Shown: positions 1-64,000 of the stretch, piece after piece
How positions within the stretch are numbered: position 1 is the first letter of the stretch
Layout: every line of letters starts with the position of its first letter
From: a virus
Direction: 5' to 3' (one strand)
DNA length: 64,000 nt
IMG/VR virus record: IMGVR_UViG_3300042922_000643
Coordinates: 186,001 to 250,000 of that record
Notes under the pieces: generated by a model
Databases searched by the model: none
What the model saw: the letters and a program-made list of their open reading frames with translations, nothing else
What the model was told of the DNA's origin: nothing
Program-made: the position numbers and the translations under genes

Positions 1-86
1 GCCTCATGCCTTATGCATGGAGATGGGAAGAAACTGATGCTAATGAGTTCGCCTCTGCCTATGGGAAGAAGGTAGCAAAAGGATGA
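1..86 (+). CDS. C-terminal end of a gene cut by the window edge
   Basis: An open frame enters from the left edge (first full codon at 3) and stops at TGA 84-86. The visible 27 residues end in AYGKKVAKG, a basic tail. The stop overlaps the ATG of the next gene (ATGA at 83-86), so the two are probably translationally coupled. Too little is visible to assign a family. Confidence 0.55.
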   Translation, partial: LMPYAWRWEETDANEFASAYGKKVAKG

Positions 87-205
87 ACTTTATTAACTTC
101 TGCGAAATGATCTTCGGGCGCTATCCGAATATGGATGGCGCTTTATTGTTGTCGATGTGTGACGTCGCCTACCAAGAGCTCTTAGAGGAGGAACAGGGAA
201 TATGA
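83..205 (+). CDS. small hypothetical protein, 40 aa
   Basis: ATG at 83 overlaps the stop of the preceding gene (ATGA), and its own TGA overlaps the ATG of the next gene at 202. This double coupling is the main support. The product begins MNFINFCEMIFGRYP and ends in an acidic ELLEEEQGI that doubles as the ribosome binding site of the next gene (GAGGAGGAA). No recognisable domain; soluble and mildly acidic. Confidence 0.5.
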   Translation: MNFINFCEMIFGRYPNMDGALLLSMCDVAYQELLEEEQGI

Positions 206-402
206 GGCATCCTATTTTCCAAGTTATCTCTGATGAGCGTATCAAGCAATCCCTTACTATAGGTGCTCTTGCTGACAGATCGGGTTTGCCTTGTTCACTT
301 GTCATTCGCGCAGTCGTTACTGGAGAAGGAAACATGAATACCGTCATCACATTATTAGATACTCTCGGTTTTGAAGTCGAAGTCAAGAGAAAGGAGGTGT
401 AG
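202..402 (+). CDS. small helix-turn-helix-like protein, 66 aa
   Basis: Predicted all-helical protein of the XRE/Cro size class. It aligns with the next gene product over nearly the full length: both carry DERIKQ(S/G)L(T/S)I..LAD(R/K) followed by a short turn and helix, the layout of a compact XRE HTH. In this copy the turn region is divergent (SGLPCSLVIRAVVTG), so DNA binding may be lost or altered. SD GAGGAGGAA lies upstream at 187-195. Probably a regulator duplicated in tandem; family assignment is inferred from pattern only. Confidence 0.6.
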   Translation: MRHPIFQVISDERIKQSLTIGALADRSGLPCSLVIRAVVTGEGNMNTVITLLDTLGFEVEVKRKEV

Positions 403-404
403 TC

Positions 405-617
405 TTGAAAACAGAAATCGCCAAATTAATAAGAGATGAACGTATTAAGCAAGGCCTGTCTATTCGCAGTTTAGCTGATAAGGCGGACTTGCATCACCCA
501 CAAATTGTTCGCCTGGAACAAGGTAAGGGTGATCTTACCACTTTCGAAAAGACACTGGCGGTGTTAGGCTACAAACTTCAAGTCATCAAGACGAATGAAG
601 AATCATCTGAAAAATAA
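405..617 (+). CDS. XRE/Cro-type HTH transcriptional regulator, 70 aa
   Basis: TTG start at 405, fixed by a strong SD (AAGGAGGTG, 391-399). Residues 5-60 read as a minimal XRE HTH: IRDERIKQGLSIRSLADKADLHHPQIVRLEQGKGD, with the usual LADKA helix 2 and QIVRLEQG recognition helix. The tail TFEKTLAVLGYKLQV matches the last helix of this family. Paralogue of the upstream 66-aa protein. Likely a DNA-binding repressor or antirepressor partner; targets unknown. Confidence 0.7.
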   Translation: MKTEIAKLIRDERIKQGLSIRSLADKADLHHPQIVRLEQGKGDLTTFEKTLAVLGYKLQVIKTNEESSEK

Positions 618-633
618 AGGAGAACTACCACTA

Positions 634-852
634 ATGCATACAACTTCAATCACACCTAAATTCACAACTCTGCTCGATCTGCTAGAATCACAGCACGTTG
701 CATGGGGCTTTTATATGCACGAAGAAAATGGAGAAGAGTCTGAACGCATCAAATTAACGAACATACCTAGTGATTACTTCTACAGAGATGAAGATGTTAA
801 CGGTAAAGCTGTCTATTGCTTAGGCTTTATCCCTCAGTCGCTCGTAGCTTAA
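634..852 (+). CDS. hypothetical protein, 72 aa
   Basis: Start placed at ATG 634 behind AAAGGAGAA (615-623). A longer reading from 595 would run through this SD and overlap the previous gene. The product begins MHTTSITPKFTTLLDLLES and contains an acidic middle (HEENGEESE). No known domain. It follows the HTH pair and may belong to the same operon. Confidence 0.6.
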   Translation: MHTTSITPKFTTLLDLLESQHVAWGFYMHEENGEESERIKLTNIPSDYFYRDEDVNGKAVYCLGFIPQSLVA

Positions 853-894
853 TCACGCATATAACTAAAAATATAACTATATGGAGGAATTACA

Positions 895-1458
895 ATGACT
901 ACACCTACAAGACAAATGATGAACAAGGCTAACAAGATGAATGCAGAAGGAGCTAACAAATTCTTGGATTTCGAATCAATGATGTTCAACAACATGGAAA
1001 AGTATAAGAACACTGCTGTCGTGGCAGAGAATGCTCGTATGTATGCCTATGAGGAAGTCCTCAAGGAATGTGTACGTGAGATTCACAAGCTCAGTAAGGT
1101 TATCGACAAACAAAATCAAAAGATAGAGGAGTTGGTAAATAAGAACGATGTACTGGCTATGCGTCTCACTCGTAACAAAAACATCCTGATCGAGGAAAAG
1201 GTTACAGAGACAACCATCACGGTATCTTCTGAGCAACCTGATCGTCCTTTCGTTCGTGAATCTAAATGGACTAAGGATACGATCTTCCGCACGTTTGATA
1301 TCTACAGAAGAGATCACTATCTCTTTAGTAATATCACACCTGAGATTGTGCGGGACAACTGGAGATCAGTATACAACTACTGCAAGAAGTACACTGGTAT
1401 GACGCTTAAAGAGCTGCTCAGAGAATATGCTGATGAGCGGAATCTCAACTTTGCCTAA
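895..1458 (+). CDS. coiled-coil hypothetical protein, 187 aa
   Basis: ATG at 895 behind GGAGGAAT. Residues about 45-100 are strongly helical with heptad-like spacing (EVLKECVREIHKLSKVIDKQ and onward), suggesting a dimeric coiled coil. The C-terminal 65 residues are a separate basic/aromatic domain (FRTFDIYRRDHYLF, VYNYCKKYTGMTLKELL) that looks nucleic-acid-binding but matches no family I recognise. Confidence 0.8.
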   Translation: MTTPTRQMMNKANKMNAEGANKFLDFESMMFNNMEKYKNTAVVAENARMYAYEEVLKECVREIHKLSKVIDKQNQKIEELVNKNDVLAMRLTRNKNILIEEKVTETTITVSSEQPDRPFVRESKWTKDTIFRTFDIYRRDHYLFSNITPEIVRDNWRSVYNYCKKYTGMTLKELLREYADERNLNFA

Positions 1459-1508
1459 ATGTTTACGACATGGGCCTGTATAGATATAGAAAGAGATAAA
1501 TAAAAACT

Positions 1509-1528
1509 AACCCAAATTAAAAGGAGAC
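1509..1528 (+). promoter_or_regulatory. conserved leader with ribosome binding site, type B
   Basis: AACCCAAATTAAAAGGAG precedes the SpoVS-like gene. Near copies occur at 2835-2858 and 44447-44468, in front of unrelated genes. The A-rich unstructured run before the SD looks like a translation enhancer. Confidence 0.55.
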
Positions 1529-1535
1529 TATTTCA

Positions 1536-1799
1536 ATGGACAAAATTATTCGCGTTACTGCAAAATCAAACACAAATTCGGTTGCTGGGTATCTCGCAAT
1601 GGCTCTGCGTGAACATGGACGGGTTGAGATTCACGCTATTGGCGGGGGTGCTGTAAATCAAGGGGTCAAGGCTATTGCAATCGCTCGCGGATATGTTGCT
1701 CCAAGCGGTGTTGATTTGATTTGCATTCCTGCCTTTGATCACACAGAGATCAACGGTGAAAGTAAAGTCCAGATCAAGTTCATCGTTGAACCTCGCTAA
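1536..1799 (+). CDS. spoVS: SpoVS family protein (Alba-like fold), 87 aa
   Basis: Very close to bacterial stage V sporulation protein S. The family hallmarks are all present: VTAKSNTNSVAGYLA, the IHAIGGGAVNQGVKAIAIAR core, and GYVAPSGVDLICIPAF followed by an IKFIVEPR-like end. Length matches the family (about 86 aa). SpoVS proteins are small, dimeric, Alba-like putative nucleic-acid binders affecting sporulation and septation in Bacillus. Here the gene sits beside a membrane LysM protein, hinting at interference with host division or sporulation. That role is inferred. Confidence 0.93.
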   Translation: MDKIIRVTAKSNTNSVAGYLAMALREHGRVEIHAIGGGAVNQGVKAIAIARGYVAPSGVDLICIPAFDHTEINGESKVQIKFIVEPR

Positions 1800-1869
1800 A
1801 TCGTACTTCGCTTATTCCCTAGCTCACACCTTATGTATACCTAAAATTAAAAATGAGGAGTGTTTATTC

Positions 1870-2331
1870 ATGCAAAGATTGCAAGGTATCGTGTCAGAAA
1901 TCCCTACCCCTCCAGTTGCTACTCCTGTTCAAGAAGAGAAAGCACCTATGCCTATTAAGCCTGCGCGGGAATTCAATGCTTATTCTCCGTACTCTTATGG
2001 CCGAATGATGGAGCTTGAAAGATTGTACGCTAGAGAGCAGAAAATGAAACGTCTCGAATCTTTTACGATCAAGGTATCTATTGCTCTGACTCTAGTATTC
2101 TTCTGCGGGTTTATTACAACGGAGGTCTTAGGAAATAAGGCTCCTTCTGTCGAATGGCAGAAAACTTATGTATATCCTGGCGATACGATGTGGGAACTGA
2201 TTAAGGAATACAACCCAGATAAAGCATCTAAGTATGATATGCGAGATCTTATTCAAATTATGACTGAACACAATGGTAATTCGAGTCGTATCCAGGCAGG
2301 TTCAATGATCAATGTACCCATTCTAAAATAG
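1870..2331 (+). CDS. membrane-anchored LysM-like protein, 153 aa
   Basis: Start at ATG 1870 behind GAGGAGTG. A Pro-rich N-terminal cytoplasmic part (PTPPVATPVQ) and a basic stretch lead into one membrane segment around residues 67-87 (VSIALTLVFFCGFITTEVLG). The outer part resembles a LysM repeat: VYPGDTMWELIKEYN, then DMRDLIQIMTEHNG and IQAGSMINVPI. This TM plus single LysM layout recalls the Bacillus division inhibitor YneA, so binding to peptidoglycan near the septum is plausible but unproven. Confidence 0.75.
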   Translation: MQRLQGIVSEIPTPPVATPVQEEKAPMPIKPAREFNAYSPYSYGRMMELERLYAREQKMKRLESFTIKVSIALTLVFFCGFITTEVLGNKAPSVEWQKTYVYPGDTMWELIKEYNPDKASKYDMRDLIQIMTEHNGNSSRIQAGSMINVPILK

Positions 2332-2342
2332 GAGTGATAACA

Positions 2343-2675
2343 ATGGCATTTAAAATTGCGGCATTATTTACAAGAAAATCGGAGGCAGACTTAGTGTTGA
2401 CACCTACGAACACGCTTAGCCAACGTCAAATTCAACGGATGTACAAAGTAGACTGGATGATCGAGTACAAGTACGGGATGCTGATGCTACTCGTTGGTTT
2501 AATTGCTGATGGCACAGAGGAACCTGGTGATATCCAGCTCGCCATTCATATCACTCGGGAGATTGAATATCTGATTGAAGTCAGTCAATACATTCCAGAG
2601 AAGCATAAGGAATCTGTAAACCAAGACAATAAAAGACTTCGCGAGTTCTTTGAGGGATTAACTGTAATTAACTAG
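2343..2675 (+). CDS. hypothetical protein, 110 aa
   Basis: ATG 2343 lies 8 nt after GGAG, which overlaps the stop of the LysM gene. The product is mostly helical (TLSQRQIQRMYKVDWMIEYK and a second helical half) with no signal peptide and no recognisable domain. It is followed by two intergenic hairpins. Confidence 0.75.
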   Translation: MAFKIAALFTRKSEADLVLTPTNTLSQRQIQRMYKVDWMIEYKYGMLMLLVGLIADGTEEPGDIQLAIHITREIEYLIEVSQYIPEKHKESVNQDNKRLREFFEGLTVIN

Positions 2676-2834
2676 GCGAAAGGGCACGTCGTGAGACGCC
2701 CCTCGTATAGAGTTTGCCTCTCTATACCTGATGATGCTAGGCATACGTATCACAGATAAGCAAATACAAATGAAGGAAGGTGATTGGCTAATTAATGGCA
2801 ATGCTCTACGTTTCATCCCATCTCATGTATCATC
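2676..2834 (+). other. intergenic region with two short hairpins
   Basis: Just after the stop there is a GGGC...GCCC hairpin (about 2680-2701), then TATAGAG/CTCTATA (about 2706-2727). Neither is followed by a clear T-run, so they may be weak terminators or mRNA-stabilising structures. A 29-codon ORF (from ATG near 2771) lacks a good SD and is not called. Confidence 0.4.
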
Positions 2835-2858
2835 AAACCCAAAATTAAAGGAGTGTTA
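2835..2858 (+). promoter_or_regulatory. conserved leader with ribosome binding site, type B
   Basis: AAACCCAAAATTAAAGGAG followed by TGTT. It is nearly identical to the leader of the tandem ubiquitin-like gene at 44447-44468 and similar to 1509-1528. It fixes the start of the next gene at ATG 2865. Confidence 0.55.
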
Positions 2859-2864
2859 ACTACT

Positions 2865-3719
2865 ATGTTTATAACTTATATCCTACCCCTGATTGCAACT
2901 ATCTTATTCCTCTACTCCGCTGCTGCTTACCGCTTGAAAACAAAGAAGGCTCAACAACTAGAAGAAGAGGTTCGGGTGGCTGAAGAAAAGGAAGAGAAGG
3001 AAAGAGAAGTTGAAGCTAAGGAACGTGAAGTCATCATTAAGGAAGAACTGGTGATCAATCGTGATACTACTTTCAACTTTCCTCCTCGCATTCAAGGTCT
3101 TATCAAAGACTACAACTTCATCGTGTTCAAATTTACAGATGGGGATCGGACTACACCTTATGGTCGCTTGAATGACTTGATCAACTGTGAACAATTAACT
3201 CGGGAAGAGTTGGATAACCTCCGTAATTATGAGGCCCTGCTGAGTGAGCTACGCAGTAAAGCATATCAAGGTGTAAAACCTCGTGGCTACAAGATCTTTC
3301 TTGATATCATCGTGGGAGAAATCCTGCAATACAATCTAGGATATCTAGGTCTAACTGACCGCAACCAAGCTGCTGTTAAGATTGCTAAGCATGACGACAA
3401 TAATATGTATATCAGTCACATCTATTTCTCTGTCGATCTGCGTAGTGAAATTGTACGAGCTTATCCGATCTCTACAAAGGAAGGAGAAGAATTGTTTAAG
3501 AAGGAAATCCTCGCTGATTCATCTCTCTGCACGGTGTTCGATCTAGAACTGGAACGCTTCGAGCAATTGAAGAAGGAACTCCAGAAGTATAATCAACATC
3601 ACCGTAATATTAAACCTGTAGAGGGTAGCTCACGCATGGAATATGTTCAGGTTCCAAGTGTAGCTAAGGAAGATGAGGCTGTGGATTTCAACAATATACC
3701 AGTGGCTCCTCAGCGCTAG
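2865..3719 (+). CDS. membrane-anchored coiled-coil protein, 284 aa
   Basis: Start at ATG 2865 by SD AAAGGAG. Residues 2-21 form one membrane segment (FITYILPLIATILFLYSAAA). A highly charged Lys/Glu coiled coil follows (residues 25-65), then a soluble domain of about 200 residues ending in a flexible acidic/proline tail. This is the layout of a single-pass membrane scaffold. No family recognised. Confidence 0.8.
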   Translation: MFITYILPLIATILFLYSAAAYRLKTKKAQQLEEEVRVAEEKEEKEREVEAKEREVIIKEELVINRDTTFNFPPRIQGLIKDYNFIVFKFTDGDRTTPYGRLNDLINCEQLTREELDNLRNYEALLSELRSKAYQGVKPRGYKIFLDIIVGEILQYNLGYLGLTDRNQAAVKIAKHDDNNMYISHIYFSVDLRSEIVRAYPISTKEGEELFKKEILADSSLCTVFDLELERFEQLKKELQKYNQHHRNIKPVEGSSRMEYVQVPSVAKEDEAVDFNNIPVAPQR

Positions 3720-3764
3720 TATGGACACCATCGGATTGGCACACCCCATATAGGAGGGATCATC

Positions 3765-4313
3765 ATGACGATTGTTACTTTACTGTTACTCCTTGTCATT
3801 GGTGCCGTTACTCTGAAACTTTATGTTCGTTATCAGAGAATTCGAGTTAAGGAATTACGCAGGGAAAGAGAACCTGCTATCTTTCATGTAAACCCGCGAA
3901 AAGGAAGAATACACCTTCGTCAGCCTATCCAGAGAAATCTTCGGCGAGCTTCGTGGATGATTGCACAGAACAATCCCCGTGTTAACGACAACATTAGGGA
4001 GTATTGTGAAGTGTTAGGCGTTGACAATTCTTGTTCCTATTTAGACACCTCAAAGCTGTGGGATACGACGGGTGGTAGCGCTCGTCGTCTTCTTCTGCGA
4101 GCAAAACAAAAGATCTTTTCGGAATCTAGTCTGTTCAGCATGATTGCCCGTAACGATCTGAAGAAAGAATCTGTCTTGATCAATCGTGTATTGAACAAGG
4201 TTAGATGCAGAAGAAATCGCAGCTATAAACTACTAATCAAATTCATAAGAAAAGAAGGAGAAGTGGACCCACATGAAAACAAATCGCCAAGACTTATTCA
4301 CAGGTGTAAATAA
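3765..4313 (+). CDS. membrane-anchored basic protein, 182 aa
   Basis: ATG 3765 behind TAGGAGGGA. One N-terminal membrane segment (VTLLLLLVIGAVTLKLYV) is followed by a very Arg/Lys-rich body (RIRVKELRREREP, QRNLRRASWM, RAKQKIFSE, KVRCRRNRSYKLLIKFIRK). The charge suggests binding to nucleic acid or membrane phospholipid. The last 41 nt overlap the start of the next gene, so the two are coupled. Confidence 0.75.
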   Translation: MTIVTLLLLLVIGAVTLKLYVRYQRIRVKELRREREPAIFHVNPRKGRIHLRQPIQRNLRRASWMIAQNNPRVNDNIREYCEVLGVDNSCSYLDTSKLWDTTGGSARRLLLRAKQKIFSESSLFSMIARNDLKKESVLINRVLNKVRCRRNRSYKLLIKFIRKEGEVDPHENKSPRLIHRCK

Positions 4314-4830
4314 CAATTCCGTATACAATGAAGCAGGTGTTGAGCTGTTCCTTCGTATCACACTGTATCGCACCTATCTGTTATATCACGCTCAGAACGT
4401 AATTTACAGAAAGAGTGTGATCAGCGATCATGTTGACTTAGAAGTGTATGGAGCAATCATTGAACAGTTCTATGTTGACGCAGACGGTGAAGAACATGTT
4501 GTGCAATCTATGGATAGTGGACCTCTCTCTGGGCAACAATATGAGGTTAGCTACCTAGTAAACAATCTTGTTCGTATGCCGATTGGTTCGTTGGATCAGG
4601 TCGCTGCCTTCATTACGGAAGAGAAAGCCACCTGGAATAAGAATATATGGGGCAACCCATTTGGTAAAGCAGCGGAGAATGCACTGAAAGAAAAGCGGAG
4701 AAGAGAAGCGTTCTCCTCAACGGAAGAGACTCATAACTACCAACGCAGCAAGAAGGCACTCGCTAGATTCAACCATGAGTCTGTATTTCTAAGCAAAGGA
4801 AACGCAACGAAAGGAGGACTGAATATCTAA
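4273..4830 (+). CDS. hypothetical protein, 185 aa
   Basis: ATG 4273 lies inside the previous gene, with SD AAGGAGAAG just upstream. The N-terminal 130 residues look alpha/beta; the C-terminal part is basic and helical (ALKEKRRREAFSS, YQRSKKALARF). The stop overlaps the next start (TAATG). No recognised domain. Confidence 0.75.
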   Translation: MKTNRQDLFTGVNNNSVYNEAGVELFLRITLYRTYLLYHAQNVIYRKSVISDHVDLEVYGAIIEQFYVDADGEEHVVQSMDSGPLSGQQYEVSYLVNNLVRMPIGSLDQVAAFITEEKATWNKNIWGNPFGKAAENALKEKRRREAFSSTEETHNYQRSKKALARFNHESVFLSKGNATKGGLNI

Positions 4831-5255
4831 TGGCTATTCTGATTGCAGACACAATTGCGCATATTGTCTATAAGCTGAAGGATCAATTAGTTAGAGCACT
4901 TATCCAGCATGAATCTTTTGTTATTCACCTTGAGGACACTCATTTACACCCAGAACTTGCAGATTGCACTATTCCATGTGAATTCGATCAAAGTACACGC
5001 AGAGTAGAGAAGATTAAGGAACAGGTCGAGCAGTACAGCCTGTTTGATCCCTCACTGCTGGACTATATCGAACAAGTAGACCAAGAGATTGGTAATATAG
5101 CAGATCGCTTCTTAGGCTGGGCACATCGCAAAATGATCAGCACCAGAGAAGCTATGGATAAATTCGGTCGTTCACAATCAACGATCTATCGCTGGATACG
5201 GTCTGGCAAATTGCAGGCGGTAAAAGAAAGAGGTCGTTGGTTGATCTCCGCGTAA
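4830..5255 (+). CDS. excisionase/MerR-like HTH protein, 141 aa
   Basis: Start at ATG 4830 overlaps the previous stop. The C-terminal 40 residues form a winged HTH of the excisionase (helix-turn-helix 17) type: ISTREAMDKFGRSQSTIYRW, then IRSGKLQAVKERGRWLI. The N-terminal 100 residues are helical and acidic, perhaps for oligomerisation. Likely a small DNA-binding regulator; it is followed by a 500-nt region with structured RNA. Confidence 0.8.
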   Translation: MAILIADTIAHIVYKLKDQLVRALIQHESFVIHLEDTHLHPELADCTIPCEFDQSTRRVEKIKEQVEQYSLFDPSLLDYIEQVDQEIGNIADRFLGWAHRKMISTREAMDKFGRSQSTIYRWIRSGKLQAVKERGRWLISA

Positions 5256-5273
5256 TTTCAGTATGTGTTTGAC

Positions 5274-5440
5274 CGCTCACAAGTAACCTTGAATTCTGAG
5301 GTGAGGGGCTGCTAGAGATAGCAGTGATAAGGCAGGGCTTGGGTGAGCGTAAATAAGGTAAGGAGGAAGAGATCCAGACGGAGAGAGTCCGTCAACGAAC
5401 TGTATTTGCCTTTGGGAGAGGCAGTTACCGTAAATGAGGT
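5274..5440 (+). ncRNA. structured intergenic RNA candidate
   Basis: CGCTCAC (5274-5280) pairs with GTGAGCG (5343-5349) and encloses a CTGCTA-GAGA-TAGCAG hairpin. Downstream are GACGG/CCGTC and GCC/GGC hairpins. Together these form a compact RNA or attenuator between the HTH gene and the next operon. No family recognised. Confidence 0.4.
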
Positions 5441-5526
5441 TGTCTTTTGCAAAATACTCTAATCGTACCCTTTTCGCACCAGTAAAGAGACTTTTATTTA
5501 AAACTCTACGAAAAAGGTGACCTCAC

Positions 5527-5619
5527 ATGAACAACAAGACTATCAAAATCCCGAATACAACCAGATTGGCAGACGCACTGGGTTTTACCTCGCTAATAAA
5601 GGAGGTGATGCCGATGTAG
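5527..5619 (+). CDS. short peptide ORF, 30 aa, possible leader peptide
   Basis: ATG 5527 follows an AAAAAGGTGACC SD-like site and encodes MNNKTIKIPNTTRLADALGF and 10 more residues. Its last codons contain a strong internal SD (AAAGGAGGTGATG), so it may be a leader peptide. The stretch 5620-5765 after it contains nothing I can assign. Confidence 0.35.
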   Translation: MNNKTIKIPNTTRLADALGFTSLIKEVMPM

Positions 5620-5765
5620 ATCCATTAGCACTTGAGCCATGCGTTTTTTAAGTGGAGGGTGGAGTTTCTCTTAGCCTGACCGACACGCCGTCCTAAAAGA
5701 ATTTGGATTTCTGTCCTGAAGTATGACACTAAACTGCTTACACCAACTATTAGGAGGATTTACAA

Positions 5766-6149
5766 ATGGAAAAGAATCAAATCATCACTATGTATGCCGC
5801 TTATCGTTTCGAGGATATTGAGATTGAGGAGCAAGCACAAATGCTTAAAGCAAACAATGCTGCTCTCTCCCCTACGATTCGTCGTGACGCTCTGGATTGC
5901 CTGGAAGTCATTGAGCTGATTAAAGAGGTCTATATGACCGCCGCTCAACAGGGTGTAAACATCCTGGGGATGCGCTTTGATCTGGCCTTCCAATACGCTA
6001 CAGGTCAAACCCTAGATCGTTATAAAGATCGTGGTATCGTTGGCTCGGCATGGTCTGGTGTAGACCGTGGCATTGACGTCTCTGTTGGCGTGATGCGTAC
6101 AGGGCTCAATCGCTTTGGTCAATGGCTGTCTAGTAAGACTGCTAAGTAA
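5766..6149 (+). CDS. hypothetical protein, 127 aa
   Basis: ATG 5766 behind TAGGAGGAT. The N-terminal two thirds are helical and acidic (YRFEDIEIEEQAQMLKANNA); the last 40 residues are Gly/Val rich (GIVGSAWSGVDRGIDVSVGV). It uses CGT and CTG codons heavily, as do the next three genes, suggesting strong expression. Family unknown. Confidence 0.75.
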   Translation: MEKNQIITMYAAYRFEDIEIEEQAQMLKANNAALSPTIRRDALDCLEVIELIKEVYMTAAQQGVNILGMRFDLAFQYATGQTLDRYKDRGIVGSAWSGVDRGIDVSVGVMRTGLNRFGQWLSSKTAK

Positions 6150-6211
6150 TCTAGTAAATCTATTAACCATCCGTCAGCTCAATAAGGAGCGGGATAAAGG
6201 AGAAAACTATT

Positions 6212-6739
6212 ATGTCTAACCTGTCTTTCGAACAAATCCGTAAAGCTATGTCCGTTAATGTTGCTACTGCCCCGTCTGCTGCTCTGGAGAAAACGAAGAA
6301 GGCTGTAAGCGCCGTAGGATCGTTTGTAGGCGGTGTTCTTCCTGCGACTAACAACGCCCTGGATGAACGTACAGAACGTCTCCTGGAGCTTCTGGTGATC
6401 ACTCAGATGGATCTCTCGCACTTGCGTGACCAACTCGGTATGGATATCAATCCAGAGGAGATGGATCAGCAGGCTATGACGGATGCCGTGTCCATGTATA
6501 TGAGCTCATTCAAGAAGAAGCGGGAGAAAGCTGTTGAACCTCAACCTCAAATGACTGCTCCTGGAACGGTAGAGCAATCACGTCTGCAAGCATTCCTTCA
6601 GGGGGGCACACAAGAAGCACCAGCTCCATCTGCGGCTCCTGTCGTAAACGTAGCGCCTGTGGTAGGGGTGAGCAAACCTACCACCCTTGGAGACATGACT
6701 GTCTCCATGGAATCCCCAACAGAATGGCATAAGATGTAG
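6212..6739 (+). CDS. hypothetical protein with Pro/Ala-rich tail, 175 aa
   Basis: ATG 6212 behind AAAGGAGAA. Residues 1-110 are helical (LLELLVITQMDLSHLRDQLG), then a disordered Pro/Ala/Val linker (APAPSAAPVVNVAPVV) and a short C-terminal segment. Codon use resembles the two large genes downstream. No family recognised. Confidence 0.78.
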   Translation: MSNLSFEQIRKAMSVNVATAPSAALEKTKKAVSAVGSFVGGVLPATNNALDERTERLLELLVITQMDLSHLRDQLGMDINPEEMDQQAMTDAVSMYMSSFKKKREKAVEPQPQMTAPGTVEQSRLQAFLQGGTQEAPAPSAAPVVNVAPVVGVSKPTTLGDMTVSMESPTEWHKM

Positions 6740-6781
6740 TCTTGTCGTGTCGGGCTGTCTGCAAGTCTCGTACTACCAAAA

Positions 6782-6808
6782 AATCGCGCCCAAAGAGGCC
6801 AAAGGAGA
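6782..6808 (+). promoter_or_regulatory. conserved leader with ribosome binding site, type A
   Basis: AATCGC, CCCAAAGAGG, CCAAAGGAGA in this order. An almost identical 27-nt block precedes the other large gene at 8927-8953. It contains the SD and a possible GGCC-centred hairpin, and fixes the start at ATG 6817. Confidence 0.6.
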
Positions 6809-6816
6809 AATTTCTA

Positions 6817-8820
6817 ATGAAAAATGTTAACGTTACTGCTGCTAGTTTTGTCGTAGGTAAGAATGCGGATCTGACTGTACGTGTTGCTGAAATGGTAGAG
6901 GCAGGCGTGTTGACAGACAAAGCATTTGAAATGGCTGAGCTGGTAAAAGCAGGTATGTCTGTTGGGATCACTGTTCGTAATCCTCACAACAAGAAAGAGC
7001 ATATCGCTGAGGTCAACGAATTGGTTGGCATCCTGAATCGTATGGTTGCTGAAGATCTGGAAGTTGTTGTTGAAGAAGCTCCAAAACAAACTACAAAGAA
7101 AGAAGTGGTAGAAATGAAAACAGCTCCAATGACAAAAGAAGATATTAAGGCTCGCATCATTCACCTGGAAGGCGAAATTGTATTGGCTGAGAAACTGTTC
7201 ACAGATGGCAAACTGAAATTCGACAAAAAGACTGAACGCATCAACGCTGCGGATCGTGAGATTGATATTCTCAGACGCAAGCTGGCTGAACTGTCTGCCC
7301 CTACTGAAACAATGAGCGGTCACACTCGTACAGCAAGAGAACTGTGGGCAGACCGTCATGTCGATATCAGCGCAGGTAGTGCGACTGCTGCTCAGAACGA
7401 TCACAGTAAGGGTGCAAGAAACGCTGCATTCCGTGAAATCTCGGATCGTATTGAATATGCAAAGAATGACTATATGGCATCCCTGAAGTCCAATGATGTT
7501 GTTGTGTATGACATCGTCTACAAACAGGGTGACTATGATCGTATTGGTAACATCGTATTCCGTGTTCCTGCTGGTATGATGGAAATCAGCAAATGGACAG
7601 GTGAAAAGTATGAATGGGTATCCATGGACGATCATGACTATGATGGTACACTGCCTACTAGACGTCGTCTGATGGCTGGTTCTGGCTTCATCCGTTTGGC
7701 TATCAAGATGGATGCCAACAAAATGCCATATATCTCTTGGCCGAAGTCCAAAGGTAAAAATGAAGGTCAGTACTATGAAGTATTCAAGACAGCTGATGCT
7801 CGCTTTGACTTCTTGACTTCCGATAACAACCTGAATCTGAAAGCAGCTCTGGAAACTTTCTTGCTCACCTTCTGGGGTAAGCTAATGACTGCCAACGTTC
7901 GTAATCGTTCAGCTTTCAATGCAAGCTGCAACAATTGCAGATTCAAGACTGACCTGCCAATCTATGATGGTGTGGATGAAGAGTATGAGCACAAAGCAAA
8001 TGCTATCGACACTTCTGAGCTGGGTCAATATGGTTCCCGTATGCCACAGCTGATCTGCACCGTGCATAGCCAACTGATGGACCGTGATCTGATTGAAGAA
8101 GTGAATGAATCGGAAGCTGTGCAAGGTAAACAGTATTTCGATGAAGAAGGTAATGTTCGCTTTGCGGGTCCGAATCATGTTGTGGTTGGTGGTAAGCCTG
8201 TTGCTCTGTATAATCTGCGGAGTCAGGCTACTGTAGACACTTGCGCTGGATGCCCGTTCTACTCCAAGAACGAACGCAAACCAGACAAACGTTATGACAA
8301 GGAAGTTGAAGAAGCAGTATTCGAATACACCAAGGCTGGTGGCAAGATCGTTCGTAAAGAAGAAGATGGCCGCCTGGATCTGAAAGCTATGGGCATCTAT
8401 GTGAGCAAATACTGGACAGATCGTGCAAATGCAAACGCTCAGCCTGTATTCACGAAGACTATCGAGCATGGTAATACAAAGTGGACTCTGGGCTTCCCTG
8501 GTGAATTCGAGAACCCACAAGACTTCATGGTTATGGGTATCGGCGGTATTCGTATCTATGGTTCCCCTGATGTACTGCGTGTTGCGAAATGGGACTTCGT
8601 TCCACAAGTCGAAGCATTCCGTGCAGAAGAAGCCTCGGTTCTTAAGCTGGTTGATATCATTCACCAGACTGCAAATCAGATCACTCGTATTGATCAGGCC
8701 ACCCTGGATAACGTCATTAAGATGATCCAGACTACACCTAAGCCAGTGAAGGAACCATTGGTGACTCGTTACAACCGTGCGATCAAACGTTTGGCTGATA
8801 CGATCCGCGAAAATCAATAA
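6817..8820 (+). CDS. large hypothetical protein with paired CxxC motifs, 667 aa
   Basis: Start at ATG 6817 behind AAAGGAGA; an upstream extension to 6742 would cross the leader. Residues 1-90 form a small alpha/beta domain; about 100-165 is a coiled coil (IHLEGEIVLAEKLF, ADREIDILRRKLAEL). The large remainder contains CNNC, ICTVH and CAGC groups that could bind zinc or an Fe-S cluster. Heavy use of optimal codons (CGT, CTG, GCT, AAC), the special leader and a strong terminator suggest an abundant product. Function unknown. Confidence 0.85.
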   Translation: MKNVNVTAASFVVGKNADLTVRVAEMVEAGVLTDKAFEMAELVKAGMSVGITVRNPHNKKEHIAEVNELVGILNRMVAEDLEVVVEEAPKQTTKKEVVEMKTAPMTKEDIKARIIHLEGEIVLAEKLFTDGKLKFDKKTERINAADREIDILRRKLAELSAPTETMSGHTRTARELWADRHVDISAGSATAAQNDHSKGARNAAFREISDRIEYAKNDYMASLKSNDVVVYDIVYKQGDYDRIGNIVFRVPAGMMEISKWTGEKYEWVSMDDHDYDGTLPTRRRLMAGSGFIRLAIKMDANKMPYISWPKSKGKNEGQYYEVFKTADARFDFLTSDNNLNLKAALETFLLTFWGKLMTANVRNRSAFNASCNNCRFKTDLPIYDGVDEEYEHKANAIDTSELGQYGSRMPQLICTVHSQLMDRDLIEEVNESEAVQGKQYFDEEGNVRFAGPNHVVVGGKPVALYNLRSQATVDTCAGCPFYSKNERKPDKRYDKEVEEAVFEYTKAGGKIVRKEEDGRLDLKAMGIYVSKYWTDRANANAQPVFTKTIEHGNTKWTLGFPGEFENPQDFMVMGIGGIRIYGSPDVLRVAKWDFVPQVEAFRAEEASVLKLVDIIHQTANQITRIDQATLDNVIKMIQTTPKPVKEPLVTRYNRAIKRLADTIRENQ

Positions 8821-8840
8821 TTACTGTCGTCTAGTCGGCG

Positions 8841-8876
8841 GGGCTATGGGAGAGCACCTATAGCCCTTTTTGTTTT
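8841..8876 (+). terminator. Rho-independent terminator
   Basis: GGGCTATGGG pairs with CCTATAGCCC around an AGAGCA loop, followed by a T-rich run. It closes the transcript of the 667-aa gene. Confidence 0.85.
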
Positions 8877-8926
8877 GCATAGAAGAGGGATCAGCGTCTC
8901 TATCTATTAAAATGCTGAATAAAACT

Positions 8927-8953
8927 AATCGCCCCAAAGAGGGCCAAAGGAGA
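8927..8953 (+). promoter_or_regulatory. conserved leader with ribosome binding site, type A
   Basis: AATCGCCCCAAAGAGG, GCCAAAGGAGA: the second copy of the leader seen at 6782-6808. It places the start of the next gene at ATG 8962. Confidence 0.6.
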
Positions 8954-8961
8954 TCAATCAC

Positions 8962-10914
8962 ATGAACAAATTTTTCGCAGGCGTACAAAACGGTATCTAC
9001 ACTCAGTCCATCAAAGCTTCTGACCTGGTCAATGACAAGAAGCTGCAATCCGAGCTGGTAAGCCAAGCAATCTCTGAAGGCAAAGCATTCTCGATCACTT
9101 CGAATGATAAGCAGATGAAGACAGACGTGGCTCGTACGATGCAAAGTCAGTTCTCGGCTCGGGTTCAAGCATTGGTAGACTCTGCAATTGAACTGGAATC
9201 CACAGAGATTCTGGATCAGCTGCGTGAGGATGGCAAGATTGCCAAGGAAGTCTTTGAGTATGTAGAAGACCTGTATACCTCCCGCCTCGAAGAAATCCGC
9301 AACCCTTATGTTCCTGCTGCGGAAGTTATGATTGAAAAAGGTGTGAACCTCACCAAAGAACAAGTGCTGGCTCAAATGATGTCGATGGGTCTGATGCTGC
9401 ATGAAACTTGCATCACACCTGCTGGTGAAGGCGTAATCGTTGCGTTTGAAGCGACTGCAAGTGGCACCATTGCAGCTGTCTCCGTTGATGGTGCATCCCC
9501 ACGTCGCTATATGGCTACAAAGCTGGAAGGTCAAGGATTCCAAAACCAAACTCAAGGAGTGATTTCGATGGTAAACAAGAACGTACAATCTCAGGTGGCA
9601 ATCAGCAACGACAACAACAATACAATCAAAGGAGAAGTGAAAACAATGATGAACAACAATGTGAGTGAAGAGGCTAAGTCGATGGTAGAAAAAGCAATCC
9701 TGGGTGAAGTGTCCGAGAACATGCTGAATGACGAAGAATATGCTGAGCTGGTTGAACTGCGTTTGAACATGAGCGCTGAAGATCGTGAAGCATTGGCCGA
9801 TGCAAAGATCCAGCAAGAACTGGCTGCCTTGGCTCAGCAGGAAGATGCAGGTAAAGAAGAAGTGGCTAAGCTGGCGAACTCCGAAGCTGCTCAAGCATTC
9901 TTGGCACTGGCTGGAAGCGCACCAGCTCCAAAGGCTACTGAAGGCGAAGTTAAAGCCCCAGTAACTGGCGGAGCTCCTGTCATTGCCGCTAACCAACGCA
10001 ACAACCGTTCCAACAACACTACTCGTCAAGCTGCTGCCGCTGCTAGCCAACCACAAAACAACCAACCAAAAGGAGAAGTGAAAACAATGACAACAACTAC
10101 TAATAACAATGCAGGTAACAACAACAATGCAGGTTTCCAATCCGTACAGTCTTCCGCATTCTCGGGTGCAAATGCTGGTGCAGGCCGTTCTGCTAACACT
10201 ACACTGGAATTCGCATTCGGTGGAGCTAATACTGCTGCAACTGTACAGGGATGGGAAAACATTGAGTCCAAGCTGGCTGAAATCAACTTGGATGAATATG
10301 TAGGCCGCGGCACTAACGGTAACCAAGATTTCGTATGGTATGTACAAGAAGCTGCTAAATATGAAGGAATGATGATGGACCTGACTACTCTGCAAGAAAA
10401 CGCAATGGCTAACCCTGAGCTGGGTATCACTGCGATCAAATTCTACACTCCTGCTTCTGTTGCTGCTCTGTACAACCGTCAGCCAAACGAAAAAGACTTC
10501 ATCGTCGTTGAAGTGTTCTTCGGTCTGACTTCTTACGAGTTCACTTTCCGTCGTGGTACTTCCAACCGTGATTCCAAGCCTTACATCTACAGCAACAACA
10601 TCGCTCGTAAACAAGCTAAGAACAGCGCTAACTTCTATTGCGAATATGTTTCTTCCCGTCGTACTGACAAGCTGACTATCGTTCAACAAGCTGATGGCAC
10701 TTTCCGTGAAGCTCGTAAAGTATGGGAAAACGGCACACAAGTGATCCACACTGAAGATGCTCCATTCGCAGTTGAAGTGGGCGGCGACACTTGGGTGAAC
10801 GTAGCTCCTAACTACGGTATCAAGATTGGTCAGGCTGTATTCGTTCAAATCATGTTGCTGGTTGACGAAGTATCGGGTCTGAAAGGATTCCGCGACGCAA
10901 AAGCTAACAACTAA
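8962..10914 (+). CDS. large low-complexity-linked protein with internal start sites, 650 aa
   Basis: ATG 8962. Residues 1-200 are a helical/mixed domain, 200-230 an Asn-rich linker, 230-320 a helical domain (EYAELVELRLNMSAEDREAL), 320-400 a Pro/Ala/Asn/Thr low-complexity linker, and 410-650 a beta-rich domain (FIVVEVFFGLTSYEFTFRRG). Three in-frame ATGs with full SDs (9568, 9646, 10087) would yield 448-, 422- and 275-aa products. Codon bias is extreme in the last domain, implying very high expression. The modular layout suggests a structural or nucleic-acid-coating protein; family unknown. Confidence 0.85.
   Translation: MNKFFAGVQNGIYTQSIKASDLVNDKKLQSELVSQAISEGKAFSITSNDKQMKTDVARTMQSQFSARVQALVDSAIELESTEILDQLREDGKIAKEVFEYVEDLYTSRLEEIRNPYVPAAEVMIEKGVNLTKEQVLAQMMSMGLMLHETCITPAGEGVIVAFEATASGTIAAVSVDGASPRRYMATKLEGQGFQNQTQGVISMVNKNVQSQVAISNDNNNTIKGEVKTMMNNNVSEEAKSMVEKAILGEVSENMLNDEEYAELVELRLNMSAEDREALADAKIQQELAALAQQEDAGKEEVAKLANSEAAQAFLALAGSAPAPKATEGEVKAPVTGGAPVIAANQRNNRSNNTTRQAAAAASQPQNNQPKGEVKTMTTTTNNNAGNNNNAGFQSVQSSAFSGANAGAGRSANTTLEFAFGGANTAATVQGWENIESKLAEINLDEYVGRGTNGNQDFVWYVQEAAKYEGMMMDLTTLQENAMANPELGITAIKFYTPASVAALYNRQPNEKDFIVVEVFFGLTSYEFTFRRGTSNRDSKPYIYSNNIARKQAKNSANFYCEYVSSRRTDKLTIVQQADGTFREARKVWENGTQVIHTEDAPFAVEVGGDTWVNVAPNYGIKIGQAVFVQIMLLVDEVSGLKGFRDAKANN
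9553..9570 (+). promoter_or_regulatory. internal in-frame ribosome binding site and start 1
   Basis: CAAGGAGT 8 nt before the in-frame ATG 9568 (MVNKNVQS). The product would be 448 aa, lacking the first domain. Confidence 0.5.
9628..9648 (+). promoter_or_regulatory. internal in-frame ribosome binding site and start 2
   Basis: AAAGGAGAAGTGAAAACA directly before the in-frame ATG 9646 (MMNNNVSEE). The same 18-nt block recurs at 10069, showing duplication of a translation start inside one ORF. Confidence 0.6.
10069..10089 (+). promoter_or_regulatory. internal in-frame ribosome binding site and start 3
   Basis: AAAGGAGAAGTGAAAACA before the in-frame ATG 10087 (MTTTTNNN). The 275-aa product would be just the codon-optimised beta-rich domain. 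Confidence 0.6.
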
Positions 10915-10928
10915 TATCCATTCACCAT

Positions 10929-10959
10929 GGGGAGTCCTTCGGGGCTCCTCTTTTATTTT
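10929..10959 (+). terminator. Rho-independent terminator
   Basis: GGAGTCC-TTCG-GGGGCTCC stem-loop followed by TCTTTTATTTT, 14 nt after the stop of the 650-aa gene. Confidence 0.88.
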
Positions 10960-10974
10960 AAATTAGAGGAGACG

Positions 10975-11580
10975 ATGAAAATGATTAAACTCTTACCCAT
11001 AGCTCCAACATTAGAGATTAAAAAACCTGAAGACAAAATGCTCTCGGATATCTTTTGTGATATTCGTCAATATGTAGATAGTGAGCTCTGTGCTATTTGC
11101 TTGGTTGAGTTTAGTAGTGAATTGTCTGCGGATGGGGCGACCATTGAATTTTATAGTACAAAAGAGTCAGATGAATTGATCTACTCTCGCATCAAATTAG
11201 GTACGGGGCTCAAGGGAAATCCTGAGCTGTTAGTTATTAGCTATGCCCATGAGATAGGACATCTAGAGGATATCATTATGAATTTTGATAGCAAGTTGAA
11301 TGCTTATTCCGAGGTTTGTGGTGAACCAGGGAATCCTGAAGCTGAGCTCAGGGGAGAGGATCGGGCCTGGCTGAGATCTATCGATCTATTACACAGGCAT
11401 AAGTTTGCTCTATGGTCTTCTTTTTTGGATTGTGTCCAAAGTTCTTTGTTCACCTATGTCGAAGAAATGATGTTGTCTCGTCAAGATCAACACAGGCTTT
11501 TAACAAGTATGATGTCACGCTATCAGAAGAAAATTGATAGTTTGGTTCTTGAGCCCGAAACGAGCGAACGCGAGGCATAG
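10975..11580 (+). CDS. HExxH putative zinc metallopeptidase, 201 aa
   Basis: Start at ATG 10975 behind AGAGGAG; the reading upstream lies inside the terminator. Residues 87-97 read VISYAHEIGHL, an HExxH zinc-peptidase motif (H92, E93, H96) in a helix, as in ImmA/IrrE-type and other gluzincin-like enzymes. Acidic residues about 35 positions later (ELRGEDRAW) could supply the third ligand. No signal peptide, so cytoplasmic. Substrate unknown; proteolysis of a host or phage regulator is one possibility. Confidence 0.7.
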   Translation: MKMIKLLPIAPTLEIKKPEDKMLSDIFCDIRQYVDSELCAICLVEFSSELSADGATIEFYSTKESDELIYSRIKLGTGLKGNPELLVISYAHEIGHLEDIIMNFDSKLNAYSEVCGEPGNPEAELRGEDRAWLRSIDLLHRHKFALWSSFLDCVQSSLFTYVEEMMLSRQDQHRLLTSMMSRYQKKIDSLVLEPETSEREA

Positions 11581-11740
11581 GGCGACTTGCTGTAAGCAGT
11601 GGAAACCTAAAGACGTAGACACGTCGGTGGACGGCCTGAGGACCCTACGTGGTTAGGGCCTTCGGCAGGTTCATCGCCTACGGCTGATCGCTGATGGCGG
11701 TAACAAACCCGTGGCGGTAACACCCTCACCCTTTTTTTCA
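11581..11740 (+). ncRNA. structured RNA candidate
   Basis: GGCGA at 11581-11585 can close with TCGCC at 11674-11678 around GACGT-AGAC-ACGTC and CCCTA-CGTGGT-TAGGG hairpins. Repeated GGCGGTAACA words follow, and a T-run near 11731. It lies at the left border of the GC-rich cassette. Could be an attenuator or small RNA; no family recognised. Confidence 0.45.
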
Positions 11741-11799
11741 TAAAGAGGTGGGTGATTTCGGTAACAGGAATCAACGAGTCCGAGGAAAGGATGATCGAT

Positions 11800-12171
11800 A
11801 TGAAATGGCTGGAAGTGTATATGCAGGGGGAATTGCGGTATCAGGCACCGATTGTGGTCTTAACGAAGATTTATGATCGTGAAACGGGAGAGGGGTATAT
11901 TGCTTATCTCTCCGAGGAATCCTTTGAGGGATTGAAACATGCGGTTCGTAGTTGCGAATCGACTTGGAGTTTCACGTATAGTTCTGTGGCTGACTTTGAG
12001 ACCCTGGTCTATGCGGCGACAGATTCGGTGAATAAGCTGCTGAAAAGCGCAAGGCATGGCTGGTGTCACCTACAGAATGCCTCGGACAAGAGGTTCGGGG
12101 TATCTTATGTGGTCGTGGACATCAATAATAGCGTGGCGGTGTCGTACCTGAGCGATATGGAGGACGAATAG
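11800..12171 (+). CDS. small cassette protein with acidic C-terminal signature, 123 aa
   Basis: Start chosen at ATG 11800, about 9 nt after GAGGAAAGG. The product (MKWLEVYMQGELRYQAPIVV) is a predicted alpha/beta protein ending SVAVSYLSDMEDE, a variant of the shared C-terminal signature of this window. First gene of the GC-richer cassette. Function unknown. Confidence 0.7.
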   Translation: MKWLEVYMQGELRYQAPIVVLTKIYDRETGEGYIAYLSEESFEGLKHAVRSCESTWSFTYSSVADFETLVYAATDSVNKLLKSARHGWCHLQNASDKRFGVSYVVVDINNSVAVSYLSDMEDE

Positions 12172-12172
12172 G

Positions 12173-12547
12173 ATGAGGTATCTAGTCAGTCTCTTAACAG
12201 GAGAGAAGTACCAGATTATCGCGATGGAGAAAGCGCTGGAGCGGGGCTATGTCTGGGTGGGTGTACTGGCGACGCGTGATCGAGTCGTCTCTGACTTTGG
12301 GCGGGAGCAGGCCTATGGTGTGGGCGAACTGAGTGAAGCTCGGTGCCTTTACCTGGATGAGGAATACACGCATGTCTCTTTTGAAGAGATGATGCATCAT
12401 GCAGGCAACAGGTTCTACTGGATACGGTTTTTGATGGATATTCCGACGCTGGAGATCCAAGGCAAGGGGGCTGACGCTGCGGTGATCATCGCCGAAGAGT
12501 CAGGGAATGAAGTTTGCCTACGGCTCCTACAGGAGGTGGAGGAATGA
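12173..12547 (+). CDS. small cassette protein, 124 aa
   Basis: ATG 12173 one base after the previous stop. Mixed alpha/beta protein with a His/Met patch (FEEMMHHAGNRFYWIRF) and C-terminal signature NEVCLRLLQEVEE. The stop overlaps the next gene start. Arg codons here include CGG and CGA, unlike the CGT preference upstream. Confidence 0.75.
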   Translation: MRYLVSLLTGEKYQIIAMEKALERGYVWVGVLATRDRVVSDFGREQAYGVGELSEARCLYLDEEYTHVSFEEMMHHAGNRFYWIRFLMDIPTLEIQGKGADAAVIIAEESGNEVCLRLLQEVEE

Positions 12548-12939
12548 AGCGGATACGCTTTACACGGCTAGAGACTGTCGTCGATAAAGAAGTCGTGGTG
12601 ATCAGCCAGGAGGAGAATCATGAGGGTCACTATTGGGTGCTTCATGAGGTTACCCCTGAAGAGATCGAATTGGATGCAAAGAATGGATATCCAGGGATCT
12701 TTGGGACCACAGGAGCGCCATTACGAGGGGAGCAGGTACTGTATGCCCGTCCAGGGTTTGACCTGTTTTCGGATGAAACCATTGGTGACTTGACCATGGA
12801 TAGTTCCAAGTATCGGTGGGAGAAAGTTAAACATTTGAGTGGTGTGGGGATGACAACGCAATCGCCCACCGAGCTGATGTTTTACGAGGATGATAGTAAT
12901 CAAGGATTTGTATCGATCCTGGAAGATATAGAGGAGTGA
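12544..12939 (+). CDS. small cassette protein, 131 aa
   Basis: Start at ATG 12544, overlapping the previous stop (ATGA), behind AGGAGGTGGAGGA. Beta-rich protein (VVDKEVVVISQEENHEGHYW) ending NQGFVSILEDIEE, the shared tail type. Function unknown. Confidence 0.75.
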   Translation: MKRIRFTRLETVVDKEVVVISQEENHEGHYWVLHEVTPEEIELDAKNGYPGIFGTTGAPLRGEQVLYARPGFDLFSDETIGDLTMDSSKYRWEKVKHLSGVGMTTQSPTELMFYEDDSNQGFVSILEDIEE

Positions 12940-12943
12940 GGCA

Positions 12944-13084
12944 TTGCGAGTCATCATGATTCTCCTCATGGTCGGGATTGCCTTCGGCGCACTTGGACCT
13001 GTATTCTGGTTTGTGGCGGCGCTGTGGCTGATCCTGGCCTGTATTCAGAAGTACCGTGACTGGGAGAGGAGGCACAAGCTGTGA
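12944..13084 (+). CDS. small membrane protein, 46 aa
   Basis: TTG start at 12944 after GAGGAGTGAG. Almost the whole product is one long hydrophobic span (VIMILLMVGIAFGALGPVFW and following residues) ending in a basic KYRDWERRHKL. The stop overlaps GTG 13081 of the next gene. Likely a single-pass inner-membrane peptide. Confidence 0.65.
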   Translation: MRVIMILLMVGIAFGALGPVFWFVAALWLILACIQKYRDWERRHKL

Positions 13085-13497
13085 AGTTTTTAAAGATTAA
13101 GCAGGGAGCAGAGCTGTTTGGGAATTCCCTGGTCCCTGTTCACGCCATCATTGATCTGGGTCCCAATAGTAATTCAGAAAGAGGGCGGGATCGGCGGCGA
13201 TACCTATGGCTGATTACCTTACCTGAGCCGCTGATGAGGATCAGGTCTTCTCTTTCGGGGTACAGTGGGAGAACTAGCCTGGCAAGAGAGCTAAGGCGAT
13301 GGTACGATTTCCACGACATGTCAGGAGGGAGCTTTACCCTCTCTTATGTGGAGGCGAAGGTCTATCAGGATGAGGGGAGTCATTACGGTAACGATTTGCT
13401 GTGGATTCGTCCGAATGAAGTCGCTTATGTGGATGAGCTTGACGAAGAGCAGCTGGATAATGATCGCCTTGTAACGTACCTAGAGGAGGCGGAGTGA
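13081..13497 (+). CDS. cassette paralogue family protein, 138 aa
   Basis: GTG start at 13081, coupled to the previous stop. Clear paralogue of the next gene product: shared VHAII, a YL(W)LI.LP strand, an RELR..Y.FH helix, LIWI-type strand and A-YVD, then a C-terminal LDNDRLVTYLEEAE. Probably a small SH3-like or similar beta domain plus a terminal helix. No known function. Confidence 0.8.
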   Translation: MKFLKIKQGAELFGNSLVPVHAIIDLGPNSNSERGRDRRRYLWLITLPEPLMRIRSSLSGYSGRTSLARELRRWYDFHDMSGGSFTLSYVEAKVYQDEGSHYGNDLLWIRPNEVAYVDELDEEQLDNDRLVTYLEEAE

Positions 13498-13913
13498 TGA
13501 GTAAGTATCTACTTCGGCTGAACGAGGGAGCCCAGGCAATGGGACGGAGTTTCCTTGAGGTACATGCGATCATTGCCCTTGACGTGGGTGAGGGACGGTA
13601 TATTTATCTGATCTCCTTGCCGAAGGATCTGTCTTCGATGAAAGATTCCTTTCGCGGCTATGCCCTTCATCCTTCCGCATTGAATTCGAACCGAGTGAAG
13701 GAGCTACGGCACTTATATACCTTTCATACCGTTAGCTGCGCAGGATTCGAGGTGACCTACGCGGCAGACAAAGTGTACCGAGAACATGGAAGCGAGATCA
13801 CAGGGCGAAGAGACCTGATCTGGATTAACCCGCGAAAGAATGCGTATGTGGACTTGATCGAGCCCGACGCGCTGAACAACGAAATCTATGTGCAGTTACT
13901 GGAGGAGGGATAA
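13497..13913 (+). CDS. cassette paralogue family protein, 138 aa
   Basis: Start at ATG 13497 (GTG 13494 is possible) behind GAGGAGGCGGAG. Paralogue of the upstream gene; both share VHAIIxLD, a YLISLP strand, the ELRHLYTFH helix, DLIWINP and NAYVDLI, and end LNNEIYVQLLEEG. The DNA of the two copies has diverged strongly, so the duplication is old. Confidence 0.8.
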   Translation: MSKYLLRLNEGAQAMGRSFLEVHAIIALDVGEGRYIYLISLPKDLSSMKDSFRGYALHPSALNSNRVKELRHLYTFHTVSCAGFEVTYAADKVYREHGSEITGRRDLIWINPRKNAYVDLIEPDALNNEIYVQLLEEG

Positions 13914-13915
13914 CG

Positions 13916-14308
13916 ATGGGGGATCGTAGACAGTTCATCCTGCTGGATAAAGGTCCTGACTTTGCCGTCGGCGTTCCGATTCGGGTCTACTGTATGATCG
14001 AGGTGTGGGATAAGATCCTCTACCTGGTGGAAGAAGCGGACGTTTACCGCGACCAGAAGGGGACATTCTGCAAGCATTATGCAACCAATTCGGGGAGAGG
14101 GTCAAGTCATCGCGCTCTATGGTACGAAGAAGAAGTCTACGCGCGAGAAGGTACATCCTTACGGCCTGGACTCATTTGGATCTCCATTCGTGCGCCAGGA
14201 CGATTATCCCCCGAGGAACTGGCGAATACGGGAACGATTGACATGGCCACCGCGGAAGACCTCACGAATGAACAGGTCCTAGCAACCTTGGAAGAGGTGG
14301 AGCCATGA
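13916..14308 (+). CDS. cassette paralogue family protein, 130 aa
   Basis: ATG 13916 behind GGAGGGATAAC. Divergent member of the same set: FILLDKGPDFAVGVPIRVYC, then a YLVEE strand and GLIWISIR, ending LTNEQVLATLEEVEP. The next gene overlaps it by 4 nt. Unknown function. Confidence 0.78.
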   Translation: MGDRRQFILLDKGPDFAVGVPIRVYCMIEVWDKILYLVEEADVYRDQKGTFCKHYATNSGRGSSHRALWYEEEVYAREGTSLRPGLIWISIRAPGRLSPEELANTGTIDMATAEDLTNEQVLATLEEVEP

Positions 14309-14691
14309 GGTGGGTGATGCTTCTGTGCGAGAAGAACAATCAGGTCGAGGGCGTTCTCTTTCCTGTGTTTCGTATTCTGGAATTCAGAGGAGGGACCCAT
14401 GCCTACTTAATCGGTATGCCTGATACCTACAAGAGTCAGAGGTCGTTCGATTATATGCGCAAACAGATTGAGGAGAGTCGCTTTATGATAGACACTACCT
14501 CTCAGGCTGCGTCGATGAAGACCACGTATGCCGCCAAACCCGAGTATGCGGCAGCAGGTCCTAGGGAGATTCCCAATACCTGCTGGGTGCATACCAGCCG
14601 CTCCGATGCCGAAAGCTTTGTGGATATCGAAGGTGTGCTAAACAACGAACAAGCGTTACAGTTCCTATATACAGAGGATATGCAGGAATAG
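14305..14691 (+). CDS. cassette paralogue family protein, 128 aa
   Basis: ATG 14305 overlaps the previous TGA. Same architecture: VFRILEFRGGTHAYLIGMP, a helical middle, CWVHTSR strand, VDIEG, then LNNEQALQFLYTEDMQE. Last of four consecutive related genes. Confidence 0.78.
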   Translation: MRWVMLLCEKNNQVEGVLFPVFRILEFRGGTHAYLIGMPDTYKSQRSFDYMRKQIEESRFMIDTTSQAASMKTTYAAKPEYAAAGPREIPNTCWVHTSRSDAESFVDIEGVLNNEQALQFLYTEDMQE

Positions 14692-14770
14692 AAATGGTTT
14701 GGGCCTATTATTGACCATATCATGTATATTGATTGCATAAACGATGCATAAAAGGAGGAAATCATGCATA

Positions 14771-15181
14771 ATGTATATTCAATGTACGGATCATACAGGG
14801 TATAGCTATACAGGGAAGGTATTGCACCAAGCCAAAGGGCAGCAGGGAATGTACTACAAGGTGGAACGTACCCCTGATCTTCAAGCCTTTATCGAGGAAC
14901 GGAACTATATCGTCATGACTTCCTTGTCCCAGACCTGCCCCACTCAGTACCGCGACCCTGATTACACGAGTCAAAAGTGGAACGATCAGGATCGCCCTTG
15001 GCTTCGACAGCTCAAGATGGAGGAAATCGGCATCACCATAACCATTCTCCCAGGCCTCAACAACGAGGATATGCTCCTCATGCTCCCCGATCAGGACGAC
15101 GATCAAGGGATGCAACCTGGCCGTAAATACCCAAATACTGGGGGTCTAGGTACTAAAGGTAAGAGAGGTTGGGGTTGGTAG
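14771..15181 (+). CDS. cassette protein with extended C-terminus, 136 aa
   Basis: Start placed at ATG 14771, about 11 nt after AAAAGGAGG; an upstream ATG (14744) precedes the SD. Contains a GKVLHQAKGQQGMYYKVE-type beta barrel and the shared signature LNNEDMLLMLPDQDDD. Unusually, 23 residues continue beyond the signature in a Gly/Arg/Trp-rich tail (GTKGKRGWGW). Last gene of the GC-rich cassette. Confidence 0.7.
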   Translation: MYIQCTDHTGYSYTGKVLHQAKGQQGMYYKVERTPDLQAFIEERNYIVMTSLSQTCPTQYRDPDYTSQKWNDQDRPWLRQLKMEEIGITITILPGLNNEDMLLMLPDQDDDQGMQPGRKYPNTGGLGTKGKRGWGW

Positions 15182-15201
15182 AGGTAGGATAGTGGCTGAA
15201 T

Positions 15202-15230
15202 CCCTTGCTGCGTAAGGGTTTATTCATTTT
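15202..15230 (+). terminator. probable terminator
   Basis: CCCTT-GCTGCGT-AAGGG followed by TTTATTCATTTT. It sits at the right border of the GC-rich cassette. Confidence 0.5.
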
Positions 15231-15288
15231 CGCACTTTGAAAGGGGTAAACACACGGGGTAAGGGATTTTTCTATGTTCCTGTACGTG

Positions 15289-15312
15289 TTAATATGTATA
15301 CATATGTATTAA
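15289..15312 (+). promoter_or_regulatory. palindromic operator-like site
   Basis: ATATGTA-TACATAT is a perfect 14-bp palindrome embedded in a longer AT-rich dyad (TTAATA...TATTAA), 20 nt before the SD of the next gene. It resembles an operator or -10 region at the start of a new operon. Confidence 0.45.
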
Positions 15313-15333
15313 AACACACAAAGGAGGTATAGT

Positions 15334-15735
15334 ATGCAATTTAGATATCCCATAACTAGTAAGACTATGATTATTACTGTGACTGAAGGTATCCTTGATA
15401 TCTCCTTTCTGAACTATTATGCTGAAATGCAGAGTAAAGCTTCTGTCTCTGATCTACATAGTATTATTGTGTTCCTTGAGTGTGTAGACTATCTTAAAGA
15501 TAAGGACTATACAAAGGAACTGGTTACGGATGCTGATGGGTATATTGTTCTCTATAGAGCTAAGGATGCAATATGGGCTCAATTTAAGATTGGTAAGCAT
15601 AGTGGGAAGTATGTCTGTGTCTATACGTATAATCCTTCTTATATAGGAGAGGGTTATATACAATATACTCCTGAATATCCTATGGAACAGAAGGTATTCC
15701 CGCCGCAGCCACCTAAGGAGGATAATCATGGATAA
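15334..15735 (+). CDS. hypothetical protein, 133 aa
   Basis: ATG 15334 behind AAAGGAGGT. First gene of the operon after the palindrome. Helix containing SDLHSIIVFLECVDYLKDKD, then beta strands and a C-terminal EQKVFPPQPPKEDNHG. The end resembles that of the 140-aa product at 16246 (VEVFPPQPKGEV), so the two are distant paralogues. Function unknown. Confidence 0.75.
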   Translation: MQFRYPITSKTMIITVTEGILDISFLNYYAEMQSKASVSDLHSIIVFLECVDYLKDKDYTKELVTDADGYIVLYRAKDAIWAQFKIGKHSGKYVCVYTYNPSYIGEGYIQYTPEYPMEQKVFPPQPPKEDNHG

Positions 15736-15874
15736 GAAGGAAATTCTGAGTAAGATCAAGTTGTTGCTGGGTAGCGAGCATCTTATTGACGATATCGATG
15801 ATGATGTTCTTGGTGTAGATCTTGTCATTTATTCAGGAGGGAAGGTATTTATACTCAATCTGAAGGAGGCGTAA
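15728..15874 (+). CDS. small acidic protein, 48 aa
   Basis: ATG 15728 overlaps the previous gene by 8 nt, with SD AAGGAGGATAATC. Product begins MDKKEILSKIKLLLGSEHLI, has an acidic DDIDDDV and ends in an AGGAGGCGTAA that serves the next gene. No domain recognised. Confidence 0.65.
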   Translation: MDKKEILSKIKLLLGSEHLIDDIDDDVLGVDLVIYSGGKVFILNLKEA

Positions 15875-15876
15875 GT

Positions 15877-16221
15877 ATGCGTGAGTTAACCAAGGTTGAA
15901 GGTTTGGTCTTGTATGATATCAGTACTCGCTATGATGTAATGGGTATCCGTACTGAGGATCATTGTACACGTTTTACTGATGTAGTAGATACGCTTAAAG
16001 AAGAAGGGCATGTGTATTCGGATGCCGCGACCATTTTGAATGAGCTTATTGAATTGGGCCTTATTGTTCTCGACGATCACATGCCGCTGTATTCCCCGAC
16101 CAAAGCAGGGAATAAGTACTGTGATGATATGATGGGATATTCGAACAATGAACCTGCCTATACGTGTTTATGCCGCGGGGCCAATTTCTGCATTCAGTGT
16201 AATCCGAAACAGTTTATGTAG
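15877..16221 (+). CDS. winged-helix-like protein with C-terminal CxC/CxxC, 114 aa
   Basis: ATG 15877 behind AAGGAGGCG. The middle (TILNELIELGLIVLDD, then HMPLYSPTKAG) resembles the recognition helix and wing of small winged-helix proteins. The end has CLCRGANFCIQC, a possible zinc knuckle. A DNA-binding regulator is plausible, not proven. Confidence 0.65.
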   Translation: MRELTKVEGLVLYDISTRYDVMGIRTEDHCTRFTDVVDTLKEEGHVYSDAATILNELIELGLIVLDDHMPLYSPTKAGNKYCDDMMGYSNNEPAYTCLCRGANFCIQCNPKQFM

Positions 16222-16245
16222 GACATACATAAGGGAGGGTACATA

Positions 16246-16668
16246 ATGTCCATTCTGATGAAGAAGGATAACACAGGTTACAATAGTGTAATCCTGAATG
16301 AGTTTGGGTTAGTGCTGAATCAAGTAACGTATATCCCTGAGAATGAACGGGATATGTATGACGGCGAAGAAGAAATGATAAGACAGGTTGGTGTACGTTA
16401 CGAGGACCTGAATACGACTATTGCTGTACTCTCTGCTTTGCGTAATGCTAACGCTTTGGGATTAGAGGTTAAGGGCCTCTTCCTCCATAGGTATGATGAT
16501 GTCAATCATATTGTTACTCCTAGAGGAGATGACTATGTGGTTATTCATCGTATGCCTTTTCTTCCTACTATGGATATGTATCCTAATAGTGCTGGATATG
16601 CTGTTAGTTCTATTCATAAGGATATAAAGGTAGAGGTATTCCCGCCGCAACCAAAAGGGGAGGTGTAG
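16246..16668 (+). CDS. helix-plus-strand paralogue family, 140 aa
   Basis: ATG 16246 behind GGGAGGGT. Shares with the products at 16670, 19814, 27468 and 30598 a central helix of the form DLxxxIAxLSAxxNAxxLG followed by a beta segment with an aromatic patch. Ends VEVFPPQPKGEV. Function unknown; part of an expanded family in this genome. Confidence 0.72.
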   Translation: MSILMKKDNTGYNSVILNEFGLVLNQVTYIPENERDMYDGEEEMIRQVGVRYEDLNTTIAVLSALRNANALGLEVKGLFLHRYDDVNHIVTPRGDDYVVIHRMPFLPTMDMYPNSAGYAVSSIHKDIKVEVFPPQPKGEV

Positions 16669-16669
16669 T

Positions 16670-17248
16670 ATGACCATTGAACTGCACAAGCTTGAGGTGG
16701 AACCTCTGGTCGGCGGCGTGTTGATCACCGAGCTGGGGTCTGGTAAATATGGTGATGAAGACGAAACGGTAGCTGTATATCAGAAAGATATTGATAACCT
16801 TGTCGTTGTTCTGCACGCTTATAGCAATATGCTTAAGTTCGGTATGGATATGAGTTTGGAACTTAAGGTATATCAAGAATACATTGTTGTTAACTACCTT
16901 GGTTCTGCCTATACGATTGTTGGTTATCTCTCTGTAGATACGTATAGCTCCCGTACATCCAACTCTCTTAAGTGTATAGGCGAGAGCATGTTCATAAAAG
17001 AAGGTCTGAAGAGTCTCCCGCAGCAGTCTACTGTTTCCAATTATGATGATCTGCAAGTAGGCTGGCATGTCGATATCGTAGATAAGGAGCATGGATTCTT
17101 TAATCGTTTGGGCCAGATTGTCGGTACCCGTGATGATAAGAGAAAATTCATGGTGTTCTTTGAATCAAACGTCTGCCAACCTACGGATATAACACTAGAG
17201 TTTCGTCGTGATCAGATTAAGCGTAGAGTCATGAGGGGAGAAGTGTAA
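16670..17248 (+). CDS. helix-plus-strand family protein fused to SH3-like domain, 192 aa
   Basis: ATG 16670 behind GGGGAGGTG. Residues 1-125 match the family of the preceding gene (DIDNLVVVLHAYSNMLKFGM helix). The C-terminal 65 residues read as a KOW/SH3-like barrel (LQVGWHVDIVDKEHGFFNRL, then GQIVGTRDDKRKFMVFFE). A fusion of two of the window's recurrent modules. Confidence 0.7.
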   Translation: MTIELHKLEVEPLVGGVLITELGSGKYGDEDETVAVYQKDIDNLVVVLHAYSNMLKFGMDMSLELKVYQEYIVVNYLGSAYTIVGYLSVDTYSSRTSNSLKCIGESMFIKEGLKSLPQQSTVSNYDDLQVGWHVDIVDKEHGFFNRLGQIVGTRDDKRKFMVFFESNVCQPTDITLEFRRDQIKRRVMRGEV

Positions 17249-17250
17249 CA

Positions 17251-17616
17251 GTGAAGTATCTTATGCTATTATCATTATTAATATCTGTCCCTGGCTGGGT
17301 TGCTTATCTCTGTGGTAAGCGTAATAGAGACTGGATGTGGATGAGCTGGTTCATCACGGGTATACTGATCTTCGCTATCTCTATTGGCTGGTTAATCGGC
17401 TACGATGTTAGCAGAGATAACTATAGGGAATATCAGGCTCTTCAGAGTACGATTACCATGGTGAGGGAACGCGGCGCTTCTGATATCGAAGAAGCTACGT
17501 TTATCCCTATGATCATGGACGCGAATTCATCTTTGGCTCATGCAAAGCGTGTGAGTAATACAATATTCCAAGACATGATCATGGATAAGTATGCTGACTG
17601 TGATTATCTGAAATGA
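17251..17616 (+). CDS. membrane protein, 121 aa
   Basis: GTG 17251 behind GGGGAGAAGTG. Two membrane segments: residues 3-21 (YLMLLSLLISVPGWVAYLC) and about 30-52 (WFITGILIFAISIGWLIGY), then a soluble helical C-terminus. No family recognised. Confidence 0.72.
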   Translation: MKYLMLLSLLISVPGWVAYLCGKRNRDWMWMSWFITGILIFAISIGWLIGYDVSRDNYREYQALQSTITMVRERGASDIEEATFIPMIMDANSSLAHAKRVSNTIFQDMIMDKYADCDYLK

Positions 17617-17625
17617 GGTATTGTT

Positions 17626-17853
17626 ATGAAACCTGAACAAGCGGCAATTCGTCGTCAACACAGTCGTAACATGGCTACACTTATTGCCGTACTTGATGAG
17701 TATTCTGCCTACAATCTTGATAAAGTAGCAGGTAATGATTGCTATCGAGTTGTAGTTCATAGCCAGTACGGACTTGGATCTCCAGAGCTGGTTGGTTCTC
17801 CCGAAGAAATTATAGAAAAATTGGCTGTCATGAGGCGAATTCGTTTTAGGTAA
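17626..17853 (+). CDS. small protein, paralogue of the 189-aa C-terminal domain, 75 aa
   Basis: ATG 17626. The sequence from LIAVLDEYSAYNLDKV through YRVVVHSQYGLGSPELVGS to AVMRRIRFR is repeated as the C-terminal domain of the viroplasmin fusion at 18687. That shows the module exists both alone and fused. Function unknown. Confidence 0.72.
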   Translation: MKPEQAAIRRQHSRNMATLIAVLDEYSAYNLDKVAGNDCYRVVVHSQYGLGSPELVGSPEEIIEKLAVMRRIRFR

Positions 17854-17884
17854 ACCGCCAACTATTTGAAAGGAGCGTTGTCTT

Positions 17885-18049
17885 ATGCAACCTGTATTAG
17901 AAACGCCGAAGAAAGAACATGACTGGAAGCCTGGGCATTCCAAAGGGTATTCTCTGGGTTGCTCCCGATGTGGTATTACTACATCGATTCAATCTCCGAT
18001 ATGGAATACTGTAATTCACAGCGAATGTAAGCCTGAAGTGCAGCTATGA
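17885..18049 (+). CDS. small zinc-ribbon-like protein, 54 aa
   Basis: ATG 17885 behind GAAAGGAGCG. Contains GYSLGCSRCGIT and a distal HSEC, i.e. C-x2-C plus H/C, compatible with one zinc site. The stop overlaps the start of the next gene. Confidence 0.6.
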   Translation: MQPVLETPKKEHDWKPGHSKGYSLGCSRCGITTSIQSPIWNTVIHSECKPEVQL

Positions 18050-18216
18050 TGGGATTTTCTTCCTGGCGACTTTACAGACCAGATGGAGCTGATAGTGAGC
18101 GGATACGTTCCCTATGTGCTCGTGAATTTCTGAAGTCATTCCGCAAAGACGATCATACTGTAATCATTACTGTCTCTAAGGATGGTTTATTTGTTACTCT
18201 TGTGGAAGGAGTATAA
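18046..18216 (+). CDS. small hypothetical protein, 56 aa
   Basis: ATG 18046 overlaps the stop of the previous gene (ATGA). Product: helix rich in Arg (SERIRSLCAREFLKSFRKDD) followed by two beta strands (HTVIITVSKDGLFVTLVEGV). Ends with GGAAGGAG serving the next gene. No domain recognised. Confidence 0.6.
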   Translation: MMGFSSWRLYRPDGADSERIRSLCAREFLKSFRKDDHTVIITVSKDGLFVTLVEGV

Positions 18217-18218
18217 CT

Positions 18219-18671
18219 ATGACTATAGACTTGTTTGAAGATAGGTGGAATTCTCTTTCTATTAGTAAGGAGACTACCTACAAGGGTGGTAGCAGCTATG
18301 TTCTTACGGGTGTTACTACAAACGAAGAGAATGACTTTACTTATGAAACAGAAGTTCCTCTTTATCCTCATGAGCTGGGTGAAGTCGTATCTAAGCTTCT
18401 TGTCTACTGTAAAGAACAAGGTATACATGTAGGTTTCCCGCCGACGGTAGGAGAGCCTGTGAGTCAGATTCTTTATGTGACAGCACTTGTACGTATTAAA
18501 GATCCTGAATATCCGTTGTATGGGAAAGAAGGATATGTGTCTTGTCTATCCATACCTTTGGATACAAATAATGAGTACTGTACGGTTGTGTTATTAACTA
18601 CTATGCACGAGGTCATTGTATTAAGATCTCAAGTAGAGGTAATCCCGCCAAAAATAAGCAGCACTATTTGA
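18219..18671 (+). CDS. hypothetical protein, 150 aa
   Basis: ATG 18219 behind GGAAGGAGT. Divergent member of the helix-plus-strand family (HELGEVVSKLLVYCKEQGIH helix) followed by a beta-rich C-terminal half (YPLYGKEGYVSCLSIPLD) that could be a small barrel. Function unknown. Confidence 0.68.
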   Translation: MTIDLFEDRWNSLSISKETTYKGGSSYVLTGVTTNEENDFTYETEVPLYPHELGEVVSKLLVYCKEQGIHVGFPPTVGEPVSQILYVTALVRIKDPEYPLYGKEGYVSCLSIPLDTNNEYCTVVLLTTMHEVIVLRSQVEVIPPKISSTI

Positions 18672-18686
18672 AAGGAGCGTTACATA

Positions 18687-19256
18687 ATGGCAAAGAATAA
18701 TTTTTATGGCGTGAAGGTTGGTGCGGCCCCAGGGGTGTATGAAACTTGGGCTGAGTGCCAGCAACATACCGATGGATATCCTGGCGCAAAGTACCAGGGT
18801 TTTAAGACCCGTGAAGAAGCAGAAGCTTTTGTTGGGATCGCCGCGTCTGCTCCAGAACCTCTACTGGCTACTGCTGTAAGTATCAATGACTCTGTGCAAG
18901 CAGCAATGGATCTCTTTAGTGGCCATCCTGTAAAAGACAATTTGAATCTTAAGCAGGCTCAGGATGTATCCGTGCCTTGGACGCCTGAAGTAGTAGCTGC
19001 TGTGTTTACGCCTAAGGAAATGGAAGAGATGGCTGAGAGTCGGAAGAAGGCACGTGTTTGGCATACGAATAAAGTGTTTGAGCTTATTGCTCTGTGTGAG
19101 CATTACTTTGCTTATGACTGGAATAAAGAAGGCAATGCCGATGGATATCGTGTGACCCTTTATAATGATTATGGCTTAGCTTCGCCCGAGATGACGGGTA
19201 GTGCTAGTGAGATACTGGCTAAAATAGCTATGTTGGAACCTGTCCATTTTAGATAA
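18687..19256 (+). CDS. viroplasmin/RNase H1 N-terminal domain fusion protein, 189 aa
   Basis: Residues 4-52 match the caulimovirus viroplasmin / RNase HI N-terminal domain: FYGVKVGAAPGVYETWAECQ, then GYPGAKYQGFKTREEAEAFV. That domain binds RNA-DNA hybrid or dsRNA. No RNase H catalytic domain follows. Instead there is a linker and a C-terminal module (VFELIALCEHYFAYDWNKEG to the end) paralogous to the 75-aa protein at 17626. Likely an RNA/DNA-hybrid-binding adaptor. ATG 18687 behind GAAAGGAGCG. Confidence 0.82.
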   Translation: MAKNNFYGVKVGAAPGVYETWAECQQHTDGYPGAKYQGFKTREEAEAFVGIAASAPEPLLATAVSINDSVQAAMDLFSGHPVKDNLNLKQAQDVSVPWTPEVVAAVFTPKEMEEMAESRKKARVWHTNKVFELIALCEHYFAYDWNKEGNADGYRVTLYNDYGLASPEMTGSASEILAKIAMLEPVHFR

Positions 19257-19271
19257 GAGGGGGATCGCTTA

Positions 19272-19451
19272 ATGAGAAGAAAACGTAGCTCAGGTCATTA
19301 CGTTTATACACCATTTATGCGTCCTATTATTATTACTGCCAGCGATTGGAATCCCCATAGAGCACATGAAACATTGGCTAGTCTCGTGGATTTATCAGGA
19401 ATGACTTATCATGTAGATGATGCTAATAACTTGCACGTTGTATTAATATAA
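19272..19451 (+). CDS. small basic hypothetical protein, 59 aa
   Basis: ATG 19272 behind GAGGGGGATCG. Begins MRRKRSSGHYVYTPFMRPII; a basic start then an alpha/beta body. Followed directly by a terminator. No family recognised. Confidence 0.6.
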   Translation: MRRKRSSGHYVYTPFMRPIIITASDWNPHRAHETLASLVDLSGMTYHVDDANNLHVVLI

Positions 19452-19459
19452 TGATAATG

Positions 19460-19492
19460 GCCGCCATCCATTCGTGGGTGAGCGGCTTTTTT
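19460..19492 (+). terminator. Rho-independent terminator
   Basis: GCCGC...GCGGC stem followed by TTTTTT. A near-identical stem-loop (CCGCCATCC...GGGTGAGCGG) ends another unit at 21085, so the terminator itself is repeated. Confidence 0.85.
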
Positions 19493-19518
19493 AATGTCTA
19501 TAATAAGGAGGGGTCGAT

Positions 19519-19767
19519 GTGAAAACTGAGAAAGGAATGATCATTAAGATTGGCCCTCACCCTACCATTAATCCAAGTGCTCTAGGTTTAGTATACGTTA
19601 TTACAGAACCTAAAAGTTGGGGCAGCCTGGATACAGGGAAAGTTATTTCAAACCCAAATGGATGGTTAAGTGAAGAAGTAAGGCATGCGTTTGATCCTAA
19701 CTATGATGTTCTTTTGCCTGAAAATAATGAATATTACGCTAAATTTTTTCTAAAGGATGATTCGTAG
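19519..19767 (+). CDS. SH3-like small barrel paralogue, 82 aa
   Basis: GTG start at 19519 overlaps an ATG-TGA (19517-19522), behind AAGGAGGGG. Family pattern: KGMIIKIGPHPTINPSALGL, YVI strand, GKVI, W, then FDPNYDVL and the signature ENNEYYAKFFLKDDS. Close paralogues at 21151 and 21410. The G-x-x-V-x-x-x-x-W layout fits an SH3/KOW-like barrel; ligand unknown. Confidence 0.8.
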   Translation: MKTEKGMIIKIGPHPTINPSALGLVYVITEPKSWGSLDTGKVISNPNGWLSEEVRHAFDPNYDVLLPENNEYYAKFFLKDDS

Positions 19768-19813
19768 TTTCGGAAACCCATGAAAAATAATGAATATGGA
19801 GAGGTTGATGAAA

Positions 19814-20224
19814 ATGAGCACTATTACGGTCAAGGATACGGATAGCGTACGTTTGTCTATCATTGTAAACCAAAAACACATTCTTCTTCAGCAGATGGAG
19901 AAAGAAGAAGAGGATGCTGATTATCTACATAGTTCTATCGATGTGCATGATACTAATCTAGATCATCTGATTGCCGCGCTTTCTGCGATTTCAAATGCTA
20001 AGAAACTGGGCATCGAGATTACGAACCTAATTAATTACCATGGCTATATTTGTCAGGGATTAAGCGAGTTCGGTCAGATCGTTGTTCTTGCTTATGCCCA
20101 GCCCTATATGAAGATGGGTGATTTGGCAAAGTATGAATTGTCTACGGCTTATAGCTATAAGGTGGGGCAAATACTCGACGTGGATTTTGAATACTGGCAT
20201 CTGATTAACGAATTCGCCAAATAA
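19814..20224 (+). CDS. helix-plus-strand paralogue family, 136 aa
   Basis: Start at ATG 19814, 9 nt after GGAGAGG (ATG 19808 also possible). Contains the family helix LDHLIAALSAISNAKKLGIE and a beta segment QIVVLAYAQPYMKMG. Paralogues at 16246, 16670, 27468, 30598. Function unknown. Confidence 0.75.
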   Translation: MSTITVKDTDSVRLSIIVNQKHILLQQMEKEEEDADYLHSSIDVHDTNLDHLIAALSAISNAKKLGIEITNLINYHGYICQGLSEFGQIVVLAYAQPYMKMGDLAKYELSTAYSYKVGQILDVDFEYWHLINEFAK

Positions 20225-20245
20225 TAAAAGAGGGTGAGTTTAAAA

Positions 20246-20335
20246 ATGACACCTTTTCAAGTCTTAGGGGTATTCGCAATAGCGGGTACACTGGGTGGTC
20301 TTGCTGGAATCATTATTCGGCGTTATCAGAAATAG
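20246..20335 (+). CDS. tiny membrane peptide, 29 aa
   Basis: ATG 20246 behind AGAGGGTGAG. One hydrophobic helix (VLGVFAIAGTLGGLAGIII) followed by RRYQK. Typical small phage membrane peptide with a positive-inside end. Confidence 0.55.
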   Translation: MTPFQVLGVFAIAGTLGGLAGIIIRRYQK

Positions 20336-20345
20336 GAGGTGCAGT

Positions 20346-20585
20346 ATGGACACGCCGCTTAAATTAACGATCTATCCGTTTTATGCTGCACCTAAATATA
20401 TTCAAGATCTGAGTCGGAATGGTGGAGATGAGGATCATGTTTACATTATATACCAAGATGACGATAAGATATTTGGAGATCTGGTAGAAGACATTGTCGA
20501 TAAGATGGCGAAATGTGACTATCATCGGTATGAAGAGCTTTACCAAGGTCGTCCTTGTTATATATATATTACAAATCATGGGTAA
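20346..20585 (+). CDS. hypothetical protein, 79 aa
   Basis: Start at ATG 20346 behind AGGAGGTGC. Alpha/beta protein with an acidic GGDEDHVYIIYQDDDKI centre. No domain recognised. Confidence 0.65.
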   Translation: MDTPLKLTIYPFYAAPKYIQDLSRNGGDEDHVYIIYQDDDKIFGDLVEDIVDKMAKCDYHRYEELYQGRPCYIYITNHG

Positions 20586-20597
20586 GGAGGCAAGATA

Positions 20598-21077
20598 ATG
20601 TCTGATTTCTCAGCTCTTACGGGATTTGAAAAGCTGATTGTTAATGCTATGCGTGTAGATTATTCCATTACAACGAAAGAAGCTGAACGTATCGTTCGTA
20701 AATACCTTCTGGTTATTCGAGATATTAACGATACTCAAGATACGCCACTCCTTCAAGCCGCTCGTTATTATGATGCACATAAGTTGAACACTGATCCTTT
20801 AATATGGCTTGAGCGTAATATAAAGATGAGAAAAGCGACCATTCCTGCGTATATTAATACACCTATGACGATTCCGTCGCTGTATAAGGTGTTTGTACTT
20901 GAAATTTCTGTTTATAACTTCAACGAAGTAGCTTATCAATATGAAAAAGAGTTTGAGGAAGAACCTACAGCGTCTGAAATTGTCTTGGCTTGCCAGTATA
21001 TCCGTAATAAATATGGCCCCTATAGGGTATCCGCCACCGTTTTTACACGCTATAACTACAGCGAACAACAAATCTAG
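20598..21077 (+). CDS. hypothetical protein, 159 aa
   Basis: ATG 20598 behind AAGGAGGCA. Largely helical (FEKLIVNAMRVDYSITTKEA; IPSLYKVFVLEISVYNFNEV). The ending EEEPTASEIVLACQYIRNKY is amphipathic. Followed by a terminator. Family unknown. Confidence 0.75.
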   Translation: MSDFSALTGFEKLIVNAMRVDYSITTKEAERIVRKYLLVIRDINDTQDTPLLQAARYYDAHKLNTDPLIWLERNIKMRKATIPAYINTPMTIPSLYKVFVLEISVYNFNEVAYQYEKEFEEEPTASEIVLACQYIRNKYGPYRVSATVFTRYNYSEQQI

Positions 21078-21084
21078 GGAGCCT

Positions 21085-21114
21085 GCCGCCATCCAATCGG
21101 GTGAGCGGTTTTTT
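21085..21114 (+). terminator. Rho-independent terminator
   Basis: CCGC...GCGG stem with a loop resembling the 19460 terminator, then TTTTTT. Confidence 0.85.
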
Positions 21115-21150
21115 CTATGTAGACTCATCAAAACCAAGGAGGTGCTAGTT

Positions 21151-21426
21151 ATGTCAATTGAAATAGGTAGCATTGTCCGTCTAGGTGAAAATCCTTCTGT
21201 GTATGAAACAGCATGGGGTCTAATTTTTGTCATTGAAAATTTTAAAGAAGAAGATACTGTTATTCAAGTTCATGGTCACATTTTAAAATCTCCTGGCGGT
21301 TGGTGGGGGTATATGAATGAGATCAGTCACGAATTTAATCCAGAGTATGATACTATAATGAAGGCTGATAACATCCAGCTGCTATCTCTCCTAGAGGAGG
21401 AGGATGAGTATGGAGATAAAGATTAA
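21151..21426 (+). CDS. SH3-like small barrel paralogue, 91 aa
   Basis: Start at ATG 21151 behind AAGGAGGTG; a longer frame upstream crosses the terminator. Shares IVRLGENPSVYETAWGLIFV, GGWWG, FNPEYDTIM and the tail DNIQLLSLLEEEDE with the 19519 and 21410 products. Overlaps the next start. Confidence 0.8.
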   Translation: MSIEIGSIVRLGENPSVYETAWGLIFVIENFKEEDTVIQVHGHILKSPGGWWGYMNEISHEFNPEYDTIMKADNIQLLSLLEEEDEYGDKD

Positions 21427-21676
21427 AAAAGGCATGATTATTCAAATCGGGCAAAAGCCTAGTGTAGATAAATCTGCTCAAGGCTTGATCTATGAAGTTG
21501 TAGATGTCATGTCTACTTCGGGTAAAAGTACACGAACTTATGGAAAAGTTACTCATGATCCAGGTCATTGGGGAATGAGTGATGTTAGGCATACATTTGA
21601 CCCTGAATATGATAGTATTGTCACCTTTTCCAATGAACATGCTGTTACGTTTCTCAAAGATCAAGATGAGGGGTGA
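21410..21676 (+). CDS. SH3-like small barrel paralogue, 88 aa
   Basis: Start at ATG 21410 (ATG 21404 possible) just after GAGGAGGAGG, inside the end of the previous gene. Same layout: KGMIIQIGQKPSVDKSAQGL, GKVTHDPGHWG, FDPEYDSIV, SNEHAVTFLKDQDEG. Third copy of the 19519-type protein. Confidence 0.8.
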   Translation: MEIKIKKGMIIQIGQKPSVDKSAQGLIYEVVDVMSTSGKSTRTYGKVTHDPGHWGMSDVRHTFDPEYDSIVTFSNEHAVTFLKDQDEG

Positions 21677-21682
21677 TTACTT

Positions 21683-21874
21683 ATGCAGTATATTTACAAT
21701 AGTTTAATCTTTGCACTATTACTCATAATCTCTCTTGTCATTTTTGCGGCTCCATTGTGTCTTTCCTTGCTAATTTTTGCAAATATAGTATGGCCTCATT
21801 TCATTGCTGCATTCATTGGATTCGTTCTAATGGTTGCATTTATCCAATTCTCTGTTGAACTTGAGCTTTTTTAA
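21683..21874 (+). CDS. two-segment membrane protein, 63 aa
   Basis: ATG 21683 behind GAGGGGTG. Two hydrophobic helices (LIFALLLIISLVIFAAPLCL; FIAAFIGFVLMVAFIQFSVE) with almost no soluble part. Holin-like in size but no other lysis gene is nearby, so no function assigned. Confidence 0.68.
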   Translation: MQYIYNSLIFALLLIISLVIFAAPLCLSLLIFANIVWPHFIAAFIGFVLMVAFIQFSVELELF

Positions 21875-21891
21875 TTAAAGGAGGAGTTAAG

Positions 21892-22404
21892 ATGAAGAGC
21901 AAGGCTACAGGTATTACGCTGAGTGATCAGATGCTGAGGGAGTTTGGCGTAGAGAAAATGAGTATCTGTGAAAGTAGCGATGGGAACCACATGATTCCTG
22001 AGGATGCAGATGTTGTTGTATTCGGCGAGCTGAAGAATTTGGAGAAGGATATCCCTGTTCGGATTAACTATTTAACCAGCTTGATCAATGCGAAAGCTGC
22101 CTATGGTTCAGAACAGGCTGGTGGATACTTGCGCGGAAAGCGAGATGCCTATCAGGAAATCATGGCTGTCCTTGTTCCTGGAGAAATGGACAGGGGTAAT
22201 GCTGATATTCTATTGGAAGCTGCGGCTCGTCATGAGCGAGTAGCTAAGGCTAAAGCTGCTATTCATACTGCCATTCGTGTAGACGAGGATCAATATCGTC
22301 ATGTATCCATGGAAAAGCTTAGAGATGCAGTGGACGGCCTGGATGAGCTTACGCTGCGTGAACTGGTATTGGATCATGTCTATCGTGGTGGATCATTTAA
22401 TTAA
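21892..22404 (+). CDS. hypothetical protein, 170 aa
   Basis: ATG 21892 behind AAAGGAGGAG. All-helical, acidic (LREFGVEKMSICESSDGNHM; ADILLEAAARHERVAKAKAA). The C-terminal helix pair ELTLRELVLDHVYRGGSFN looks like a partner-binding segment. No family recognised. Confidence 0.75.
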   Translation: MKSKATGITLSDQMLREFGVEKMSICESSDGNHMIPEDADVVVFGELKNLEKDIPVRINYLTSLINAKAAYGSEQAGGYLRGKRDAYQEIMAVLVPGEMDRGNADILLEAAARHERVAKAKAAIHTAIRVDEDQYRHVSMEKLRDAVDGLDELTLRELVLDHVYRGGSFN

Positions 22405-22440
22405 TGTCGAATAGCAAAAATAGAAAGGTGGTACATATTA

Positions 22441-22788
22441 ATGGAATTATTACGTAGATTGGATACGGCATTGGCTTTGATTGAGAGCATGACAGATACG
22501 GTGAACGATGCGGAGCCTGCGCAGGAAAAGATTAAACGGGCTATTGAAATGGCCAGATCTGCACGGTGGGAAAATGGCGTATTGCTGACTTCTTATTTGT
22601 ATAAAGATGATGTGGAGGAATCCATCCTTAATGGTTTTGTAATCACTTTCAAAAGCGGATATTTTTATGTACGTCATCCGTCGTATCCCGATATCAGTTT
22701 GCTGGTCGTTAGAGAAATGGAAGACGTAGAAGAGTACTGTACGGAAAAGAAATTTGAAGAAGCAACAAAATTCCTGCTCGAAGGTTAA
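22441..22788 (+). CDS. hypothetical protein, 115 aa
   Basis: ATG 22441 behind AAAGGTGG. Begins with a helical segment (ELLRRLDTALALIESMTDTV), then a small beta region and an acidic end (VEEYCTEKKFEEATKFLLEG). Followed by a terminator. Confidence 0.72.
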   Translation: MELLRRLDTALALIESMTDTVNDAEPAQEKIKRAIEMARSARWENGVLLTSYLYKDDVEESILNGFVITFKSGYFYVRHPSYPDISLLVVREMEDVEEYCTEKKFEEATKFLLEG

Positions 22789-22795
22789 ATACAGG

Positions 22796-22831
22796 GCCTT
22801 ACGTAGTTAACAGCTGCGTAGGGCTTTTTTT
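22796..22831 (+). terminator. Rho-independent terminator
   Basis: GCCTTACG-containing stem pairs with CGTAGGGC, followed by TTTTTTT. Confidence 0.85.
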
Positions 22832-22859
22832 ATGTTAATATACTTAAGGAGGATGATGT

Positions 22860-23123
22860 ATGAAAAAAGCTCTTTTCTTCTTCTCTTTAGTTACACTTCT
22901 TGTTGCTTGTAGCAGTGATTCTGTCGAAAGCAAGGGAACTCCAAACGGTTTCGAGTCAATCACCTATGATGAGATCAATGGTAAGGTTGTCATTATGATG
23001 CGTAACGTCCAAACAGGATGTTATTACGTATTCACTTCGAGTATGTCTACTTCTGGCATGGCTGTTGCACAAATGTACGTACCTGATACAATGACGGGCG
23101 ATCCTGAGCCTTATTGTGATTAA
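22860..23123 (+). CDS. small lipoprotein, 87 aa
   Basis: ATG 22860 behind AAGGAGGATG. A lipoprotein signal peptide: MKKALFFFSLVTLLVAC with the lipobox LVAC and Cys17, then Ser/Asp. The mature part (VVIMMRNVQTGCYYVFTSS) resembles small DUF6440-like domains found in Firmicute lipoproteins and phages. Predicted to be anchored on the outer face of the host membrane, where it could act in superinfection exclusion; that is inferred from location only. Confidence 0.85.
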   Translation: MKKALFFFSLVTLLVACSSDSVESKGTPNGFESITYDEINGKVVIMMRNVQTGCYYVFTSSMSTSGMAVAQMYVPDTMTGDPEPYCD

Positions 23124-23141
23124 AAGAAAGGAGTGATTAAA

Positions 23142-23420
23142 GTGAGTATGTCCACCCATATTTACGGTATTAAACCCGCTGACCAAAAGTTTGCGGATAT
23201 GAAGCTAGTCTGGGATACTTGCGAAAAAATGGGGATTTCTCCGCCGCAAGAAGTTTGGGAATTCTTCGGTAAAGAAGAACCTGACCCAGCGGGTGTTATC
23301 ACGGAACTTCCCGCGGAATGTATCACGCCAATTGAAGAAGAATTCAGAGAAGGGTGCTACATCGATATTCGGAAATTGCCACTTGACGTGAAGATCATTA
23401 AGTTTGTAAATAGCTACTAG
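23142..23420 (+). CDS. hypothetical protein, 92 aa
   Basis: Start taken as GTG 23142, 8 nt after GGAG (ATG 23148 also fits). Product SMSTHIYGIKPADQKFADMK, then a helical middle with PPQEVWEFFG and a C-terminal REGCYIDIRKLPLDVKIIKF. A similar HxYGxKPxDxxFxKM start occurs in small phage proteins, but I cannot name the family. Confidence 0.68.
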   Translation: MSMSTHIYGIKPADQKFADMKLVWDTCEKMGISPPQEVWEFFGKEEPDPAGVITELPAECITPIEEEFREGCYIDIRKLPLDVKIIKFVNSY

Positions 23421-23453
23421 TAGTACATATTATAATTCGAGGAGGAATTTATT

Positions 23454-23966
23454 ATGTCTAATCCAACTTCTGTTACTGCATTCGTATACAATCTGGGGAT
23501 TACAGCTAAAGATCCAATAACAGGGTACCAGGGAATCATCATTGGCCGCGCTCATCACTTATTCGGTTGCTCGCAATATGGCATTGCTTCTCGGGATCTC
23601 GATAGCAGTGGTCAAGTTCGCAAAACAGAATGGTTTGATGAAGCTCGCATTGAAGTCGTCGGCGACGGCACTCGCACTGTCGAAGAGGTTCAAGAAAATG
23701 AATTTGCTAAAATCTTTGGGATCTCTATCGGCAAAAAGGTACGCGATAAGGTAACAGGCATTGTCGGTATTACTACGTATGCCCTCGAATACCTTTACGG
23801 TTCCAACCAATATGCTGTTGATCCTGGTATTGATAAAGAAGGCAAGATCCAAGACAGTTATTCTTACGATGAAGGCCGCCTTGAAGTCATTGACGAGGGT
23901 GTTAAGCCTGCGGAAGTTACAGGCCCAAAACGCGGAGGAATTAATCGTGACGCTCCTAGATTTTAA
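23454..23966 (+). CDS. tandem SH3-like repeat protein, 170 aa
   Basis: Two internal repeats of about 60 residues. Each has KDP.TGYQGI or RDKVTGIVGI, a GCSQYGIA / GSNQYAVD centre, an S-G-(Q/K) turn and a WFDEAR(I)EV / YDEGRLEV end. Such DxxTGxxG...QY...FDExRLE units are common in phage accessory proteins and look like small beta barrels. ATG 23454 behind GAGGAGGAA. Function unknown. Confidence 0.8.
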   Translation: MSNPTSVTAFVYNLGITAKDPITGYQGIIIGRAHHLFGCSQYGIASRDLDSSGQVRKTEWFDEARIEVVGDGTRTVEEVQENEFAKIFGISIGKKVRDKVTGIVGITTYALEYLYGSNQYAVDPGIDKEGKIQDSYSYDEGRLEVIDEGVKPAEVTGPKRGGINRDAPRF

Positions 23967-24174
23967 AAGGGAGCCCGTTGTCAGAACCTTTCTAGTTGTA
24001 ACCCGCACCAAAAACGGAGTCACTGTTCGTCGTTATTTGGTTGGTGCAGAAAACGCTGCTGGGGCGAAGAATACCCTAAGAAAATATCTTACAGGGGTTA
24101 ATTATCCGATATCTGTACAACAGGAAGTAAAAAATAGATTTTTGGAGCTTGGGCAAATCAAACATTACGATTAA
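23947..24174 (+). CDS. hypothetical protein, 75 aa
   Basis: GTG start at 23947, 6-10 nt after CGCGGAGGAA inside the end of the previous gene (20-nt overlap). Beta-hairpin start (RTFLVVTRTKNGVTVRRYLV), then a helix AAGAKNTLRKYL. Ends before a terminator. No family recognised. Confidence 0.65.
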   Translation: MTLLDFKREPVVRTFLVVTRTKNGVTVRRYLVGAENAAGAKNTLRKYLTGVNYPISVQQEVKNRFLELGQIKHYD

Positions 24175-24184
24175 TAAATCCAAA

Positions 24185-24218
24185 GCCTCTTATCCTCTGT
24201 GGGTAGGAGGCTTTTTTT
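24185..24218 (+). terminator. Rho-independent terminator
   Basis: GCCTCTTATCC / GGGTAGGAGGC stem, TCTGT loop, then TTTTTTT. Confidence 0.9.
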
Positions 24219-24237
24219 ATGTGAAGGAGATGATCAT

Positions 24238-24435
24238 ATGTGGTATATTTATTTTCTGGCTTGTTTTACATCCGTTTATGTCGCTTACTGTGCTGGCAAA
24301 AAGAAGGGTCATGCTGAGAAAGAGCCTCGGATTCAATATTTGCTGGAATGTTATCTCAAGCAGAATGAATACTACGAAGATCAGCTTCGTCGTGCTAAGC
24401 GTGCTCTGCGGGAATGGCGTCTTAAAACTCAATAA
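24238..24435 (+). CDS. small membrane protein with basic coiled-coil tail, 65 aa
   Basis: Start at ATG 24238 behind GAAGGAGATGATC. One N-terminal membrane segment (MWYIYFLACFTSVYVAYCAG), then a charged helix (YEDQLRRAKRALREWRLKTQ). Function unknown. Confidence 0.68.
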   Translation: MWYIYFLACFTSVYVAYCAGKKKGHAEKEPRIQYLLECYLKQNEYYEDQLRRAKRALREWRLKTQ

Positions 24436-24456
24436 AATCCTGGGAGGTACATAAAT

Positions 24457-24924
24457 ATGGCTCTGATTATTCTTAAAGGCGATCTACTTAAAAGTGACTG
24501 TGATGTCATTGCTCATCAAGCAAACTGCTATAGTCGTATGGGCGCAGGCATTGCAAAACAAATTGTTCAGAAATGGCCTGTTGTTGCCGTTGAAGATCGC
24601 AATTTTCATATCACATCCCCCTCTAAGCGCCTTGGTCAGTTTTCCTACGCATTTGTCGAGCAGAATACTGTAATGGTCTGCAATTTGTACGGCCAGCTAA
24701 ATTACGGGACTGGAGCTGTTCAAACTAACTACGCCGCCTTAGAAAGCTCCATTCGCTTAATGATGGATTTTCTGAAACAAAGTCCCGTTTTCAAGAGTAA
24801 AAAGATAGGTTTCCCGTTTCGACTGGGATGTGGACTTGCGGGTGGCGACTGGGCCGTTGTTTCAAAGATCCTCAATCGTATTTCCGAAGAATATGACGTA
24901 GATCTCTACGCTTACAGTTTGTAA
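24457..24924 (+). CDS. macro-domain protein (ADP-ribose-phosphate/ADP-ribose hydrolase type), 155 aa
   Basis: ATG 24457 behind GGGAGGTAC. Macro-domain hallmarks: GDLLKSDCDVIAHQANCYSR followed by MGAGIAKQI (loop binding the distal ribose), and FPFRLGCGLAGGDW (phosphate-binding loop) as in Poa1/TARG1-like enzymes. Members remove ADP-ribose or hydrolyse ADP-ribose 1''-phosphate, a by-product of RNA repair. The neighbouring cyclic-phosphate receiver-like and Nudix genes fit ADP-ribose/RNA-end metabolism, perhaps countering ADP-ribosylating host defences. Cytoplasmic. Confidence 0.9.
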   Translation: MALIILKGDLLKSDCDVIAHQANCYSRMGAGIAKQIVQKWPVVAVEDRNFHITSPSKRLGQFSYAFVEQNTVMVCNLYGQLNYGTGAVQTNYAALESSIRLMMDFLKQSPVFKSKKIGFPFRLGCGLAGGDWAVVSKILNRISEEYDVDLYAYSL

Positions 24925-24950
24925 TAAAAAGTTAAGACGGCTTATGCTGT

Positions 24951-25033
24951 CTTAATATAATCTCTAAGGTAGGTTTGGTCACCTTGAGTATGCTTATGGG
25001 GATAAGCGTGCTTTCCTTGGGGATTATATTAAG
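24951..25033 (+). ncRNA. long-stem hairpin RNA candidate
   Basis: CTTAATATAATC-TCTAAGG pairs with CCTTGGG-GATTATATTAAG over 19 positions including G-U pairs. It encloses AGGT/ACCT and GCTTAT/ATAAGC hairpins. It sits between the macro gene and an SD, and resembles the closing-helix architecture of the other structured RNAs here, but lacks the UUAUACG junction. Confidence 0.55.
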
Positions 25034-25059
25034 CCTGTATATAAAGGAGGTTACATATT

Positions 25060-25500
25060 ATGAGATTAACTACTCAATGTGGAGATTCTATTCTTCTTAA
25101 AGTTGGCGACAATGTTGTGATCAAATGCACCAAAGCTGCTGATGATTATACTTCTATCAGAGTTACACTGAATAAAGAGTATGATGCAACTGTTGGTAGT
25201 TCCACTTATCTGAATTTAGTTGATGATAATGGGGTTCCTTTCACCGTTTCTGTTGATAGTCATTATACTCTCGGAGAATATTTCGTAGCACTTGATAGAA
25301 ATACGATTGCTACAATTAATCCTTCTCTAAAGAAAAGTCGGCTAAAAGAATTTGTCAGCGGAGGATTTTTTGTTGATTCCAATCTCGATGATCAAATCAA
25401 TAAATGGCTTGACGATCATCCGAATGTTGAACTCGGTAACATTCATTACGTAAGAAGTGGTGAAGTTTCCGCGGCCATGATTGTTTATAAGGAGGCATAG
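25060..25500 (+). CDS. hypothetical protein, 146 aa
   Basis: ATG 25060 behind AAAGGAGGT. N-terminal beta-barrel-like half (ILLKVGDNVVIKCTKAADDY; LNLVDDNGVPFTVSVDSHY) suggesting an SH3-like fold; C-terminal alpha/beta half. The stop overlaps the SD of the next gene. Function unknown. Confidence 0.75.
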   Translation: MRLTTQCGDSILLKVGDNVVIKCTKAADDYTSIRVTLNKEYDATVGSSTYLNLVDDNGVPFTVSVDSHYTLGEYFVALDRNTIATINPSLKKSRLKEFVSGGFFVDSNLDDQINKWLDDHPNVELGNIHYVRSGEVSAAMIVYKEA

Positions 25501-25501
25501 T

Positions 25502-25663
25502 ATGATACTCTATGCTTTGAGTTCAACTTTACAGTTAATGGCTGCAATTTTCTTTTTTCGACAAATATTATCTAACAAAGGCTTCCTTCGCTATATTGCT
25601 ATTATATTAACTACTGTAAATATCTTTTTACTCTTTACTAATCTTTATACGGCAATTGGTTAA
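25502..25663 (+). CDS. small membrane protein, 53 aa
   Basis: Start at ATG 25502 behind AAGGAGGCATAG. Two short hydrophobic helices (LQLMAAIFFFRQILS; YIAIILTTVNIFLLFTNLYT). Function unknown. Confidence 0.65.
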   Translation: MILYALSSTLQLMAAIFFFRQILSNKGFLRYIAIILTTVNIFLLFTNLYTAIG

Positions 25664-25674
25664 GGAGGTTCGTA

Positions 25675-25977
25675 ATGGCTGAAAAAAAGCCCAAGCTTAA
25701 TTTGTGCAATCAGGAATACAAAGGTATCCATATTAGGCTCATTGACCGCGGCTACTCTTCGGATGATAAGGCTAAACGGTATTTACTGATCGTTCCCGAT
25801 GGATTAAAGGCCCAGACGAATCAGAATGTCTGGATTCCAAACAAACACTTGGAAGAAGACGGAACCCTCAAGCCTGGTGAAAATATTGATTATGTGTTCC
25901 GTAAAGCACAGAATCAGTTGGAATACGCGGGTTATCTTGGCCCAATTATTGGAATTAAGCGTACAACAGAGGTCTAA
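25675..25977 (+). CDS. hypothetical protein, 100 aa
   Basis: ATG 25675 behind AAGGAGGTTCG. Alpha/beta protein (YKGIHIRLIDRGYSSDDKAK; YLLIVPDGLKAQTNQNVWIP). No domain recognised. Confidence 0.72.
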   Translation: MAEKKPKLNLCNQEYKGIHIRLIDRGYSSDDKAKRYLLIVPDGLKAQTNQNVWIPNKHLEEDGTLKPGENIDYVFRKAQNQLEYAGYLGPIIGIKRTTEV

Positions 25978-26012
25978 ATGCCATTATATTACATAAAGGA
26001 GATTGGATAACT

Positions 26013-27131
26013 ATGAAAGTTGTACAAACTGGCGATATTTTTAGAATATTTGGTGATGATCTGCAAACTTTTGATCAGCTACCCGCAGGCAATTACAAAG
26101 TCTGTTTTGATCCTAAGCAGGGGTTCTTTCTGATCAGTACTGACTCATTCAAAGTGAGTGAGAAACAGTACGGTCAACATCCTTTAAAAATTGCTAAAGT
26201 TGAAAAACTTTTCGACACTCTGGATCGTAGCGCAGGGATCATCCTCAGCGGGGATAAAGGTATGGGTAAGTCGATGTTTGCGCGTACTCTTTCAGCGACT
26301 TTTGCGGAAGATCGTGAGAATCGGAATATGCCAACTATCATTGTTAATTATGCATACCCTGGCATTGTTGATTTTCTTGAATCAATTAAGCAAGAATGCG
26401 TTGTTTTATTCGACGAATTTGAAAAGGTCTTCAACGGCGAAGAACAAAAAGAGTCACAGGATAGATTACTGGGTCTCTTTGATGGTATTTCTCAGACAAA
26501 ACGACTATATGTGATTACTGTCAATGAAATTCGACGGGTTAGTCAGTATATGCTGAATCGTCCTGGTCGGTTCCATTACCACTTGCAGTTTGGATTTCCT
26601 TCACATGAGGAGATCGCTGAGTATCTGACCGACAAACTCAATCCAGAGTATGTTAACCAAATCCCTCTTGTGCAGCGGTTTTCAAGCCGCGGCAATCTGA
26701 ACTATGATGCTCTACGAGCGATTGCTCATGAGTTAAATCAAGGATACTCTTTTAAAGAGACCATCGAAGACTTAAATGTTTCTTCTACGGAAAATGATTC
26801 TTCTATCTATTCTGTAGAGATTCACTACAGCAATGGTTTTGTAGGGTCAACACAGGTCAGTCTTAACCTGATGAGTCCACGATTTAGATTTGATCATGAG
26901 ACTCCTAATGGCGACTATCTTTCTATAAGCTTCTGCCCTCTTGATGTTGTCATTACTGATAAAACACTTTTTACTGTAGAAGCTGGCGAAGTTCAACTAT
27001 CTGTGGATTTTGACAACGGCAATGAAGAATATACTGATAAAAGCAAGATATTTGTTGAACGAATGGTTTTCAAGATTGATGATAAAAGAAGACCAAAATA
27101 TGGCAAAGAAATTGAGAACTATCTGGTTTAA
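26013..27131 (+). CDS. AAA+ ATPase, 372 aa
   Basis: ATG 26013 behind AAAGGAGATT. Residues 1-60 are an N-terminal adaptor; the ATPase has Walker A GDKGMGKS (residues 81-88), Walker B VVLFDEFEK (130-138), a sensor VITVNEI and an arginine-finger region LNRPGRFHYHLQF. Residues 250-372 form an extra beta-rich domain. Such AAA proteins remodel protein or nucleic-acid complexes. Its place between the macro and Nudix genes suggests participation in the same accessory operon; the substrate is unknown. Confidence 0.9.
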   Translation: MKVVQTGDIFRIFGDDLQTFDQLPAGNYKVCFDPKQGFFLISTDSFKVSEKQYGQHPLKIAKVEKLFDTLDRSAGIILSGDKGMGKSMFARTLSATFAEDRENRNMPTIIVNYAYPGIVDFLESIKQECVVLFDEFEKVFNGEEQKESQDRLLGLFDGISQTKRLYVITVNEIRRVSQYMLNRPGRFHYHLQFGFPSHEEIAEYLTDKLNPEYVNQIPLVQRFSSRGNLNYDALRAIAHELNQGYSFKETIEDLNVSSTENDSSIYSVEIHYSNGFVGSTQVSLNLMSPRFRFDHETPNGDYLSISFCPLDVVITDKTLFTVEAGEVQLSVDFDNGNEEYTDKSKIFVERMVFKIDDKRRPKYGKEIENYLV

Positions 27132-27145
27132 AAAACAGCTCTTAT

Positions 27146-27170
27146 GCCCGCCTTTGTGCGGGCTTTTTTT
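27146..27170 (+). terminator. Rho-independent terminator
   Basis: GCCCGC-CTTTGT-GCGGGC followed by TTTTTTT, just after the AAA gene. Confidence 0.92.
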
Positions 27171-27187
27171 ATGTAAAGGAGGCTTTC

Positions 27188-27466
27188 ATGATGGGAACTA
27201 AACGTGGAGTTATAATCCAATGTAGCAATCCAAGTTCATGGTATAAGTCTGCCATCGGTATGATTTTGGATGTTCAAGAAGGTTATCTTATTCGAAATTC
27301 TTATAGTGTTGTTGAGAATCAGCTTTCGGTAAGTCAATTTTCAATATTTAAAATCAGCGCAAGATTTAGACCTTCTGTTTGTTTAGTGCAAATCCAAGAT
27401 TTTTGTTTTGAAATCTCTAATGAAATGATGGTCGATAAATTACTCTCATCTGATGAGGAGGTATAA
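27188..27466 (+). CDS. SH3-like small barrel paralogue (divergent), 92 aa
   Basis: ATG 27188 behind AAAGGAGGC. Retains KRGVIIQCSNPSSWYKSAIG as in the 19519/21410 family and ends SNEMMVDKLLSSDEEV, but the W-G and FDP-Y elements are eroded. Overlaps the SD of the next gene. Confidence 0.72.
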   Translation: MMGTKRGVIIQCSNPSSWYKSAIGMILDVQEGYLIRNSYSVVENQLSVSQFSIFKISARFRPSVCLVQIQDFCFEISNEMMVDKLLSSDEEV

Positions 27467-27467
27467 T

Positions 27468-27779
27468 ATGCAAATCGGGAAATATGTAACCGTCACTGAC
27501 GACTTTAAGAGTATTAACGTGTATACTCATATCGTTCCTTTCGAAGAGATGGAAGAATTGATCGCTGTTCTAGAATCTATTCAATTTATCAAACATACAG
27601 ATCCTGCTGGTTTTGATTTGAATAATCTTTATTACACGGGTGATGAGATGTGGATTCAGCGAAAATCTTCTACGAATAGTGTTGAATATGTTCAGGTCTA
27701 TGACCGAGATCTTCCACAATCCACTTATGACGTTTGCCTGGATATAGGCGAGCATAAAATAATACCTATCTTTCATTAA
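27468..27779 (+). CDS. helix-plus-strand paralogue family, 103 aa
   Basis: Start at ATG 27468 behind GAGGAGGTAT. Family helix MEELIAVLESIQFIKHTDPA, then a beta region with MWIQRK and VQVYDRDL. Paralogue of 16246, 19814, 30598 products. Confidence 0.72.
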   Translation: MQIGKYVTVTDDFKSINVYTHIVPFEEMEELIAVLESIQFIKHTDPAGFDLNNLYYTGDEMWIQRKSSTNSVEYVQVYDRDLPQSTYDVCLDIGEHKIIPIFH

Positions 27780-27791
27780 GGAGGAATAAGT

Positions 27792-27866
27792 ATGCGTTTC
27801 TTTGAGATATTGATCGCTATTTTTGCTGTTATACTGGTAGGGCAAGGCGAAGAGGAGGCTTACTAA
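27792..27866 (+). CDS. tiny membrane peptide, 24 aa
   Basis: ATG 27792 behind AAGGAGGAATAAG. Hydrophobic FFEILIAIFAVILVGQG then GEEEAY; the stop overlaps the next ATG (TAATG). Small but with a full SD and coupling. Confidence 0.5.
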   Translation: MRFFEILIAIFAVILVGQGEEEAY

Positions 27867-28252
27867 TGGGAAGGGTATTACGTATTTTTCTGGATGACCT
27901 TCGGCCCGCTCCTGAGGGATGGGTCTTGGTTAAAACAGCCGAAGAATGTCTCAATTTATTAGCAAAAAATAAAGGTTTAGTCAGTTCACTGTCTTTGGAT
28001 CATGATCTTGGTGACCAGAGTGAAGATGAAAAGCATGGCTACTGGTTTGTGAAACAAATGGTTGACCGCGGCCTTTATGCTGATGTCATTAACCTTCACA
28101 CTTCCAACCCCGTGGGCCGCGAAAATATGCTGATGTATCTTTTAAATGCCATTGACTTTGAGGCCTTGCCTAATCATATCCGTGTTCTGAACTGCCCACC
28201 AGCAGGATATCTCGAAAACGTAGAGAATGGCTGGTACGATAAGGAGGAATAA
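27866..28252 (+). CDS. cyclic-phosphate processing receiver-like (cPhPPR) protein, 128 aa
   Basis: ATG 27866 overlaps the preceding stop. Matches the family of stand-alone receiver-fold proteins predicted to process cyclic phosphate ends of RNA: LRIFLDDLRPAPEGWVLVKT, LSLDHDLGDQSEDEKHGYW, INLHTSNPVGRENMLMYL. The DD, DHD and H-x-SNPxG residues are the conserved active-site set of that family. In other genomes it accompanies RNA ligases and kinase-phosphatases, and this window also has one (55630). Likely part of an RNA-repair set. Confidence 0.85.
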   Translation: MGRVLRIFLDDLRPAPEGWVLVKTAEECLNLLAKNKGLVSSLSLDHDLGDQSEDEKHGYWFVKQMVDRGLYADVINLHTSNPVGRENMLMYLLNAIDFEALPNHIRVLNCPPAGYLENVENGWYDKEE

Positions 28253-28253
28253 T

Positions 28254-28439
28254 ATGCCAGGAGTTGTTATACTCACTATTGTTGTTTTCTTCTTCTGTTG
28301 CGTCGCAATTTTTAATTTGTTTGATGAAAATATCAAAGAATTCAACAAGGGAGTTCTTAGTACTATTGTCGTCCCGATTTTTCTTTCTATTATTTTCTCT
28401 GCCGTTTGGCAGTGGTTCGATTGGATTGGAGGATGGTGA
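28254..28439 (+). CDS. small membrane protein, 61 aa
   Basis: Start at ATG 28254 behind AAGGAGGAAT. Two membrane helices (VVILTIVVFFFCCVAIFNLF; LSTIVVPIFLSIIFSAVWQW) with a short charged linker. Function unknown. Confidence 0.68.
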   Translation: MPGVVILTIVVFFFCCVAIFNLFDENIKEFNKGVLSTIVVPIFLSIIFSAVWQWFDWIGGW

Positions 28440-28478
28440 TTATTCGCCATCTTTACTACATATAAGGAGTTGTTTGCT

Positions 28479-29018
28479 ATGCCAAAAGTTGTTAAAGGAT
28501 CATTTGTCGCAATTGTAGCTAAAGATGCTCGTCCACTGTTTAAGGATCTTCGGTTGTCAGAAGAAATTCGGAATACAGAGATTCCCGTAGTCCTTATGAT
28601 TAATCGGGTAGACGGCAAGATTGGTTTTCCTGGCGGCACAATGGAAGAAGGAGAAACTCCGATTCAAACAGCACTGCGTGAAGTTGGCGAAGAAATCGGC
28701 ATCCTATGGGAACAAGATGACGCTGAGCTTGAGTATGTCGGTCAAACCACATATGAAGATGATCGTATTGATTTAAGTACGCATCTTTTTGTTCAGTTTG
28801 TTGATTATTCCGATCTCACATCTATCTGCGATGAGATTCGTCTCTGCGATCATTTTGGCTCTGAAATCAACGGATTTGTTGAACTCGGAATCTTCAATCA
28901 TCGTAAGGGTGGTTATTCTGAATTCTTGAAAAATAATTTCCCGCATACGGCTAAAGAACAACTAGAAATGCTGGTCGAAAAATACGGTCTTCTTGTCGAT
29001 CTAGTAAGTCCAGTGTAA
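28479..29018 (+). CDS. Nudix hydrolase, 179 aa
   Basis: ATG 28479 behind AAGGAG (TTG 28470 possible). Complete Nudix box from about residue 49: GFPGGTMEEGETPIQTALRE followed by VGEEIG, matching G-x5-E-x7-RE-x2-EE-x-G. Nudix enzymes cleave nucleoside diphosphates linked to a moiety such as ADP-ribose, NADH or capped RNA. Next to a macro domain and the cyclic-phosphate protein, an ADP-ribose or RNA-end role is most likely. Overall length fits the family. Confidence 0.92.
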   Translation: MPKVVKGSFVAIVAKDARPLFKDLRLSEEIRNTEIPVVLMINRVDGKIGFPGGTMEEGETPIQTALREVGEEIGILWEQDDAELEYVGQTTYEDDRIDLSTHLFVQFVDYSDLTSICDEIRLCDHFGSEINGFVELGIFNHRKGGYSEFLKNNFPHTAKEQLEMLVEKYGLLVDLVSPV

Positions 29019-29042
29019 AATCCTGTTAGGAGGAATCTTTTG

Positions 29043-29249
29043 ATGATTAACGGGTACGGTTTTCTTACAATCATTGTTGTGTGTATAACGATTATTGTGA
29101 TGTATGAACAATTACAAAGCCGTAAAAAGTGGGAAGCTTATTATAAGCGCCCTCTTCCTCCTGGCGTTAAGTGGCTTAGACCTAATGGTACTAGAGAATA
29201 CTCGACTCAAAACGAAGAGGCACGAATAAAGGAGGATGATGACGATTGA
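29043..29249 (+). CDS. single-pass membrane protein, 68 aa
   Basis: Start at ATG 29043 behind TAGGAGGAATC (TTG 29040 possible). One membrane segment (GFLTIIVVCITIIVMYEQLQ), then a basic and finally acidic tail (RIKEDDDD). Overlaps the next start. Confidence 0.66.
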   Translation: MINGYGFLTIIVVCITIIVMYEQLQSRKKWEAYYKRPLPPGVKWLRPNGTREYSTQNEEARIKEDDDD

Positions 29250-29662
29250 GTACAATTCATACCGCTGATGAGATTCAAGCATTATGCGATTATCTGCATG
29301 TAGGATTTGTGAACCATGATAATAAACAGGCTTTTTCCGATAGTGATAACATTATTATCGAAGATGAGACAGGAACTCCAGTCGCCGTCACCTTTCATGA
29401 ATTGGTAGAGGCCACAAAAGAGCCTATCGCTATTGATACAAAAGTCCGCCTGATCTTTAAAGACCATCAAGATGATAGTTGGCTTGTTGTACCTAGCGAT
29501 TTTGATAGTAGGGATACTCCCGAAGGATATCAAATTGCTCCAGGTTGGGGTATTGTTACAGGCTATGATCATGAAGACTCACGTTCGTATGGCGGTAAAA
29601 CCCCGATTGTCGTCGCTCGATTTATTTATGCAGGTTATGATCCTAAATATTGGAAAAGGTAA
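29246..29662 (+). CDS. stand-alone copy of the domain found in the 542-aa conjugation-module protein, 138 aa
   Basis: TTG start at 29246 behind AAAGGAGGATG. Its second half (VRLIFKDHQDDSWLVVPSDF, then PEGYQIAPGWGIVTGYDHED, SRSYGGKTPIVVARFIYAGY, DPKYWKR) aligns with residues about 263-342 of the protein at 45419 (VRLMNKVGEKDADWYAVPQF ... YLSFDMKYWEH). That ties this gene to the ubiquitin-like module. The fold looks beta-rich; no named family recognised. Confidence 0.75.
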   Translation: MSTIHTADEIQALCDYLHVGFVNHDNKQAFSDSDNIIIEDETGTPVAVTFHELVEATKEPIAIDTKVRLIFKDHQDDSWLVVPSDFDSRDTPEGYQIAPGWGIVTGYDHEDSRSYGGKTPIVVARFIYAGYDPKYWKR

Positions 29663-29668
29663 GTGCTG

Positions 29669-29702
29669 TCGCCACTCTATTGCAGGGTGTGCGATTTTTT
29701 TT
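29669..29702 (+). terminator. Rho-independent terminator
   Basis: TCGCCACTCT / AGGGTGTGCGA stem followed by TTTTTTT. Confidence 0.82.
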
Positions 29703-29753
29703 ATAGAAATTGTGTTCCGAAAAGTAATTGACCACTACAAGGAGGAATGAATC

Positions 29754-30227
29754 ATGTATTATAATATTCGTTATGGACTTTATGGTATGATCGTCAAGGG
29801 TTCCGACGTTGTTGAAGCCATTCATAATTTCGTTAAAGATCGTGGCAATTATGCGGAAGGTAAAGGCGTCCTCTCTGAACTTGTTCAACAAGGTAAAATC
29901 CTCTACAGACGGGAAAATGACGTTCGTAAATATGACTGGGATGCACAAAAAGAGATTTCTGTCCCGACATATCGTATTGCTGAAATCTCTGGATATACTG
30001 ATTCTTCTTCGTGGATTAATATGCCGCCAAAGGTTGAAGAAATCGGAAGTAATAATCAGTCTTATCATGAAGGACATATTGTCAGCAAGGAATCATTCAA
30101 TGTCATTCATGAGCAAACGCTTCGTGGCCGTATTGACCTAGCACTTGAACGCGGAGACAAAGAACTCTTTACTATATTAAGTAAGGAGCTTTGCGAGCTT
30201 ATGCAGCCTAAGGAGGGCGCGATATGA
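29754..30227 (+). CDS. IDEAL-motif protein, 157 aa
   Basis: ATG 29754 behind AAGGAGGAATG. N-terminal domain of about 115 residues (YGLYGMIVKGSDVVEAIHNF; PTYRIAEISGYTDSSSW) shared with the next gene. The C-terminal 35 residues, LRGRIDLALERGDKELFTIL plus SKELCEL, fit the IDEAL motif found at the C-termini of Bacillales proteins. IDEAL probably mediates protein contacts. Overlaps the next ATG. Confidence 0.75.
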   Translation: MYYNIRYGLYGMIVKGSDVVEAIHNFVKDRGNYAEGKGVLSELVQQGKILYRRENDVRKYDWDAQKEISVPTYRIAEISGYTDSSSWINMPPKVEEIGSNNQSYHEGHIVSKESFNVIHEQTLRGRIDLALERGDKELFTILSKELCELMQPKEGAI

Positions 30228-30586
30228 AATATAATAATTATAAAGTTCATTACGGAAGTGATAGCTGGGCTGTTCAGGCTGACTCTCATGATGAGGCAGT
30301 CTTACATATTGTAGAATCTAATCCTGTTTTGAATCACTTTTTTGAAAAGGGAAAGATTCTTTATCGTTTTGAAGATTTCGTTAATGCTCGCGTAGCCGTA
30401 TATACTTCTGGGAATAAAGAACCAGGATGGATGTTCTTGAAGAAGAAAGCCAAGTATACGGATTTGGATCGGACGATTCTGGAGGCTACACTCCGCGGAC
30501 AGATCAATCGTGCTCTCGACACAGGAGACAAAGTGAAATTTATGGAGCTTACAAAACAATTAAACGATCTGCTAATTCTGAATTAA
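30224..30586 (+). CDS. IDEAL-motif protein, 120 aa
   Basis: ATG 30224 overlaps the previous stop. A shorter paralogue of the upstream gene: YKVHYGSDSWAVQADSHDEA and FFEKGKILYR parallel its N-terminal domain, and LRGQINRALDTGDKVKFMEL plus TKQLNDL is the IDEAL-like end. Confidence 0.74.
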   Translation: MKYNNYKVHYGSDSWAVQADSHDEAVLHIVESNPVLNHFFEKGKILYRFEDFVNARVAVYTSGNKEPGWMFLKKKAKYTDLDRTILEATLRGQINRALDTGDKVKFMELTKQLNDLLILN

Positions 30587-30597
30587 GGAGGATATCT

Positions 30598-31014
30598 ATG
30601 GAACATATTCGCAAGATCATTAACGAAAAAAAGAAATTGGAATGGAACATGTCCTTTATTGATAAGGATACTGTACACATCTTTCAAGAACCTCTTCCTT
30701 TCCGCAACGAACCAGACTCTATTTTTGTTTATCCTGAAAATATTGATGAAATGATCTTTACTTTGATTGCAATGCGTAATATGAAACTCCACAATCTTCC
30801 TGGGCCTATTTATACAATGGAAGGTCGTTACCTCGTTTGTGTTGTCGAATCTACCACGCATGATGGAGAAACTGTTGTTGTCACTGTTTGCGACAAGAAC
30901 ACCCTTAATGCTCAGGTTGGGGAAATTCATGATATTCATGGACTGGAACTCTCGCGATTGCGTACCTTGCATACAGGTGAAGAATATTTTGTTTATCGTT
31001 CAAAACAGGAATAA
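30598..31014 (+). CDS. helix-plus-strand paralogue family, 138 aa
   Basis: Start at ATG 30598 behind AAGGAGGATATC. Family helix IDEMIFTLIAMRNMKLHNLP followed by a beta segment (YLVCVVESTTHDGETVVVTV). Paralogue of 16246, 19814 and 27468 products. Function unknown. Confidence 0.74.
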   Translation: MEHIRKIINEKKKLEWNMSFIDKDTVHIFQEPLPFRNEPDSIFVYPENIDEMIFTLIAMRNMKLHNLPGPIYTMEGRYLVCVVESTTHDGETVVVTVCDKNTLNAQVGEIHDIHGLELSRLRTLHTGEEYFVYRSKQE

Positions 31015-31030
31015 AGAAAGGGTGTTGTTC

Positions 31031-31441
31031 ATGTCTCCACTTACAGTTCTGGTTATTGCTACATTGAGCGTATTTTTTGGACTCCGTTCTTCGAAAATGT
31101 ACGAAAAAGGTAAGAAGGATGGTATCCGTCTTGCGAATCGTGAATCCAGTAAAGAAAAACATGCCCTCTTTTTGCAGGGACTTGAAATGTCTATGCAAAT
31201 TTCAATGATGGCCATGCGGCTCAATGAAATGAAACCCTACATGCATATTATCGACGAGTTGAATGAAGAGGCAAAAGAATCTGTTCATAGTAGCCTCCAA
31301 GACGCTCTAAACGGTAAGAGTAGAAGTAGTGAGTATGTTTCTGATGAGGCTGTAAAAGCACGTAGAGAGACAGCTAAAGAGACTTTGAAGAAAGTACATG
31401 AACAAATTCATGGTACTTCAGCCAGCGGATTTGATGTATAA
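31031..31441 (+). CDS. membrane-anchored coiled-coil protein, 136 aa
   Basis: Start at ATG 31031 behind GAAAGGGTG. One membrane segment (LTVLVIATLSVFFGLRSS), then a long amphipathic helix rich in Met/Lys/Glu (FLQGLEMSMQISMMAMRLNE). Function unknown. Confidence 0.7.
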   Translation: MSPLTVLVIATLSVFFGLRSSKMYEKGKKDGIRLANRESSKEKHALFLQGLEMSMQISMMAMRLNEMKPYMHIIDELNEEAKESVHSSLQDALNGKSRSSEYVSDEAVKARRETAKETLKKVHEQIHGTSASGFDV

Positions 31442-31471
31442 CAATGCATAAATATACAGAGGAGGATCGTT

Positions 31472-32101
31472 ATGAAATTCCGCTTATTTCTGTTCAAAAA
31501 ATACTGTGATCACCCCAAATTATCGTTTTTAGCTTTCCCTCTTATTATGGCGTGTCTTCCAATGGATTTGGCTTATATGTATGCCTATATTGAAGGGAAC
31601 TTTCCGAAAAGAATTGAGCTTATGGCCTATCTACATAGAAATTATCGCAGATATATAAACTCCATCAATCTTGCTATGAAAATCAGCTGCTTTATGCAAT
31701 TGGGAGTGATCTCTCTAGTAACAGTCTCCTTTCCTTTGGGTTGGAGGGTGTTTGGCTTAATATCCATGTTGTCGTCTCTAGCATTATTGATTTTTACTTT
31801 TAACCTTCTTCACTGGATGAAAAAAGCGAGGGAAATCAACTCTTTTTATTACAATTTTTTCTATCATCAAAAGAAAAAAGAAGAAAAGAAAACAAATCCA
31901 GCGTCTTCGGAAAGCAAATTTCAAAAAGCGCTCCGTATTTTAGGAGTACCTTCTTCATGCACAGACTTAAGCGCTGTACGTCAGCAATATAAAAAGCTGA
32001 TGAAAATGTACCATCCCGATGTTTATAGAGGTCATGATGCGAATCAAAAGTCAAAGGAAATTATTGAAGCTTATCAACTGGTAGAAAAAACACTATCCTA
32101 G
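31472..32101 (+). CDS. membrane-tethered J-domain (DnaJ-like) co-chaperone, 209 aa
   Basis: ATG 31472 behind GAGGAGGATCG. Residues 15-125 hold two hydrophobic regions (FLAFPLIMACLPMDLAYMYA; VFGLISMLSSLALLIFTFNL). The C-terminal 65 residues are a J domain: FQKALRILGVPSS, YKKLMKMYHPDVYRG with HPD at 181-183, and SKEIIEAYQLVEKTL. J domains recruit and activate Hsp70. A membrane-tethered one could direct host DnaK to phage assembly or membrane sites. Confidence 0.87.
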   Translation: MKFRLFLFKKYCDHPKLSFLAFPLIMACLPMDLAYMYAYIEGNFPKRIELMAYLHRNYRRYINSINLAMKISCFMQLGVISLVTVSFPLGWRVFGLISMLSSLALLIFTFNLLHWMKKAREINSFYYNFFYHQKKKEEKKTNPASSESKFQKALRILGVPSSCTDLSAVRQQYKKLMKMYHPDVYRGHDANQKSKEIIEAYQLVEKTLS

Positions 32102-32112
32102 GAGGTATAAGT

Positions 32113-32268
32113 ATGAAGAGCCGCTGGATTGATGATGCTGGAAATAGCTACACTATGCGTCCAGTTGAAAACAAGGGATTAGTTCAAATCGGCCAAGAAA
32201 TACTGATTGGAGTACTTATTGCTGTAGTTGCTGTCGGTGCTGTATTATTAGTTAGCGCGTTAATTTAG
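32113..32268 (+). CDS. small membrane protein, 51 aa
   Basis: ATG 32113 behind TAGGAGGTATAAG. Polar N-terminus, then one membrane helix at the C-terminus (EILIGVLIAVVAVGAVLLVS): tail-anchored topology. Function unknown. Confidence 0.66.
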   Translation: MKSRWIDDAGNSYTMRPVENKGLVQIGQEILIGVLIAVVAVGAVLLVSALI

Positions 32269-32281
32269 GGGGAAGATTACC

Positions 32282-32950
32282 ATGTCAACTGTTATGGAGC
32301 CCGTTGTGGAGCAGGCTTCTAATCCTGATGCTTTGTTCTTTGAACTTGTTGACTGCAAGGATGAAAATCGTCGTAAAGAAATCATTGATATTTTATATCT
32401 GCATCATAAAAATTTGGCATATTTCATTGTGAATAAAAGAATAACGGATAAAATATGTGAAAAATACCGCATGACGATGGATGAATTTTATTCTATCGCT
32501 TGCGAAAAGCTTTATCGTTGTATTCCGCTGTATGATCCGACCAGGAAAGTTATGTTTTCAACATATGCTGGCAGATCAGTAACATTAATTTTGCTTAACG
32601 TGTTTAGAGATTTTAAACATGTTGGCGAAACTGATACTCTTAATAAAAGTGATTCAAGTAGTGACGCTTCTTCTCAGAGCGAGGAAAAGATCTGTTTAAT
32701 CAAGGATTCTTTTGATTTATTAGAACAAACAGTCAATCGGAAAACGATACAGGAATTCTTCGATCACCTTTCCACTATAGAAAATCCTCGAAATGTAAAA
32801 GCTTACTACCTACACACTGTTAAAAGCATGACAATCAACCAGATCGCTGCCGAACTTGGTATGACAAGATCCAATGTGGGCCGCTTAATGCTCAAAATAA
32901 AAATCATAGCTCAGAAATACGCAGAAGAACACAATGTATTTGGGAGGTAA
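32282..32950 (+). CDS. sigma-70 family RNA polymerase sigma factor, 222 aa
   Basis: ATG 32282 behind GGGGGAAG. Region 2-like segment: LYLHHKNLAYFIVNKRI, then FSTYAGRSVTLILLNVFRDF (the FxTYAxxxIxxxIxxxxRxx pattern for -10 binding). After a Ser/Asp linker the C-terminus has a region 4 HTH: MTINQIAAELGMTRSNVGRL. A phage-encoded sigma would redirect host RNA polymerase to its own promoters, consistent with few sigma-A promoters in this window. Confidence 0.85.
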   Translation: MSTVMEPVVEQASNPDALFFELVDCKDENRRKEIIDILYLHHKNLAYFIVNKRITDKICEKYRMTMDEFYSIACEKLYRCIPLYDPTRKVMFSTYAGRSVTLILLNVFRDFKHVGETDTLNKSDSSSDASSQSEEKICLIKDSFDLLEQTVNRKTIQEFFDHLSTIENPRNVKAYYLHTVKSMTINQIAAELGMTRSNVGRLMLKIKIIAQKYAEEHNVFGR

Positions 32951-32973
32951 GTATCATCTCTATTTTCTTTTTA

Positions 32974-33132
32974 ATGGTAATCTGCATGATTATATCGGCA
33001 GCTCGGTTCTGTAGAGAATACAGCGAGCTGCCTTTTGGTCCGAAATTTCAGCTACTTTCTAGTATCCATATGTTTATTTCACTTGTGATCATTCTTGCTG
33101 GAGTATATCTTGGAGTTCATCTCCGACAGTAA
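32974..33132 (+). CDS. small membrane protein, start uncertain, 52 aa
   Basis: The frame after the sigma gene is open and hydrophobic (FISLVIILAGVYLGVHLRQ at the end). A good SD (GGGAGG, 32942-32947) is followed by ATC-ATC at 32953-32958 and the first ATG only at 32974. Either the ATG is used with a distant SD or translation begins at a rare AUC codon. Confidence 0.5.
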   Translation: MVICMIISAARFCREYSELPFGPKFQLLSSIHMFISLVIILAGVYLGVHLRQ

Positions 33133-33144
33133 GGAGGTATTGAA

Positions 33145-33333
33145 ATGAATGAGGGAGCGAAATACGAAGCGATGCTTAAATTATCGGCCGAAATGGTATT
33201 GTCCAAAGCTCTGATCAAATGGAAGCTAGAAAAACTGCTCCGAAATATTGATTCTGCTCTTGATACAGGTGATAAAGAAGCTTTCATTGTGTATTCAGAG
33301 GAGTTCAGGAGGTTGAAAGATGCTACAGTTTGA
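33145..33333 (+). CDS. IDEAL-motif mini-protein, 62 aa
   Basis: ATG 33145 behind AAGGAGGTATTG. A short helix, then EKLLRNIDSALDTGDKEAFI and VYSEEFRRL, a clean IDEAL-type motif nearly on its own. Third copy in the window. Overlaps the next gene. Confidence 0.74.
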   Translation: MNEGAKYEAMLKLSAEMVLSKALIKWKLEKLLRNIDSALDTGDKEAFIVYSEEFRRLKDATV

Positions 33334-33682
33334 TTTTGAAAATCTTAAACCTGTTGATTTTGAACTCAACCCGAGTATTCCGATTGGCACGAAAGTCATA
33401 CCTATTGATAAAAAAGTTGGATGTTCTTTAGAATATTCCGTTCTTGGACGTGCTAAAAATTATGGTAACGATCATCTTTATGTCGTGGGGTATAAAACAA
33501 TTCCTGGAATCTCTAAAAAGAATGAACGAGTCGTGGATTCATGTTTGACATATGTTTGTTTTCACAAAATGCTTGACTATAGCGATGGCGATTATTTCAT
33601 GTGTTCCGATTTGATTGTCGCAAACGATCTTAGCAATGCTTCAATTCTTCAAACTTTAAAAGATGTCGATGAAGGAGAGTAA
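33320..33682 (+). CDS. SH3-like paralogue family (RSDL subgroup), 120 aa
   Basis: ATG 33320 behind GGAGGTTG inside the previous gene. First of three consecutive paralogues: IPIGTKVIPIDKKVGCSLEY, a LYVVGYKT strand, VDSCLTYVC, GDYFMCSDLIV, then SNASILQTLKDVDEGE. Predicted small beta barrel plus C-terminal helix. Confidence 0.8.
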   Translation: MLQFDFENLKPVDFELNPSIPIGTKVIPIDKKVGCSLEYSVLGRAKNYGNDHLYVVGYKTIPGISKKNERVVDSCLTYVCFHKMLDYSDGDYFMCSDLIVANDLSNASILQTLKDVDEGE

Positions 33683-33688
33683 TCAGAG

Positions 33689-34036
33689 ATGGATAATCCT
33701 AGAGGTATTCTTCCTCAAGACTTTGGTGATTCTCCATCTATACCGATGGGGACTCCCGTTGTCATCTTAAGTAAAAAATGGGGTGTCCCCCTTGTAGACA
33801 CTAAATACAGAATGTACTCAGGAGAAGGTCTATTTATTCTTTATGTGACAAGATACAGTCTTCGAAAATACTGGATTAACGACCAACAATATCAAGTGGT
33901 TGTCTACTCTTGTAGTGACAATAACGTTATCGGTGATGGTGGAGATCATTTTGTACGATCTGACCTGATGCCCGTGTCTGAAATAAGCAATGATGAATTT
34001 CTCTTTTTATTGAAGGAAGTTGATTCGGAAGCGTAG
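33689..34036 (+). CDS. SH3-like paralogue family (RSDL subgroup), 115 aa
   Basis: ATG 33689 behind GAAGGAGAG. Same elements as neighbours: IPMGTPVVILSKKWGVPLVD, LFILYVTRY, VVVYSC, DHFVRSDLMPV, SNDEFLFLLKEVDSEA. Confidence 0.8.
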   Translation: MDNPRGILPQDFGDSPSIPMGTPVVILSKKWGVPLVDTKYRMYSGEGLFILYVTRYSLRKYWINDQQYQVVVYSCSDNNVIGDGGDHFVRSDLMPVSEISNDEFLFLLKEVDSEA

Positions 34037-34049
34037 GAGGAGATGATCC

Positions 34050-34382
34050 TTGGCATTGGATTTTAGAAAACTTACCCCTCAAGATTTCTCCCAAAAAGGA
34101 ATACTTCCGATTGGTACTCCTGTTATTGCTATTGATAAGAGCTGCGGATGTACCCTTGACCTCTGTTTAAACGAATTTTATATGAAAGATAAGATTCCTT
34201 TAATTTACGTAAGCAAACATATGAAGTACCATCATTTTTCAGATGGAGTCGAAGCGGAAATGATTATATATGTTTGCAATGCGAAGAGCGATGAAAACTA
34301 TGGAAATTATTTTACCCGCTCAGATCTTATCCCTCTTGAACATATGAATAATGAAACTGCTCTAACTTTACTTGGTGAATAG
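34050..34382 (+). CDS. SH3-like paralogue family (RSDL subgroup), 110 aa
   Basis: TTG start at 34050 behind TAGGAGGAGATG. LPIGTPVIAIDKSCGCTLDL, LIYVSKH, MIIYVC, NYFTRSDLIPL, then a shortened signature MNNETALTLLGE. Confidence 0.8.
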   Translation: MALDFRKLTPQDFSQKGILPIGTPVIAIDKSCGCTLDLCLNEFYMKDKIPLIYVSKHMKYHHFSDGVEAEMIIYVCNAKSDENYGNYFTRSDLIPLEHMNNETALTLLGE

Positions 34383-34498
34383 TTCCTGGTTTTTAGGGGG
34401 TGTGTGCCCTTCAGAGCTGGTCCCTCTGATTGTTTCGGCGACAGTATTTATGAGATACTGCATCGCCTAAAAGACAGGAGAAACAAGGAGGTAACGTT
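34383..34498 (+). other. structured leader region
   Basis: GGCGACAGTAT pairs with ATACTGCATCGCC around TTATGAG near 34436-34468, and AGAG/CTCT forms a smaller hairpin before it. Likely a transcript-boundary or leader structure for the next pair of genes. Confidence 0.4.
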
Positions 34499-34756
34499 TT
34501 GAGTTTTCATAGCAAAGTAAAGATGCAACCTCATTACATTGAAGTTCTTCTCACTGGATGCATAGAACCTAGTTGGTGGTACCGTGGTTATATCGGGGAA
34601 ATATGTACACTCGATACCTCTAAAGTTGATGGTGTAGGCAAGTTGGCAGGTCATCCTATTGTTAATGGAGGTGGTGGCTGGATTGCTTTTTGTGATTACA
34701 TTGATCTGAACAATGCTAATAATGAACAACTTCTAATCTTATTACAAGAATATTAA
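34499..34756 (+). CDS. SH3-like paralogue (YIEVL subgroup), 85 aa
   Basis: TTG start at 34499 behind AAGGAGGTAAC. Paralogue of the next gene: HYIEVLLTGCIEPSWWYRGY, IGEICTLDT, a GKLAGHP segment, GWIAFCDYI, then NANNEQLLILLQEY. The WWY-G and GxWIAxxDxI elements support a barrel fold. Confidence 0.78.
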   Translation: MSFHSKVKMQPHYIEVLLTGCIEPSWWYRGYIGEICTLDTSKVDGVGKLAGHPIVNGGGGWIAFCDYIDLNNANNEQLLILLQEY

Positions 34757-34771
34757 AAGGAGGGTATCAGC

Positions 34772-34777
34772 ATGTAG
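34772..34777 (+). other. start-stop minimal ORF (ATG-TAG)
   Basis: A full SD (AAAAGGAGGG) precedes ATG immediately followed by TAG, just before the SD of the next gene. It could stall an initiating ribosome and tune the downstream start. Confidence 0.35.
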
Positions 34778-34788
34778 GAGGTGAGTGA

Positions 34789-35046
34789 ATGGCTCGATAT
34801 ACTGGAGAATATTTACCTGGTTACGTCGATGTATTGATACTACGATGTTCAAAAGCAGAATGGTGGTATACGGGAAAAGCTGGTCAAATATTTACTGTTA
34901 ATACCCATAGAACACGTGGTCAAGGAAAAGAAGCAGGCTATTCTGTTTTAGATAGAGGCTCTTGCTGGATTGCACATGCCGATTGTATTCAACTTGGAGA
35001 GGGCATGAACAACTCAAACTTACTGCACTTATTACAAGATATTTAA
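34789..35046 (+). CDS. SH3-like paralogue (YIEVL subgroup), 85 aa
   Basis: ATG 34789 behind AGGAGGTGAG. YVDVLILRCSKAEWWYTGKA, GQIFTVNT, CWIAHADCIQL, MNNSNLLHLLQDI. Clear paralogue of the upstream gene. Confidence 0.8.
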   Translation: MARYTGEYLPGYVDVLILRCSKAEWWYTGKAGQIFTVNTHRTRGQGKEAGYSVLDRGSCWIAHADCIQLGEGMNNSNLLHLLQDI

Positions 35047-35072
35047 ACCAACTCAAAGGAGAGTATGAAAAA

Positions 35073-35519
35073 ATGAAAACTCAAACGGAAACTAAGGTAG
35101 CTATCCATGCACGTAAATTCTTTGAAGACGGTGGAATTGACAAAAAGACCGTTCGCGTATCTGAAGCGAAGGTCCAAGAAGCCTCTATTCAGCTTTCTGA
35201 GGCAGGCTATGAAATTCTGCGTACTCAAACCGTTACGGTCAGTGCGATTTCTTATCTGTTCCGTGAAATAGCAGCGACACCAGAATATCCTGCTCAAGAA
35301 ATGCAATTGCTGGATCACGATGGCGAGTTTATCCTTCGGCATACCGTGTTCAATCCAGACAAGCCTGTTGTGAATGAGATTACGCTCTCCGAAAGCTTGA
35401 ATATCGTAGAGGCAAATGCAGCCTTTGCTGTGTATGCAAAAGAGAATAATCTTCCGCCACAGTTCCAAGCAGAAGATCTCACACTGTATACGGGTCACAC
35501 TTACGCATCAGTGTTGTAA
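35073..35519 (+). CDS. hypothetical protein, 148 aa
   Basis: Start at ATG 35073 behind AAAGGAGAG (ATG 35065 is out of frame). Helical start (VAIHARKFFEDGGIDKKTVR), then mixed structure; acidic. Codon use is closer to the well-expressed genes. No domain recognised. Confidence 0.74.
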   Translation: MKTQTETKVAIHARKFFEDGGIDKKTVRVSEAKVQEASIQLSEAGYEILRTQTVTVSAISYLFREIAATPEYPAQEMQLLDHDGEFILRHTVFNPDKPVVNEITLSESLNIVEANAAFAVYAKENNLPPQFQAEDLTLYTGHTYASVL

Positions 35520-35552
35520 AAATATGGAAGTTCCCGTTTAGATTCTAATAGG

Positions 35553-35830
35553 CAAGATTTACAGCTTATTTAGCAATCTTTAAAGGTTTGCAGCTACGTC
35601 GTAAAAGGCGAGAATAAACCGTACGTCCAAAAATGGACAGAGCTCGGGCCTTACAAAGCCACGCTCTGCGGCTTGTTAAGTTTTTTACGTTCTGCTCACG
35701 AGCACTGTAGCTGCTACCCGCGGCGAATGTCCTACCGTCCATTCTCTCGAACGCGCTGCTTCCTAGTTATGTTTTGCCGACTCTATTCTTCTTATGTTTA
35801 AACCACTAAAAGTTACTTGAGTCGGCGTTA
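35553..35830 (+). ncRNA. large structured non-coding RNA candidate
   Basis: This gene-free stretch has AAGATT/AATCTT (from 35553), then GCAGCTAC (35590-35597) pairing with GTAGCTGC (35707-35714). Inside are CGTAAAA/TTTTACG, GTCC/GGAC and CAGAGC/GCTCTG helices. A separate GCCGACTC (35776-35783) / GAGTCGGC (35819-35826) hairpin follows. Nested pairing over about 125 nt suggests a folded RNA rather than leader DNA. I do not recognise the family. 35831-35952 shows nothing further except the SD of the next gene. Confidence 0.55.
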
Positions 35831-35952
35831 GCAACAAAAACAACTGTAAGTAATACTGTCATACTATGATTAAAACGTGCTTTTTTAGCGAATAACACAC
35901 GGTTTTAAAAAGAAGTTGTGACAGAAATGTGAACAAGAAAGGAGAGGGTGTA

Positions 35953-36147
35953 ATGAATGCAAGAGTGTTCATTCTTCAGCTGCAAATCGTATTAACCTTG
36001 ACGAATACACTCATGTTTTTCGTCTACCCTTTGATTGGAGAATCTTTGGACTTGTTCTTCTTGTTCCTACTCGTTACAAGTTGGTGGATAACAATCTTCC
36101 ATAATCCCATAGCTAAAGAAGTGTGGGAAAAATGGCGTAAAAAATAA
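35953..36147 (+). CDS. small membrane protein, 64 aa
   Basis: Start at ATG 35953 behind AAAGGAGAGGG. Two hydrophobic helices (VFILQLQIVLTLTNTLMFFV; LDLFFLFLLVTSWWITIF) and a basic end (WEKWRKK). Function unknown. Confidence 0.68.
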   Translation: MNARVFILQLQIVLTLTNTLMFFVYPLIGESLDLFFLFLLVTSWWITIFHNPIAKEVWEKWRKK

Positions 36148-36176
36148 CCTCTATCGTTACGAGGGGAGGTGAAAAA

Positions 36177-36512
36177 ATGACATCAATTCTTGAAATGACT
36201 CCGAAGGGTACGTTCAAAGACGGCTTTAACTTTGCTATTATGAATCATAAGTGGGCAATCACTAAAGTTATATGCCCCTTCTGTGAAGATACAAAGGATA
36301 AGCGTATGTGTCACCGCATTGATACCACAGAAGGAATGCTGGGCCGTGTAGTTCTCTGTTCAGAATGCGGCGCTGCCTTGTTCTTGGTATTTCAACCGTT
36401 ATTGGGTTTTGTAAGGCCCGTTCTTGGCTATTGGAAAATTAATAGAGAGGTAGGTGAACAAAATGGCATTAAGTCAGAAGGTGCTGGAAGGAATGAAGCA
36501 ATTCAGGGATAG
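36177..36512 (+). CDS. four-cysteine zinc-binding protein, 111 aa
   Basis: ATG 36177 behind GGGGAGGTG. VICPFCEDTKDKRMC and VVLCSECGAALF give a CPxC...CxxC zinc ribbon of about 30 residues. Paralogue of the next product in this part. Possible nucleic-acid or partner binding. Overlaps the next gene by 50 nt. Confidence 0.72.
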   Translation: MTSILEMTPKGTFKDGFNFAIMNHKWAITKVICPFCEDTKDKRMCHRIDTTEGMLGRVVLCSECGAALFLVFQPLLGFVRPVLGYWKINREVGEQNGIKSEGAGRNEAIQG

Positions 36513-36840
36513 CCTTGCTGCTGAAAATGGGTTTGTCCTTGCAATTGTGGCGGAATCCGATTTCAATCAGAATTGTCTTTGTCCACATTGTAATTCTGAA
36601 CTTCCACCGCATCGGCTTGAAGGGATAATGGATTTACCGTCGCATCTTGGAGAACTGCTGCTTTGTGATGAATGCTTACAAGCTTTTGTTACAGTAGCGT
36701 ATCCGACATTGATGCACGATGAGTCACCCGTGTTCCTTAATGTTGTACTGCGAAAAGAAGAAGAATCTCCTCTTATCAAAGCTTTGATCAATGAGCGGGT
36801 TGGCGATATGATCGCTACCATTATGACCATCGATATTTAG
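36463..36840 (+). CDS. four-cysteine zinc-binding protein, 125 aa
   Basis: Start at ATG 36463 behind AGAGAGGTAGGTG, inside the previous gene. CLCPHCNSELPPHRLEGIMD and LLLCDECLQAFV repeat the zinc-ribbon pattern of the upstream protein, so the two are duplicates with different tails. Confidence 0.74.
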   Translation: MALSQKVLEGMKQFRDSLAAENGFVLAIVAESDFNQNCLCPHCNSELPPHRLEGIMDLPSHLGELLLCDECLQAFVTVAYPTLMHDESPVFLNVVLRKEEESPLIKALINERVGDMIATIMTIDI

Positions 36841-36850
36841 AACAAACATG

Positions 36851-36882
36851 AAGACGCCTGTCTACGGATTGGCGTCTTTTTT
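36851..36882 (+). terminator. Rho-independent terminator
   Basis: AAGACGCC / GGCGTCTT perfect stem with a 12-nt loop, then T-run. Confidence 0.9.
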
Positions 36883-36894
36883 ATTCTCCTGTTT

Positions 36895-36995
36895 TTGAAG
36901 GGGATTAAGAAGTTATACGCTCTTTGAACTTTCTTGTAACCAATCGCGGCTAAGGTTAGTTCATCTAAGGAGTCGAATCTTCTAATTCCCTTCAA
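36895..36995 (+). ncRNA. UUAUACG-CGAA hairpin RNA, copy 1
   Basis: TTGAAGGGGATTAAGAAG (36895-36912) pairs with CTTCTAATTCCCTTCAA (36979-36995). The helix opens into TTATACG (36913-36919) on the 5' side and TCGAAT (36973-36978) on the 3' side, with about 53 nt between. Same junction as copies at 53695, 55468, 58242, 59482 and 59610. Confidence 0.65.
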
Positions 36996-37020
36996 GAACC
37001 ATTATAAAGGAGGAATAAGA

Positions 37021-37377
37021 ATGTCATTGCTTGCGATTAGGCCCCAAAAGGAAAGACCGTTGATGCCAAAAGACTATTATAATCAGACTGCATCTTTATC
37101 CCTTAGGATGCTCTCAAATTTGTCTGACAAAATCGTATCTCTTCGCCAAGCTATGCGCGAAGTGGGTGTCAATGGAGATGCTGATGCTATCTACATTGAA
37201 CTCGACGGTACTGAACGTCTTTATTTCCATTATTTCAATCAGATGCGAATCGCAAGAGGATTTAAGCCGCTTGAAGGTGAAAAATTCTCGATGTCTCTTA
37301 GCTCTCAGCATAATCTTGATGCTATCACTGTATATGTTGACGAAGAAATTCGTTATGAATCTCTTCTTTTTAAGTAG
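37021..37377 (+). CDS. hypothetical protein, 118 aa
   Basis: ATG 37021 behind AAAGGAGGAATAAG. Helical first half (SLSLRMLSNLSDKIVSLRQA), then beta (DAIYIELDGTERLYFHYF; LDAITVYVDEEIRYESLLFK). Function unknown. Confidence 0.74.
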   Translation: MSLLAIRPQKERPLMPKDYYNQTASLSLRMLSNLSDKIVSLRQAMREVGVNGDADAIYIELDGTERLYFHYFNQMRIARGFKPLEGEKFSMSLSSQHNLDAITVYVDEEIRYESLLFK

Positions 37378-37415
37378 GTTTTACACAGTATATAAAATCC
37401 AAGGAGGAATTACTT

Positions 37416-38216
37416 ATGCCAGCTTTAGTATCGATTGAATCCGCAGGAATCCTTTCAAAAAATGCTCGTCGTGTCCCAGGAAGATCTGTTATTGACGTTC
37501 GTCCGCAAATCGGAGATCCCGTGTTTACGCCGCCGATTGAATTGGCCCTCAAACGTATGAATAATCAGATGACCCTGAACGAATTTGTAGCGGAGTATTT
37601 AGTATTCTTGAATGAATCTGTGCAATCGAATCCAAAAGTTTGGGTGAAGACACTTCGTGAAAGAGCAGTTGTTTTTGCAGGAGGTGCCTTTATTACGGAA
37701 GTTGTTTCTTTGTTTATGACGAAAATGGGCGCTCAACTGCTTGAGTCAAAAACACCTTATCTTTCCTCCGAACAAAGAGTTATGATCCTTGATTTTAATA
37801 TTACACCCCTCCCTAAAGAACCTCGGGGAAGAATGGTTGTTGATCCTCTAGCGATCAACGCTATTCAGAGTTCGACTTGCCGTACGTGCCGTGAGAACCG
37901 CTCAGCATACGCTAAGGAGGACAACAATACGTATGTGTATACTTTTGTAGATAAGAATGAAAAAGACGATACGCTGGCAACCAGGAACGTTTCCTGCTGT
38001 GCTAGTAATACGTTCGCCGATGGTATTGTTTATCAATGTCCGATATTCCAACATTTGATTGATGGCTATAAAGCAGGTGTAACCAGTCAAGGTACGAATC
38101 TTAATCCTTGTAAAAACTGTGTAACGCATATCGACAATGGTGGTAACTGCATCGGAGACAGATGTCCTGACGGCACCTTTGATATTATTCCTGGATCGGG
38201 GCTTATTCGATCCTAA
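37416..38216 (+). CDS. cysteine-rich hypothetical protein, 266 aa
   Basis: ATG 37416 behind AAGGAGGAATTAC. Residues 1-150 are a mostly helical domain. The C-terminal 115 residues are cysteine-rich: STCRTCRENRSA, VSCCASNTF, YQCPIF, NPCKNCVTH, NCIGDRCPDG. About 11 cysteines could hold two or more zinc ions or an Fe-S cluster. No signal peptide. The cysteine spacing resembles the CxxC groups of the 667-aa protein (6817). Function unknown. Confidence 0.77.
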   Translation: MPALVSIESAGILSKNARRVPGRSVIDVRPQIGDPVFTPPIELALKRMNNQMTLNEFVAEYLVFLNESVQSNPKVWVKTLRERAVVFAGGAFITEVVSLFMTKMGAQLLESKTPYLSSEQRVMILDFNITPLPKEPRGRMVVDPLAINAIQSSTCRTCRENRSAYAKEDNNTYVYTFVDKNEKDDTLATRNVSCCASNTFADGIVYQCPIFQHLIDGYKAGVTSQGTNLNPCKNCVTHIDNGGNCIGDRCPDGTFDIIPGSGLIRS

Positions 38217-38231
38217 AGGGGTTGACAAGCC

Positions 38232-38501
38232 TTGAGTAGACGATCAATACCCGTTGAGCAGCGACTTCTCCCAGGCACAATCATAGTTGTTGGGGAGAAG
38301 TTTGCTGTTAAACATGGATATGCAGGTATCATTGGAAGTATTGGTAGAATCATAAATTATGAAGAGTCAACTAGAAACTATGATTGTTATAAAATACGGG
38401 CTTCTTCAGAAGGCTTGCGGAATTATTGGTATATTCAAATAGAAGACGCCAACGAAATAGATAATCAGTCGCTTCTTTCTTTGCTACCTGATTATGAGTA
38501 G
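38232..38501 (+). CDS. SH3-like paralogue (LPDYE subgroup), 89 aa
   Basis: TTG start at 38232 behind AAAGGGGTTG. LPGTIIVVGEKFAVKHGYAG, IIGSIGRII, YWYIQIEDANE, then DNQSLLSLLPDYE. First of three consecutive copies; typical V-x-V-G...G-x-x-G...W-x-I barrel pattern. Confidence 0.78.
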   Translation: MSRRSIPVEQRLLPGTIIVVGEKFAVKHGYAGIIGSIGRIINYEESTRNYDCYKIRASSEGLRNYWYIQIEDANEIDNQSLLSLLPDYE

Positions 38502-38510
38502 GAGGATAAT

Positions 38511-38753
38511 ATGAGCTTAAAAATAGAGCCAGGAATGTCTGTAATTGTTGGCGATAAACACGCTGTATCTGAAAATTATTCTCCAGCCGTCGGATATCCA
38601 GGCAAGGTCGTACGCATTGCAACAGAAAACAGAGTTATAGTAGCAGTGGATCGGTCAGCAGGCTTAGCTAGTGGAAACTGGTTTATCAACAGTAATGACC
38701 TTATTCCTGCAAATAATGAAGTTCTTATTTCTAATCTAACTGACTATGAATAG
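38511..38753 (+). CDS. SH3-like paralogue (LPDYE subgroup), 80 aa
   Basis: ATG 38511 behind TAGGAGGATA. PGMSVIVGDKHAVSENYSPA, GYPGKVVRI, NWFINSNDLIPA, NNEVLISNLTDYE. Paralogue of both neighbours. Confidence 0.8.
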   Translation: MSLKIEPGMSVIVGDKHAVSENYSPAVGYPGKVVRIATENRVIVAVDRSAGLASGNWFINSNDLIPANNEVLISNLTDYE

Positions 38754-38764
38754 GAGGTTTCTTA

Positions 38765-39025
38765 GTGCAATCTAATAAGCGACGTCCAAACAGTCTTCCT
38801 GTAGGTACTAAGATTCGAGTAGGTTCTGCTCAATCTGATCGAGGGTGGTATCAGGAAATCGTTGGAAATGATGCAGAGATTGCTCCTTATAATCAAAATG
38901 AAACTTTCCAAGGTTTTGATTATACAATTACAATGAAAAATGGAAGTACATGGTTTATTTATGAAGTCGATGCAATTCCATTTTACAATAGTAGTCTTAT
39001 AGATATGCTTCCTGATTATGAATAA
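38765..39025 (+). CDS. SH3-like paralogue (LPDYE subgroup), 86 aa
   Basis: GTG start at 38765 behind TAGGAGGTTTC. LPVGTKIRVGSAQSDRGWYQ, FDYTITMKNGSTWFIYEVDA, YNSSLIDMLPDYE. Its stop lies immediately before a long hairpin RNA. Confidence 0.8.
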   Translation: MQSNKRRPNSLPVGTKIRVGSAQSDRGWYQEIVGNDAEIAPYNQNETFQGFDYTITMKNGSTWFIYEVDAIPFYNSSLIDMLPDYE

Positions 39026-39026
39026 A

Positions 39027-39139
39027 TTGAGCTTACTATGAACTACTTAAAGGATTTATATAGTTTGGTTTGGACTCAGGGATTTACAACCCCTCCAACT
39101 GAACCTGAATATTCTTTGAGTAGTTCATAGTAAGCTCAA
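39027..39139 (+). ncRNA. long-helix hairpin RNA (divergent UUAUA-type)
   Basis: A 29-nt arm at 39027-39055 (starting TTGAGCTTACTATGAACTAC) pairs with 39111-39139 (ending TAGTTCATAGTAAGCTCAA), with only G-U wobbles. It opens into TTATATAG on the 5' side and CCTGAAT on the 3' side, a variant of the UUAUACG...CCGAA junction. A second fold (GCGATT...AATCGC, 39149-39220) follows in the same gene-free stretch. Confidence 0.6.
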
Positions 39140-39270
39140 ATGGATTTATAAGCGATTTTATTCTCTTGCCTGAATGGTAGACTCCAAGGAGCCAATGCCT
39201 TAGAGAGCGTGGAATCGCTGAATATCTGTTTGTAGCTTACTACCTAATATGAAACGGAGATGAAGTAAAC

Positions 39271-39819
39271 ATGACACAAAGTAGGGTAACATCGACCAGT
39301 AATGTTGTCATGACGGCGGAACAACTCCAGATTGCTGAAGAAGCATTGAGTCAAACTGTACGTCAGGGAACCATGAAAGTGGATGACGGAACTCCTCAGT
39401 TCGCGCCGACAATTAAACCCACTACCTTAGTACTGGAAGGCGCTCCACAGCGTCAGAACAGGGATTCTAAGTGGTATTTGAACCGCGAAGGGGAGTTATC
39501 CGTCGTAACAAACGAAGCCTCTAATGAGGCGCTGGGCATCCTTGAATTGCGTGTATCCAATGCAACAGAAAATCAGCAAGCCTCGGGAATTCTTTGCAAG
39601 GTTTCTATGAATTCACTAGTCGGATGGGATTATGGTATCAGCATTTTTGAATCCAGAAATGAACCTGGTGCAATCTACCTTCGGACAGACGGCAGCCGTG
39701 AAATCGGTACAGACTCCCGCGGTAAAAAGGAATACTACCGTCCTCGGCAATTGAACAACGCAACAGAAGCTCAAATTTTGAGTTTCGTATCGAAGTTCTT
39801 GAAACCACGTCAACAGTAA
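39271..39819 (+). CDS. hypothetical protein, 182 aa
   Basis: ATG 39271 behind ACGGAGATG. N-terminal helix (MTAEQLQIAEEALSQTV), then a beta-rich domain with WYLNREGELSVVTNEAS, GWDYGISIFE and IYLRTDGSREIG. A C-terminal helix follows. No family recognised. First gene of the run leading to the conjugation module. Confidence 0.75.
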   Translation: MTQSRVTSTSNVVMTAEQLQIAEEALSQTVRQGTMKVDDGTPQFAPTIKPTTLVLEGAPQRQNRDSKWYLNREGELSVVTNEASNEALGILELRVSNATENQQASGILCKVSMNSLVGWDYGISIFESRNEPGAIYLRTDGSREIGTDSRGKKEYYRPRQLNNATEAQILSFVSKFLKPRQQ

Positions 39820-39870
39820 AGACCTCAAGGGGAGGGGTTAAACTCCCTCTCCAAAAGGAGGCTATCATAT

Positions 39871-40185
39871 ATGATTTTTGATCCTGGCAGTTTAATTGTT
39901 GCATTAGAAAATCCCTATACCATCACCAAAGAAGGGACAATTTGGACTGTTCTTTATACTTACACAACAAAGACCTTAGAAGATGCTATGATTGTTACAA
40001 GCCCAACGAATATCACAGCTATTCAACATTATAAAAAATCCATAGAAGTAAATCCTAAAGTATTCCCAATAAAAGGGGAATGTAAGGAATGCTATAGTGT
40101 TCTTTCTCGTTATTTTACTCAACTGAACGTCTTTAATAATGAAGAATCCTTAGTTTTTCTACAAGATTTAGAATTGGAGGTGTAA
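39871..40185 (+). CDS. SH3-like paralogue with signature tail, 104 aa
   Basis: ATG 39871 behind AAAAGGAGGC. PGSLIVALENPYTITKEGTI, WTVLYTY, and an FNNEESLVFLQDLELEV ending. Ends with TTGGAGGTG serving the metallo-beta-lactamase gene. Confidence 0.74.
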   Translation: MIFDPGSLIVALENPYTITKEGTIWTVLYTYTTKTLEDAMIVTSPTNITAIQHYKKSIEVNPKVFPIKGECKECYSVLSRYFTQLNVFNNEESLVFLQDLELEV

Positions 40186-40187
40186 AA

Positions 40188-40964
40188 ATGACACAAGCAA
40201 TCAATGGGACTTTTGAGCTTGTGATGCTCGGAACAGGCTCCATGCAGGCAAATAACTATTTCAATAATAACGCTTTGTTGATGTCTACCGATTACACTCT
40301 AGCAATAGATTGTGGAACGACTTTTAAGCAAGCGTTATGCGAATTGGGTTTCAATTATGCAGATATCGATGGCATATTGATTACCCATATTCACTCTGAT
40401 CACGTCGGCGGCCTTGAAACACTCGCCTATGCAGGAAGATATGAACTCGAACGTAAGTTTGATTTAATCGGTGATTCTGAAATGATCAAAGAGCTCTGGG
40501 ATAGCACTCTTAAGGGTGGTCTTGAGCTCACCGCTGAAGGCAGAATGACGATCAACGATTATTTCAATGTTATTGAGCTTCCGAGAGATACTGAAAAGAT
40601 CATTGGCGGTTATGCTCTTGAGCTTTTAAAAACACCTCATGTTCCTCAAAAGGTGAACTATTCGGTATTCATCAATCGAAATATCTTCTATTCAGCAGAT
40701 GTCCGCTTCGATGAAAAGCTTGTTTATCACGCCTTGGAAGAAAGAAAATGTACATTAGCTTTCCATGATTGCAATTTTGGCGATCCGACAGTCGTTCATG
40801 CTTCTTTTCAAGACTTAGCAACATTGCCCCGTGAAGCCCAGCAAAGAATTTATTTGATGCATTACGGTGACAATGTTGAAGATTTCTACGGTCAAACGGG
40901 TGAAATGTCTATTCTTGAACAAGGTGTTTTTTATAACATCGTCAATGGTGTAATTACAAATTGA
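40188..40964 (+). CDS. metallo-beta-lactamase fold hydrolase, 258 aa
   Basis: ATG 40188 behind GGAGGTG. Signature THIHSDHVGG (H67, H69, D71, H72) with preceding LAIDCGTTF strand. HVPQKVNYSVFINRNIFYSA and LAFHDCNFG supply further metal-site positions. The SMQANNYFNNNALL opening is typical of the RNase Z / MBL-fold branch. Stand-alone MBL proteins have been reported beside some bacterial E1/E2/JAB operons, so this could belong to the module starting at 44474; RNA cleavage is the alternative. Confidence 0.88.
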   Translation: MTQAINGTFELVMLGTGSMQANNYFNNNALLMSTDYTLAIDCGTTFKQALCELGFNYADIDGILITHIHSDHVGGLETLAYAGRYELERKFDLIGDSEMIKELWDSTLKGGLELTAEGRMTINDYFNVIELPRDTEKIIGGYALELLKTPHVPQKVNYSVFINRNIFYSADVRFDEKLVYHALEERKCTLAFHDCNFGDPTVVHASFQDLATLPREAQQRIYLMHYGDNVEDFYGQTGEMSILEQGVFYNIVNGVITN

Positions 40965-40982
40965 AAGTGAGGCGCTGAAAAA

Positions 40983-41810
40983 ATGTTTATTGCAGGTACT
41001 CAAGTCTATTATGTTGAAATTCGTCAGGGCAGCAAGGTTAAACGGATTGTTCTTCCTATGGAAGACGGCATCTTGGACAAGCTGAAGGCTTTCCTTTCAG
41101 AGTATCCTTATCTGTTTCATGCTCGGCAAGGTGAAGCGCAAGTGACTTCTCACGAAGTTGCAAATCCACCTGCTGTGATTTTTGATAATCTCCACTTCAA
41201 GGCAGATCATATCATTAATGCAACAATGTATGGTCATCCCGACATTCCATCAGGCACTCTTCGCTATTCTGCGGAATTGATTGCCGCGATTCAGGCGATG
41301 CAGCCGCTAAAATCACAGGTTGTTGAGGAAGAAGTAAAACCTCTTACTCCTGATGAAGAACTTCGGTTGAAGCTTGCAGGTCAACAGAGTGAAGCAGCTC
41401 AACAACAAGAAAAATCCAGTGTTCAGACAGTTGCTCCAGCGAAAGAGCCTGTAGTTATTCCTCCGCCAGCACCATCTGGTGAAGATCAGCTTAGACGCCA
41501 GCTCGAAGAAGCAAAACAAAGTAGGGTTTTTACCCCTCAGGCAGGCGCTGCTGGACAGGTTATACCTCATACTCAACAAGAAGCAGGTTCCGAAAGAAAG
41601 GTTTCAACGTACGCTTCAGTTAATGACGTTATCGATATTCTCGGAAGAATGAGTACGAAGCTTGATTTCGTGGTTGCTATGAGCAGTTTGCCTGCTGGTA
41701 ACCTGACAGGAAAAGAACTCTCAGTTTGGTTTGCGAAATCAACTGTTGAGCACGGCTACGACAAAACGTTTGAAATTTTGGCTTTGAAACTCCAAGGAAA
41801 GTTGGAATAG
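40983..41810 (+). CDS. modular protein with EDQLRRQLEEA motif, 275 aa
   Basis: ATG 40983 behind GTGAGGCGC. Residues 1-100 form an alpha/beta domain. Residues 105-205 are a disordered Pro/Gln/Ala linker containing SGEDQLRRQLEEAKQSRVF, similar to SLEDQL-K/R-AA units in the 559-aa protein downstream. The C-terminal 65 residues are a helical domain (VNDVIDILGRMSTKLDFVVA). The shared linker motif suggests both proteins bind the same partner. Function unknown. Confidence 0.78.
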   Translation: MFIAGTQVYYVEIRQGSKVKRIVLPMEDGILDKLKAFLSEYPYLFHARQGEAQVTSHEVANPPAVIFDNLHFKADHIINATMYGHPDIPSGTLRYSAELIAAIQAMQPLKSQVVEEEVKPLTPDEELRLKLAGQQSEAAQQQEKSSVQTVAPAKEPVVIPPPAPSGEDQLRRQLEEAKQSRVFTPQAGAAGQVIPHTQQEAGSERKVSTYASVNDVIDILGRMSTKLDFVVAMSSLPAGNLTGKELSVWFAKSTVEHGYDKTFEILALKLQGKLE

Positions 41811-41813
41811 CCG

Positions 41814-42221
41814 ATGAATGATAACACGATTCAATTGATTAGGGACTATGTGGATCAAATATCCGCTTCCCTGGGTGTTGCCGCTGAAAAGGTCTTTGAG
41901 GCCTTGATGCGGCAGCAAATGATCGAAGGTGTAATGGGTATTATCGTTAAGTTGGTATTGTTTATTTCAGCCATTGTCGCTTTCAAATTGTATTATCGCT
42001 ATGTCTTTACAATGTATCTGAAGAATAAAGAAGCAGGTAAATACGACTACTTGGATGAAGGACCTATCTTCATATGTGTAGGCCTTGCGCTTTCAATCGT
42101 TTTTATCTTCGTCACTTTCTTAATTTTGATCTTGAATTTGACAACGCATTTAACTCAAATCCTCAACCCTCAATATCATGTATTGAAAGATCTTCTTTAT
42201 ATGGTAACGGGGAAACAATAA
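41814..42221 (+). CDS. membrane protein, 135 aa
   Basis: ATG 41814 three bases after the previous stop. Two membrane segments (IVKLVLFISAIVAFKLYYRY; GPIFICVGLALSIVFIFVTF) with an amphipathic N-terminal helix. Sits between two proteins that share a linker motif, so may anchor them. Function unknown. Confidence 0.74.
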   Translation: MNDNTIQLIRDYVDQISASLGVAAEKVFEALMRQQMIEGVMGIIVKLVLFISAIVAFKLYYRYVFTMYLKNKEAGKYDYLDEGPIFICVGLALSIVFIFVTFLILILNLTTHLTQILNPQYHVLKDLLYMVTGKQ

Positions 42222-42237
42222 AACTTTTTGTTATATC

Positions 42238-42266
42238 TTGGCAAGTACCTTAAAGTCAAGTATACT
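42238..42266 (+). promoter_or_regulatory. sigma-A-type promoter
   Basis: TTGGCA, 17-nt spacer, TATACT. Five of six consensus bases in each box, in the gap before the 559-aa gene, followed by a structured 150-nt leader. Confidence 0.75.
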
Positions 42267-42269
42267 TAA

Positions 42270-42420
42270 AGGAGGCGAGGAAGATGTAATCCTTCAGGTA
42301 ACAACTAGATTAATTCTAGTATGCAAAATACATTTGGGCTAAAGGTCGCTAGTATTAGGGGCGGCCCAGCATGGCTTGAGGGGATTAGGGCTATGCACAA
42401 AATAATCATCTTGAGGAGGA
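42270..42420 (+). promoter_or_regulatory. leader with start-stop ORF and structured RNA
   Basis: AAAGGAGG and then ATG-TAA (42284-42289) directly after the promoter. The rest includes CTAGATTAATTCTAG (hairpin) and several GGC/GCC stems before the SD GAGGAGG of the next gene. Possible attenuation region. Confidence 0.45.
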
Positions 42421-42426
42421 TGATGT

Positions 42427-44106
42427 ATGTCCTGGAAAAAAGTAAGTGACATCGTAAAAGACAGCCTGATTGATTTGAGGGGTGTCGAGTACAAGGTGAT
42501 CGAGAACAAACATTCCGATCTTCTTGTGGCTAAAGTCAGTAACCCTGCATTCGTACTCAGCTTAGAGACACTGATTGATATCGTTCAAAATGACGACTGG
42601 GAAGGATCGGCACATGAGATTTACGTGAAATCCGAACCCAAACCGCAGATTCCGCAATATACCGCGGCAAGAAAGCCAGGCGTTCAAGAGGACTTTGTTC
42701 ATTCAGAGATTCAATCTCGGTTTGCAGCCAAAGGCCCTTCGCTTGAAGATCAGCTGAAAGCTGCAACAGCAGGTACGACACCAGAACGCAAGGTATTTGC
42801 AACTGCCGTAGCAGGTCCAAGCCTTGAAGATCAACTCAGAGCAGCTAGAACCGAATCTGGAATCTCAGAAGTTCGTTCCCAGCTTGCTGGAGTTGGTGTC
42901 CAAGCAGCTTCGGCAGCACAGGGCGTTGCAAGGGTTGATCAGGCCGTTGAAAAGGTGGCTAAGCTCAATTCAGAACGTCACTACAACGTTCAAGGCCAGA
43001 TGTCTCGTGTAGAAGGCTCTGTTCGTAATGTCCAGAATCAGGCTACCGAGCTTAGCTGGCATGTGCAAAGCGTGCAGGACGATGTCGAAAACGTGGTGGA
43101 ACGCGTAAGTTCCTTAGAGCATCAGGCGCTCGAAGCCAGAATCAATCAAGACCTGAACACCCAAAAATCGGCGAAAGCCCAAGGAGGAAATTCTATGTCT
43201 ATCAAAAAATTGCTCGGTAACTTCACAGGTCTGTTCGGTAAGGTCGAAGGTCAGTTCGCTTATTCCCCAGCTGGTCTGGCAGTTCGTAAGAACCCTAACG
43301 AATACGGCTCCAACTGGATCGTATACGATGCTAAAACTCGCTCCCTGACTGACGTTCAAGACTTGGTTCTTGACTTCAATATCCCTGCATTCCAGCTGCC
43401 TGTCACTGAAGACGCCGTGAACGAAGGCGACATCATCCTGAACAACGGTAAATTCCAGTACGTTGTTGAGATCAATGATGGATACGTGAAAACGATCTCT
43501 CCTTCCGACAGCTCGTACAGCAGCGTTATCCCTACCCGTAACCAGTTCCTGAACAAAACGTTCTACACTACGGTGAAGACGCTTAGTCTGGCTGGCGAAG
43601 GTGGATTCGATCCGATGTTGCTGATGGCTATGAACAAAGGCGGCGACAAGCAAGATCTGCTTCCATTCCTGCTCATGAGCGGTGGACTGGGCGGTAATGG
43701 CGCAGCTGCAACTGGCGGCATTGATCCAATGATGCTGGCTCTGATCGGTGACAACACCGAAGACTTGCTTCCATTCCTGCTTCTGCAACAGGGCGGCGTG
43801 GCTGACAAAGGTATCAATCCTTTGATGCTGCTTCTGATGACTGACAAAGGCGGCGACTCGAAAGATAGCCTGCTTCCATTGCTCTTGATGGGTGGCGGTC
43901 TTGGTGGAGCTGGTGGCGCTCAAGCAGGTGGTATCCAGTCGATGCTTCCGTTCTTGCTCATGAGCGGTGATAAAGGCGGAGACAGCGGAATCAAAGACAT
44001 CTTGATGATGCAAGCACTGGGCGGTGGCGCTGGTTTCGGTAACCTCTTCGGTGGTACAGCACCAGCTGCAACTCCAGTAACTCCAGCGGCTCCAGCGGCT
44101 GAGTAA
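42427..44106 (+). CDS. modular coiled-coil protein with Leu/Met/Gly repeats, 559 aa
   Basis: ATG 42427. Residues 1-65 are a small SH3-like domain; 75-150 a linker with two SLEDQL motifs; 150-250 a coiled coil (VRNVQNQATELSWHVQSVQD). About 260-395 is a beta-rich domain, and 395-545 a repeat region. There, GGxDPMLL/INPLML segments alternate with DLLPFLLMSGG-type segments and glycine runs (at least four rounds). An in-frame SD and ATG (43195) would release the 303-aa C-terminal half alone. The repeats look like stacked hydrophobic helices with Gly linkers. Function unknown. Confidence 0.83.
   Translation: MSWKKVSDIVKDSLIDLRGVEYKVIENKHSDLLVAKVSNPAFVLSLETLIDIVQNDDWEGSAHEIYVKSEPKPQIPQYTAARKPGVQEDFVHSEIQSRFAAKGPSLEDQLKAATAGTTPERKVFATAVAGPSLEDQLRAARTESGISEVRSQLAGVGVQAASAAQGVARVDQAVEKVAKLNSERHYNVQGQMSRVEGSVRNVQNQATELSWHVQSVQDDVENVVERVSSLEHQALEARINQDLNTQKSAKAQGGNSMSIKKLLGNFTGLFGKVEGQFAYSPAGLAVRKNPNEYGSNWIVYDAKTRSLTDVQDLVLDFNIPAFQLPVTEDAVNEGDIILNNGKFQYVVEINDGYVKTISPSDSSYSSVIPTRNQFLNKTFYTTVKTLSLAGEGGFDPMLLMAMNKGGDKQDLLPFLLMSGGLGGNGAAATGGIDPMMLALIGDNTEDLLPFLLLQQGGVADKGINPLMLLLMTDKGGDSKDSLLPLLLMGGGLGGAGGAQAGGIQSMLPFLLMSGDKGGDSGIKDILMMQALGGGAGFGNLFGGTAPAATPVTPAAPAAE
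43181..43197 (+). promoter_or_regulatory. internal in-frame ribosome binding site and start
   Basis: AAGGAGGAAATTCT before in-frame ATG 43195. Codon bias becomes strongly optimal downstream, as in the 10087 case, supporting use of this start. Confidence 0.65.
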
Positions 44107-44122
44107 GAAAGGTTGATGTGTC

Positions 44123-44299
44123 TTGGGCGAGAAGGAACTTCGGCAAGCTGCTAGAGGGATGTATAAAACCGCTGAACAGATGAAGATGCTCAGACTTGCC
44201 CAAGAAGGCACATTGGCTCAGTATCTTCTCAAGAAAGAGTTCAGCAAGATGCAACGCAAGATGAATGCCAAGGTCCGCAAGGCTCTTGGTATCAAGTAG
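44123..44299 (+). CDS. small basic helical protein, 58 aa
   Basis: TTG start at 44123 behind GAAAGGTTGATG. All-helical and basic (ELRQAARGMYKTAEQMKMLR; KKEFSKMQRKMNAKVRKALG). Followed by a strong terminator. Function unknown. Confidence 0.65.
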   Translation: MGEKELRQAARGMYKTAEQMKMLRLAQEGTLAQYLLKKEFSKMQRKMNAKVRKALGIK

Positions 44300-44312
44300 T
44301 CGAACCGACGTC

Positions 44313-44356
44313 GGGGCTCCTTGAAGTGATAAAGACTTCGGGAGCTCTCCTTTCTT
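44313..44356 (+). terminator. Rho-independent terminator
   Basis: GGGGCTCCTTGAAGT pairs with ACTTCGGGAGCTCTCC, then TTTCTT. It separates the repeat-protein unit from the ubiquitin-like module. Confidence 0.82.
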
Positions 44357-44446
44357 AAAGTGACTAGATGAGGATGATGGCTGCGGGTAGGGGCAAGTTG
44401 GCTTGCTGTGTAATCTAGTTATTATTCATTCGTTTTACCCAAACCA

Positions 44447-44468
44447 AAACCCAAATTAGAGGAGTGTT
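44447..44468 (+). promoter_or_regulatory. conserved leader with ribosome binding site, type B
   Basis: AAACCCAAATTAGAGGAG followed by TGTT. Almost identical to 2835-2858. It gives the tandem ubiquitin-like gene a strong start. Confidence 0.55.
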
Positions 44469-44473
44469 GCATT

Positions 44474-44839
44474 ATGGCACGCACAGTACACTACGGAACT
44501 AACAAACCTTTCACTATCTTCGACGACAAACTTTCTATCGAAGACATCAAGAAGACTATGGCCGATTATTTCCCTGAAGTTGCAAACGCTACGGCACGCG
44601 TCGAAGGCGACAACATTTACCTGGAAGTGAAGGCTGGTACGAAAGGTTCGGGACCACGTACTGTTCATTACGGCACTAACAAGCCGTTCACAATCTTTGA
44701 CGAAAAGCTGTCGATTGAAGACATCAAGAAAACCATGGCTGACTACTTCCCTGAAGTAGCAAACGCCAGCGCTCGGGTTGAAGGTAACAACATCTACCTG
44801 GAAGTGAAAGCAGGCACTAAAGGCCTGATCTTGGCCTAA
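44474..44839 (+). CDS. tandem ubiquitin-like protein, PRTRC system protein C type, 121 aa
   Basis: ATG 44474. Two units of about 55 residues (4-58 and 63-117), each TVHYGTNKPFTIFD, SIEDIKKTMADYFPEVANA, NIYLEVKAGTKG. The layout FxYNG..L.DP..S...V...YA..YPEL..A...Y.F....GTKG is that of PRTRC protein C, a predicted beta-grasp ubiquitin-like protein. The units differ at only three residues although many synonymous sites differ. Unit 1 ends GTKG then a SGPR linker; unit 2 ends GTKG then LILA, so both need proteolytic exposure of glycine. Heads the E2/JAB/E1 genes. Confidence 0.85.
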   Translation: MARTVHYGTNKPFTIFDDKLSIEDIKKTMADYFPEVANATARVEGDNIYLEVKAGTKGSGPRTVHYGTNKPFTIFDEKLSIEDIKKTMADYFPEVANASARVEGNNIYLEVKAGTKGLILA

Positions 44840-44877
44840 TCTGCTTCTAGCAGAATTGGCTAGATTCTTGTAAACTA

Positions 44878-44916
44878 GGGCAGGAGGGGCTACCAAGCTC
44901 TTTCCTGCCTTTTTTT
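44878..44916 (+). terminator. Rho-independent terminator
   Basis: GGCAGGA...TTTCCTGCC stem followed by TTTTTTT. The ubiquitin-like gene thus has its own short transcript, with read-through to the enzymes. Confidence 0.88.
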
Positions 44917-44960
44917 ATGTAACTTTGGGCAAATAGACTCAAAAGGAGGTTCGGAAAACA

Positions 44961-45404
44961 ATGGATGAAATCTTAATTACTAGTATTAATGGTGTACCCA
45001 TCAACAGAGCAGTCCCACTCACCACAGAAGAGGTTTTCTTCGGAGAAGATGATCAAGTTGAAGGCGGTAATGGGCTTGAGCAGGAAGCTGCAACAGCTGT
45101 AGAGCCTGAAGCACAAAAAGACGTCTGGGAAGCTAATGAATTCCAGTCCGTTTATCGTCAGCTCATTGGTCATTTCGAAACATTAGAATCCCGAGACACA
45201 CTGGATAGTCGGACACGGGAACTTATGAGCTTGATTGGTGAAGCTACAACTGTTTCCGAATTTGATAGTTATAGCGATGACCAACTCAACAGTTTTCTTT
45301 CTCAGATTCATAATGTTCTTCCGCGTCTTGAAAGAAACTTTAGCCAGTTCGATTCGGATATGGCTAGATCCCGCGCAGTCGTCGCCGATATTGATTTTAT
45401 TTAA
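44961..45404 (+). CDS. conjugation-module accessory protein, 147 aa
   Basis: ATG 44961 behind AAAAGGAGGTTCG. Acidic N-terminal linker (FFGEDDQVEGGNGLEQEAAT), then a helical C-terminal half (FQSVYRQLIGHFETLESRDT; LNSFLSQIHNVLPRLERNF). Its position between the ubiquitin-like and E2-like genes suggests a subunit of the system, perhaps a PRTRC-E/F equivalent. I see no sequence match to those. Confidence 0.75.
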   Translation: MDEILITSINGVPINRAVPLTTEEVFFGEDDQVEGGNGLEQEAATAVEPEAQKDVWEANEFQSVYRQLIGHFETLESRDTLDSRTRELMSLIGEATTVSEFDSYSDDQLNSFLSQIHNVLPRLERNFSQFDSDMARSRAVVADIDFI

Positions 45405-45418
45405 GGAGGTGTTAGGTC

Positions 45419-53528: not shown

Positions 53529-54368
53529 ATAATCATCTTCCTCTTTTACGTAACCTGAGCTAGCACTTTGATGCTGCTCAGCTTGAAGGATATAACGTTT
53601 ATACAGTGTTTTCGCTATAGACCGTTGACGCCTTAGCTGCTGAGGTTATATGCGATGTACGGCACTCGAAGACCTTGCATCCTTCAAGCTGAGCGAAGAA
53701 GATTATACGACGTGCTGAAGAGTAGCCATATCCGACGCCTGAGCGAACAGGGGCTAGGCTTTGAAATCCCCTGACTCCTAAGACATTAGCGTCCGAATTC
53801 TTCTCCCCAGCTTGAAGAGTATAAGTGGTAGTAGGCCTGGAAGCAGCCATCTTAAGAGTGGGACAGCGGCTATAACTTGCTCCGTGACACTGGGCTAACT
53901 CGGGTAGCGGATAAAAGCATTTTATAGAGAGGAAATAAGGAGGCACCCCGTAACTGGTAAGGCCGACCTTTCCCTTTAGCGTAATAGCACACCATTTATA
54001 CTTTTCAAGCTGTTTGGGGAACAGCAATCGTCTATTTCCAGAAAATCAGCCTCTATCATGAGGGAGGAGAGAAATCTCCTCCACAGCTTGAAGCTCCCAA
54101 GTTAAATAAAATAGTCGTTCAAATCGACGGCGTGGGTTATCCTCGCCAGCCATTGGAGGCACTTGGGAGTTACAAGCTGTGGGAACACAGCAGCAGGAAG
54201 ATGTGAGCAACAGGGTTCTAGCCAGCTGACCTGGTTAGACGCGTATCGGCGGTGGTTATCCAGCGTGCGAGACACAACCAAACCAACTTGACATTGGTGT
54301 TACCTTAGGCAGGTACAAGAACCAACGTATAAGCGAATAACGGTTGACACCTTACGATAGTCACATCT
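53529..54368 (+). ncRNA. giant multi-hairpin non-coding RNA candidate, about 840 nt
   Basis: No credible ORF. Long helices in order: ATAATCATCTTC (53529) with GAAGAAGATTAT (53695); GCTCAGCTTGAAGGAT (53576-53591) with its perfect complement (53679-53694). Then CAGCTTGAAGAGTATAA (53808) with TTATACTTTTCAAGCTG (53996-54012), and CCACAGCTTGAAGCTCCC (54081) with GGGAGTTACAAGCTGTGG (54165-54182). Finally AGATGTGA (54199) with TCACATCT (54361). Three helices share the word CAGCTTGAA. Size, ornateness and proximity to tRNA-like genes recall the GOLLD/ROOL classes of large phage RNAs; no sequence identity is claimed. Confidence 0.65.
53695..53803 (+). ncRNA. UUAUACG-CGAA hairpin RNA, copy 2 (inside the giant RNA)
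   Basis: GAAGAA (53695-53700) pairs with TTCTTC (53798-53803). The junction is TTATACG (53703-53709) and CCGAAT (53793-53798). The 5' arm is the same segment that can pair upstream with ATCATCTTC, giving two exclusive folds. Confidence 0.5.
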
Positions 54369-54443
54369 AACATACTCCTTTGGATATTTCCTTTCGGAAA
54401 TTCGGAAAAGTCTCTGCTTCCTGCTTTATTTTAATATTCTCTA

Positions 54444-54469
54444 GGGGGACACATGGTGTGTCCTCTTTT
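54444..54469 (+). terminator. Rho-independent terminator
   Basis: GGGGACAC-ATG-GTGTGTCC followed by TCTTTT, 75 nt after the last helix of the giant RNA. Confidence 0.8.
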
Positions 54470-54494
54470 CCATTTCTATAAGGCGGTGATATTT

Positions 54495-54890
54495 ATGAAT
54501 TACCTTGATCCACGAGAAGGAAAAGAAATCACAGGTAGTACGGGGGAAATCCGCGTCAGACTCGTTGGTGGATCATTTCATGAATCTGCCTTTGCTACTG
54601 TTAAAGAGGGGGACGAAGTTACCCTTCAAAAAGAACCCAAAAATAAATATGACAGATATGCTATTGTAGTGCTCTCTGAAAATAACCGTGTTTTGGGTTA
54701 TATTGCCAATAGAGTAGAAACTATTGGGAGAAACAAAGCAACAAATTCCGCAGCGGATGTATATAGACATATCAACGATAGAACATCAGCTATCATAATT
54801 GATAAGAGTCCAAGCTCTGCCGTACTTTTGATTAATGCTTCGAATGAAGTTTTTTTAAATAGATTAAAGGAGGAGAAGTTCGATGATTAA
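54495..54890 (+). CDS. stand-alone HIRAN domain protein, 131 aa
   Basis: Start at ATG 54495 behind AAGGCGGTG; the frame upstream lies in the terminator. Residues 18-75 match the HIRAN domain: VRLVGGSFHESAFATVKEGD, VTLQKEPKNKYDRYAIVVLS, NRVLGYIAN. HIRAN domains recognise 3' ends of single-stranded DNA in HLTF/Rad5-like remodelers and also occur alone in bacteria and phages. Likely role: sensing stalled forks or processed DNA ends. Overlaps the next gene by 8 nt. Confidence 0.86.
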   Translation: MNYLDPREGKEITGSTGEIRVRLVGGSFHESAFATVKEGDEVTLQKEPKNKYDRYAIVVLSENNRVLGYIANRVETIGRNKATNSAADVYRHINDRTSAIIIDKSPSSAVLLINASNEVFLNRLKEEKFDD

Positions 54891-55176
54891 TTCTAGATCA
54901 TCTTCTTTAGTAGAATTAATAGAGATGTCTCTCTTAGCTAATCACGAAATTCTAGTTCTTTTATCTCGTAACTCTGGTTTTAGTTCACAAGCTGGAGAAA
55001 AAGAAGTAGGTCGTATTTTAAAATCTATTGGTTATATGAACGAACCTTGGTTTAAAGTTGAATGGAGCATCAGAAGAACTACCAACAATTATCCATTAGA
55101 GGATCTTATCATTATTTCTTCAACGGACTTTAATAATGAAAATCTTTCTAAGATTTATCTTAGAGATATGGATTAG
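54883..55176 (+). CDS. signature-tail paralogue (VLLSRxS subgroup), 97 aa
   Basis: ATG 54883 behind AAAGGAGGAG. HEILVLLSRNSGFSSQAGEK, VGRILKSI, WFKVEWSI, YPLEDLIIIS, then FNNENLSKIYLRDMD. Closely related to the next product. Confidence 0.8.
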   Translation: MINSRSSSLVELIEMSLLANHEILVLLSRNSGFSSQAGEKEVGRILKSIGYMNEPWFKVEWSIRRTTNNYPLEDLIIISSTDFNNENLSKIYLRDMD

Positions 55177-55190
55177 GAGGTTCGTTCTAT

Positions 55191-55472
55191 ATGATTACAG
55201 AAGAAATTATTTTAAGCCATATTCGTCATGGAAAAGTGATAGAAGTTTTGCTATCTCGATATTCTGAATACGCTGAACAAGCAAAAGAAGATGAAATCGG
55301 AAAAATTACTGGCAAACTGGATGATGATGGTGATCTTGAAGGTATATGGTTTCAAGTCGAATGGGATTCAGGCGATGTGAATTATTATCATTTATCAGAT
55401 CTGATTTTCATTAATTTTTCTACGGATAATTACAGTATGCTTTCTCTTCTCCAAGATATCGACGACGTATAA
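55191..55472 (+). CDS. signature-tail paralogue (VLLSRxS subgroup), 93 aa
   Basis: ATG 55191 behind TAGGAGGTTCG. GKVIEVLLSRYSEYAEQAKE, IGKITGKLDDDG, WFQVEWDSGD, YHLSDLIFIN, TDNYSMLSLLQDIDDV. Its stop codon is inside the closing helix of the next RNA element. Confidence 0.8.
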   Translation: MITEEIILSHIRHGKVIEVLLSRYSEYAEQAKEDEIGKITGKLDDDGDLEGIWFQVEWDSGDVNYYHLSDLIFINFSTDNYSMLSLLQDIDDV

Positions 55473-55612
55473 AGTAAAGTCACAATAGGATTTATACGCT
55501 TCGATATAGTCAAGACCCGTAGTCTATTACTGGGTTGAAGCCACGTAACCTTCCATCGGAAACGTGGCTGTCTATAAATCTGCCGAAGATCCTATTGTGA
55601 CTTTACTTTATA
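55468..55612 (+). ncRNA. UUAUACG-CGAA hairpin RNA, copy 3
   Basis: A perfect 24-bp helix: 55468-55491 (TATAAAGTAAAGTCACAATA and on) with 55589-55612. It opens into TTATACG (55492-55498) and CCGAAG (55583-55588). Inner hairpins are ACCC...GGGT and GCCACG/CGTGGC. It ends 17 nt before the RNA-repair gene start, so it may control it or be processed by RNase III. Confidence 0.75.
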
Positions 55613-55629
55613 ATAAGGTGGGAACATTT

Positions 55630-57789
55630 ATGAGAACGTTAGTCCTTACTCGTGGTATAATGGCTTCTTCAAAATCAACATGGATTGCTGAAAATGGTCT
55701 TGCACCTTTTACTTTATCTAGTGATAACTTGCGTCTACTCCATTCTGCTCCACAGCTTCAAGAAGATGGCAAGCAGGTAATAGCGGGATCGCAAGAAGGT
55801 AAGATCTGGAAACTTTTATTTGAAGTTTTGGAGCGACGTATGCAAAACGGCGATTTTACCGTCATTGATGCAACACATATTACTTCGAGTTCCATTTCTG
55901 AGTATCGTGAACTGGCTAATAAATATCGTTATCGCGTGTTTGTAGTGGATTTTACTAATGTTCCTTTGGAAATAGCTTTAGAGCGGAATAAAAATCGTGA
56001 AGAATATAAGTATGTTCCAGAACATAAGATTGAAATAGCTTATGCTAAGCTTTCAGAAAATCATGTGCCTTCTTATGCGAAAGTTATTAAACCAGAAGAA
56101 TTCTGGGATCATGTTTCATATACAAAAATTGATTACAGCTCTTATCGCAAAATTCATCATATCGGGGATGTTCATGGATGCTACAGTGCATTAATGACTT
56201 ACCTTTCAGGCGAAATGAAGGAAGACGAGTTGTATATTTTTGTTGGTGATTATCTAGACCGCGGCATTCAGAACCGCGAAGTTTTAGAATTCCTCATTCA
56301 GATTAAAGACCTTCCAAATGTTATTCTTCTTGAAGGTAATCATGAAACTCATCTTCGCAAATGGTCAATGGATGAAACCGTTAAAAGTTTAGCATTCAAC
56401 CACTATACCGAAAAAGAGATTCATGATGTTAATAAGTCCGCTGTTCGTGAACTGTGCAGAAAGTTCAGACAGGTTTGTTATTATGAATATTACGGCAAAA
56501 CAGTGCTCGTCACTCATGGAGGCTTATCCTGCATTCCAAACGAACTTGCTTTGATCTCGACTTCTCAATTTATTAAAGGAGTAGGAAATTATGAAGTTGA
56601 TATTGATGCTATTTTCTCGGCTTCTGAACAAGATGGAACGTACCAGGTCCATGGTCATCGCAACATCTTCAGACTGCCTATGCAAGCCGCTGAGCGTTCT
56701 TTTAACCTGGAGGGTAGAGTTGAATCAGGAGGAGACTTAAGGGCTCTTACACTAACTCCTGAGGGGTTTCAAGAGCATTGTATCCAGAATCATGTTTTTA
56801 CAACAGAACATTCTCCAATGCCTCCCGTTGTAGGTTCCAAAACAACTACAGACAATTTCATTGAATACCTTCAGTCACACAAAATGGTTAAAGAAACACA
56901 GATAACTGATCATATTTCATCTTTTAACTTTACACGTAAAGCATTCAATAATGGCGTTTGGGATACGCTTAACATCAAGGCTCGCGGCCTTTTTGTGAAT
57001 AAGCATACTCGAAAGATCGTTAGCCGATCTTATGATAAGTTTTTTAATATTGACGAAGTTCCAGCTACAAAGATGGGAACATTAGCCAATACCCTGGAAT
57101 TTCCTGTGATTTTGTCAGAAAAACCGAATGGATACCTAGGTATTATCGGGTATGATGAGGAGACAGATGAACTGATCTACTCTTCCAAGTCTGAAACTCG
57201 TGGTACTTATGCGGTATCATTCAGAAAACTTTTCGAAGAAAAAGTTCCTGTTGAAATACGTGCTTGGCTTAAAGGATATCTTTACGGAAATGACGTGTCG
57301 ATAACTTTTGAGGTTATTCTTCCACAAGAAGATCCACACATCATAGAATATAAAGAGAATACTTTGATCTTACTCGATATTATCCAGCGAAATGTTCAGT
57401 TCCAAAAGAGATCTTATTCCGAGGTTGTTGAGCTCGCAATGAATCTTCTTCTTCCATATCGTAAAATCAAATATGTCTTCCATAACTGGTTAAGTTTCTA
57501 TCACTGGTATCAAAACGCATCTCAAGATTATTCTGTTAAAGAAGAAGGGTATGTCCTTGAAGATAATTCAGGTTTTATGACAAAGATAAAATTACCGTAC
57601 TATCTTTTCTGGAAGCAAATGCGTACAGCAAAATTCCAGGTGAAGATGGAGGGCTATATGCTTCCTCAGTGGTTGCCGCCAATTCCTGACGATCTTAAAA
57701 ATTTCGTTGGGTGGGCTAAACAGCAAGATCAGGAGTATTTGAAACGCGTGGATGTTATCCAGTTGCGTACAGATTACGAGGGCTCTTAA
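55630..57789 (+). CDS. trifunctional RNA repair enzyme: 5' kinase, phosphatase and RNA ligase, 719 aa
   Basis: Start at ATG 55630 (AATAAGGTGGG upstream); a longer frame runs through the RNA hairpin. Residues 1-165 are a P-loop polynucleotide kinase, with an unusual loop RGIMASSKSTW in place of G-x-x-G-x-G-K-S/T. Residues 175-390 are a calcineurin-type phosphatase: HHIGDVHGCY, FVGDYLDRG, LLEGNHETH, VTHGGLSC, VHGHRN. Residues 440-719 are an ATP-dependent RNA ligase: FNxxARGLF-like start (IKARGLFVNKHTRKIV), KFFN, nucleotidyl Lys498 in VILSEKPNGYLG. The order matches bacterial Pnkp, the ligase part is T4 Rnl1/tRNA-ligase-like. Heals and seals broken RNA, e.g. tRNAs cut by host anticodon nucleases. 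Confidence 0.9.
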   Translation: MRTLVLTRGIMASSKSTWIAENGLAPFTLSSDNLRLLHSAPQLQEDGKQVIAGSQEGKIWKLLFEVLERRMQNGDFTVIDATHITSSSISEYRELANKYRYRVFVVDFTNVPLEIALERNKNREEYKYVPEHKIEIAYAKLSENHVPSYAKVIKPEEFWDHVSYTKIDYSSYRKIHHIGDVHGCYSALMTYLSGEMKEDELYIFVGDYLDRGIQNREVLEFLIQIKDLPNVILLEGNHETHLRKWSMDETVKSLAFNHYTEKEIHDVNKSAVRELCRKFRQVCYYEYYGKTVLVTHGGLSCIPNELALISTSQFIKGVGNYEVDIDAIFSASEQDGTYQVHGHRNIFRLPMQAAERSFNLEGRVESGGDLRALTLTPEGFQEHCIQNHVFTTEHSPMPPVVGSKTTTDNFIEYLQSHKMVKETQITDHISSFNFTRKAFNNGVWDTLNIKARGLFVNKHTRKIVSRSYDKFFNIDEVPATKMGTLANTLEFPVILSEKPNGYLGIIGYDEETDELIYSSKSETRGTYAVSFRKLFEEKVPVEIRAWLKGYLYGNDVSITFEVILPQEDPHIIEYKENTLILLDIIQRNVQFQKRSYSEVVELAMNLLLPYRKIKYVFHNWLSFYHWYQNASQDYSVKEEGYVLEDNSGFMTKIKLPYYLFWKQMRTAKFQVKMEGYMLPQWLPPIPDDLKNFVGWAKQQDQEYLKRVDVIQLRTDYEGS

Positions 57790-57802
57790 GAGCCCTTTCT
57801 CT
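57780..57802 (+). terminator. terminator overlapping the stop codon
   Basis: GGGCTC-TTAA-GAGCCC then TTTCTCTT. The TAA stop is in the loop. Confidence 0.75.
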
Positions 57803-57816
57803 TAGGAGGTGAGACC

Positions 57817-58236
57817 ATGTCATATCATTACTATACAACCTCAACAACTTCGACAACTTATAGTGGTTATTACAATACAAGTCAAAGAAAGAAAGCTGCT
57901 AAAAAACACAGACCCTTATCAGAAGAGTCAGAATTACTATCCATCATGATATCCGACAAATTAAAAAGGAATAAGGAAGTATTCATAAGCCTTAAAATGG
58001 ATACCCGTATTTTAAGGGATTTGAATAGGGTCTCTGGGGGTACGATAAATCAGACAACTGTTTTAAAAGTACTCGGTGTTTACGTGAGTTCCTTTGGAAA
58101 TCATAGCGTTATTACTCAGCATCCTGACATTTTAGCAGGAAGAGATATTAAAATATCTTTTTGTGATTTGGAACCAAAATTTGTAAATGAATTCGATACG
58201 GAAGATATGTTAATCATACTTCCTGATTTTGAATGA
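57817..58236 (+). CDS. signature-tail protein with Tyr/Ser/Thr-rich N-terminus, 139 aa
   Basis: ATG 57817 behind TTAGGAGGTGAG. Residues 1-25 are low-complexity (YYTTSTTSTTYSGYYNTSQR), then a basic stretch, a helical/beta middle, and the tail FDTEDMLIILPDFE. Function unknown. Confidence 0.76.
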   Translation: MSYHYYTTSTTSTTYSGYYNTSQRKKAAKKHRPLSEESELLSIMISDKLKRNKEVFISLKMDTRILRDLNRVSGGTINQTTVLKVLGVYVSSFGNHSVITQHPDILAGRDIKISFCDLEPKFVNEFDTEDMLIILPDFE

Positions 58237-58241
58237 AGAAT

Positions 58242-58362
58242 CGCCTAATCAAAAGAGCATACTTATTATACGAACTGATTTGCCTGCCCTCGATGGAGGG
58301 TCGCTGACAGTAAGTCGTTGTGCTTACCTGTTCCGAAGTAAGTATGTTCCTTTGATTAGGCG
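58242..58362 (+). ncRNA. UUAUACG-CGAA hairpin RNA, copy 4
   Basis: CGCCTAATCAAAAGAGCATA (from 58242) through 58265 pairs with 58339-58362, a near-perfect 24-nt helix. Junction: TTATACG (58266-58272) and CCGAAG (58333-58338). Inner hairpins CCCTCGATGGAGGG and GTAAG/CTTAC. Confidence 0.72.
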
Positions 58363-58376
58363 CATATGAGACATCT

Positions 58377-58700
58377 TTACTCATGCTGTTAAGAGATGGC
58401 AGCCTTCTCGTAGGTCTATCCTCCGAGGAGTACGAATCGGCTTCGTATCGCGTGTTATGTGAACAAGTCGGCTGGCGTGGTGTGCTGGCTTAATTGAATA
58501 CCCCAAGTTGCCACATGCGTAAAGAAAGATCTGAGAACCTAATCACGGTGAGGTTATAAGGACCTAGAGCCATACTTGAGCTAATCCCAGGGAACGTAAT
58601 TCGAGACGGAAGTATGGAGAGAGCGATCTCCAGAACCCAAGATCGTAAATCGTAGACGGACGAGGCCATGTCATTACTCAATGTGGTCCTGAATCCTTGC
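58377..58700 (+). ncRNA. structured non-coding region before the tRNA-like genes
   Basis: Gene-free. Hairpins include CATCT/AGATG (58382-58410), ACGAA-TCGGC-TTCGT, AACCT/AGGTT, CCATACTT/AAGTATGG (about 58569-58617) and GGAC/GTCC near 58660-58690. It looks like one folded transcript with the following tRNA-like genes. No family recognised. Confidence 0.45.
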
Positions 58701-58721
58701 CAAAAAACTTTTTCGCTGATG

Positions 58722-58795
58722 ACAAGATTAACTCAGTTGGTAGAGTAGCCGCCATTATTGGAGGTCAGTCGCAGGTTCAAGTCCTGCATCTTGAA
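58722..58795 (+). tRNA. tRNA-like gene 1, isotype uncertain
   Basis: Acceptor ACAAGAT/ATCTTGA (6 of 7 pairs), D arm ACTC-AGTTGGTA-GAGT and T arm GCAGG-TTCAAGT-CCTGC are canonical. The anticodon arm is odd: CCGCC/GGAGG with one mismatch leaves a 6-nt loop ATTATT, or an 8-nt loop if the top pair is open. No clear anticodon can be read. CCA is not encoded. Confidence 0.55.
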
Positions 58796-58821
58796 AGTGG
58801 CGAAACATAAGTCAGTATTCC

Positions 58822-58893
58822 GCAGGTATAGCTCAGAGGTAGAGCGGGGCCAGGTTGCTGGTCATGTCGCGGGTTCGATCCCCGTTATCCGTG
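58822..58893 (+). tRNA. tRNA-like gene 2, isotype uncertain
   Basis: Acceptor GCAGGTA/TATCCGT (one mismatch), D arm GCTC-AGAGGTA-GAGC, T arm GCGGG-TTCGATC-CCCGT. The anticodon stem GGCCA/TGGTC leaves a 6-nt loop GGTTGC, the same irregularity as its neighbour. CCA not encoded. Confidence 0.55.
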
Positions 58894-58947
58894 GAATGCT
58901 GATGCTTTTAAAAAATTTACAGCAAGAGGTATTTTCTTCTTGTTTTC

Positions 58948-58977
58948 TTGCCAATTATTGTTTATATTATCTATAGT
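58948..58977 (+). promoter_or_regulatory. sigma-A-like promoter with overlapping dyad
   Basis: TTGCCA, 18-nt spacer, TATAGT. TATTATCT and AGATAATA form an inverted repeat around the -10 box, a possible operator. It lies upstream of the gene at 59030. Confidence 0.5.
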
Positions 58978-59029
58978 GAAAATGTAGATAATATCTGGGC
59001 AGGAAAGTAAACCAAGGAGCTGACACATT

Positions 59030-59449
59030 ATGATTAAGAGATTGCGACCTTTTGTAACTTCTTTCAGCGAAGCCATCATGTCCCAGCACACACATGGGGA
59101 AGAGGTATGCGTTGGTGGAGAAGTTAAACATGTGCTCGACGGCTCCCTATTCCTGAGTGAAAAGGATATGGAAGACACAAATAAGGACCCAGGCGTTTAC
59201 TTGAAACTAGACGACGGGGTTGGCTTTAATTATATCGTAGCACCTAAAATCGTTTGCGAACGGTTTGAAAAGGAACATGGTCCCTTACAAGGAGCTGTTG
59301 TCCTTGCCGTTGGCAAAATAATGGAGCTCGACATGAGGCAGGAGAAAAAAAGAAATGTTACGTTTACGGACCATCCAGAAAAGACCAAGCGCGTGGCTGC
59401 GTACTATCTCGGCCTTGTCCCTGAGCTTAATGAAGAAACTGGTGATTAA
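59030..59449 (+). CDS. OB-fold-like protein next to the replicase, 139 aa
   Basis: ATG 59030 behind AAGGAGCTG. Core VCVGGEVKHVLDGSLFLSEK, GVYLKLDDGVGFNYIVAP, GAVVLAVGKIMELD has the beta pattern of an OB fold. The position just upstream of DNA polymerase III alpha suggests a replication accessory such as a single-strand-binding or RNA-binding factor. Assignment is by pattern only. Confidence 0.68.
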   Translation: MIKRLRPFVTSFSEAIMSQHTHGEEVCVGGEVKHVLDGSLFLSEKDMEDTNKDPGVYLKLDDGVGFNYIVAPKIVCERFEKEHGPLQGAVVLAVGKIMELDMRQEKKRNVTFTDHPEKTKRVAAYYLGLVPELNEETGD

Positions 59450-59481
59450 GGAGGGGTATTCCTCTCCTTGATTATTGGTTG

Positions 59482-59595
59482 TATAGATATTAAAAGAAGC
59501 TTTGATTTATACGCGAATGACTGCTGATGCCTCCCGATGCGAGGTTTGAGACGTCGATAATTTGCCGAAGATCAAGGCTTCTTTTAGTATCTATA
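59482..59595 (+). ncRNA. UUAUACG-CGAA hairpin RNA, copy 5
   Basis: A 25-nt arm (59482-59506, starting TATAGATATTAAAAGAAGCT) pairs with 59571-59595. Junction TTATACG (59507-59513) and CCGAAG (59565-59570), inner hairpin CCTC/GAGG. Confidence 0.75.
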
Positions 59596-59609
59596 TCCAT
59601 GTTGTTTCC

Positions 59610-59717
59610 TTGAAGGAAAAGAGAAGCTATACGTAGGCCGTATACTAGAGGCAATTCGTCCACCGTTGGTAGCGGGAGTATATATCTTTATCTGCCGAAA
59701 CTTTTCTTTTCCTTCAA
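59610..59717 (+). ncRNA. UUAUACG-CGAA hairpin RNA, copy 6 (CUAUACG variant)
   Basis: TTGAAGGAAAAGAGAAG (59610-59626) pairs with CTTTTCTTTTCCTTCAA (59701-59717). Junction CTATACG (59627-59633) and CCGAAA (59695-59700). It lies directly in tandem with copy 5 and just upstream of the replicase gene. Confidence 0.72.
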
Positions 59718-59770
59718 CAAAATAATATGATATCATGAGCTTATCTAGGGAAAAGGAAGTGATAGTTTAC

Positions 59771-62348
59771 GTGACCTCGACGCAAGATTTATCTTTAGCC
59801 GCTGCGAAAGAAGAGCGGGGAGTCAGTTCACAACGCTTTACGCATCTTCATCTGCACACACCAGGTAGTTTGCTAGATGGATTTTGTCGTATAGCTGATC
59901 TAGTAAAACTCGCTAAAGAATTTGGTATGGACGCCGTGGGTATTAGTGACCATGGAAATTGCCATTCTCATGTCGAGTTTTTTCAAGCTTGTAAAGAAGC
60001 AGGAATTAAACCAATTATGGGTATGGAAGGTTATATTACGCCTCACCGTAGTTGGAAAAAACCTGAGTTTACAGCCAAGCATTACAAAAAGCTTTCCTAT
60101 CGTTATCGCACTAAAGCAGAGATGCAAGAAGACGGCGCGGAACAAATCGTTATGGATGGCAAGAATCTCGTTCCTAATGAGATCATTGATGCCTATCTCC
60201 GTAGTGAATTGGCAAGCCTAAACCGTTTGATTAAAGATGAGAGAGAAAACGGTAATGATCCAGAGCTGTTGAAGGATTTGTACGCGGCCAAGGATGATAC
60301 TCGTATCTCAATCAATGCTTTGATCAGCTCAGGAGATCTTATTTATTCAGCGGTTCCTTCTCTAGCGACAGCAAATCTTTTTGAAATGCGGCCGAAGACG
60401 GCACATCTTTTAATGATTGCACGAACGAACGAAGGATATCAGAATCTGCTTAAAATCACCAGTATTGCTCAGCTTGAGGGTGTTTATTACAAACCACGTG
60501 CTGATTATAAGTTAATTAAACAGTATGGGAAAGGCATCATTGCTACTAGTGCGTGTCTTGGCGGAGAAATCCCTCAGCTTATTCGTAAAGGGAAAGAAAG
60601 ACTCGCTAAGAACATTGCACGGTTTTACCAAAGCTGCTTCGATGAGTTTTACTTTGAGCTACAACCAAGCCATTTGGAAGAGCAACACTATGTAAATGAA
60701 GTCCTGATCCGCTGGAGCGAAGAAATGGATATTCCGCTCGTTGCGACTTCAGATGCTCATATGCTGCGTCCAGAAGACCTGCCTATTCACTCCGCATTAA
60801 CCAAGATTGGTAAAGCCCAAGATGATGCGGATATCAACGTTTATGAAAGCTGTTACTTCAAAAGCGCAGATGAAATGCTAGAAGGCGGAATGCCTGTAAT
60901 TGCACTAGAGAATGCGTATCTCATTTCTCAGAAGTGTAATGTTGAGCTTCCCCTCGGTAGAATTCACCTGCCTAGATTCACAGTTCCACCCGAGTATACA
61001 TCAGACACCTACCTTTTAGAGCTTACAGACAATGCTTTGTTCCAGATGGCGCTCGAAAAGGATATTGATATCACCGTATATAAAGATCGTTTGAAGGAAG
61101 AACTTCTCGTTATCTTCGAGAAAGGATTTTCTGATTACTTTCTTATCGTTTGGGACTATATTGCTTTTGCGCGGCGTCAAGGCATTCTAGTAGGACCAGG
61201 CCGCGGTAGTGCAGGAGGTTCTCTTGTTGCCTATCTGCTGAAAATCACCAATATTGACCCTATCAAGTATGATCTTCTCTTCGAACGGTTCCTTGACCCT
61301 TCGCGTATGGACTTGCCCGATATTGACAGTGACTTTGATTATGTACGAAGACACGAGGTTGTTGAATATATCGCTGGAAAATATGGTCAAGATCATGTAG
61401 CTCAAGTTATTACATTCGGGTCTCTATCTTCAAAAGCGGCATTCAAAGACGTGGGCCGTATTTTAGGTATTGACCATAATATTATTAACACAATGAATAA
61501 ACTAATTCCTGTTGTCTTTGGAAAGCCTTATGGCATTGACAAGGCCTTAGAAGAAGTCGAAGAATTAAGGGAGTATGAAAGACGCTATCCTGAAATGTTC
61601 GATCTTGCTCGAAAAGTTCATTCCCTGCCTCGGTCTACAGGTATTCATGCTTGTGCTCTTGTTATTACACCAGAGCCTATTGAGGAAATGGTACCCTTGA
61701 TCAAGGGAAAAGCAGGAGAAATCGTTACCCAGTACGACGGCCCTACATTAGCGGAACAGTACGGTATCCTCAAGGTTGACTTGTTGGGACTGAAAAACCT
61801 ATCTGTCATTGATATCGCCCGTAAGCTTGTCCTAGAGCGATATGACCGCGATATCGATCCTGATACATTAGAGTTTGATGATCCGCGCGTATTCAAGACT
61901 ATTCAACAGGGGCACACGGCGGGGCTCTTCCAAATTGAGAGCAGCGGGATGACCAAAATGTTTCAAAGTCTAAACCGCGTTACATTCGATGACCTTGTAG
62001 CAGGAATAGCTTTATACCGTCCAGGCCCAATGCAGCATATTCCCGACTACTGTGCTCGTGCAAATGGATACACAGAGGTAACTTATCCATGTGAAGAACT
62101 GCGTCCTGTGCTAGAAAAAACGCATGGTATTGCCGTCTATCAAGAATCTATCATGGCAATGTCCAGAGTTATGGCGGGATACACAAAAGCTGAGACTACT
62201 AAGCTGCGTAAAGCGATTTCCAAGAAAAAAGAAGAGGTTATGCGTCCAGCCTTGGATGAGCTTTTCAAACGAGTCACGATGAATGGCCACTCGGAAGAAT
62301 TGGCAAAGAAAATCATCGACATCATCGAGCCTTTCGTAGGCTATGCGT
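59771..62348 (+). CDS. dnaE: DNA polymerase III alpha subunit (DnaE-type), exon 1
   Basis: Start placed at GTG 59771, 7-10 nt after AAGGAAGTGAT, a near-perfect SD; ATG 59735 is in frame but has no SD. PHP domain at the N-terminus (FTHLHLHTPGSLLDGF, GISDHGNCHSHVEF, MGMEGYI). The polymerase domain has GPGRGSAGGSLVAYLL and the catalytic PDIDSDF near residue 517, plus KVDLLGLKNLSVID. The exon ends at T62348 in the codon for F of the universally conserved GY-x-FNKSHS motif. Joined to exon 2 it encodes a full-length replicase of about 1169 aa. Confidence 0.93.
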
Positions 62349-62818
62349 TAATAGATGAACGGAAGTGTTCATGAGCGCCCTTGGCGAGCAATCGCCATTG
62401 AATAACTAGGTGAATTTAGGGGAGTCCTGGAGCAACAGTCGTGAGACAGATGTATGGTGACCCTAAGCGAAGTTTTGTGTAGATGGTGGCGGAATAGGTA
62501 GACGATAGGTCGGCTTAGTAGGTTTGGGTTGTGGTTCGAATCCACGATGCGCAATACGCGTAGACGCCGTGACGGTAAAAACCTGGCTATGTGAGGTGCA
62601 AATCCTCACCCACTATACAAAAAACGTTCAACGACTATTCTTGAAATGGCCATGAGAATTGGCAACAGAAGTAGGGCCTATGCTTATAAAGATAGGCGGG
62701 TGAGAGTCCCTTAATCCGAAGCGCCTAGCATCCTCAGAACTTTGGGGATGGTGATATAGTCTACTCCCTCTCTGCTCGACAGAGAATTCAAAATATGGGG
62801 AAACCCAGGGTGAGATGG
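62349..62818 (+). ncRNA. group I intron in dnaE, 470 nt
   Basis: Interrupts the frame exactly between GYA and FNKSHS; removing 62349-62818 restores TTT-AAC-AAA. The 5' exon ends in T and the intron ends in G, as required. P1: GCGT (62345-62348) with GCGC (62375-62378), giving the U-G splice pair. Conserved R element GTTCAACGACTA (62626-62637) and S element GATATAGTC (62753-62761) form P7 (GACTA/TAGTC). No homing endonuclease ORF, so probably immobile or mobilised in trans. Splicing regulates replicase synthesis. Confidence 0.9.
62477..62620 (+). other. tRNA-Leu-like insertion in the intron P6 region
   Basis: GTGTAG...CTATAC closes a 140-nt extension. Inside are TGGCGGAATAGGTAGACG (typical leucine tRNA D arm), a T arm TTGTGG-TTCGAAT-CCACGA and a second T-arm-like GTGAGG-TGCAAAT-CCTCAC. 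GTAGACG occurs twice as a direct repeat. Could be a decayed tRNA captured by the intron. Confidence 0.4.
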
Positions 62819-63750
62819 TTAACAAATCCCACAGTGTAGCATATGCTATCGTCTGCTACATGACCGCTTACTTTAAAACATATTACCCTTTGGAGTTTAT
62901 GGCGGCGTTGTTAACAGTATTTGGTAGTAATGTTAAGAAAGCAGTCCCTTATATCGCTGAATGCAAACGTATGGGATTCGAAGTATTGCCACCCGATGTA
63001 AACAAATCGGGATACGGTTTCGTAATCGAAGGCACAAATCTTCGTTTTGGCTTGAACAGCTTAAAAGGTCTTGGTGAAGTTGCGCTTGAACGCATTATAG
63101 AAGAGCGTCCTTTTGTAGATCTGGAAGATGCGATCAAACGAGTTCCGAAGAAGTTCTTGAACAAACGCGTCGTCGATGTGCTTAGCCTTTGCGGAGCCTT
63201 TGATGATCTTGCGAATGAAAAGAATCGGATGAAAATCGTTGAGAAAGCATATAAACTTCGTGGAGAGAAGAAATTTGATCTCACAAGTTTTATTGAAAAC
63301 TTCGATCAAAAGGCTAAGCTTGATCATGAGAAAGCTATTCTAGGCGTCTACGTCAGTGGTCACCCACTAGATGGCTACGCTACCGCTGTCGGGCCTTGGC
63401 TTGAAAAGTCTGAAGGGGATCGATTCGATACCGCGGGAATTATTGCCGAATTCAACGTGATTAAAACCAAGAAAGGTGATGAAATGGCCTTTGTAGATTT
63501 GGATACTATCGAAGGTCTGCAAACTATTGTCATCTTCCCTCAGCAGTATTCGTCCATTCGTGGCCAGCTTGTTGAGGAACTGATCATGAAGATTACGGTT
63601 CAAGTCGAATACAATGCTGTGCGCGGCGAACGTAATTACATCGCCAAGAAGATCACGATTCCGAAGAAGATCAATAAGGGACTTTATATCCCGAAAGCTG
63701 CTTTGGAAGAAGAAGACACTACCAGTGAATATGAACAATGGGCACAATAG
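62819..63750 (+). CDS. dnaE: DNA polymerase III alpha subunit (DnaE-type), exon 2
   Basis: Continues from the spliced F codon: NKSHSVAYAIVCYMTAYF and YYPLEFMAALLT, then the tandem helix-hairpin-helix region (LRFGLNSLKGLGEVALERII) and a C-terminal OB-fold region (IIAEFNVIKTKKGDEMAFVD). A false start (ATG 62815) exists inside the intron, but without splicing it would lack the polymerase active site. Ends in an acidic EEEDTTSEYEQWAQ. Confidence 0.92.
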
Positions 63751-63763
63751 GGAGGTGATGTAA

Positions 63764-63907
63764 GTGCTGACTGAATTTGAGAAAGAATTGCTTATAGAAA
63801 TACTCAACCATCAGATTAGCTGGCGCTTGCATAATCGCTCCCGCATGAATCAAATCTATGATCTTCGTCAGATCAAGAAGAAAATTGAGGAAATGCCAAC
63901 GGAGTGA
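63764..63907 (+). CDS. small helical protein after dnaE, 47 aa
   Basis: GTG start at 63764 behind GGGAGGTGATG. All-helical and basic (LTEFEKELLIEILNHQISWR; SRMNQIYDLRQIKKKIEEMP). Probably co-transcribed with the replicase; no family recognised. Confidence 0.68.
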   Translation: MLTEFEKELLIEILNHQISWRLHNRSRMNQIYDLRQIKKKIEEMPTE

Positions 63908-63927
63908 CATATCTCACAAAGTCAATA

Positions 63928-63956
63928 TTGAAATAAAAGTTTCTATCGTGTACAAT
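63928..63956 (+). promoter_or_regulatory. sigma-A-type promoter
   Basis: TTGAAA, 17-nt spacer, TACAAT. Both boxes are 5/6 matches. Confidence 0.72.
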
Positions 63957-63967
63957 ATACTTCACAA

Positions 63968-63992
63968 GGAGCGTTCCTGCTATGGACGCTCC
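63968..63992 (+). promoter_or_regulatory. hairpin sequestering a ribosome binding site or short terminator
   Basis: GGAGCGT pairs with ACGCTCC around an 11-nt loop, followed by CTTTCTTT at the window end. GGAG is also the SD of an ATG at 63982 within the loop, whose frame (MDAPFL) runs off the edge. Either a translational switch or a terminator. Confidence 0.5.
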
Positions 63993-64000
63993 CTTTCTTT

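Follow-up and report, generated by a model that had tools for sequence, protein, structure and literature searches.

Putative internal start sites in the gp276-like gene

How many proteins does a phage gene encode when its open reading frame (ORF) holds further ribosome-binding sites, each followed by a start codon in frame? The question is raised by a long ORF in the 64,000-nucleotide stretch analysed here (the window), which corresponds to positions 186001 to 250000 of an IMG/VR virus record of 251,543 bp (251.5 kb; G000). The capsid gene of this phage, located outside the window, shares 70% identity with the capsid gene of Bacillus phage vB_BauM_KLEB27-3 (KLEB27-3), of which gp276 is the counterpart of the ORF. 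As read off the sequence, the ORF is preceded by the ribosome-binding site AAAGGAG at 8946 to 8952 and contains three internal units of an SD and an ATG.

8962..10914, + strand: gp276-like ORF, 650 aa, open frame from ATG to TAA
9554..9570, + strand: SD AAGGAG (9554-9559) and ATG 9568 (codon 203), which would give 448 aa
9628..9648, + strand: first copy of a 21-mer, SD AAAGGAG (9628-9634) and ATG 9646 (codon 229), start A, which would give 422 aa
10069..10089, + strand: second copy of the 21-mer, SD AAAGGAG (10069-10075) and ATG 10087 (codon 376), start C, which would give 275 aa

All three internal ATGs are in frame with the ORF. The initial annotation had proposed three in-frame units, the last two being exact copies, and both statements hold, the positions it gave being those at which the SD units begin. 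The 21-mer AAAGGAGAAGTGAAAACAATG occurs exactly twice in the window and likewise twice in the whole record, with no further copy at up to three mismatches in either of them or in 100 shuffles, and both copies encode an identical peptide in the window gene (KGEVKTM). By eye, a degenerate likeness of KGEVKTMT, EGEVKAPV, is found at window positions 9940 to 9963, without SD or start codon. It is possibly a decayed start unit, and it stands roughly where the relatives G001 and G017, described below, have a start named B here. Separate cistrons coupled in translation were rejected as an explanation of the ORF, since coupling needs an upstream stop near the internal start and the frame is open through all three starts.

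Relatives of the gene pair in four lineages

No relatives of the 650-aa protein came from tblastn against phages or from peptide patterns run on viral_contigs. They were reached via the gene directly upstream of the ORF and via kin of the capsid gene.

6817..8820, + strand: upstream neighbour (gp277-like), 667 aa, 31.6% identical to KLEB27-3 gp277 (E 1e-63)

In KLEB27-3, gp276 adjoins gp277 and is matched by the window protein at 2e-06 (blastp). Capsid-based searches led to a 43,959-bp IMG/VR contig with a gp277/gp276-like pair (G001) and to G017, five records which are 100% identical over 5.2 to 6.7 kb and are therefore counted as one lineage. The pair is present in four lineages, i.e., our own phage, KLEB27-3, and these two IMG/VR lineages, and in alignments the gp276-like relatives share 18 to 28% identity with the window protein. 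An assembly error behind the long frame was rejected, because the frame is common to all four.

The gp277 family was matched once in a set of nine records (G001) and, among the matches listed, six times in a set of 37, of which five were kept, and a search of the same 37 records with the gp276 family listed the same five matches. For this set we took those records underlying the listed capsid-kin loci that measure about 26 kb or more, three bacterial genomes included, except for L037 (52 kb). The match that was dropped, G014 (E 9e-4), is a Glu/Val-rich ORF with no likeness by eye. Peptide and DNA patterns for the gp277-like gene yielded no new lineage (three contigs without a family match, and G001 again), and no match was obtained with a four-row profile on 22 records including Moorella phage MTATph1 or with a three-row profile on MTATph1 alone. 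Among the matches listed, many capsid relatives in the 37- and 22-record searches had no copy of the gp277/gp276-like genes.

Recurrence of the internal starts

A contiguous-SD scan identified in all four lineages an in-frame start A before the motif S-x-AA-x-x-FL and an in-frame start C before the C-terminal domain. Two lineages have, in addition, a strong start B between them.

Start A: ATG 9646 in the window gene; ATG 10304 in KLEB27-3 (GAGGGAGAGAATGAAATG); ATG 4265 in G001 (AAGGGAGAGAACAAAACTATG); ATG 3863 in G017 (AAGGAGATGGAATTAATG)
Start B: GTG 4406 in G001, behind AAAGGAGG; ATG 4013 in G017, behind AAGGAGG
Start C: ATG 10087 in the window gene; GTG 10439 in KLEB27-3 (AAGGGAGCGAATAAAGTG); ATG 4478 in G001 (AAGGGAGCTGTTAAAATG); ATG 4139 in G017 (AAGGTGGAAACTGAAATG)

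Start A lies 11 to 78 residues ahead of the motif, and start C lies 34 to 69 residues past it and 43 to 83 residues ahead of the WY of the C-terminal domain. The equivalence of A and C across lineages is one of module order, which a global-alignment control does not confirm; by this order both occupy the same relative position in 4/4 lineages, while ATG 9568 is present in 1/4, with no counterpart seen in the three relatives. We defined as strict any site at least 30 codons inside a gene where an in-frame ATG or GTG has AAGGAG, AGGAGG, or GGAGGT at 5 to 12 nt. Only three of the eight A and C sites satisfy this rule (own A, own C, and A of G017). The remaining five have weaker SDs of the GGGAG or AGGTG type, KLEB27-3 gp276 being without a strict site; the GGGAG type is also what precedes gp277 of KLEB27-3 at its annotated start (AAGGGAG).

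The gp277-like genes of three of the four lineages carry a strict SD-start at a position that coincides in the alignment, with ATG in two of them and GTG in one. This strong site is missing from the window's own gp277-like gene, for which we list a weak candidate lying about 60 alignment columns from the relatives' site and failing the contiguous-SD scan.

Aligned starts of the relatives: ATG 7863 (AGGAGG); GTG 1624 (AGGAGGT); ATG 1368 (AAAGGAGG)
7114..7116, + strand: weak candidate internal ATG of the window's gp277-like gene (codon 100), p_syn 0.30

That all Val starts are GTG was set aside as evidence because the scans covered ATG, GTG, and TTG only; the one Val at an aligned site, in the gp277-like gene of G001, is free of this start-codon bias.

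Internal starts compared with chance

Genes were called piecewise by a simple rule of ORF and codon score, by which small genes are missed, giving 167 genes in G000 and 195 in KLEB27-3. A loose SD threshold produced 298 in-frame matches in G000, and the strict six-base rule was used instead. It returned 8 sites in 166 genes of G000, versus 15.2 (sd 3.7) expected from synonymous-codon shuffles, and 8 in the 195 genes of KLEB27-3, versus 14.8 (sd 3.6). As the shuffles exceed the observed counts in both phages, strict internal SD-starts are avoided genome-wide in both. This agrees with PMC5100845, which reports SD depletion for highly expressed genes. Three of the eight sites of G000 fall in ORF 8962-10914, and two of the eight of KLEB27-3 fall in gp277, the relative of the gene directly upstream of this ORF. 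Shuffling codon order yields 0.19 sites for this ORF (P=0.0025) and shuffling synonymous codons 0.62 (P=0.025), as against the three observed, so that in-frame internal starts with a ribosome-binding site are clearly above the background of the gene. The eight whole gp276- and gp277-like genes of the four lineages contain ten strict sites (gp276-like: own 3, G001 1, G017 2, KLEB27-3 0; gp277-like: own 0, KLEB27-3 2, G001 1, G017 1), versus 1.66 by codon-order shuffle, with a maximum of 8 in 2000 (P=0.0005). When the count is limited to linkers, the ten sites stand against 0.70, the linker windows having been picked after the sites were seen. A strict global-alignment control flagged one of 75 orthologous pairs, a tail-fibre gene; the gp276- and gp277-like genes were not flagged because their linkers do not align.

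The encoded amino acids also contribute to these signals. In a per-site synonymous test of 15 sites, single sites gave values of 0.08 to 0.57 (Fisher p=0.012); since the per-site tests are weak, much of the SD likeness is accounted for by the choice of Lys, Gly, and Glu residues. The repeated KGEVKTM could then be a signal at the protein level, e.g., a cleavage or docking motif between domains, with the look of an SD and ATG as a by-product of the codons for Lys-Gly-Glu...Met, an explanation which is also favoured by both copies giving one peptide in the window gene and by a protein of the presumed HExxH type being encoded next door. We deem it unlikely, since the corresponding peptides of the relatives vary (KGENKTM, EGENEM, NEKGANKV, NEKVETEM, QEEEVTM, TEEVIEV) whereas SD, spacing, and start codon (ATG or GTG) stay despite the change, and since synonymous shuffles, which preserve the peptides, give 3.31 strict sites versus the ten observed (P=0.001).

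The internal SDs might instead be pause sites which aid the folding of the protein module by module, without any initiation, and their position in linkers ahead of modules predicted by a low-confidence model would suit such a role. Pausing, however, does not need a start codon at 5 to 12 nt, and there is one at each site (the scans required it); moreover, passages of PMC5100845 describe SDs inside coding regions as avoided and depleted in highly expressed genes. We regard pausing as highly improbable. RNA structure at the 15 sites is weak (mean percentile 0.90 in 50-nt folds), as would in part be expected of A-rich linkers.

Codon bias and protein modules

The initial annotation had described a codon bias increasing stepwise. 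The codon adaptation index (CAI) calculated against three structural genes does rise along the gene, in three levels and not in four, with 0.727 for codons 1 to 202, 0.761 for 203 to 228, 0.757 for 229 to 375, and 0.836 for 376 to 650, and the difference between the last and the first third ranks second among the 40 genes with 400 codons or more. The rise is weak in KLEB27-3 (rank 4 of 36) and absent in G001 and G017, where the capsid gene was the sole reference; we rejected the trend as general evidence because these two relatives do not show it. Against the capsid gene as reference, the ORF ranks 2 of 167 and its gp277-like partner 4 of 167, and in KLEB27-3 gp276 and gp277 rank 22 and 16 of 195. 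At the rank of the window ORF, PMC5100845 would lead one to expect fewer internal SDs. The capsid-like bias of the window gene, together with the rise toward its C-terminal end, is in keeping with a protein that is abundant and has short forms in excess.

The starts were also said to match domain boundaries. In the AlphaFold model of the 650-aa protein, all three fall within stretches predicted as coil (about 142 to 235 and 318 to 413), and since the model is poor (mean pLDDT of 36.8; the structure models had 36.8 and 40.7), it gives the proposed match a faint hint. Searches of the proteins of this finding against Pfam, PHROGs, and PDB sequences gave no convincing match. The C-terminal module matches in five of six lineage pairs (E 7e-03 to 3e-31), the exception being our own phage versus G017. 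The N-terminal module of our own phage has no convincing match in the other lineages (best blastp E 0.038), that of KLEB27-3 weakly matches G001 (8e-05) and G017 (3e-07), and the N-terminal module of KLEB27-3 gp277 shows a weak match to an Arc-like repressor (5.8e-05).

A second gene with a nested start

The first of the two readings offered in the initial annotation, namely that formerly separate cistrons were fused by loss of stops, is demonstrated for ORF 8962-10914 by none of its relatives, as no relative with separate cistrons was found among them; a comparable state is visible for another gene of the window.

42427..44106, + strand: second gene with a nested start, in-frame AAGGAGG at 43181-43187 and ATG 43195 (codon 257)
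Relatives: L129:1117-2157, L131, L132; stand-alone L130

The C-terminal module of this gene is related to gp39 of Bacillus phage G from the internal codon 129 of gp39, an in-frame SD-ATG (AAAAGGAGAATTCTACAATG) at which the homology begins. In the G012/G017 lineage the module follows the in-frame SD-ATG CGGAGGTAATGGAACTATG at codon 320 of an open frame, and in MT839702 it follows AAGGAGAAAAAGGCTATG, again in frame. In MT835469, instead, it is a stand-alone gene, with an in-frame TAA between its AGGAGG and its ATG. The module is therefore alone in one record and fused in four others, with an SD-ATG at its beginning each time. C-terminal modules match in nine of ten pairs (E 8e-11 to 2e-65; no match was listed for G012 versus MT835469), and each match sets in no more than 10 residues from the internal start. 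Among N-terminal modules, that of our own phage versus G012 is the sole match, a weak one (E 0.002), and those of phage G and MT839702 have none within the five-record set. The four fused genes have four strict sites versus 0.93 (P=0.022) and 1.73 (P=0.07).

A fusion that kept its ribosome-binding site can, from these comparisons, be seen only for gene 42427-44106, and for ORF 8962-10914 such an origin is plausible by analogy with it. With fusion made plausible by this second family, the internal sites of the ORF might be mere leftovers, i.e., old ribosome-binding sites of the fused genes, unused and decaying, as the weak SDs at several sites of the relatives and the degenerate EGEVKAPV, which could be a decayed unit, would allow. 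Such decay is very unlikely in our judgement, given that the sites recur in four lineages at 18 to 28% identity despite the genome-wide depletion of strict sites.

Comparison with known nested genes

In tailed phages, nesting of prohead protease and scaffold is exemplified by lambda C/Nu3, where an in-frame start within a gene of the capsid region gives a C-coterminal second product. Our strict scan recovers this arrangement in KLEB27-3 (gp014, SD-GTG at codon 256), and internal starts of the prohead protease genes in both phages fit protease/scaffold nesting.

L010:7711-9201, - strand: prohead protease gene of our own phage, AGGAG-ATG at codon 237 of the called ORF, below the strict rule
L016:12993-14399: prohead protease gene of KLEB27-3, strict SD-GTG at codon 256

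Both starts precede a Glu/Lys-rich, coiled-coil-like tail. ORF 8962-10914 has the in-frame internal start and the C-coterminal product in common with these genes; unlike it, the prohead protease gene of our own phage lies elsewhere in the record, and the searches run, Pfam included, showed no protease or capsid likeness of the ORF. Bacillus phage G gp39 has an in-frame internal SD-ATG as well, but its protein family differs from the gp276-like one and has a stand-alone relative (MT835469), whereas none is known for the gp276-like gene.

Passages of PMC9430671 report in-frame internal starts proven by experiment in phage endolysins, where in some cases the long and short forms build one enzyme complex. 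Such two-polypeptide endolysins, as described there, resemble ORF 8962-10914 in having one gene, an in-frame internal ribosome-binding site and start, a shared stop, and a C-terminal product; they differ in having one internal start rather than three, and in our case the neighbour possesses the device in three of four lineages. No match of note to catalytic or cell-wall-binding domains of endolysins was obtained with our protein in Pfam, PHROGs, or PDB sequences. Among the open-access titles and abstracts listed on nested or internally started phage genes, the endolysin work alone is closely related, and an open-access search for KLEB27-3 found no paper. The kind of mechanism is already known in phages; as far as we searched, the novelty lies in the gene pair, in how many starts there are, in their persistence, and in the differing N-terminal modules.

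Other features of the window

The next gene downstream of the ORF (10927-11580) encodes a HEIGH motif, and neighbouring genes in KLEB27-3 and G001 encode HELGH. By this motif we take these proteins to be HExxH metallopeptidase-like; the protein of 10927-11580 had no significant match in Pfam.

Region 44474-44839 contains two copies of a tandem repeat (about 57 aa, with KAG-T/V-KG at the end), of which there are four in KLEB27-3 gp199 (L019:22930-23637) and five or more in the G012 lineage (L132). The vicinity also includes 49836-50798, a ThiF gene (Pfam 1.2e-12), and 48413-49789, with a weak JAB match that falls short of the Pfam cut-off (0.002). In KLEB27-3, proteins annotated as belonging to the ThiF family and as having a PRTRC_A domain are encoded near gp199. 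The repeats and their neighbours look like a poly-ubiquitin-like precursor with its processing and activating enzymes; tandem ubiquitin-like repeats are described in prokaryotes in part of PMC1779556.

The DNA polymerase III alpha gene is in two parts (59735-62374 and 62815-63750) with a group I intron match between them (62357-62786; Rfam, 50.1 bits). The polymerase gene of KLEB27-3 is likewise in two parts, with a gene for an HNH endonuclease in between. The window further encodes an RNA ligase and a SpoVS-like gene (1536-1799; Pfam SpoVS 1.4e-30), also present as KLEB27-3 gp291. Rfam matches indicate two tRNAs, at 58722-58795 and 58822-58893, of which ARAGORN finds only the former and assigns it no amino acid.

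Proposed mechanism and implications

What the sequences display directly are the signals, the frame, their genome-wide rarity, and their reappearance at the same module boundaries of the other three lineages as well as, in those three, in the gene next door. We consider it quite probable that programmed internal initiation yields nested C-coterminal proteins of 650, 448, 422, and 275 aa, and the nested products suggested in the initial annotation find good support in the comparison, with the A and C boundaries in 4/4 lineages and the start of the neighbour in 3/4. Ribosomes starting at ATG 8962 would make the 650-aa form, while others, binding to internal SDs within linkers of low complexity, would initiate at the in-frame ATGs 9568, 9646, and 10087 and yield the three shorter forms, all with the same C-terminal domain. 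We infer that all forms are synthesized and co-assemble, so that some long subunits would carry N-terminal modules on an abundant short-form oligomer, as modelled on the hetero-oligomeric two-polypeptide endolysins. The ORF may have arisen by fusion of cistrons which kept their ribosome-binding sites, as gene 42427-44106 leads us to suppose.

Tentatively, and with somewhat less than even confidence, we propose that giant phages infecting Bacillus-like hosts use such fusion generally to build complexes: a stop between neighbouring cistrons would be lost and the downstream ribosome-binding site kept, so that a single mRNA would set the ratio of bare to module-bearing core subunits, and modules could be exchanged while the internal start stays. 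If this holds true, 36 kb would contain three cases, namely ORF 8962-10914, its partner, and the gp39-like gene 42427-44106. The relatives of the last would include stand-alone, fused, and module-swapped forms, and this family has members in the separate as well as in the nested state. Gene finders assign one protein to each ORF, and the four lineages argue that here one ORF stands for several. Internal SD-starts kept against a genome-wide depletion may, as these genes suggest, flag nested genes from sequence alone, and ORF 8962-10914 offers a concrete, testable case in which phages may set subunit ratios without extra genes.

Follow-up and report, generated by a model that had tools for sequence, protein, structure and literature searches.

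Ten candidate structured RNAs with a shared internal loop and unrelated helices in a giant phage related to Bacillus phages

The sarcin-ricin (bulged-G) internal loop has the consensus AGUA/GAA. Recurrent intergenic hairpins in gene direction are familiar from the RNase III sites of phage T7; about half of ten T7 segments that we folded, at what we take to be the RNase III site positions, share both a simple hairpin and the helix sequence CUCAAGGUC .. GGCCUU. According to a title cited in PMC12502629, SP82 early mRNA is cleaved by B. subtilis RNase III. The available text of PMC12286853 describes ROOL and GOLLD as phage RNAs that are often found near tRNA islands. As implied by mutant names in the available text of PMC11381326, the 11-nt GAAA tetraloop receptor reads CCUAAG/UAUGG. 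Here we describe ten copies of a predicted RNA hairpin in which one internal loop recurs between helices of free sequence.

The window, i.e., the whole stretch of DNA analyzed, spans 64,000 nucleotides of the 251,543-base IMG/VR virus record IMGVR_UViG_3300042922_000643. Its source is a giant phage, kin of Bacillus phages; the closest named relative found is Bacillus phage KLEB27-3. An earlier note on this DNA had claimed seven sites at which a helix opens into a conserved junction. The coordinates and junctions of all seven were as it described, and the repeat is larger than claimed, with three new copies at 53575 (copy H; UAUACAG/CUCGAA junction, P1 score 18), ~39140 (copy I; UAUAAG/CUGAA junction) and 58547 (copy J; UAUAAG/CCUGAA junction). 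The copies, with P1 as the outer helix and P2 as the helix beyond the loop, and one region containing two of them are as follows:

Copy A, 36891..36999, plus strand: 17-pair outer helix; core UUAUACG (from 36913) / UCGAA (to 36977).
Copy B (divergent), 39027..39139, plus strand: 29-pair P1; core UUAUAUAG / CCUGAA (to 39109).
Copy I (new), 39140..39231, plus strand: core UUAUAAGCG (TATA at 39147) / CGCUGAA (to 39222); tandem to copy B; P1 of about six pairs, provided that P1 of copy B forms too.
Large structured noncoding region, 53516..54452, plus strand: contains copies H and C, along with other long helices.
Copy H (new), 53575..53695, plus strand: core UUAUACAG (TATA at 53600) / CUCGAA (to 53670); within the ~900-nt noncoding region.
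Copy C, 53695..53806, plus strand: core UUAUACG (TATA at 53704) / UCCGAA (to 53797); short P1.
Copy D, 55468..55612, plus strand: 26-pair P1; core UUAUACG (TATA at 55493) / GCCGAA (to 55587); weak P2.
Copy E, 58242..58362, plus strand: core UUAUACG (TATA at 58267) / UCCGAA (to 58337).
Copy J (new), 58547..58701, plus strand: 7-pair P1; core UUAUAAGG (TATA at 58555) / CCUGAA (to 58693).
Copy F, 59481..59596, plus strand: 28-pair P1; core UUAUACG (TATA at 59508) / GCCGAA (to 59569).
Copy G, 59610..59717, plus strand: 17-pair P1; core CUAUACG (TATA at 59628) / GCCGAA (to 59699).

All ten copies fit a common register: P1, a Y/D position, UAUA opposite GAA, a mostly C.C position, P2 and a variable domain. 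The Y/D position is U.G in four copies, U.U in five and C.A in one, and the 5' UAUA faces the 3' GAA in every copy. The next position is C.C in seven copies, U.U in one and A-U in two; the first P2 position has a purine on the 5' side and a pyrimidine on the 3' side in 10/10. In this register, which was set by hand for all copies because MAFFT misaligned several of them at full length, the C of UUAUACG opposes the C of CGAA; for the seven C.C copies, pairing of CG with CG plus a bulged pyrimidine is the other option. Topology is identical throughout, and permuted copies number none in the window, with one weak place elsewhere in the record.

The earlier note had proposed that a conserved junction sits between freely changing helices, and the alignment bears this out. 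Among these copies of a single genome, as distinct from homologous loci, two-sided changes occur at 11/11 aligned pairs, with 33 further pair types, and 92.7% of pairing cells are paired vs 52.9% when shuffled; the covariation in P1 is not independent, because most copies were chosen partly by P1 pairing. Since no homologous locus was found, the test is one of conservation within the genome. The inner domains have no sequence in common across copies, which makes the riboswitch-like part of the functional class offered by the earlier note unlikely; its conserved-junction part stands, and judged from sequence the elements may be ribozymes or, alternatively, protein-binding RNAs. When trimmed copies were folded with a model that gives no credit for non-canonical pairs, the imposed fold was as stable as the free fold in copy B; it lost 8.1 kcal/mol relative to the free fold in copy H and 1.3-3.0 kcal/mol in the remaining eight copies.

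We compared the frequency of the motif with that expected by chance using a descriptor ([TC]TATA .. GAA, P1 score of at least 6, P2 of at least 4, 25-160 nt). On the plus strand of the window it gave ten matches, i.e., nine of the ten copies and one place inside an open reading frame at 34265; the copy at 55468 was missed owing to its weak P2. The minus strand gave none and 60 dinucleotide shuffles gave a mean of 0.22 (maximum 1), a comparison that makes a chance origin of the copies unlikely. Across the 3.07 Mb scanned (overlaps included), UAUA/GAA with a P1 score of at least 13 occurs at six distinct places, all of them in the window, and the next-best P1 score is 12. The case rests on the helices, because the bare TATACG..CCGAA pattern without a helix is not enriched in the whole record (5 forward and 4 reverse, vs 3 and 4 for a reversed-pattern control).

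Rfam 15, run over the whole window at the gathering threshold, returned nothing but one group I intron and two tRNAs, leaving the copies unmatched, and a permissive scan of 36800-60000 to E 5 gave only sub-threshold matches at the copies (e.g., MIR1513, 31.6 vs 95 bits). A known Rfam family is ruled out at the curated threshold, in agreement with the earlier note, which had matched the elements to no named class; neither of the outcomes that it had named as contrary to its proposal, a lack of covariation and an existing Rfam family, occurred. The GOLLD and ROOL covariance models, which we take to be included in Rfam, were likewise unmatched in the scans of the window. A general search of the open-access literature found no description of the motif.

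Among records that may lack those closest to the window, a near search of phage DNA with 36000-60000 found no homologue and a distant one with 53515-59735 found the kinase/ligase-type gene only; ten noncoding stretches compared with relatives by blastn matched at chance level only (E 0.12 or worse). Single-protein queries with two neighboring genes found no relative, a query with the kinase/ligase-type gene matched one virus record at 39%, and a capsid query against genome contigs found no relative. In five whole comparison phages the descriptor found no convincing copy, its weak places (four in KLEB27-3, two in SPO1, and zero, two and two in genomes G001, G010 and G011) having P1 scores of 8 or less; nor did it in the remainder of the record minus the last 3.5 kb (two places, scores 7 and 6). 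Parts of an Alicyclobacillus phage, Goe11, phage K and a Moorella phage yielded two weak places, 16 short capsid loci two of identical sequence, and genomes G005 and G007 one place of score 10. Scanning for the helix alone turned up chance places with higher scores, reaching 12 in G010 and 11 in KLEB27-3, and relaxing the core to CATA and other 3' letters gave a place of score 16, without UAUA, in G010. A scan of four viral and 16 other genome contig stretches with one sub-pattern only (GAUUUAUACG..GCCGAAGAUC, 40-70 nt between) never gave P1 above score 5 among 19 places re-read. A covariance model from joined arms was useless, with copy A alone genuine among its three matches.

All ten copies lie between genes or in noncoding regions, on the same strand as the genes; some take up the gap between a stop codon and the next start and others lie in long noncoding regions near tRNA-like genes. 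P1 begins immediately after a stop codon in copy B, contains the stop codon of the upstream gene in copy D, and begins at most 6 nt from a stop codon in copy E. The 3' ends of copies A, D, I and G lie 18-40 nt upstream of the next start (37021, 55630, 39271 and 59735, respectively; 55630 was picked by match to relatives), with copy A upstream of gene 37021 and copy G directly upstream of the DnaE frame. Long noncoding regions hold four copies (H, C, E and J), the last two adjoining tRNA-like genes: copy E is the 5' end of a ~480-nt noncoding stretch that precedes these genes, and copy J lies just upstream of them. The further long helices of the region around H and C include 53808-53829 with 53991-54012 and others near 54085-54178; 53559-54452 has a z of -7.4 vs 30 mononucleotide shuffles, and the ~480-nt region (58237-58757) one of -2.0. 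Around the copies there was no excess of promoter-like sites (16 vs 15.9 expected; 5 vs 5.0) or of terminator-like sites (6 vs 8.1 expected; 1 vs 2.7). Copy A is preceded by a T-run hairpin that appears in the fold and is absent from the terminator-scan list.

The elements recur between genes in gene direction as the T7 sites do, but their helices and inner domains are unrelated and the loop alone is kept, with no T7-type shared helix sequence. The large structured noncoding region, partly beside tRNA-like genes, is reminiscent of GOLLD and ROOL as presented in the available text of PMC12286853; unlike those RNAs, the motif is unmatched in Rfam and occurs also in single ~110-145 nt intergenic elements. 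The GAA strand and the UA of the opposite strand recall the sarcin-ricin loop, and sheared A.G and U.A pairs are possible, but UAUA stands for AGUA and, in seven copies, C.C for the Watson-Crick closing pair. The strands CCGAAG/UUAUACG are similar to those of the 11-nt receptor, with U.G at the outer position in four copies; in contrast to the receptor, the 5' strand is longer, G replaces U, a C.C position is present and GAAA loops to match were not seen in number. The receptor sequence CCUAAG/UAUGG itself is in 0/10 copies.

Given free helices, one common loop and no described RNA family, a common recognition or processing site suggests itself. We tentatively prefer, as a real possibility that stops short of being probable, the reading that all ten copies represent the same module for recognition or processing, carried by phage RNAs that are otherwise unrelated. 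In this module a free-sequence duplex P1, often long, would lead into the conserved non-canonical loop Y-UAUA-C / C-GAA-D, then P2 and the variable domain. The copy regions are presumably transcribed, and a single trans-acting factor would read the loop at each copy; it could be a nuclease or an RNA-binding protein, of either host or phage. The loop would thereby mark unrelated phage RNAs for one common fate. Most likely, they would be cut or have their ends protected at gene boundaries, and mRNAs and noncoding RNAs would be freed and stabilized as separate units. The one topology and the lack of a permuted copy in the window are as expected if the site is read with P1 outermost; weighing against the module are the lack of promoter or terminator excess, the imposed-fold energies and the dissimilarity to T7 sites. 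We assign no partner, since none of the three families sought in the virus record (RNase III, TROVE/Ro60 and NusG) turned up: RNase III was absent as searched, and the other two gave no match at E <= 0.001 in a record that may be incomplete. These results make unlikely a phage RNase III as partner, a Y RNA with Ro60, and an antitermination element with a phage NusG paralogue.

It is conceivable, though doubtful, that the copies represent a new RNA class, with one loop used at least ten times in a single giant phage; the loop would either form the core of a new self-cleaving ribozyme or tag unrelated phage RNAs, tRNA-flanking noncoding RNAs included, for recognition, cutting or protection by one common factor. 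Orphan structured phage RNAs are already known; by using the same junction at ten places in unrelated RNAs, this genome supplies a built-in replicate experiment, in which any factor acting on the junction should act at all ten. Whether the phage has a new system of RNA processing, packaging or ribozyme action can thereby be tested directly.

Instead of marking RNAs for a factor, the loop could be a tertiary-contact or assembly module that docks helices within or between phage RNAs, as in the GOLLD and ROOL cages. Such docking is suggested by the location of copies H and C in a ~900-nt highly structured region and of E and J near tRNA-like genes, and by the resemblance of the core to the GAAA receptor. 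We nevertheless consider it unlikely: ten receptor-like loops compare with one clear GAAA hairpin in the folds (by eye), the ~480-nt region is not unusually stable, copies A and D are lone small intergenic elements, and a docking loop would not require a single fixed topology. Kissing between copies was rejected, there being no complementary 5-mer among 14 hairpin loops (shuffled mean 1.1). It is rather improbable that a host RNase III-type double-strand RNase cuts the long P1 duplexes at positions set by the loop, as in T7 and SP82 mRNAs; to our knowledge, RNase III has no need of an invariant loop. In six of the ten copies the intergenic hairpin has an unbroken run of 17 to 29 pairs, counting G-U, and the title on SP82 early mRNA offers a precedent; against this, the P1 of copies C, I and J offers no more than 6 to 9 contiguous pairs beside the loop, and SPO1, as an SP82 relative, holds no convincing copy of the motif.

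A new small self-cleaving ribozyme, with the loop as catalytic core and free helices as in other nucleolytic ribozymes, would suit a core of roughly twelve positions, of which seven are invariant, flanked by free helices. It appears very unlikely nonetheless, since Rfam ribozyme families are unmatched at the copies, the window holds no circular permutations, a P1 with as many as 29 pairs would keep the cut ends joined, and no feature marks a cleavage site. We give hardly any credence to a DNA-level element, i.e., a cruciform or single-strand DNA hairpin that a recombinase or replication protein recognizes: long inverted repeats in which conserved bases are left unpaired would be in keeping with one, but the outer repeats are unrelated among copies, which all have one orientation. 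In P1, as selected by a search that permits G-U pairs, G-U (G-T in DNA) outnumbers A-C by 16 to 6, beside 14 other mismatches; with the single orientation this excess makes a DNA element unlikely, and it favors RNA of the plus strand.

The ten sites (copies A–J) represent one recurrent module with a single conserved loop and free helices. Seven had been reported in the earlier note (A–G, at 36895, 39027, 53695, 55468, 58242, 59482 and 59610), and all matched their description when read and folded. A scan for helix-flanked UAUA..GAA added an eighth copy at 53575 (H), and relaxed scans yielded a ninth beside copy B (I, 39140–39231) and a tenth (J, 58547–58701). A common register fits all ten: helix P1; a Y/D position (U.G in D, E, F and H, U.U in A, B, C, I and J, and C.A in G); UAUA opposite GAA (10/10 copies); the adjoining position (C.C in A, C, D, E, F, G and H, U.U in B, and A-U in I and J); and helix P2, whose first position sets a purine opposite a pyrimidine in every copy (G-C in seven, A-U and G-U in one each, and an A.C mismatch in B). 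Copies B, I and J represent a variant without C.C; for the seven C.C copies, CG/CG pairing with a bulged pyrimidine is an alternative scheme.

The claim that conserved junction bases accompany changing helices was borne out by a ten-row two-arm alignment, with two-sided changes at 11 of 11 pairs, although this count is the weakest measure and was equalled in 20 of 500 shuffles. Pairing reached 92.7% of 110 cells, compared to 52.9% when shuffled, with P1 pairing used in choosing the copies and P2 in later scans only; it fell to 40–49% when the partner was slid by 1 to 3 columns. The full descriptor ([TC]TATA .. GAA, P1 score at least 6, P2 at least 4, 25–160 nt) gave ten matches on the + strand of the window, i.e., nine copies and one site in an ORF, none on the − strand, and a mean of 0.22 (maximum 1) in 60 shuffled windows. 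Copy D escaped this descriptor because its P2 is weak. Bare TATACG..CCGAA without a helix was not enriched (5 and 4 versus 3 and 4 in the reversed control). The motif occurs in six of the eight + strand inverted repeats in the window with at least 16 pairs and arms 40–161 nt apart; the two lacking it lie at 53808 and 24951, the latter as follows.

Window 24951–25033, + strand: inverted repeat of 19 pairs between two closely spaced genes, motif absent.

P1 scores were 17 to 25 in the six strongest copies, and 8, 6, 9 and 7 in A, C, I and J. G-U outnumbered A-C mismatches in P1 (16 versus 6, with G-U allowed by the scan), an excess consistent with RNA of the + strand. Imposing the register cost stability relative to the free fold in all trimmed copies but one: 1.3–3.0 kcal/mol in eight and 8.1 in H, with the two folds equal in B. 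Lower stability is partly expected, since the energy model gives non-canonical pairs no credit; the modeled shortfall of copy H is nevertheless a real weakness and counts against the module.

All copies are co-directional with the surrounding genes and located between clear genes. A stop codon lies immediately 5' of copy B, inside P1 of D and at most 6 nt from the start of E; the 3' ends of A, D, I and G fall 18–40 nt upstream of the next start, that after D being set at 55630 by match to relatives (a longer mechanical frame runs from 55564). Copies A and D are single and B+I, H+C and F+G are paired, while E and J occupy opposite ends of one ~480-nt stretch. The 900-nt region holding H and C has a very stable fold (53559–54452, z −7.4, 30 mononucleotide shuffles), and the E/J stretch as a whole is unexceptional (58237–58757, z −2.0). 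Scans for promoter-like and terminator-like sites around the copies gave chance levels of each. Two further features lie near copy J.

Window 58712–58910: a pair of tRNA-like genes scoring 41 and 37 bits against Rfam tRNA.

ARAGORN calls one of the two, with an aberrant anticodon of two bases. Because extra helices of 8 and 13 pairs close them in the predicted fold, they look like tRNA-like domains within a larger RNA.

Given the constant topology and the position of most copies at gene boundaries, we favor a common recognition site at which RNA ends would be cut or protected, with one factor reading the module at all copies. At the sensitivity of our search, no member of the candidate families RNase III, TROVE and NusG was detected in the virus record. 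The gene adjoining copy D (55630–57789) encodes a protein that is 47.7% identical to its counterpart in an SPbeta-like phage and about 40% identical to proteins of Staphylococcus phages; the annotations of these relatives read RNA ligase, polynucleotide kinase or phosphatase, and a tie between this gene and the motif is speculation. A ligand-binding riboswitch is unlikely, since the inner domains lack common sequence. A new ribozyme is possible, as is a role in tertiary docking or assembly like that of GOLLD and ROOL (PMC12286853).

Orphan structured RNAs are already a known kind in phages. The motif had no match in Rfam 15 and was not found in the open-access literature searched in general terms; there is a real chance that the ten-copy module is a new RNA class.

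The virus record spans 251,543 bases (the window being bases 186001–250000) and most likely belongs to a giant tailed phage with Bacillus phages as relatives, as judged from protein identities to Bacillus phage vB_BauM_KLEB27-3 (DnaE 57%, capsid protein 70%) and of DnaE to three long virus records (G001 61%, G010 54%, G011 52%). The full descriptor found no convincing copy in whole KLEB27-3, SPO1, G001, G010 and G011, where ten weak places in total had P1 scores of at most 8; two weak places each occurred in the remainder of the phage's own record up to its last 3.5 kb and in parts of four other named phages. Helix-only scans of the relatives peaked at 12 in G010 and 11 in KLEB27-3, i.e., below the six strongest copies and above A, C, I and J, which therefore depend also on P2, position and register.

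The relatives G001, G010, G011 and G012 hold structured noncoding regions of their own, to which the noncoding stretches of the window phage show no similarity.

L154 16700–17900 (G001 135.5–136.7 kb): 1-kb structured noncoding region with repeated stems.
L168 6661–7300, L171 7531–8166 and L167 7505–7987: conserved ~600-nt noncoding region, 2–3 kb upstream of DnaE.

The G001 region contains three similar stems, TTCTATTTATC .. GATAAATAGAAATTAAG; the ~600-nt region is common to G010, G011 and G012 (similarity 96% for L171 and 73% over 396 nt for L167), and neither has an Rfam match. KLEB27-3 contains a 1.1-kb stretch without annotated genes (117.4–118.5 kb; L103 42155–43262), ~1.6 kb from two tRNA genes; tRNAs aside, this locus has no Rfam match.

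A group I intron was also identified at window 62357–62786 (Rfam 50.1 bits, gathering 50). It appears to interrupt the coding sequence of DnaE; the portions on either side of it match neighboring segments of the G001 gene.

Follow-up and report, generated by a model that had tools for sequence, protein, structure and literature searches.

Which kind of RNA is encoded in a gene-free stretch of almost 1 kb in the genome of a large virus, and what could it be used for? The stretch lies in a 64,000-nt window (positions 186,001 to 250,000) of the 251,543-base virus record IMGVR_UViG_3300042922_000643, and all window coordinates refer to these 64 kb. A sequence-only reading had described here a giant non-coding RNA of about 840 nt with at least five long nested helices, three of which begin with the same word, framed by a promoter (52887) and a terminator (54444), and had likened it to the GOLLD and ROOL RNAs, which form multimeric cages. 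Therefore, it was first analyzed whether the unit exists as described. Between the CDS ending at 53515 and the next one at about 54495, about 930 nt are free of same-strand genes and the only long ORF is a 142-aa antisense one. The 965-nt unit folds at -337 kcal/mol against a shuffled mean of -281 kcal/mol (0 of 20 shuffles reached this value). The word CAGCTTGAA occurs five times in the 64 kb when both strands are counted, all within this interval, while 0.71 occurrences are expected and 0 of 100 shuffles reach five. Three arms framed by CAGCTTGAA / T(T/A)CAAGCTG pair as described, the last one closing with TACAAGCTG (Table 1). The promoter at 52887 and the terminator are present as consensus matches, but the counts found (3 and 1) do not exceed those in shuffled sequences (4.4 and 1.7). 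Moreover, the promoter at 52887 would serve the preceding gene, and a match directly upstream of the RNA fits better. Thus, the observation of a large, strongly folded non-coding unit was confirmed, although the 23S rRNA-like domain in its middle arm had been missed.

Table 1. Coordinates of the features of the non-coding unit and its surroundings in the window
Position	Strand	Feature	Supporting observation
52967..53515		gene upstream of the RNA	no relatives in viral contigs, no Pfam family
53490..53518	+	promoter-like site TTGACG-17-TAATAT directly upstream of the RNA	consensus match only, not above shuffle expectation
53516..54442	+	non-coding RNA body, from the stop codon of the upstream gene to the terminator; ends approximate	fold z -6.9; no same-strand gene
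53576..53694	+	arm 1, CAGCUUGAAGGAU...AUCCUUCAAGCUG	fold z -6.1; no relatives found
53808..54012	+	arm 2, GAC-mimic arm; outer helix 53808-53829 with 53991-54012	outer helix -29.4 kcal/mol, z -7.4
53826..53859	+	5' half of the 23S GAC mimic (E. coli 1054-1090: H43, then G1087-U1090)	G at 1067; 3-nt deletion within 1081-1086
53860..53978	+	exchangeable insert between 1090 and 1091	closed by GGG/CCC
53942..53964	+	conserved insert submodule GGCACCCCGUAACUGGUAAGGCC	subfamily I
53979..53992	+	3' half of the GAC mimic (1091-1104)	H44 loop with A1095, ...GCACAC
54063..54082	+	hairpin GGAGGAGAGAAAUCUCCUCC between arms 2 and 3
54081..54182	+	arm 3, CACAGCUUGAAGCUCCCAAGU...ACUUGGGAGUUACAAGCUGUG	fold z -8.1; no relatives found
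54192..54425	+	3' domain, predicted multi-branched	no relatives found
54443..54467	+	intrinsic terminator-like hairpin with T run	consensus match, not above shuffle expectation
54495..54887		small HIRAN-domain protein directly after the terminator
55564..57786		fusion of AAA_33 kinase, calcineurin-like phosphoesterase and T4-type RNA ligase (Pnkp-like RNA repair protein)	1.1 kb downstream of the RNA
58722..58795 and 58822..58893		two low-scoring tRNA genes, one with an undetermined anticodon	41 and 37 bits
59735..62374 and 62815..63750		DNA polymerase III alpha gene, apparently split
62357..62786		group I intron that appears to split the DNA polymerase III alpha gene	RF00028, 50.1 bits

In order to assign the unit to a known family, it was compared with all families of Rfam 15 by a covariance model search (cmscan), a comparison with GOLLD and ROOL having been named beforehand as a check of the sequence-only reading. 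No family matched the unit at gathering threshold, and for GOLLD (RF02032, model of the conserved 3' region) and ROOL there was no match up to E = 5 on the interval. A search of the whole 251-kb record with the GOLLD model gave no hit either, although no control genome was hit in that search. The interpretation is therefore partly supported: a large structured non-coding RNA is supported, whereas membership of, or likeness to, GOLLD/ROOL is not. That the RNA forms a cage of this type and carries its 23S-like arm only incidentally appears very unlikely. Size, phage origin, the linkage to tRNA genes in the family described below and the repeated arms with interchangeable ends are in favor of it, but most relatives are only 90-360 nt long and consist of the 23S-like module alone, so that this module is the conserved part. 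The shared CAGCTTGAA ends would allow arm exchange or intermolecular pairing, but nothing like it was seen in relatives, and self-assembly through the repeated arms remains a suggestion from the sequence. GOLLD and ROOL are likewise large phage RNAs frequently located beside tRNA genes, and GOLLD has been reported to bind ribosomes in pull-downs (PMC12286853), but no sequence or model match was found and the text consulted describes no comparable mimic in them.

The identity of the middle arm emerged from blastn searches against phage records, which gave two short blocks, both within this arm and both intergenic in unrelated phages of Aeromonas and Pseudomonas. Block A (GGCCTGGAAGCAGCCATC..GAGTGGG) and block B (CCCTTTAGCGTAATAGCACACC) align base for base with E. 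coli 23S rRNA positions 1054-1104 and together represent the two halves of H43/H44, the GTPase-associated centre (GAC; E. coli 1051-1108, Rfam RF02541), which is the roughly 58-nt domain binding ribosomal protein L11 (uL11) and thiostrepton. Three pattern scans of IMG/VR and further blastn searches revealed the same bipartite, unannotated element in about 45 IMG/VR contigs, about 20 named phages and one plasmid; since several IMG/VR contigs are near-duplicates, independent elements number about 50. The named phages include pf16, Aeromonas 4_4572, Astolliot, Milchi, UNO-G1W1, GAP32, CBB, BF, several Erwinia SNUABM phages, Kaldavass, XbC2, XacN1, XaC1, Acinetobacter ME3 and Vibrio 2.275.O. The plasmid is plasmid 1 of Aromatoleum aromaticum EbN1, in which the mimic lies in the middle of a non-coding region of about 1.5 kb with several long arms (locus L073, 2160-3700; L numbers denote the loci compared), an architecture that recalls the window RNA. 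A further scan with a pattern made only from the insert fetched 12 new contigs, all of which had both GAC halves, independently confirming that the halves belong together. In E. coli genomes no subfamily-I insert (see below) was found.

A chance resemblance, contamination with host 23S rRNA or a recently captured, decaying rRNA fragment had to be considered, since genuine 23S rRNA sequence does exist in phage records, e.g., in Paenibacillus phage Pd_22F (L051, MZ092003.1) and in many Listeria, Staphylococcus and Salmonella phage records, where it is probably host contamination; these records were not counted as carrying the element. A single hit in genome contigs, locus L046 of a Rubrivivax MAG, was also rejected because the 3' half is absent. 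However, all family members share phage-specific differences from 23S rRNA (the insert at 1090/1091 and GCACAC instead of GCUCAC) and covary, and named isolates from many genera carry the element between their own genes. Moreover, the window contains no rRNA and its intergenic unit stands alone. This alternative is therefore contradicted by the data.

Selection on the fold was analyzed with 35 ungapped elements and a pairing scheme taken from 23S rRNA, which was not fitted to these sequences except for the GGG/CCC insert stem and the length of the outer helix. Of all cells 93.7% were paired, against 74.6% for shuffled and 37-58% for slid partners, and the covariation score was 0.487 against 0.135, with 0 of 500 shuffles as high. 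Besides the outer helix, pair 1058-1080 covaries, being G-C in 16, U-A in 10, A-U in 7 and G-U in 2 elements, as does the small tertiary pair 1082-1086, being U-A in 24, C-G in 8 and A-U in 2. U1060 with A1088 as well as A1084, A1085, G1071 and A1073 are found in 35 of 35 elements, A1095 in 33 and A1067 in 31. The base triple 1072.1092-1099 is C.C-G in 50 modules and U.U-A in 3 (ME3 and the first modules of Astolliot and Milchi), and never mixed; the same isosteric change occurs in 23S phylogeny. A covariance model built from phage copies alone recovered E. coli 23S rRNA at 1048-1114 with 51.1 bits and nothing else in that molecule, and, conversely, the Rfam model LSU_rRNA_bacteria hit a phage element at H43/H44 (E = 4e-8). 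These data also bear on the possibility that the RNA is bait for a translational GTPase such as EF-G rather than for L11, as proposed for 4.5S RNA, which shares the decanucleotide GAAGCAGCCA with 23S 1068-1077. This stretch is among the best-kept ones of the family and is intact in the window. However, selection acts on the whole H43/H44 fold including the H44 pairs and the 1072.1092-1099 triple that 4.5S RNA lacks, positions 1068 and 1070 vary in 7 and 9 of 35 elements, and EF-G would normally also need the sarcin-ricin loop, so that this explanation is considered unlikely, although it remains open.

The phage form shares with the ribosomal GAC the sequence, the hairpins, the tertiary pairs (1060-1088, 1082-1086, 1072.1092-1099 and 1071.1091-1100) and, in most copies, the A1067/A1095 loops, but it stands outside any rRNA and differs in several respects. 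The closing helix is variable in sequence but paired, and does not resemble H42. An exchangeable arm of about 30-330 nt, closed by GGG/CCC, is inserted between 1090 and 1091, and in loci L029, L031, L035 and L040 there is also one between H43 and H44. Position 1101 is A instead of U while 1090 is U, so the ribosomal A-U is replaced by U-A; the insert in H44 and this change could alter the L11 site, although U1090-A1101 would restore a pair. Two kinds of insert recur: subfamily I, to which the window belongs, with GGCACCCCG-NNNN-YGGUAAGGCC, in which GGC/GCC swaps with GUC/GAC, and subfamily II with CCCUUAGAG before the 3' half (GAP32, CBB, XacN1 and ME3). Pseudomonas phages Astolliot and Milchi carry two modules in tandem, a second, degenerate one lying upstream of the main one (L003 2060-2380 and L052 2166-2480) with an insert resembling that of the jumbo-phage subfamily. 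The window copy has both GAC halves on one strand, the GGG/CCC-closed insert and the paired outer helix by which the family is defined here, and retains H43, the pairs 1091-1100 and 1092-1099, the residues 1060 and 1088 and the triple 1072.1092-1099. It is, however, divergent, having G at 1067 and UUAA instead of seven nucleotides at 1080-1086, so its tertiary fold may be weakened, and the model scores for its halves are low (18.9 and 20.8 bits).

Regarding the genomic context, every element with a tRNA gene in its locus has the nearest one on the same strand; 21 of 44 elements have a same-strand tRNA gene within 1 kb and 14 within 8-31 nt, sometimes with tRNAs on both sides. In phage pf16 the element lies between tRNA-Asn and tRNA-Pro. 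The tRNA association put forward by the sequence-only reading is thus real for the family, but in the window the nearest tRNA is 4.7 kb away, beyond the kinase-phosphatase-RNA ligase fusion, whereas other phages of the family have full tRNA arrays. None of 25 records searched encodes uL11, while all 14 control genomes do, so a partner would be the host's. Neighborhoods rich in translation rescue functions could indicate a decoy that protects phage translation from something that attacks or binds the ribosomal GAC during infection, such as a host defence enzyme or a thiopeptide: in addition to the tRNA arrays and the fusion gene of the window, RNA_lig_T4_1 is found in 8 of 25 records and an annotated 2'-5' RNA ligase lies beside the XacN1 element. 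However, no defence system cleaving the GAC is known to us, and the window copy and a few others have G at 1067, the thiostrepton residue. This reading is likewise open but improbable.

Taken together, the unit is best explained, with fairly good confidence, as a non-coding RNA whose middle arm is a structural mimic of the GAC, and as one divergent member of a widespread, apparently undescribed RNA family of large phages and at least one plasmid, in which a constant GAC platform sits on a variable outer helix and carries an exchangeable arm. The analysis demonstrates the sequence identity with 23S rRNA, the covariation of secondary and tertiary pairs of the ribosomal fold and the placement in intergenic space, often inside tRNA operons. 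In contrast, it is inferred, without transcript or protein-binding data, that the RNA is transcribed and matured together with phage tRNAs, folds like the GAC and binds host uL11. The isolated rRNA domain folds and binds uL11, and in the ribosome it is contacted by elongation factors and RelA. In this view, binding of host uL11 would be the likeliest action: the RNA would act in trans as a decoy or docking platform that withdraws L11, or factors recognizing L11-GAC (RelA, translational GTPases), from the host ribosome, or it would recruit L11 to a phage RNP whose other part is the variable arm, which would supply a second function such as localization, multimerization or binding of another partner. 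The preferred purpose, with low certainty, is the dampening of ribosome-dependent stress signaling and the retuning of translation during infection; since (p)ppGpp has opposite effects on different phages in P. putida (PMC12814882), such a benefit need not be universal. It is a tentative possibility that large phages across many host genera carry a dedicated trans-acting RNA which captures host uL11, and with it RelA or translational GTPases, thereby switching off ribosome-dependent (p)ppGpp signaling and reprogramming translation, which would represent a new, RNA-based class of host takeover or counter-defence.

We found no described RNA family in which a mobile element carries the L11/GTPase centre of the ribosome as a free-standing, conserved, modular RNA, and literature searches returned no report of a phage GAC mimic, although their incomplete coverage makes this only weak evidence of novelty and undescribed here means not found. 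The finding provides a concrete, testable molecular target (uL11, the stalk base, RelA, EF-G) for a class of large phage RNAs whose functions are unknown, explains what sits in intergenic gaps of phage tRNA arrays in isolates such as pf16 and in gaps of jumbo phages such as GAP32 and CBB, and suggests that phages manipulate the ribosome by rRNA mimicry. The principle of copying a ribosomal-protein site into another RNA is shared with ribosomal-protein leader RNAs (e.g., uL1 sites; PMC10931766), but the phage elements are not located in front of ribosomal-protein genes, are carried by mobile elements and are apparently trans-acting, and no leader mimicking H43/H44 is known to us. The T4 RNAs C and D are also stable RNAs within a phage tRNA operon, and the ICP1 RNA of ~800 nt and the phage K lncRNAs (PMC7567579, PMC9241854) are abundant large phage RNAs of unknown function; none of them contains the GAC blocks, and they were rejected as relatives.

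The remainder of the window RNA is not explained by the mimic. When arms 1 and 3 and the 3' domain were considered as further rRNA mimics, blastn against E. coli 16S and 23S rRNA gave only chance-level matches besides the two GAC blocks. The nearest named relative by DNA polymerase, Bacillus phage KLEB27-3 (57% identity), has no copy of the element. Finally, in a 30-tRNA array that also holds the element (L013), ARAGORN called a tRNA with a CUA anticodon (Pyl-type) at 11864-11940, which points to possible stop-codon suppression.
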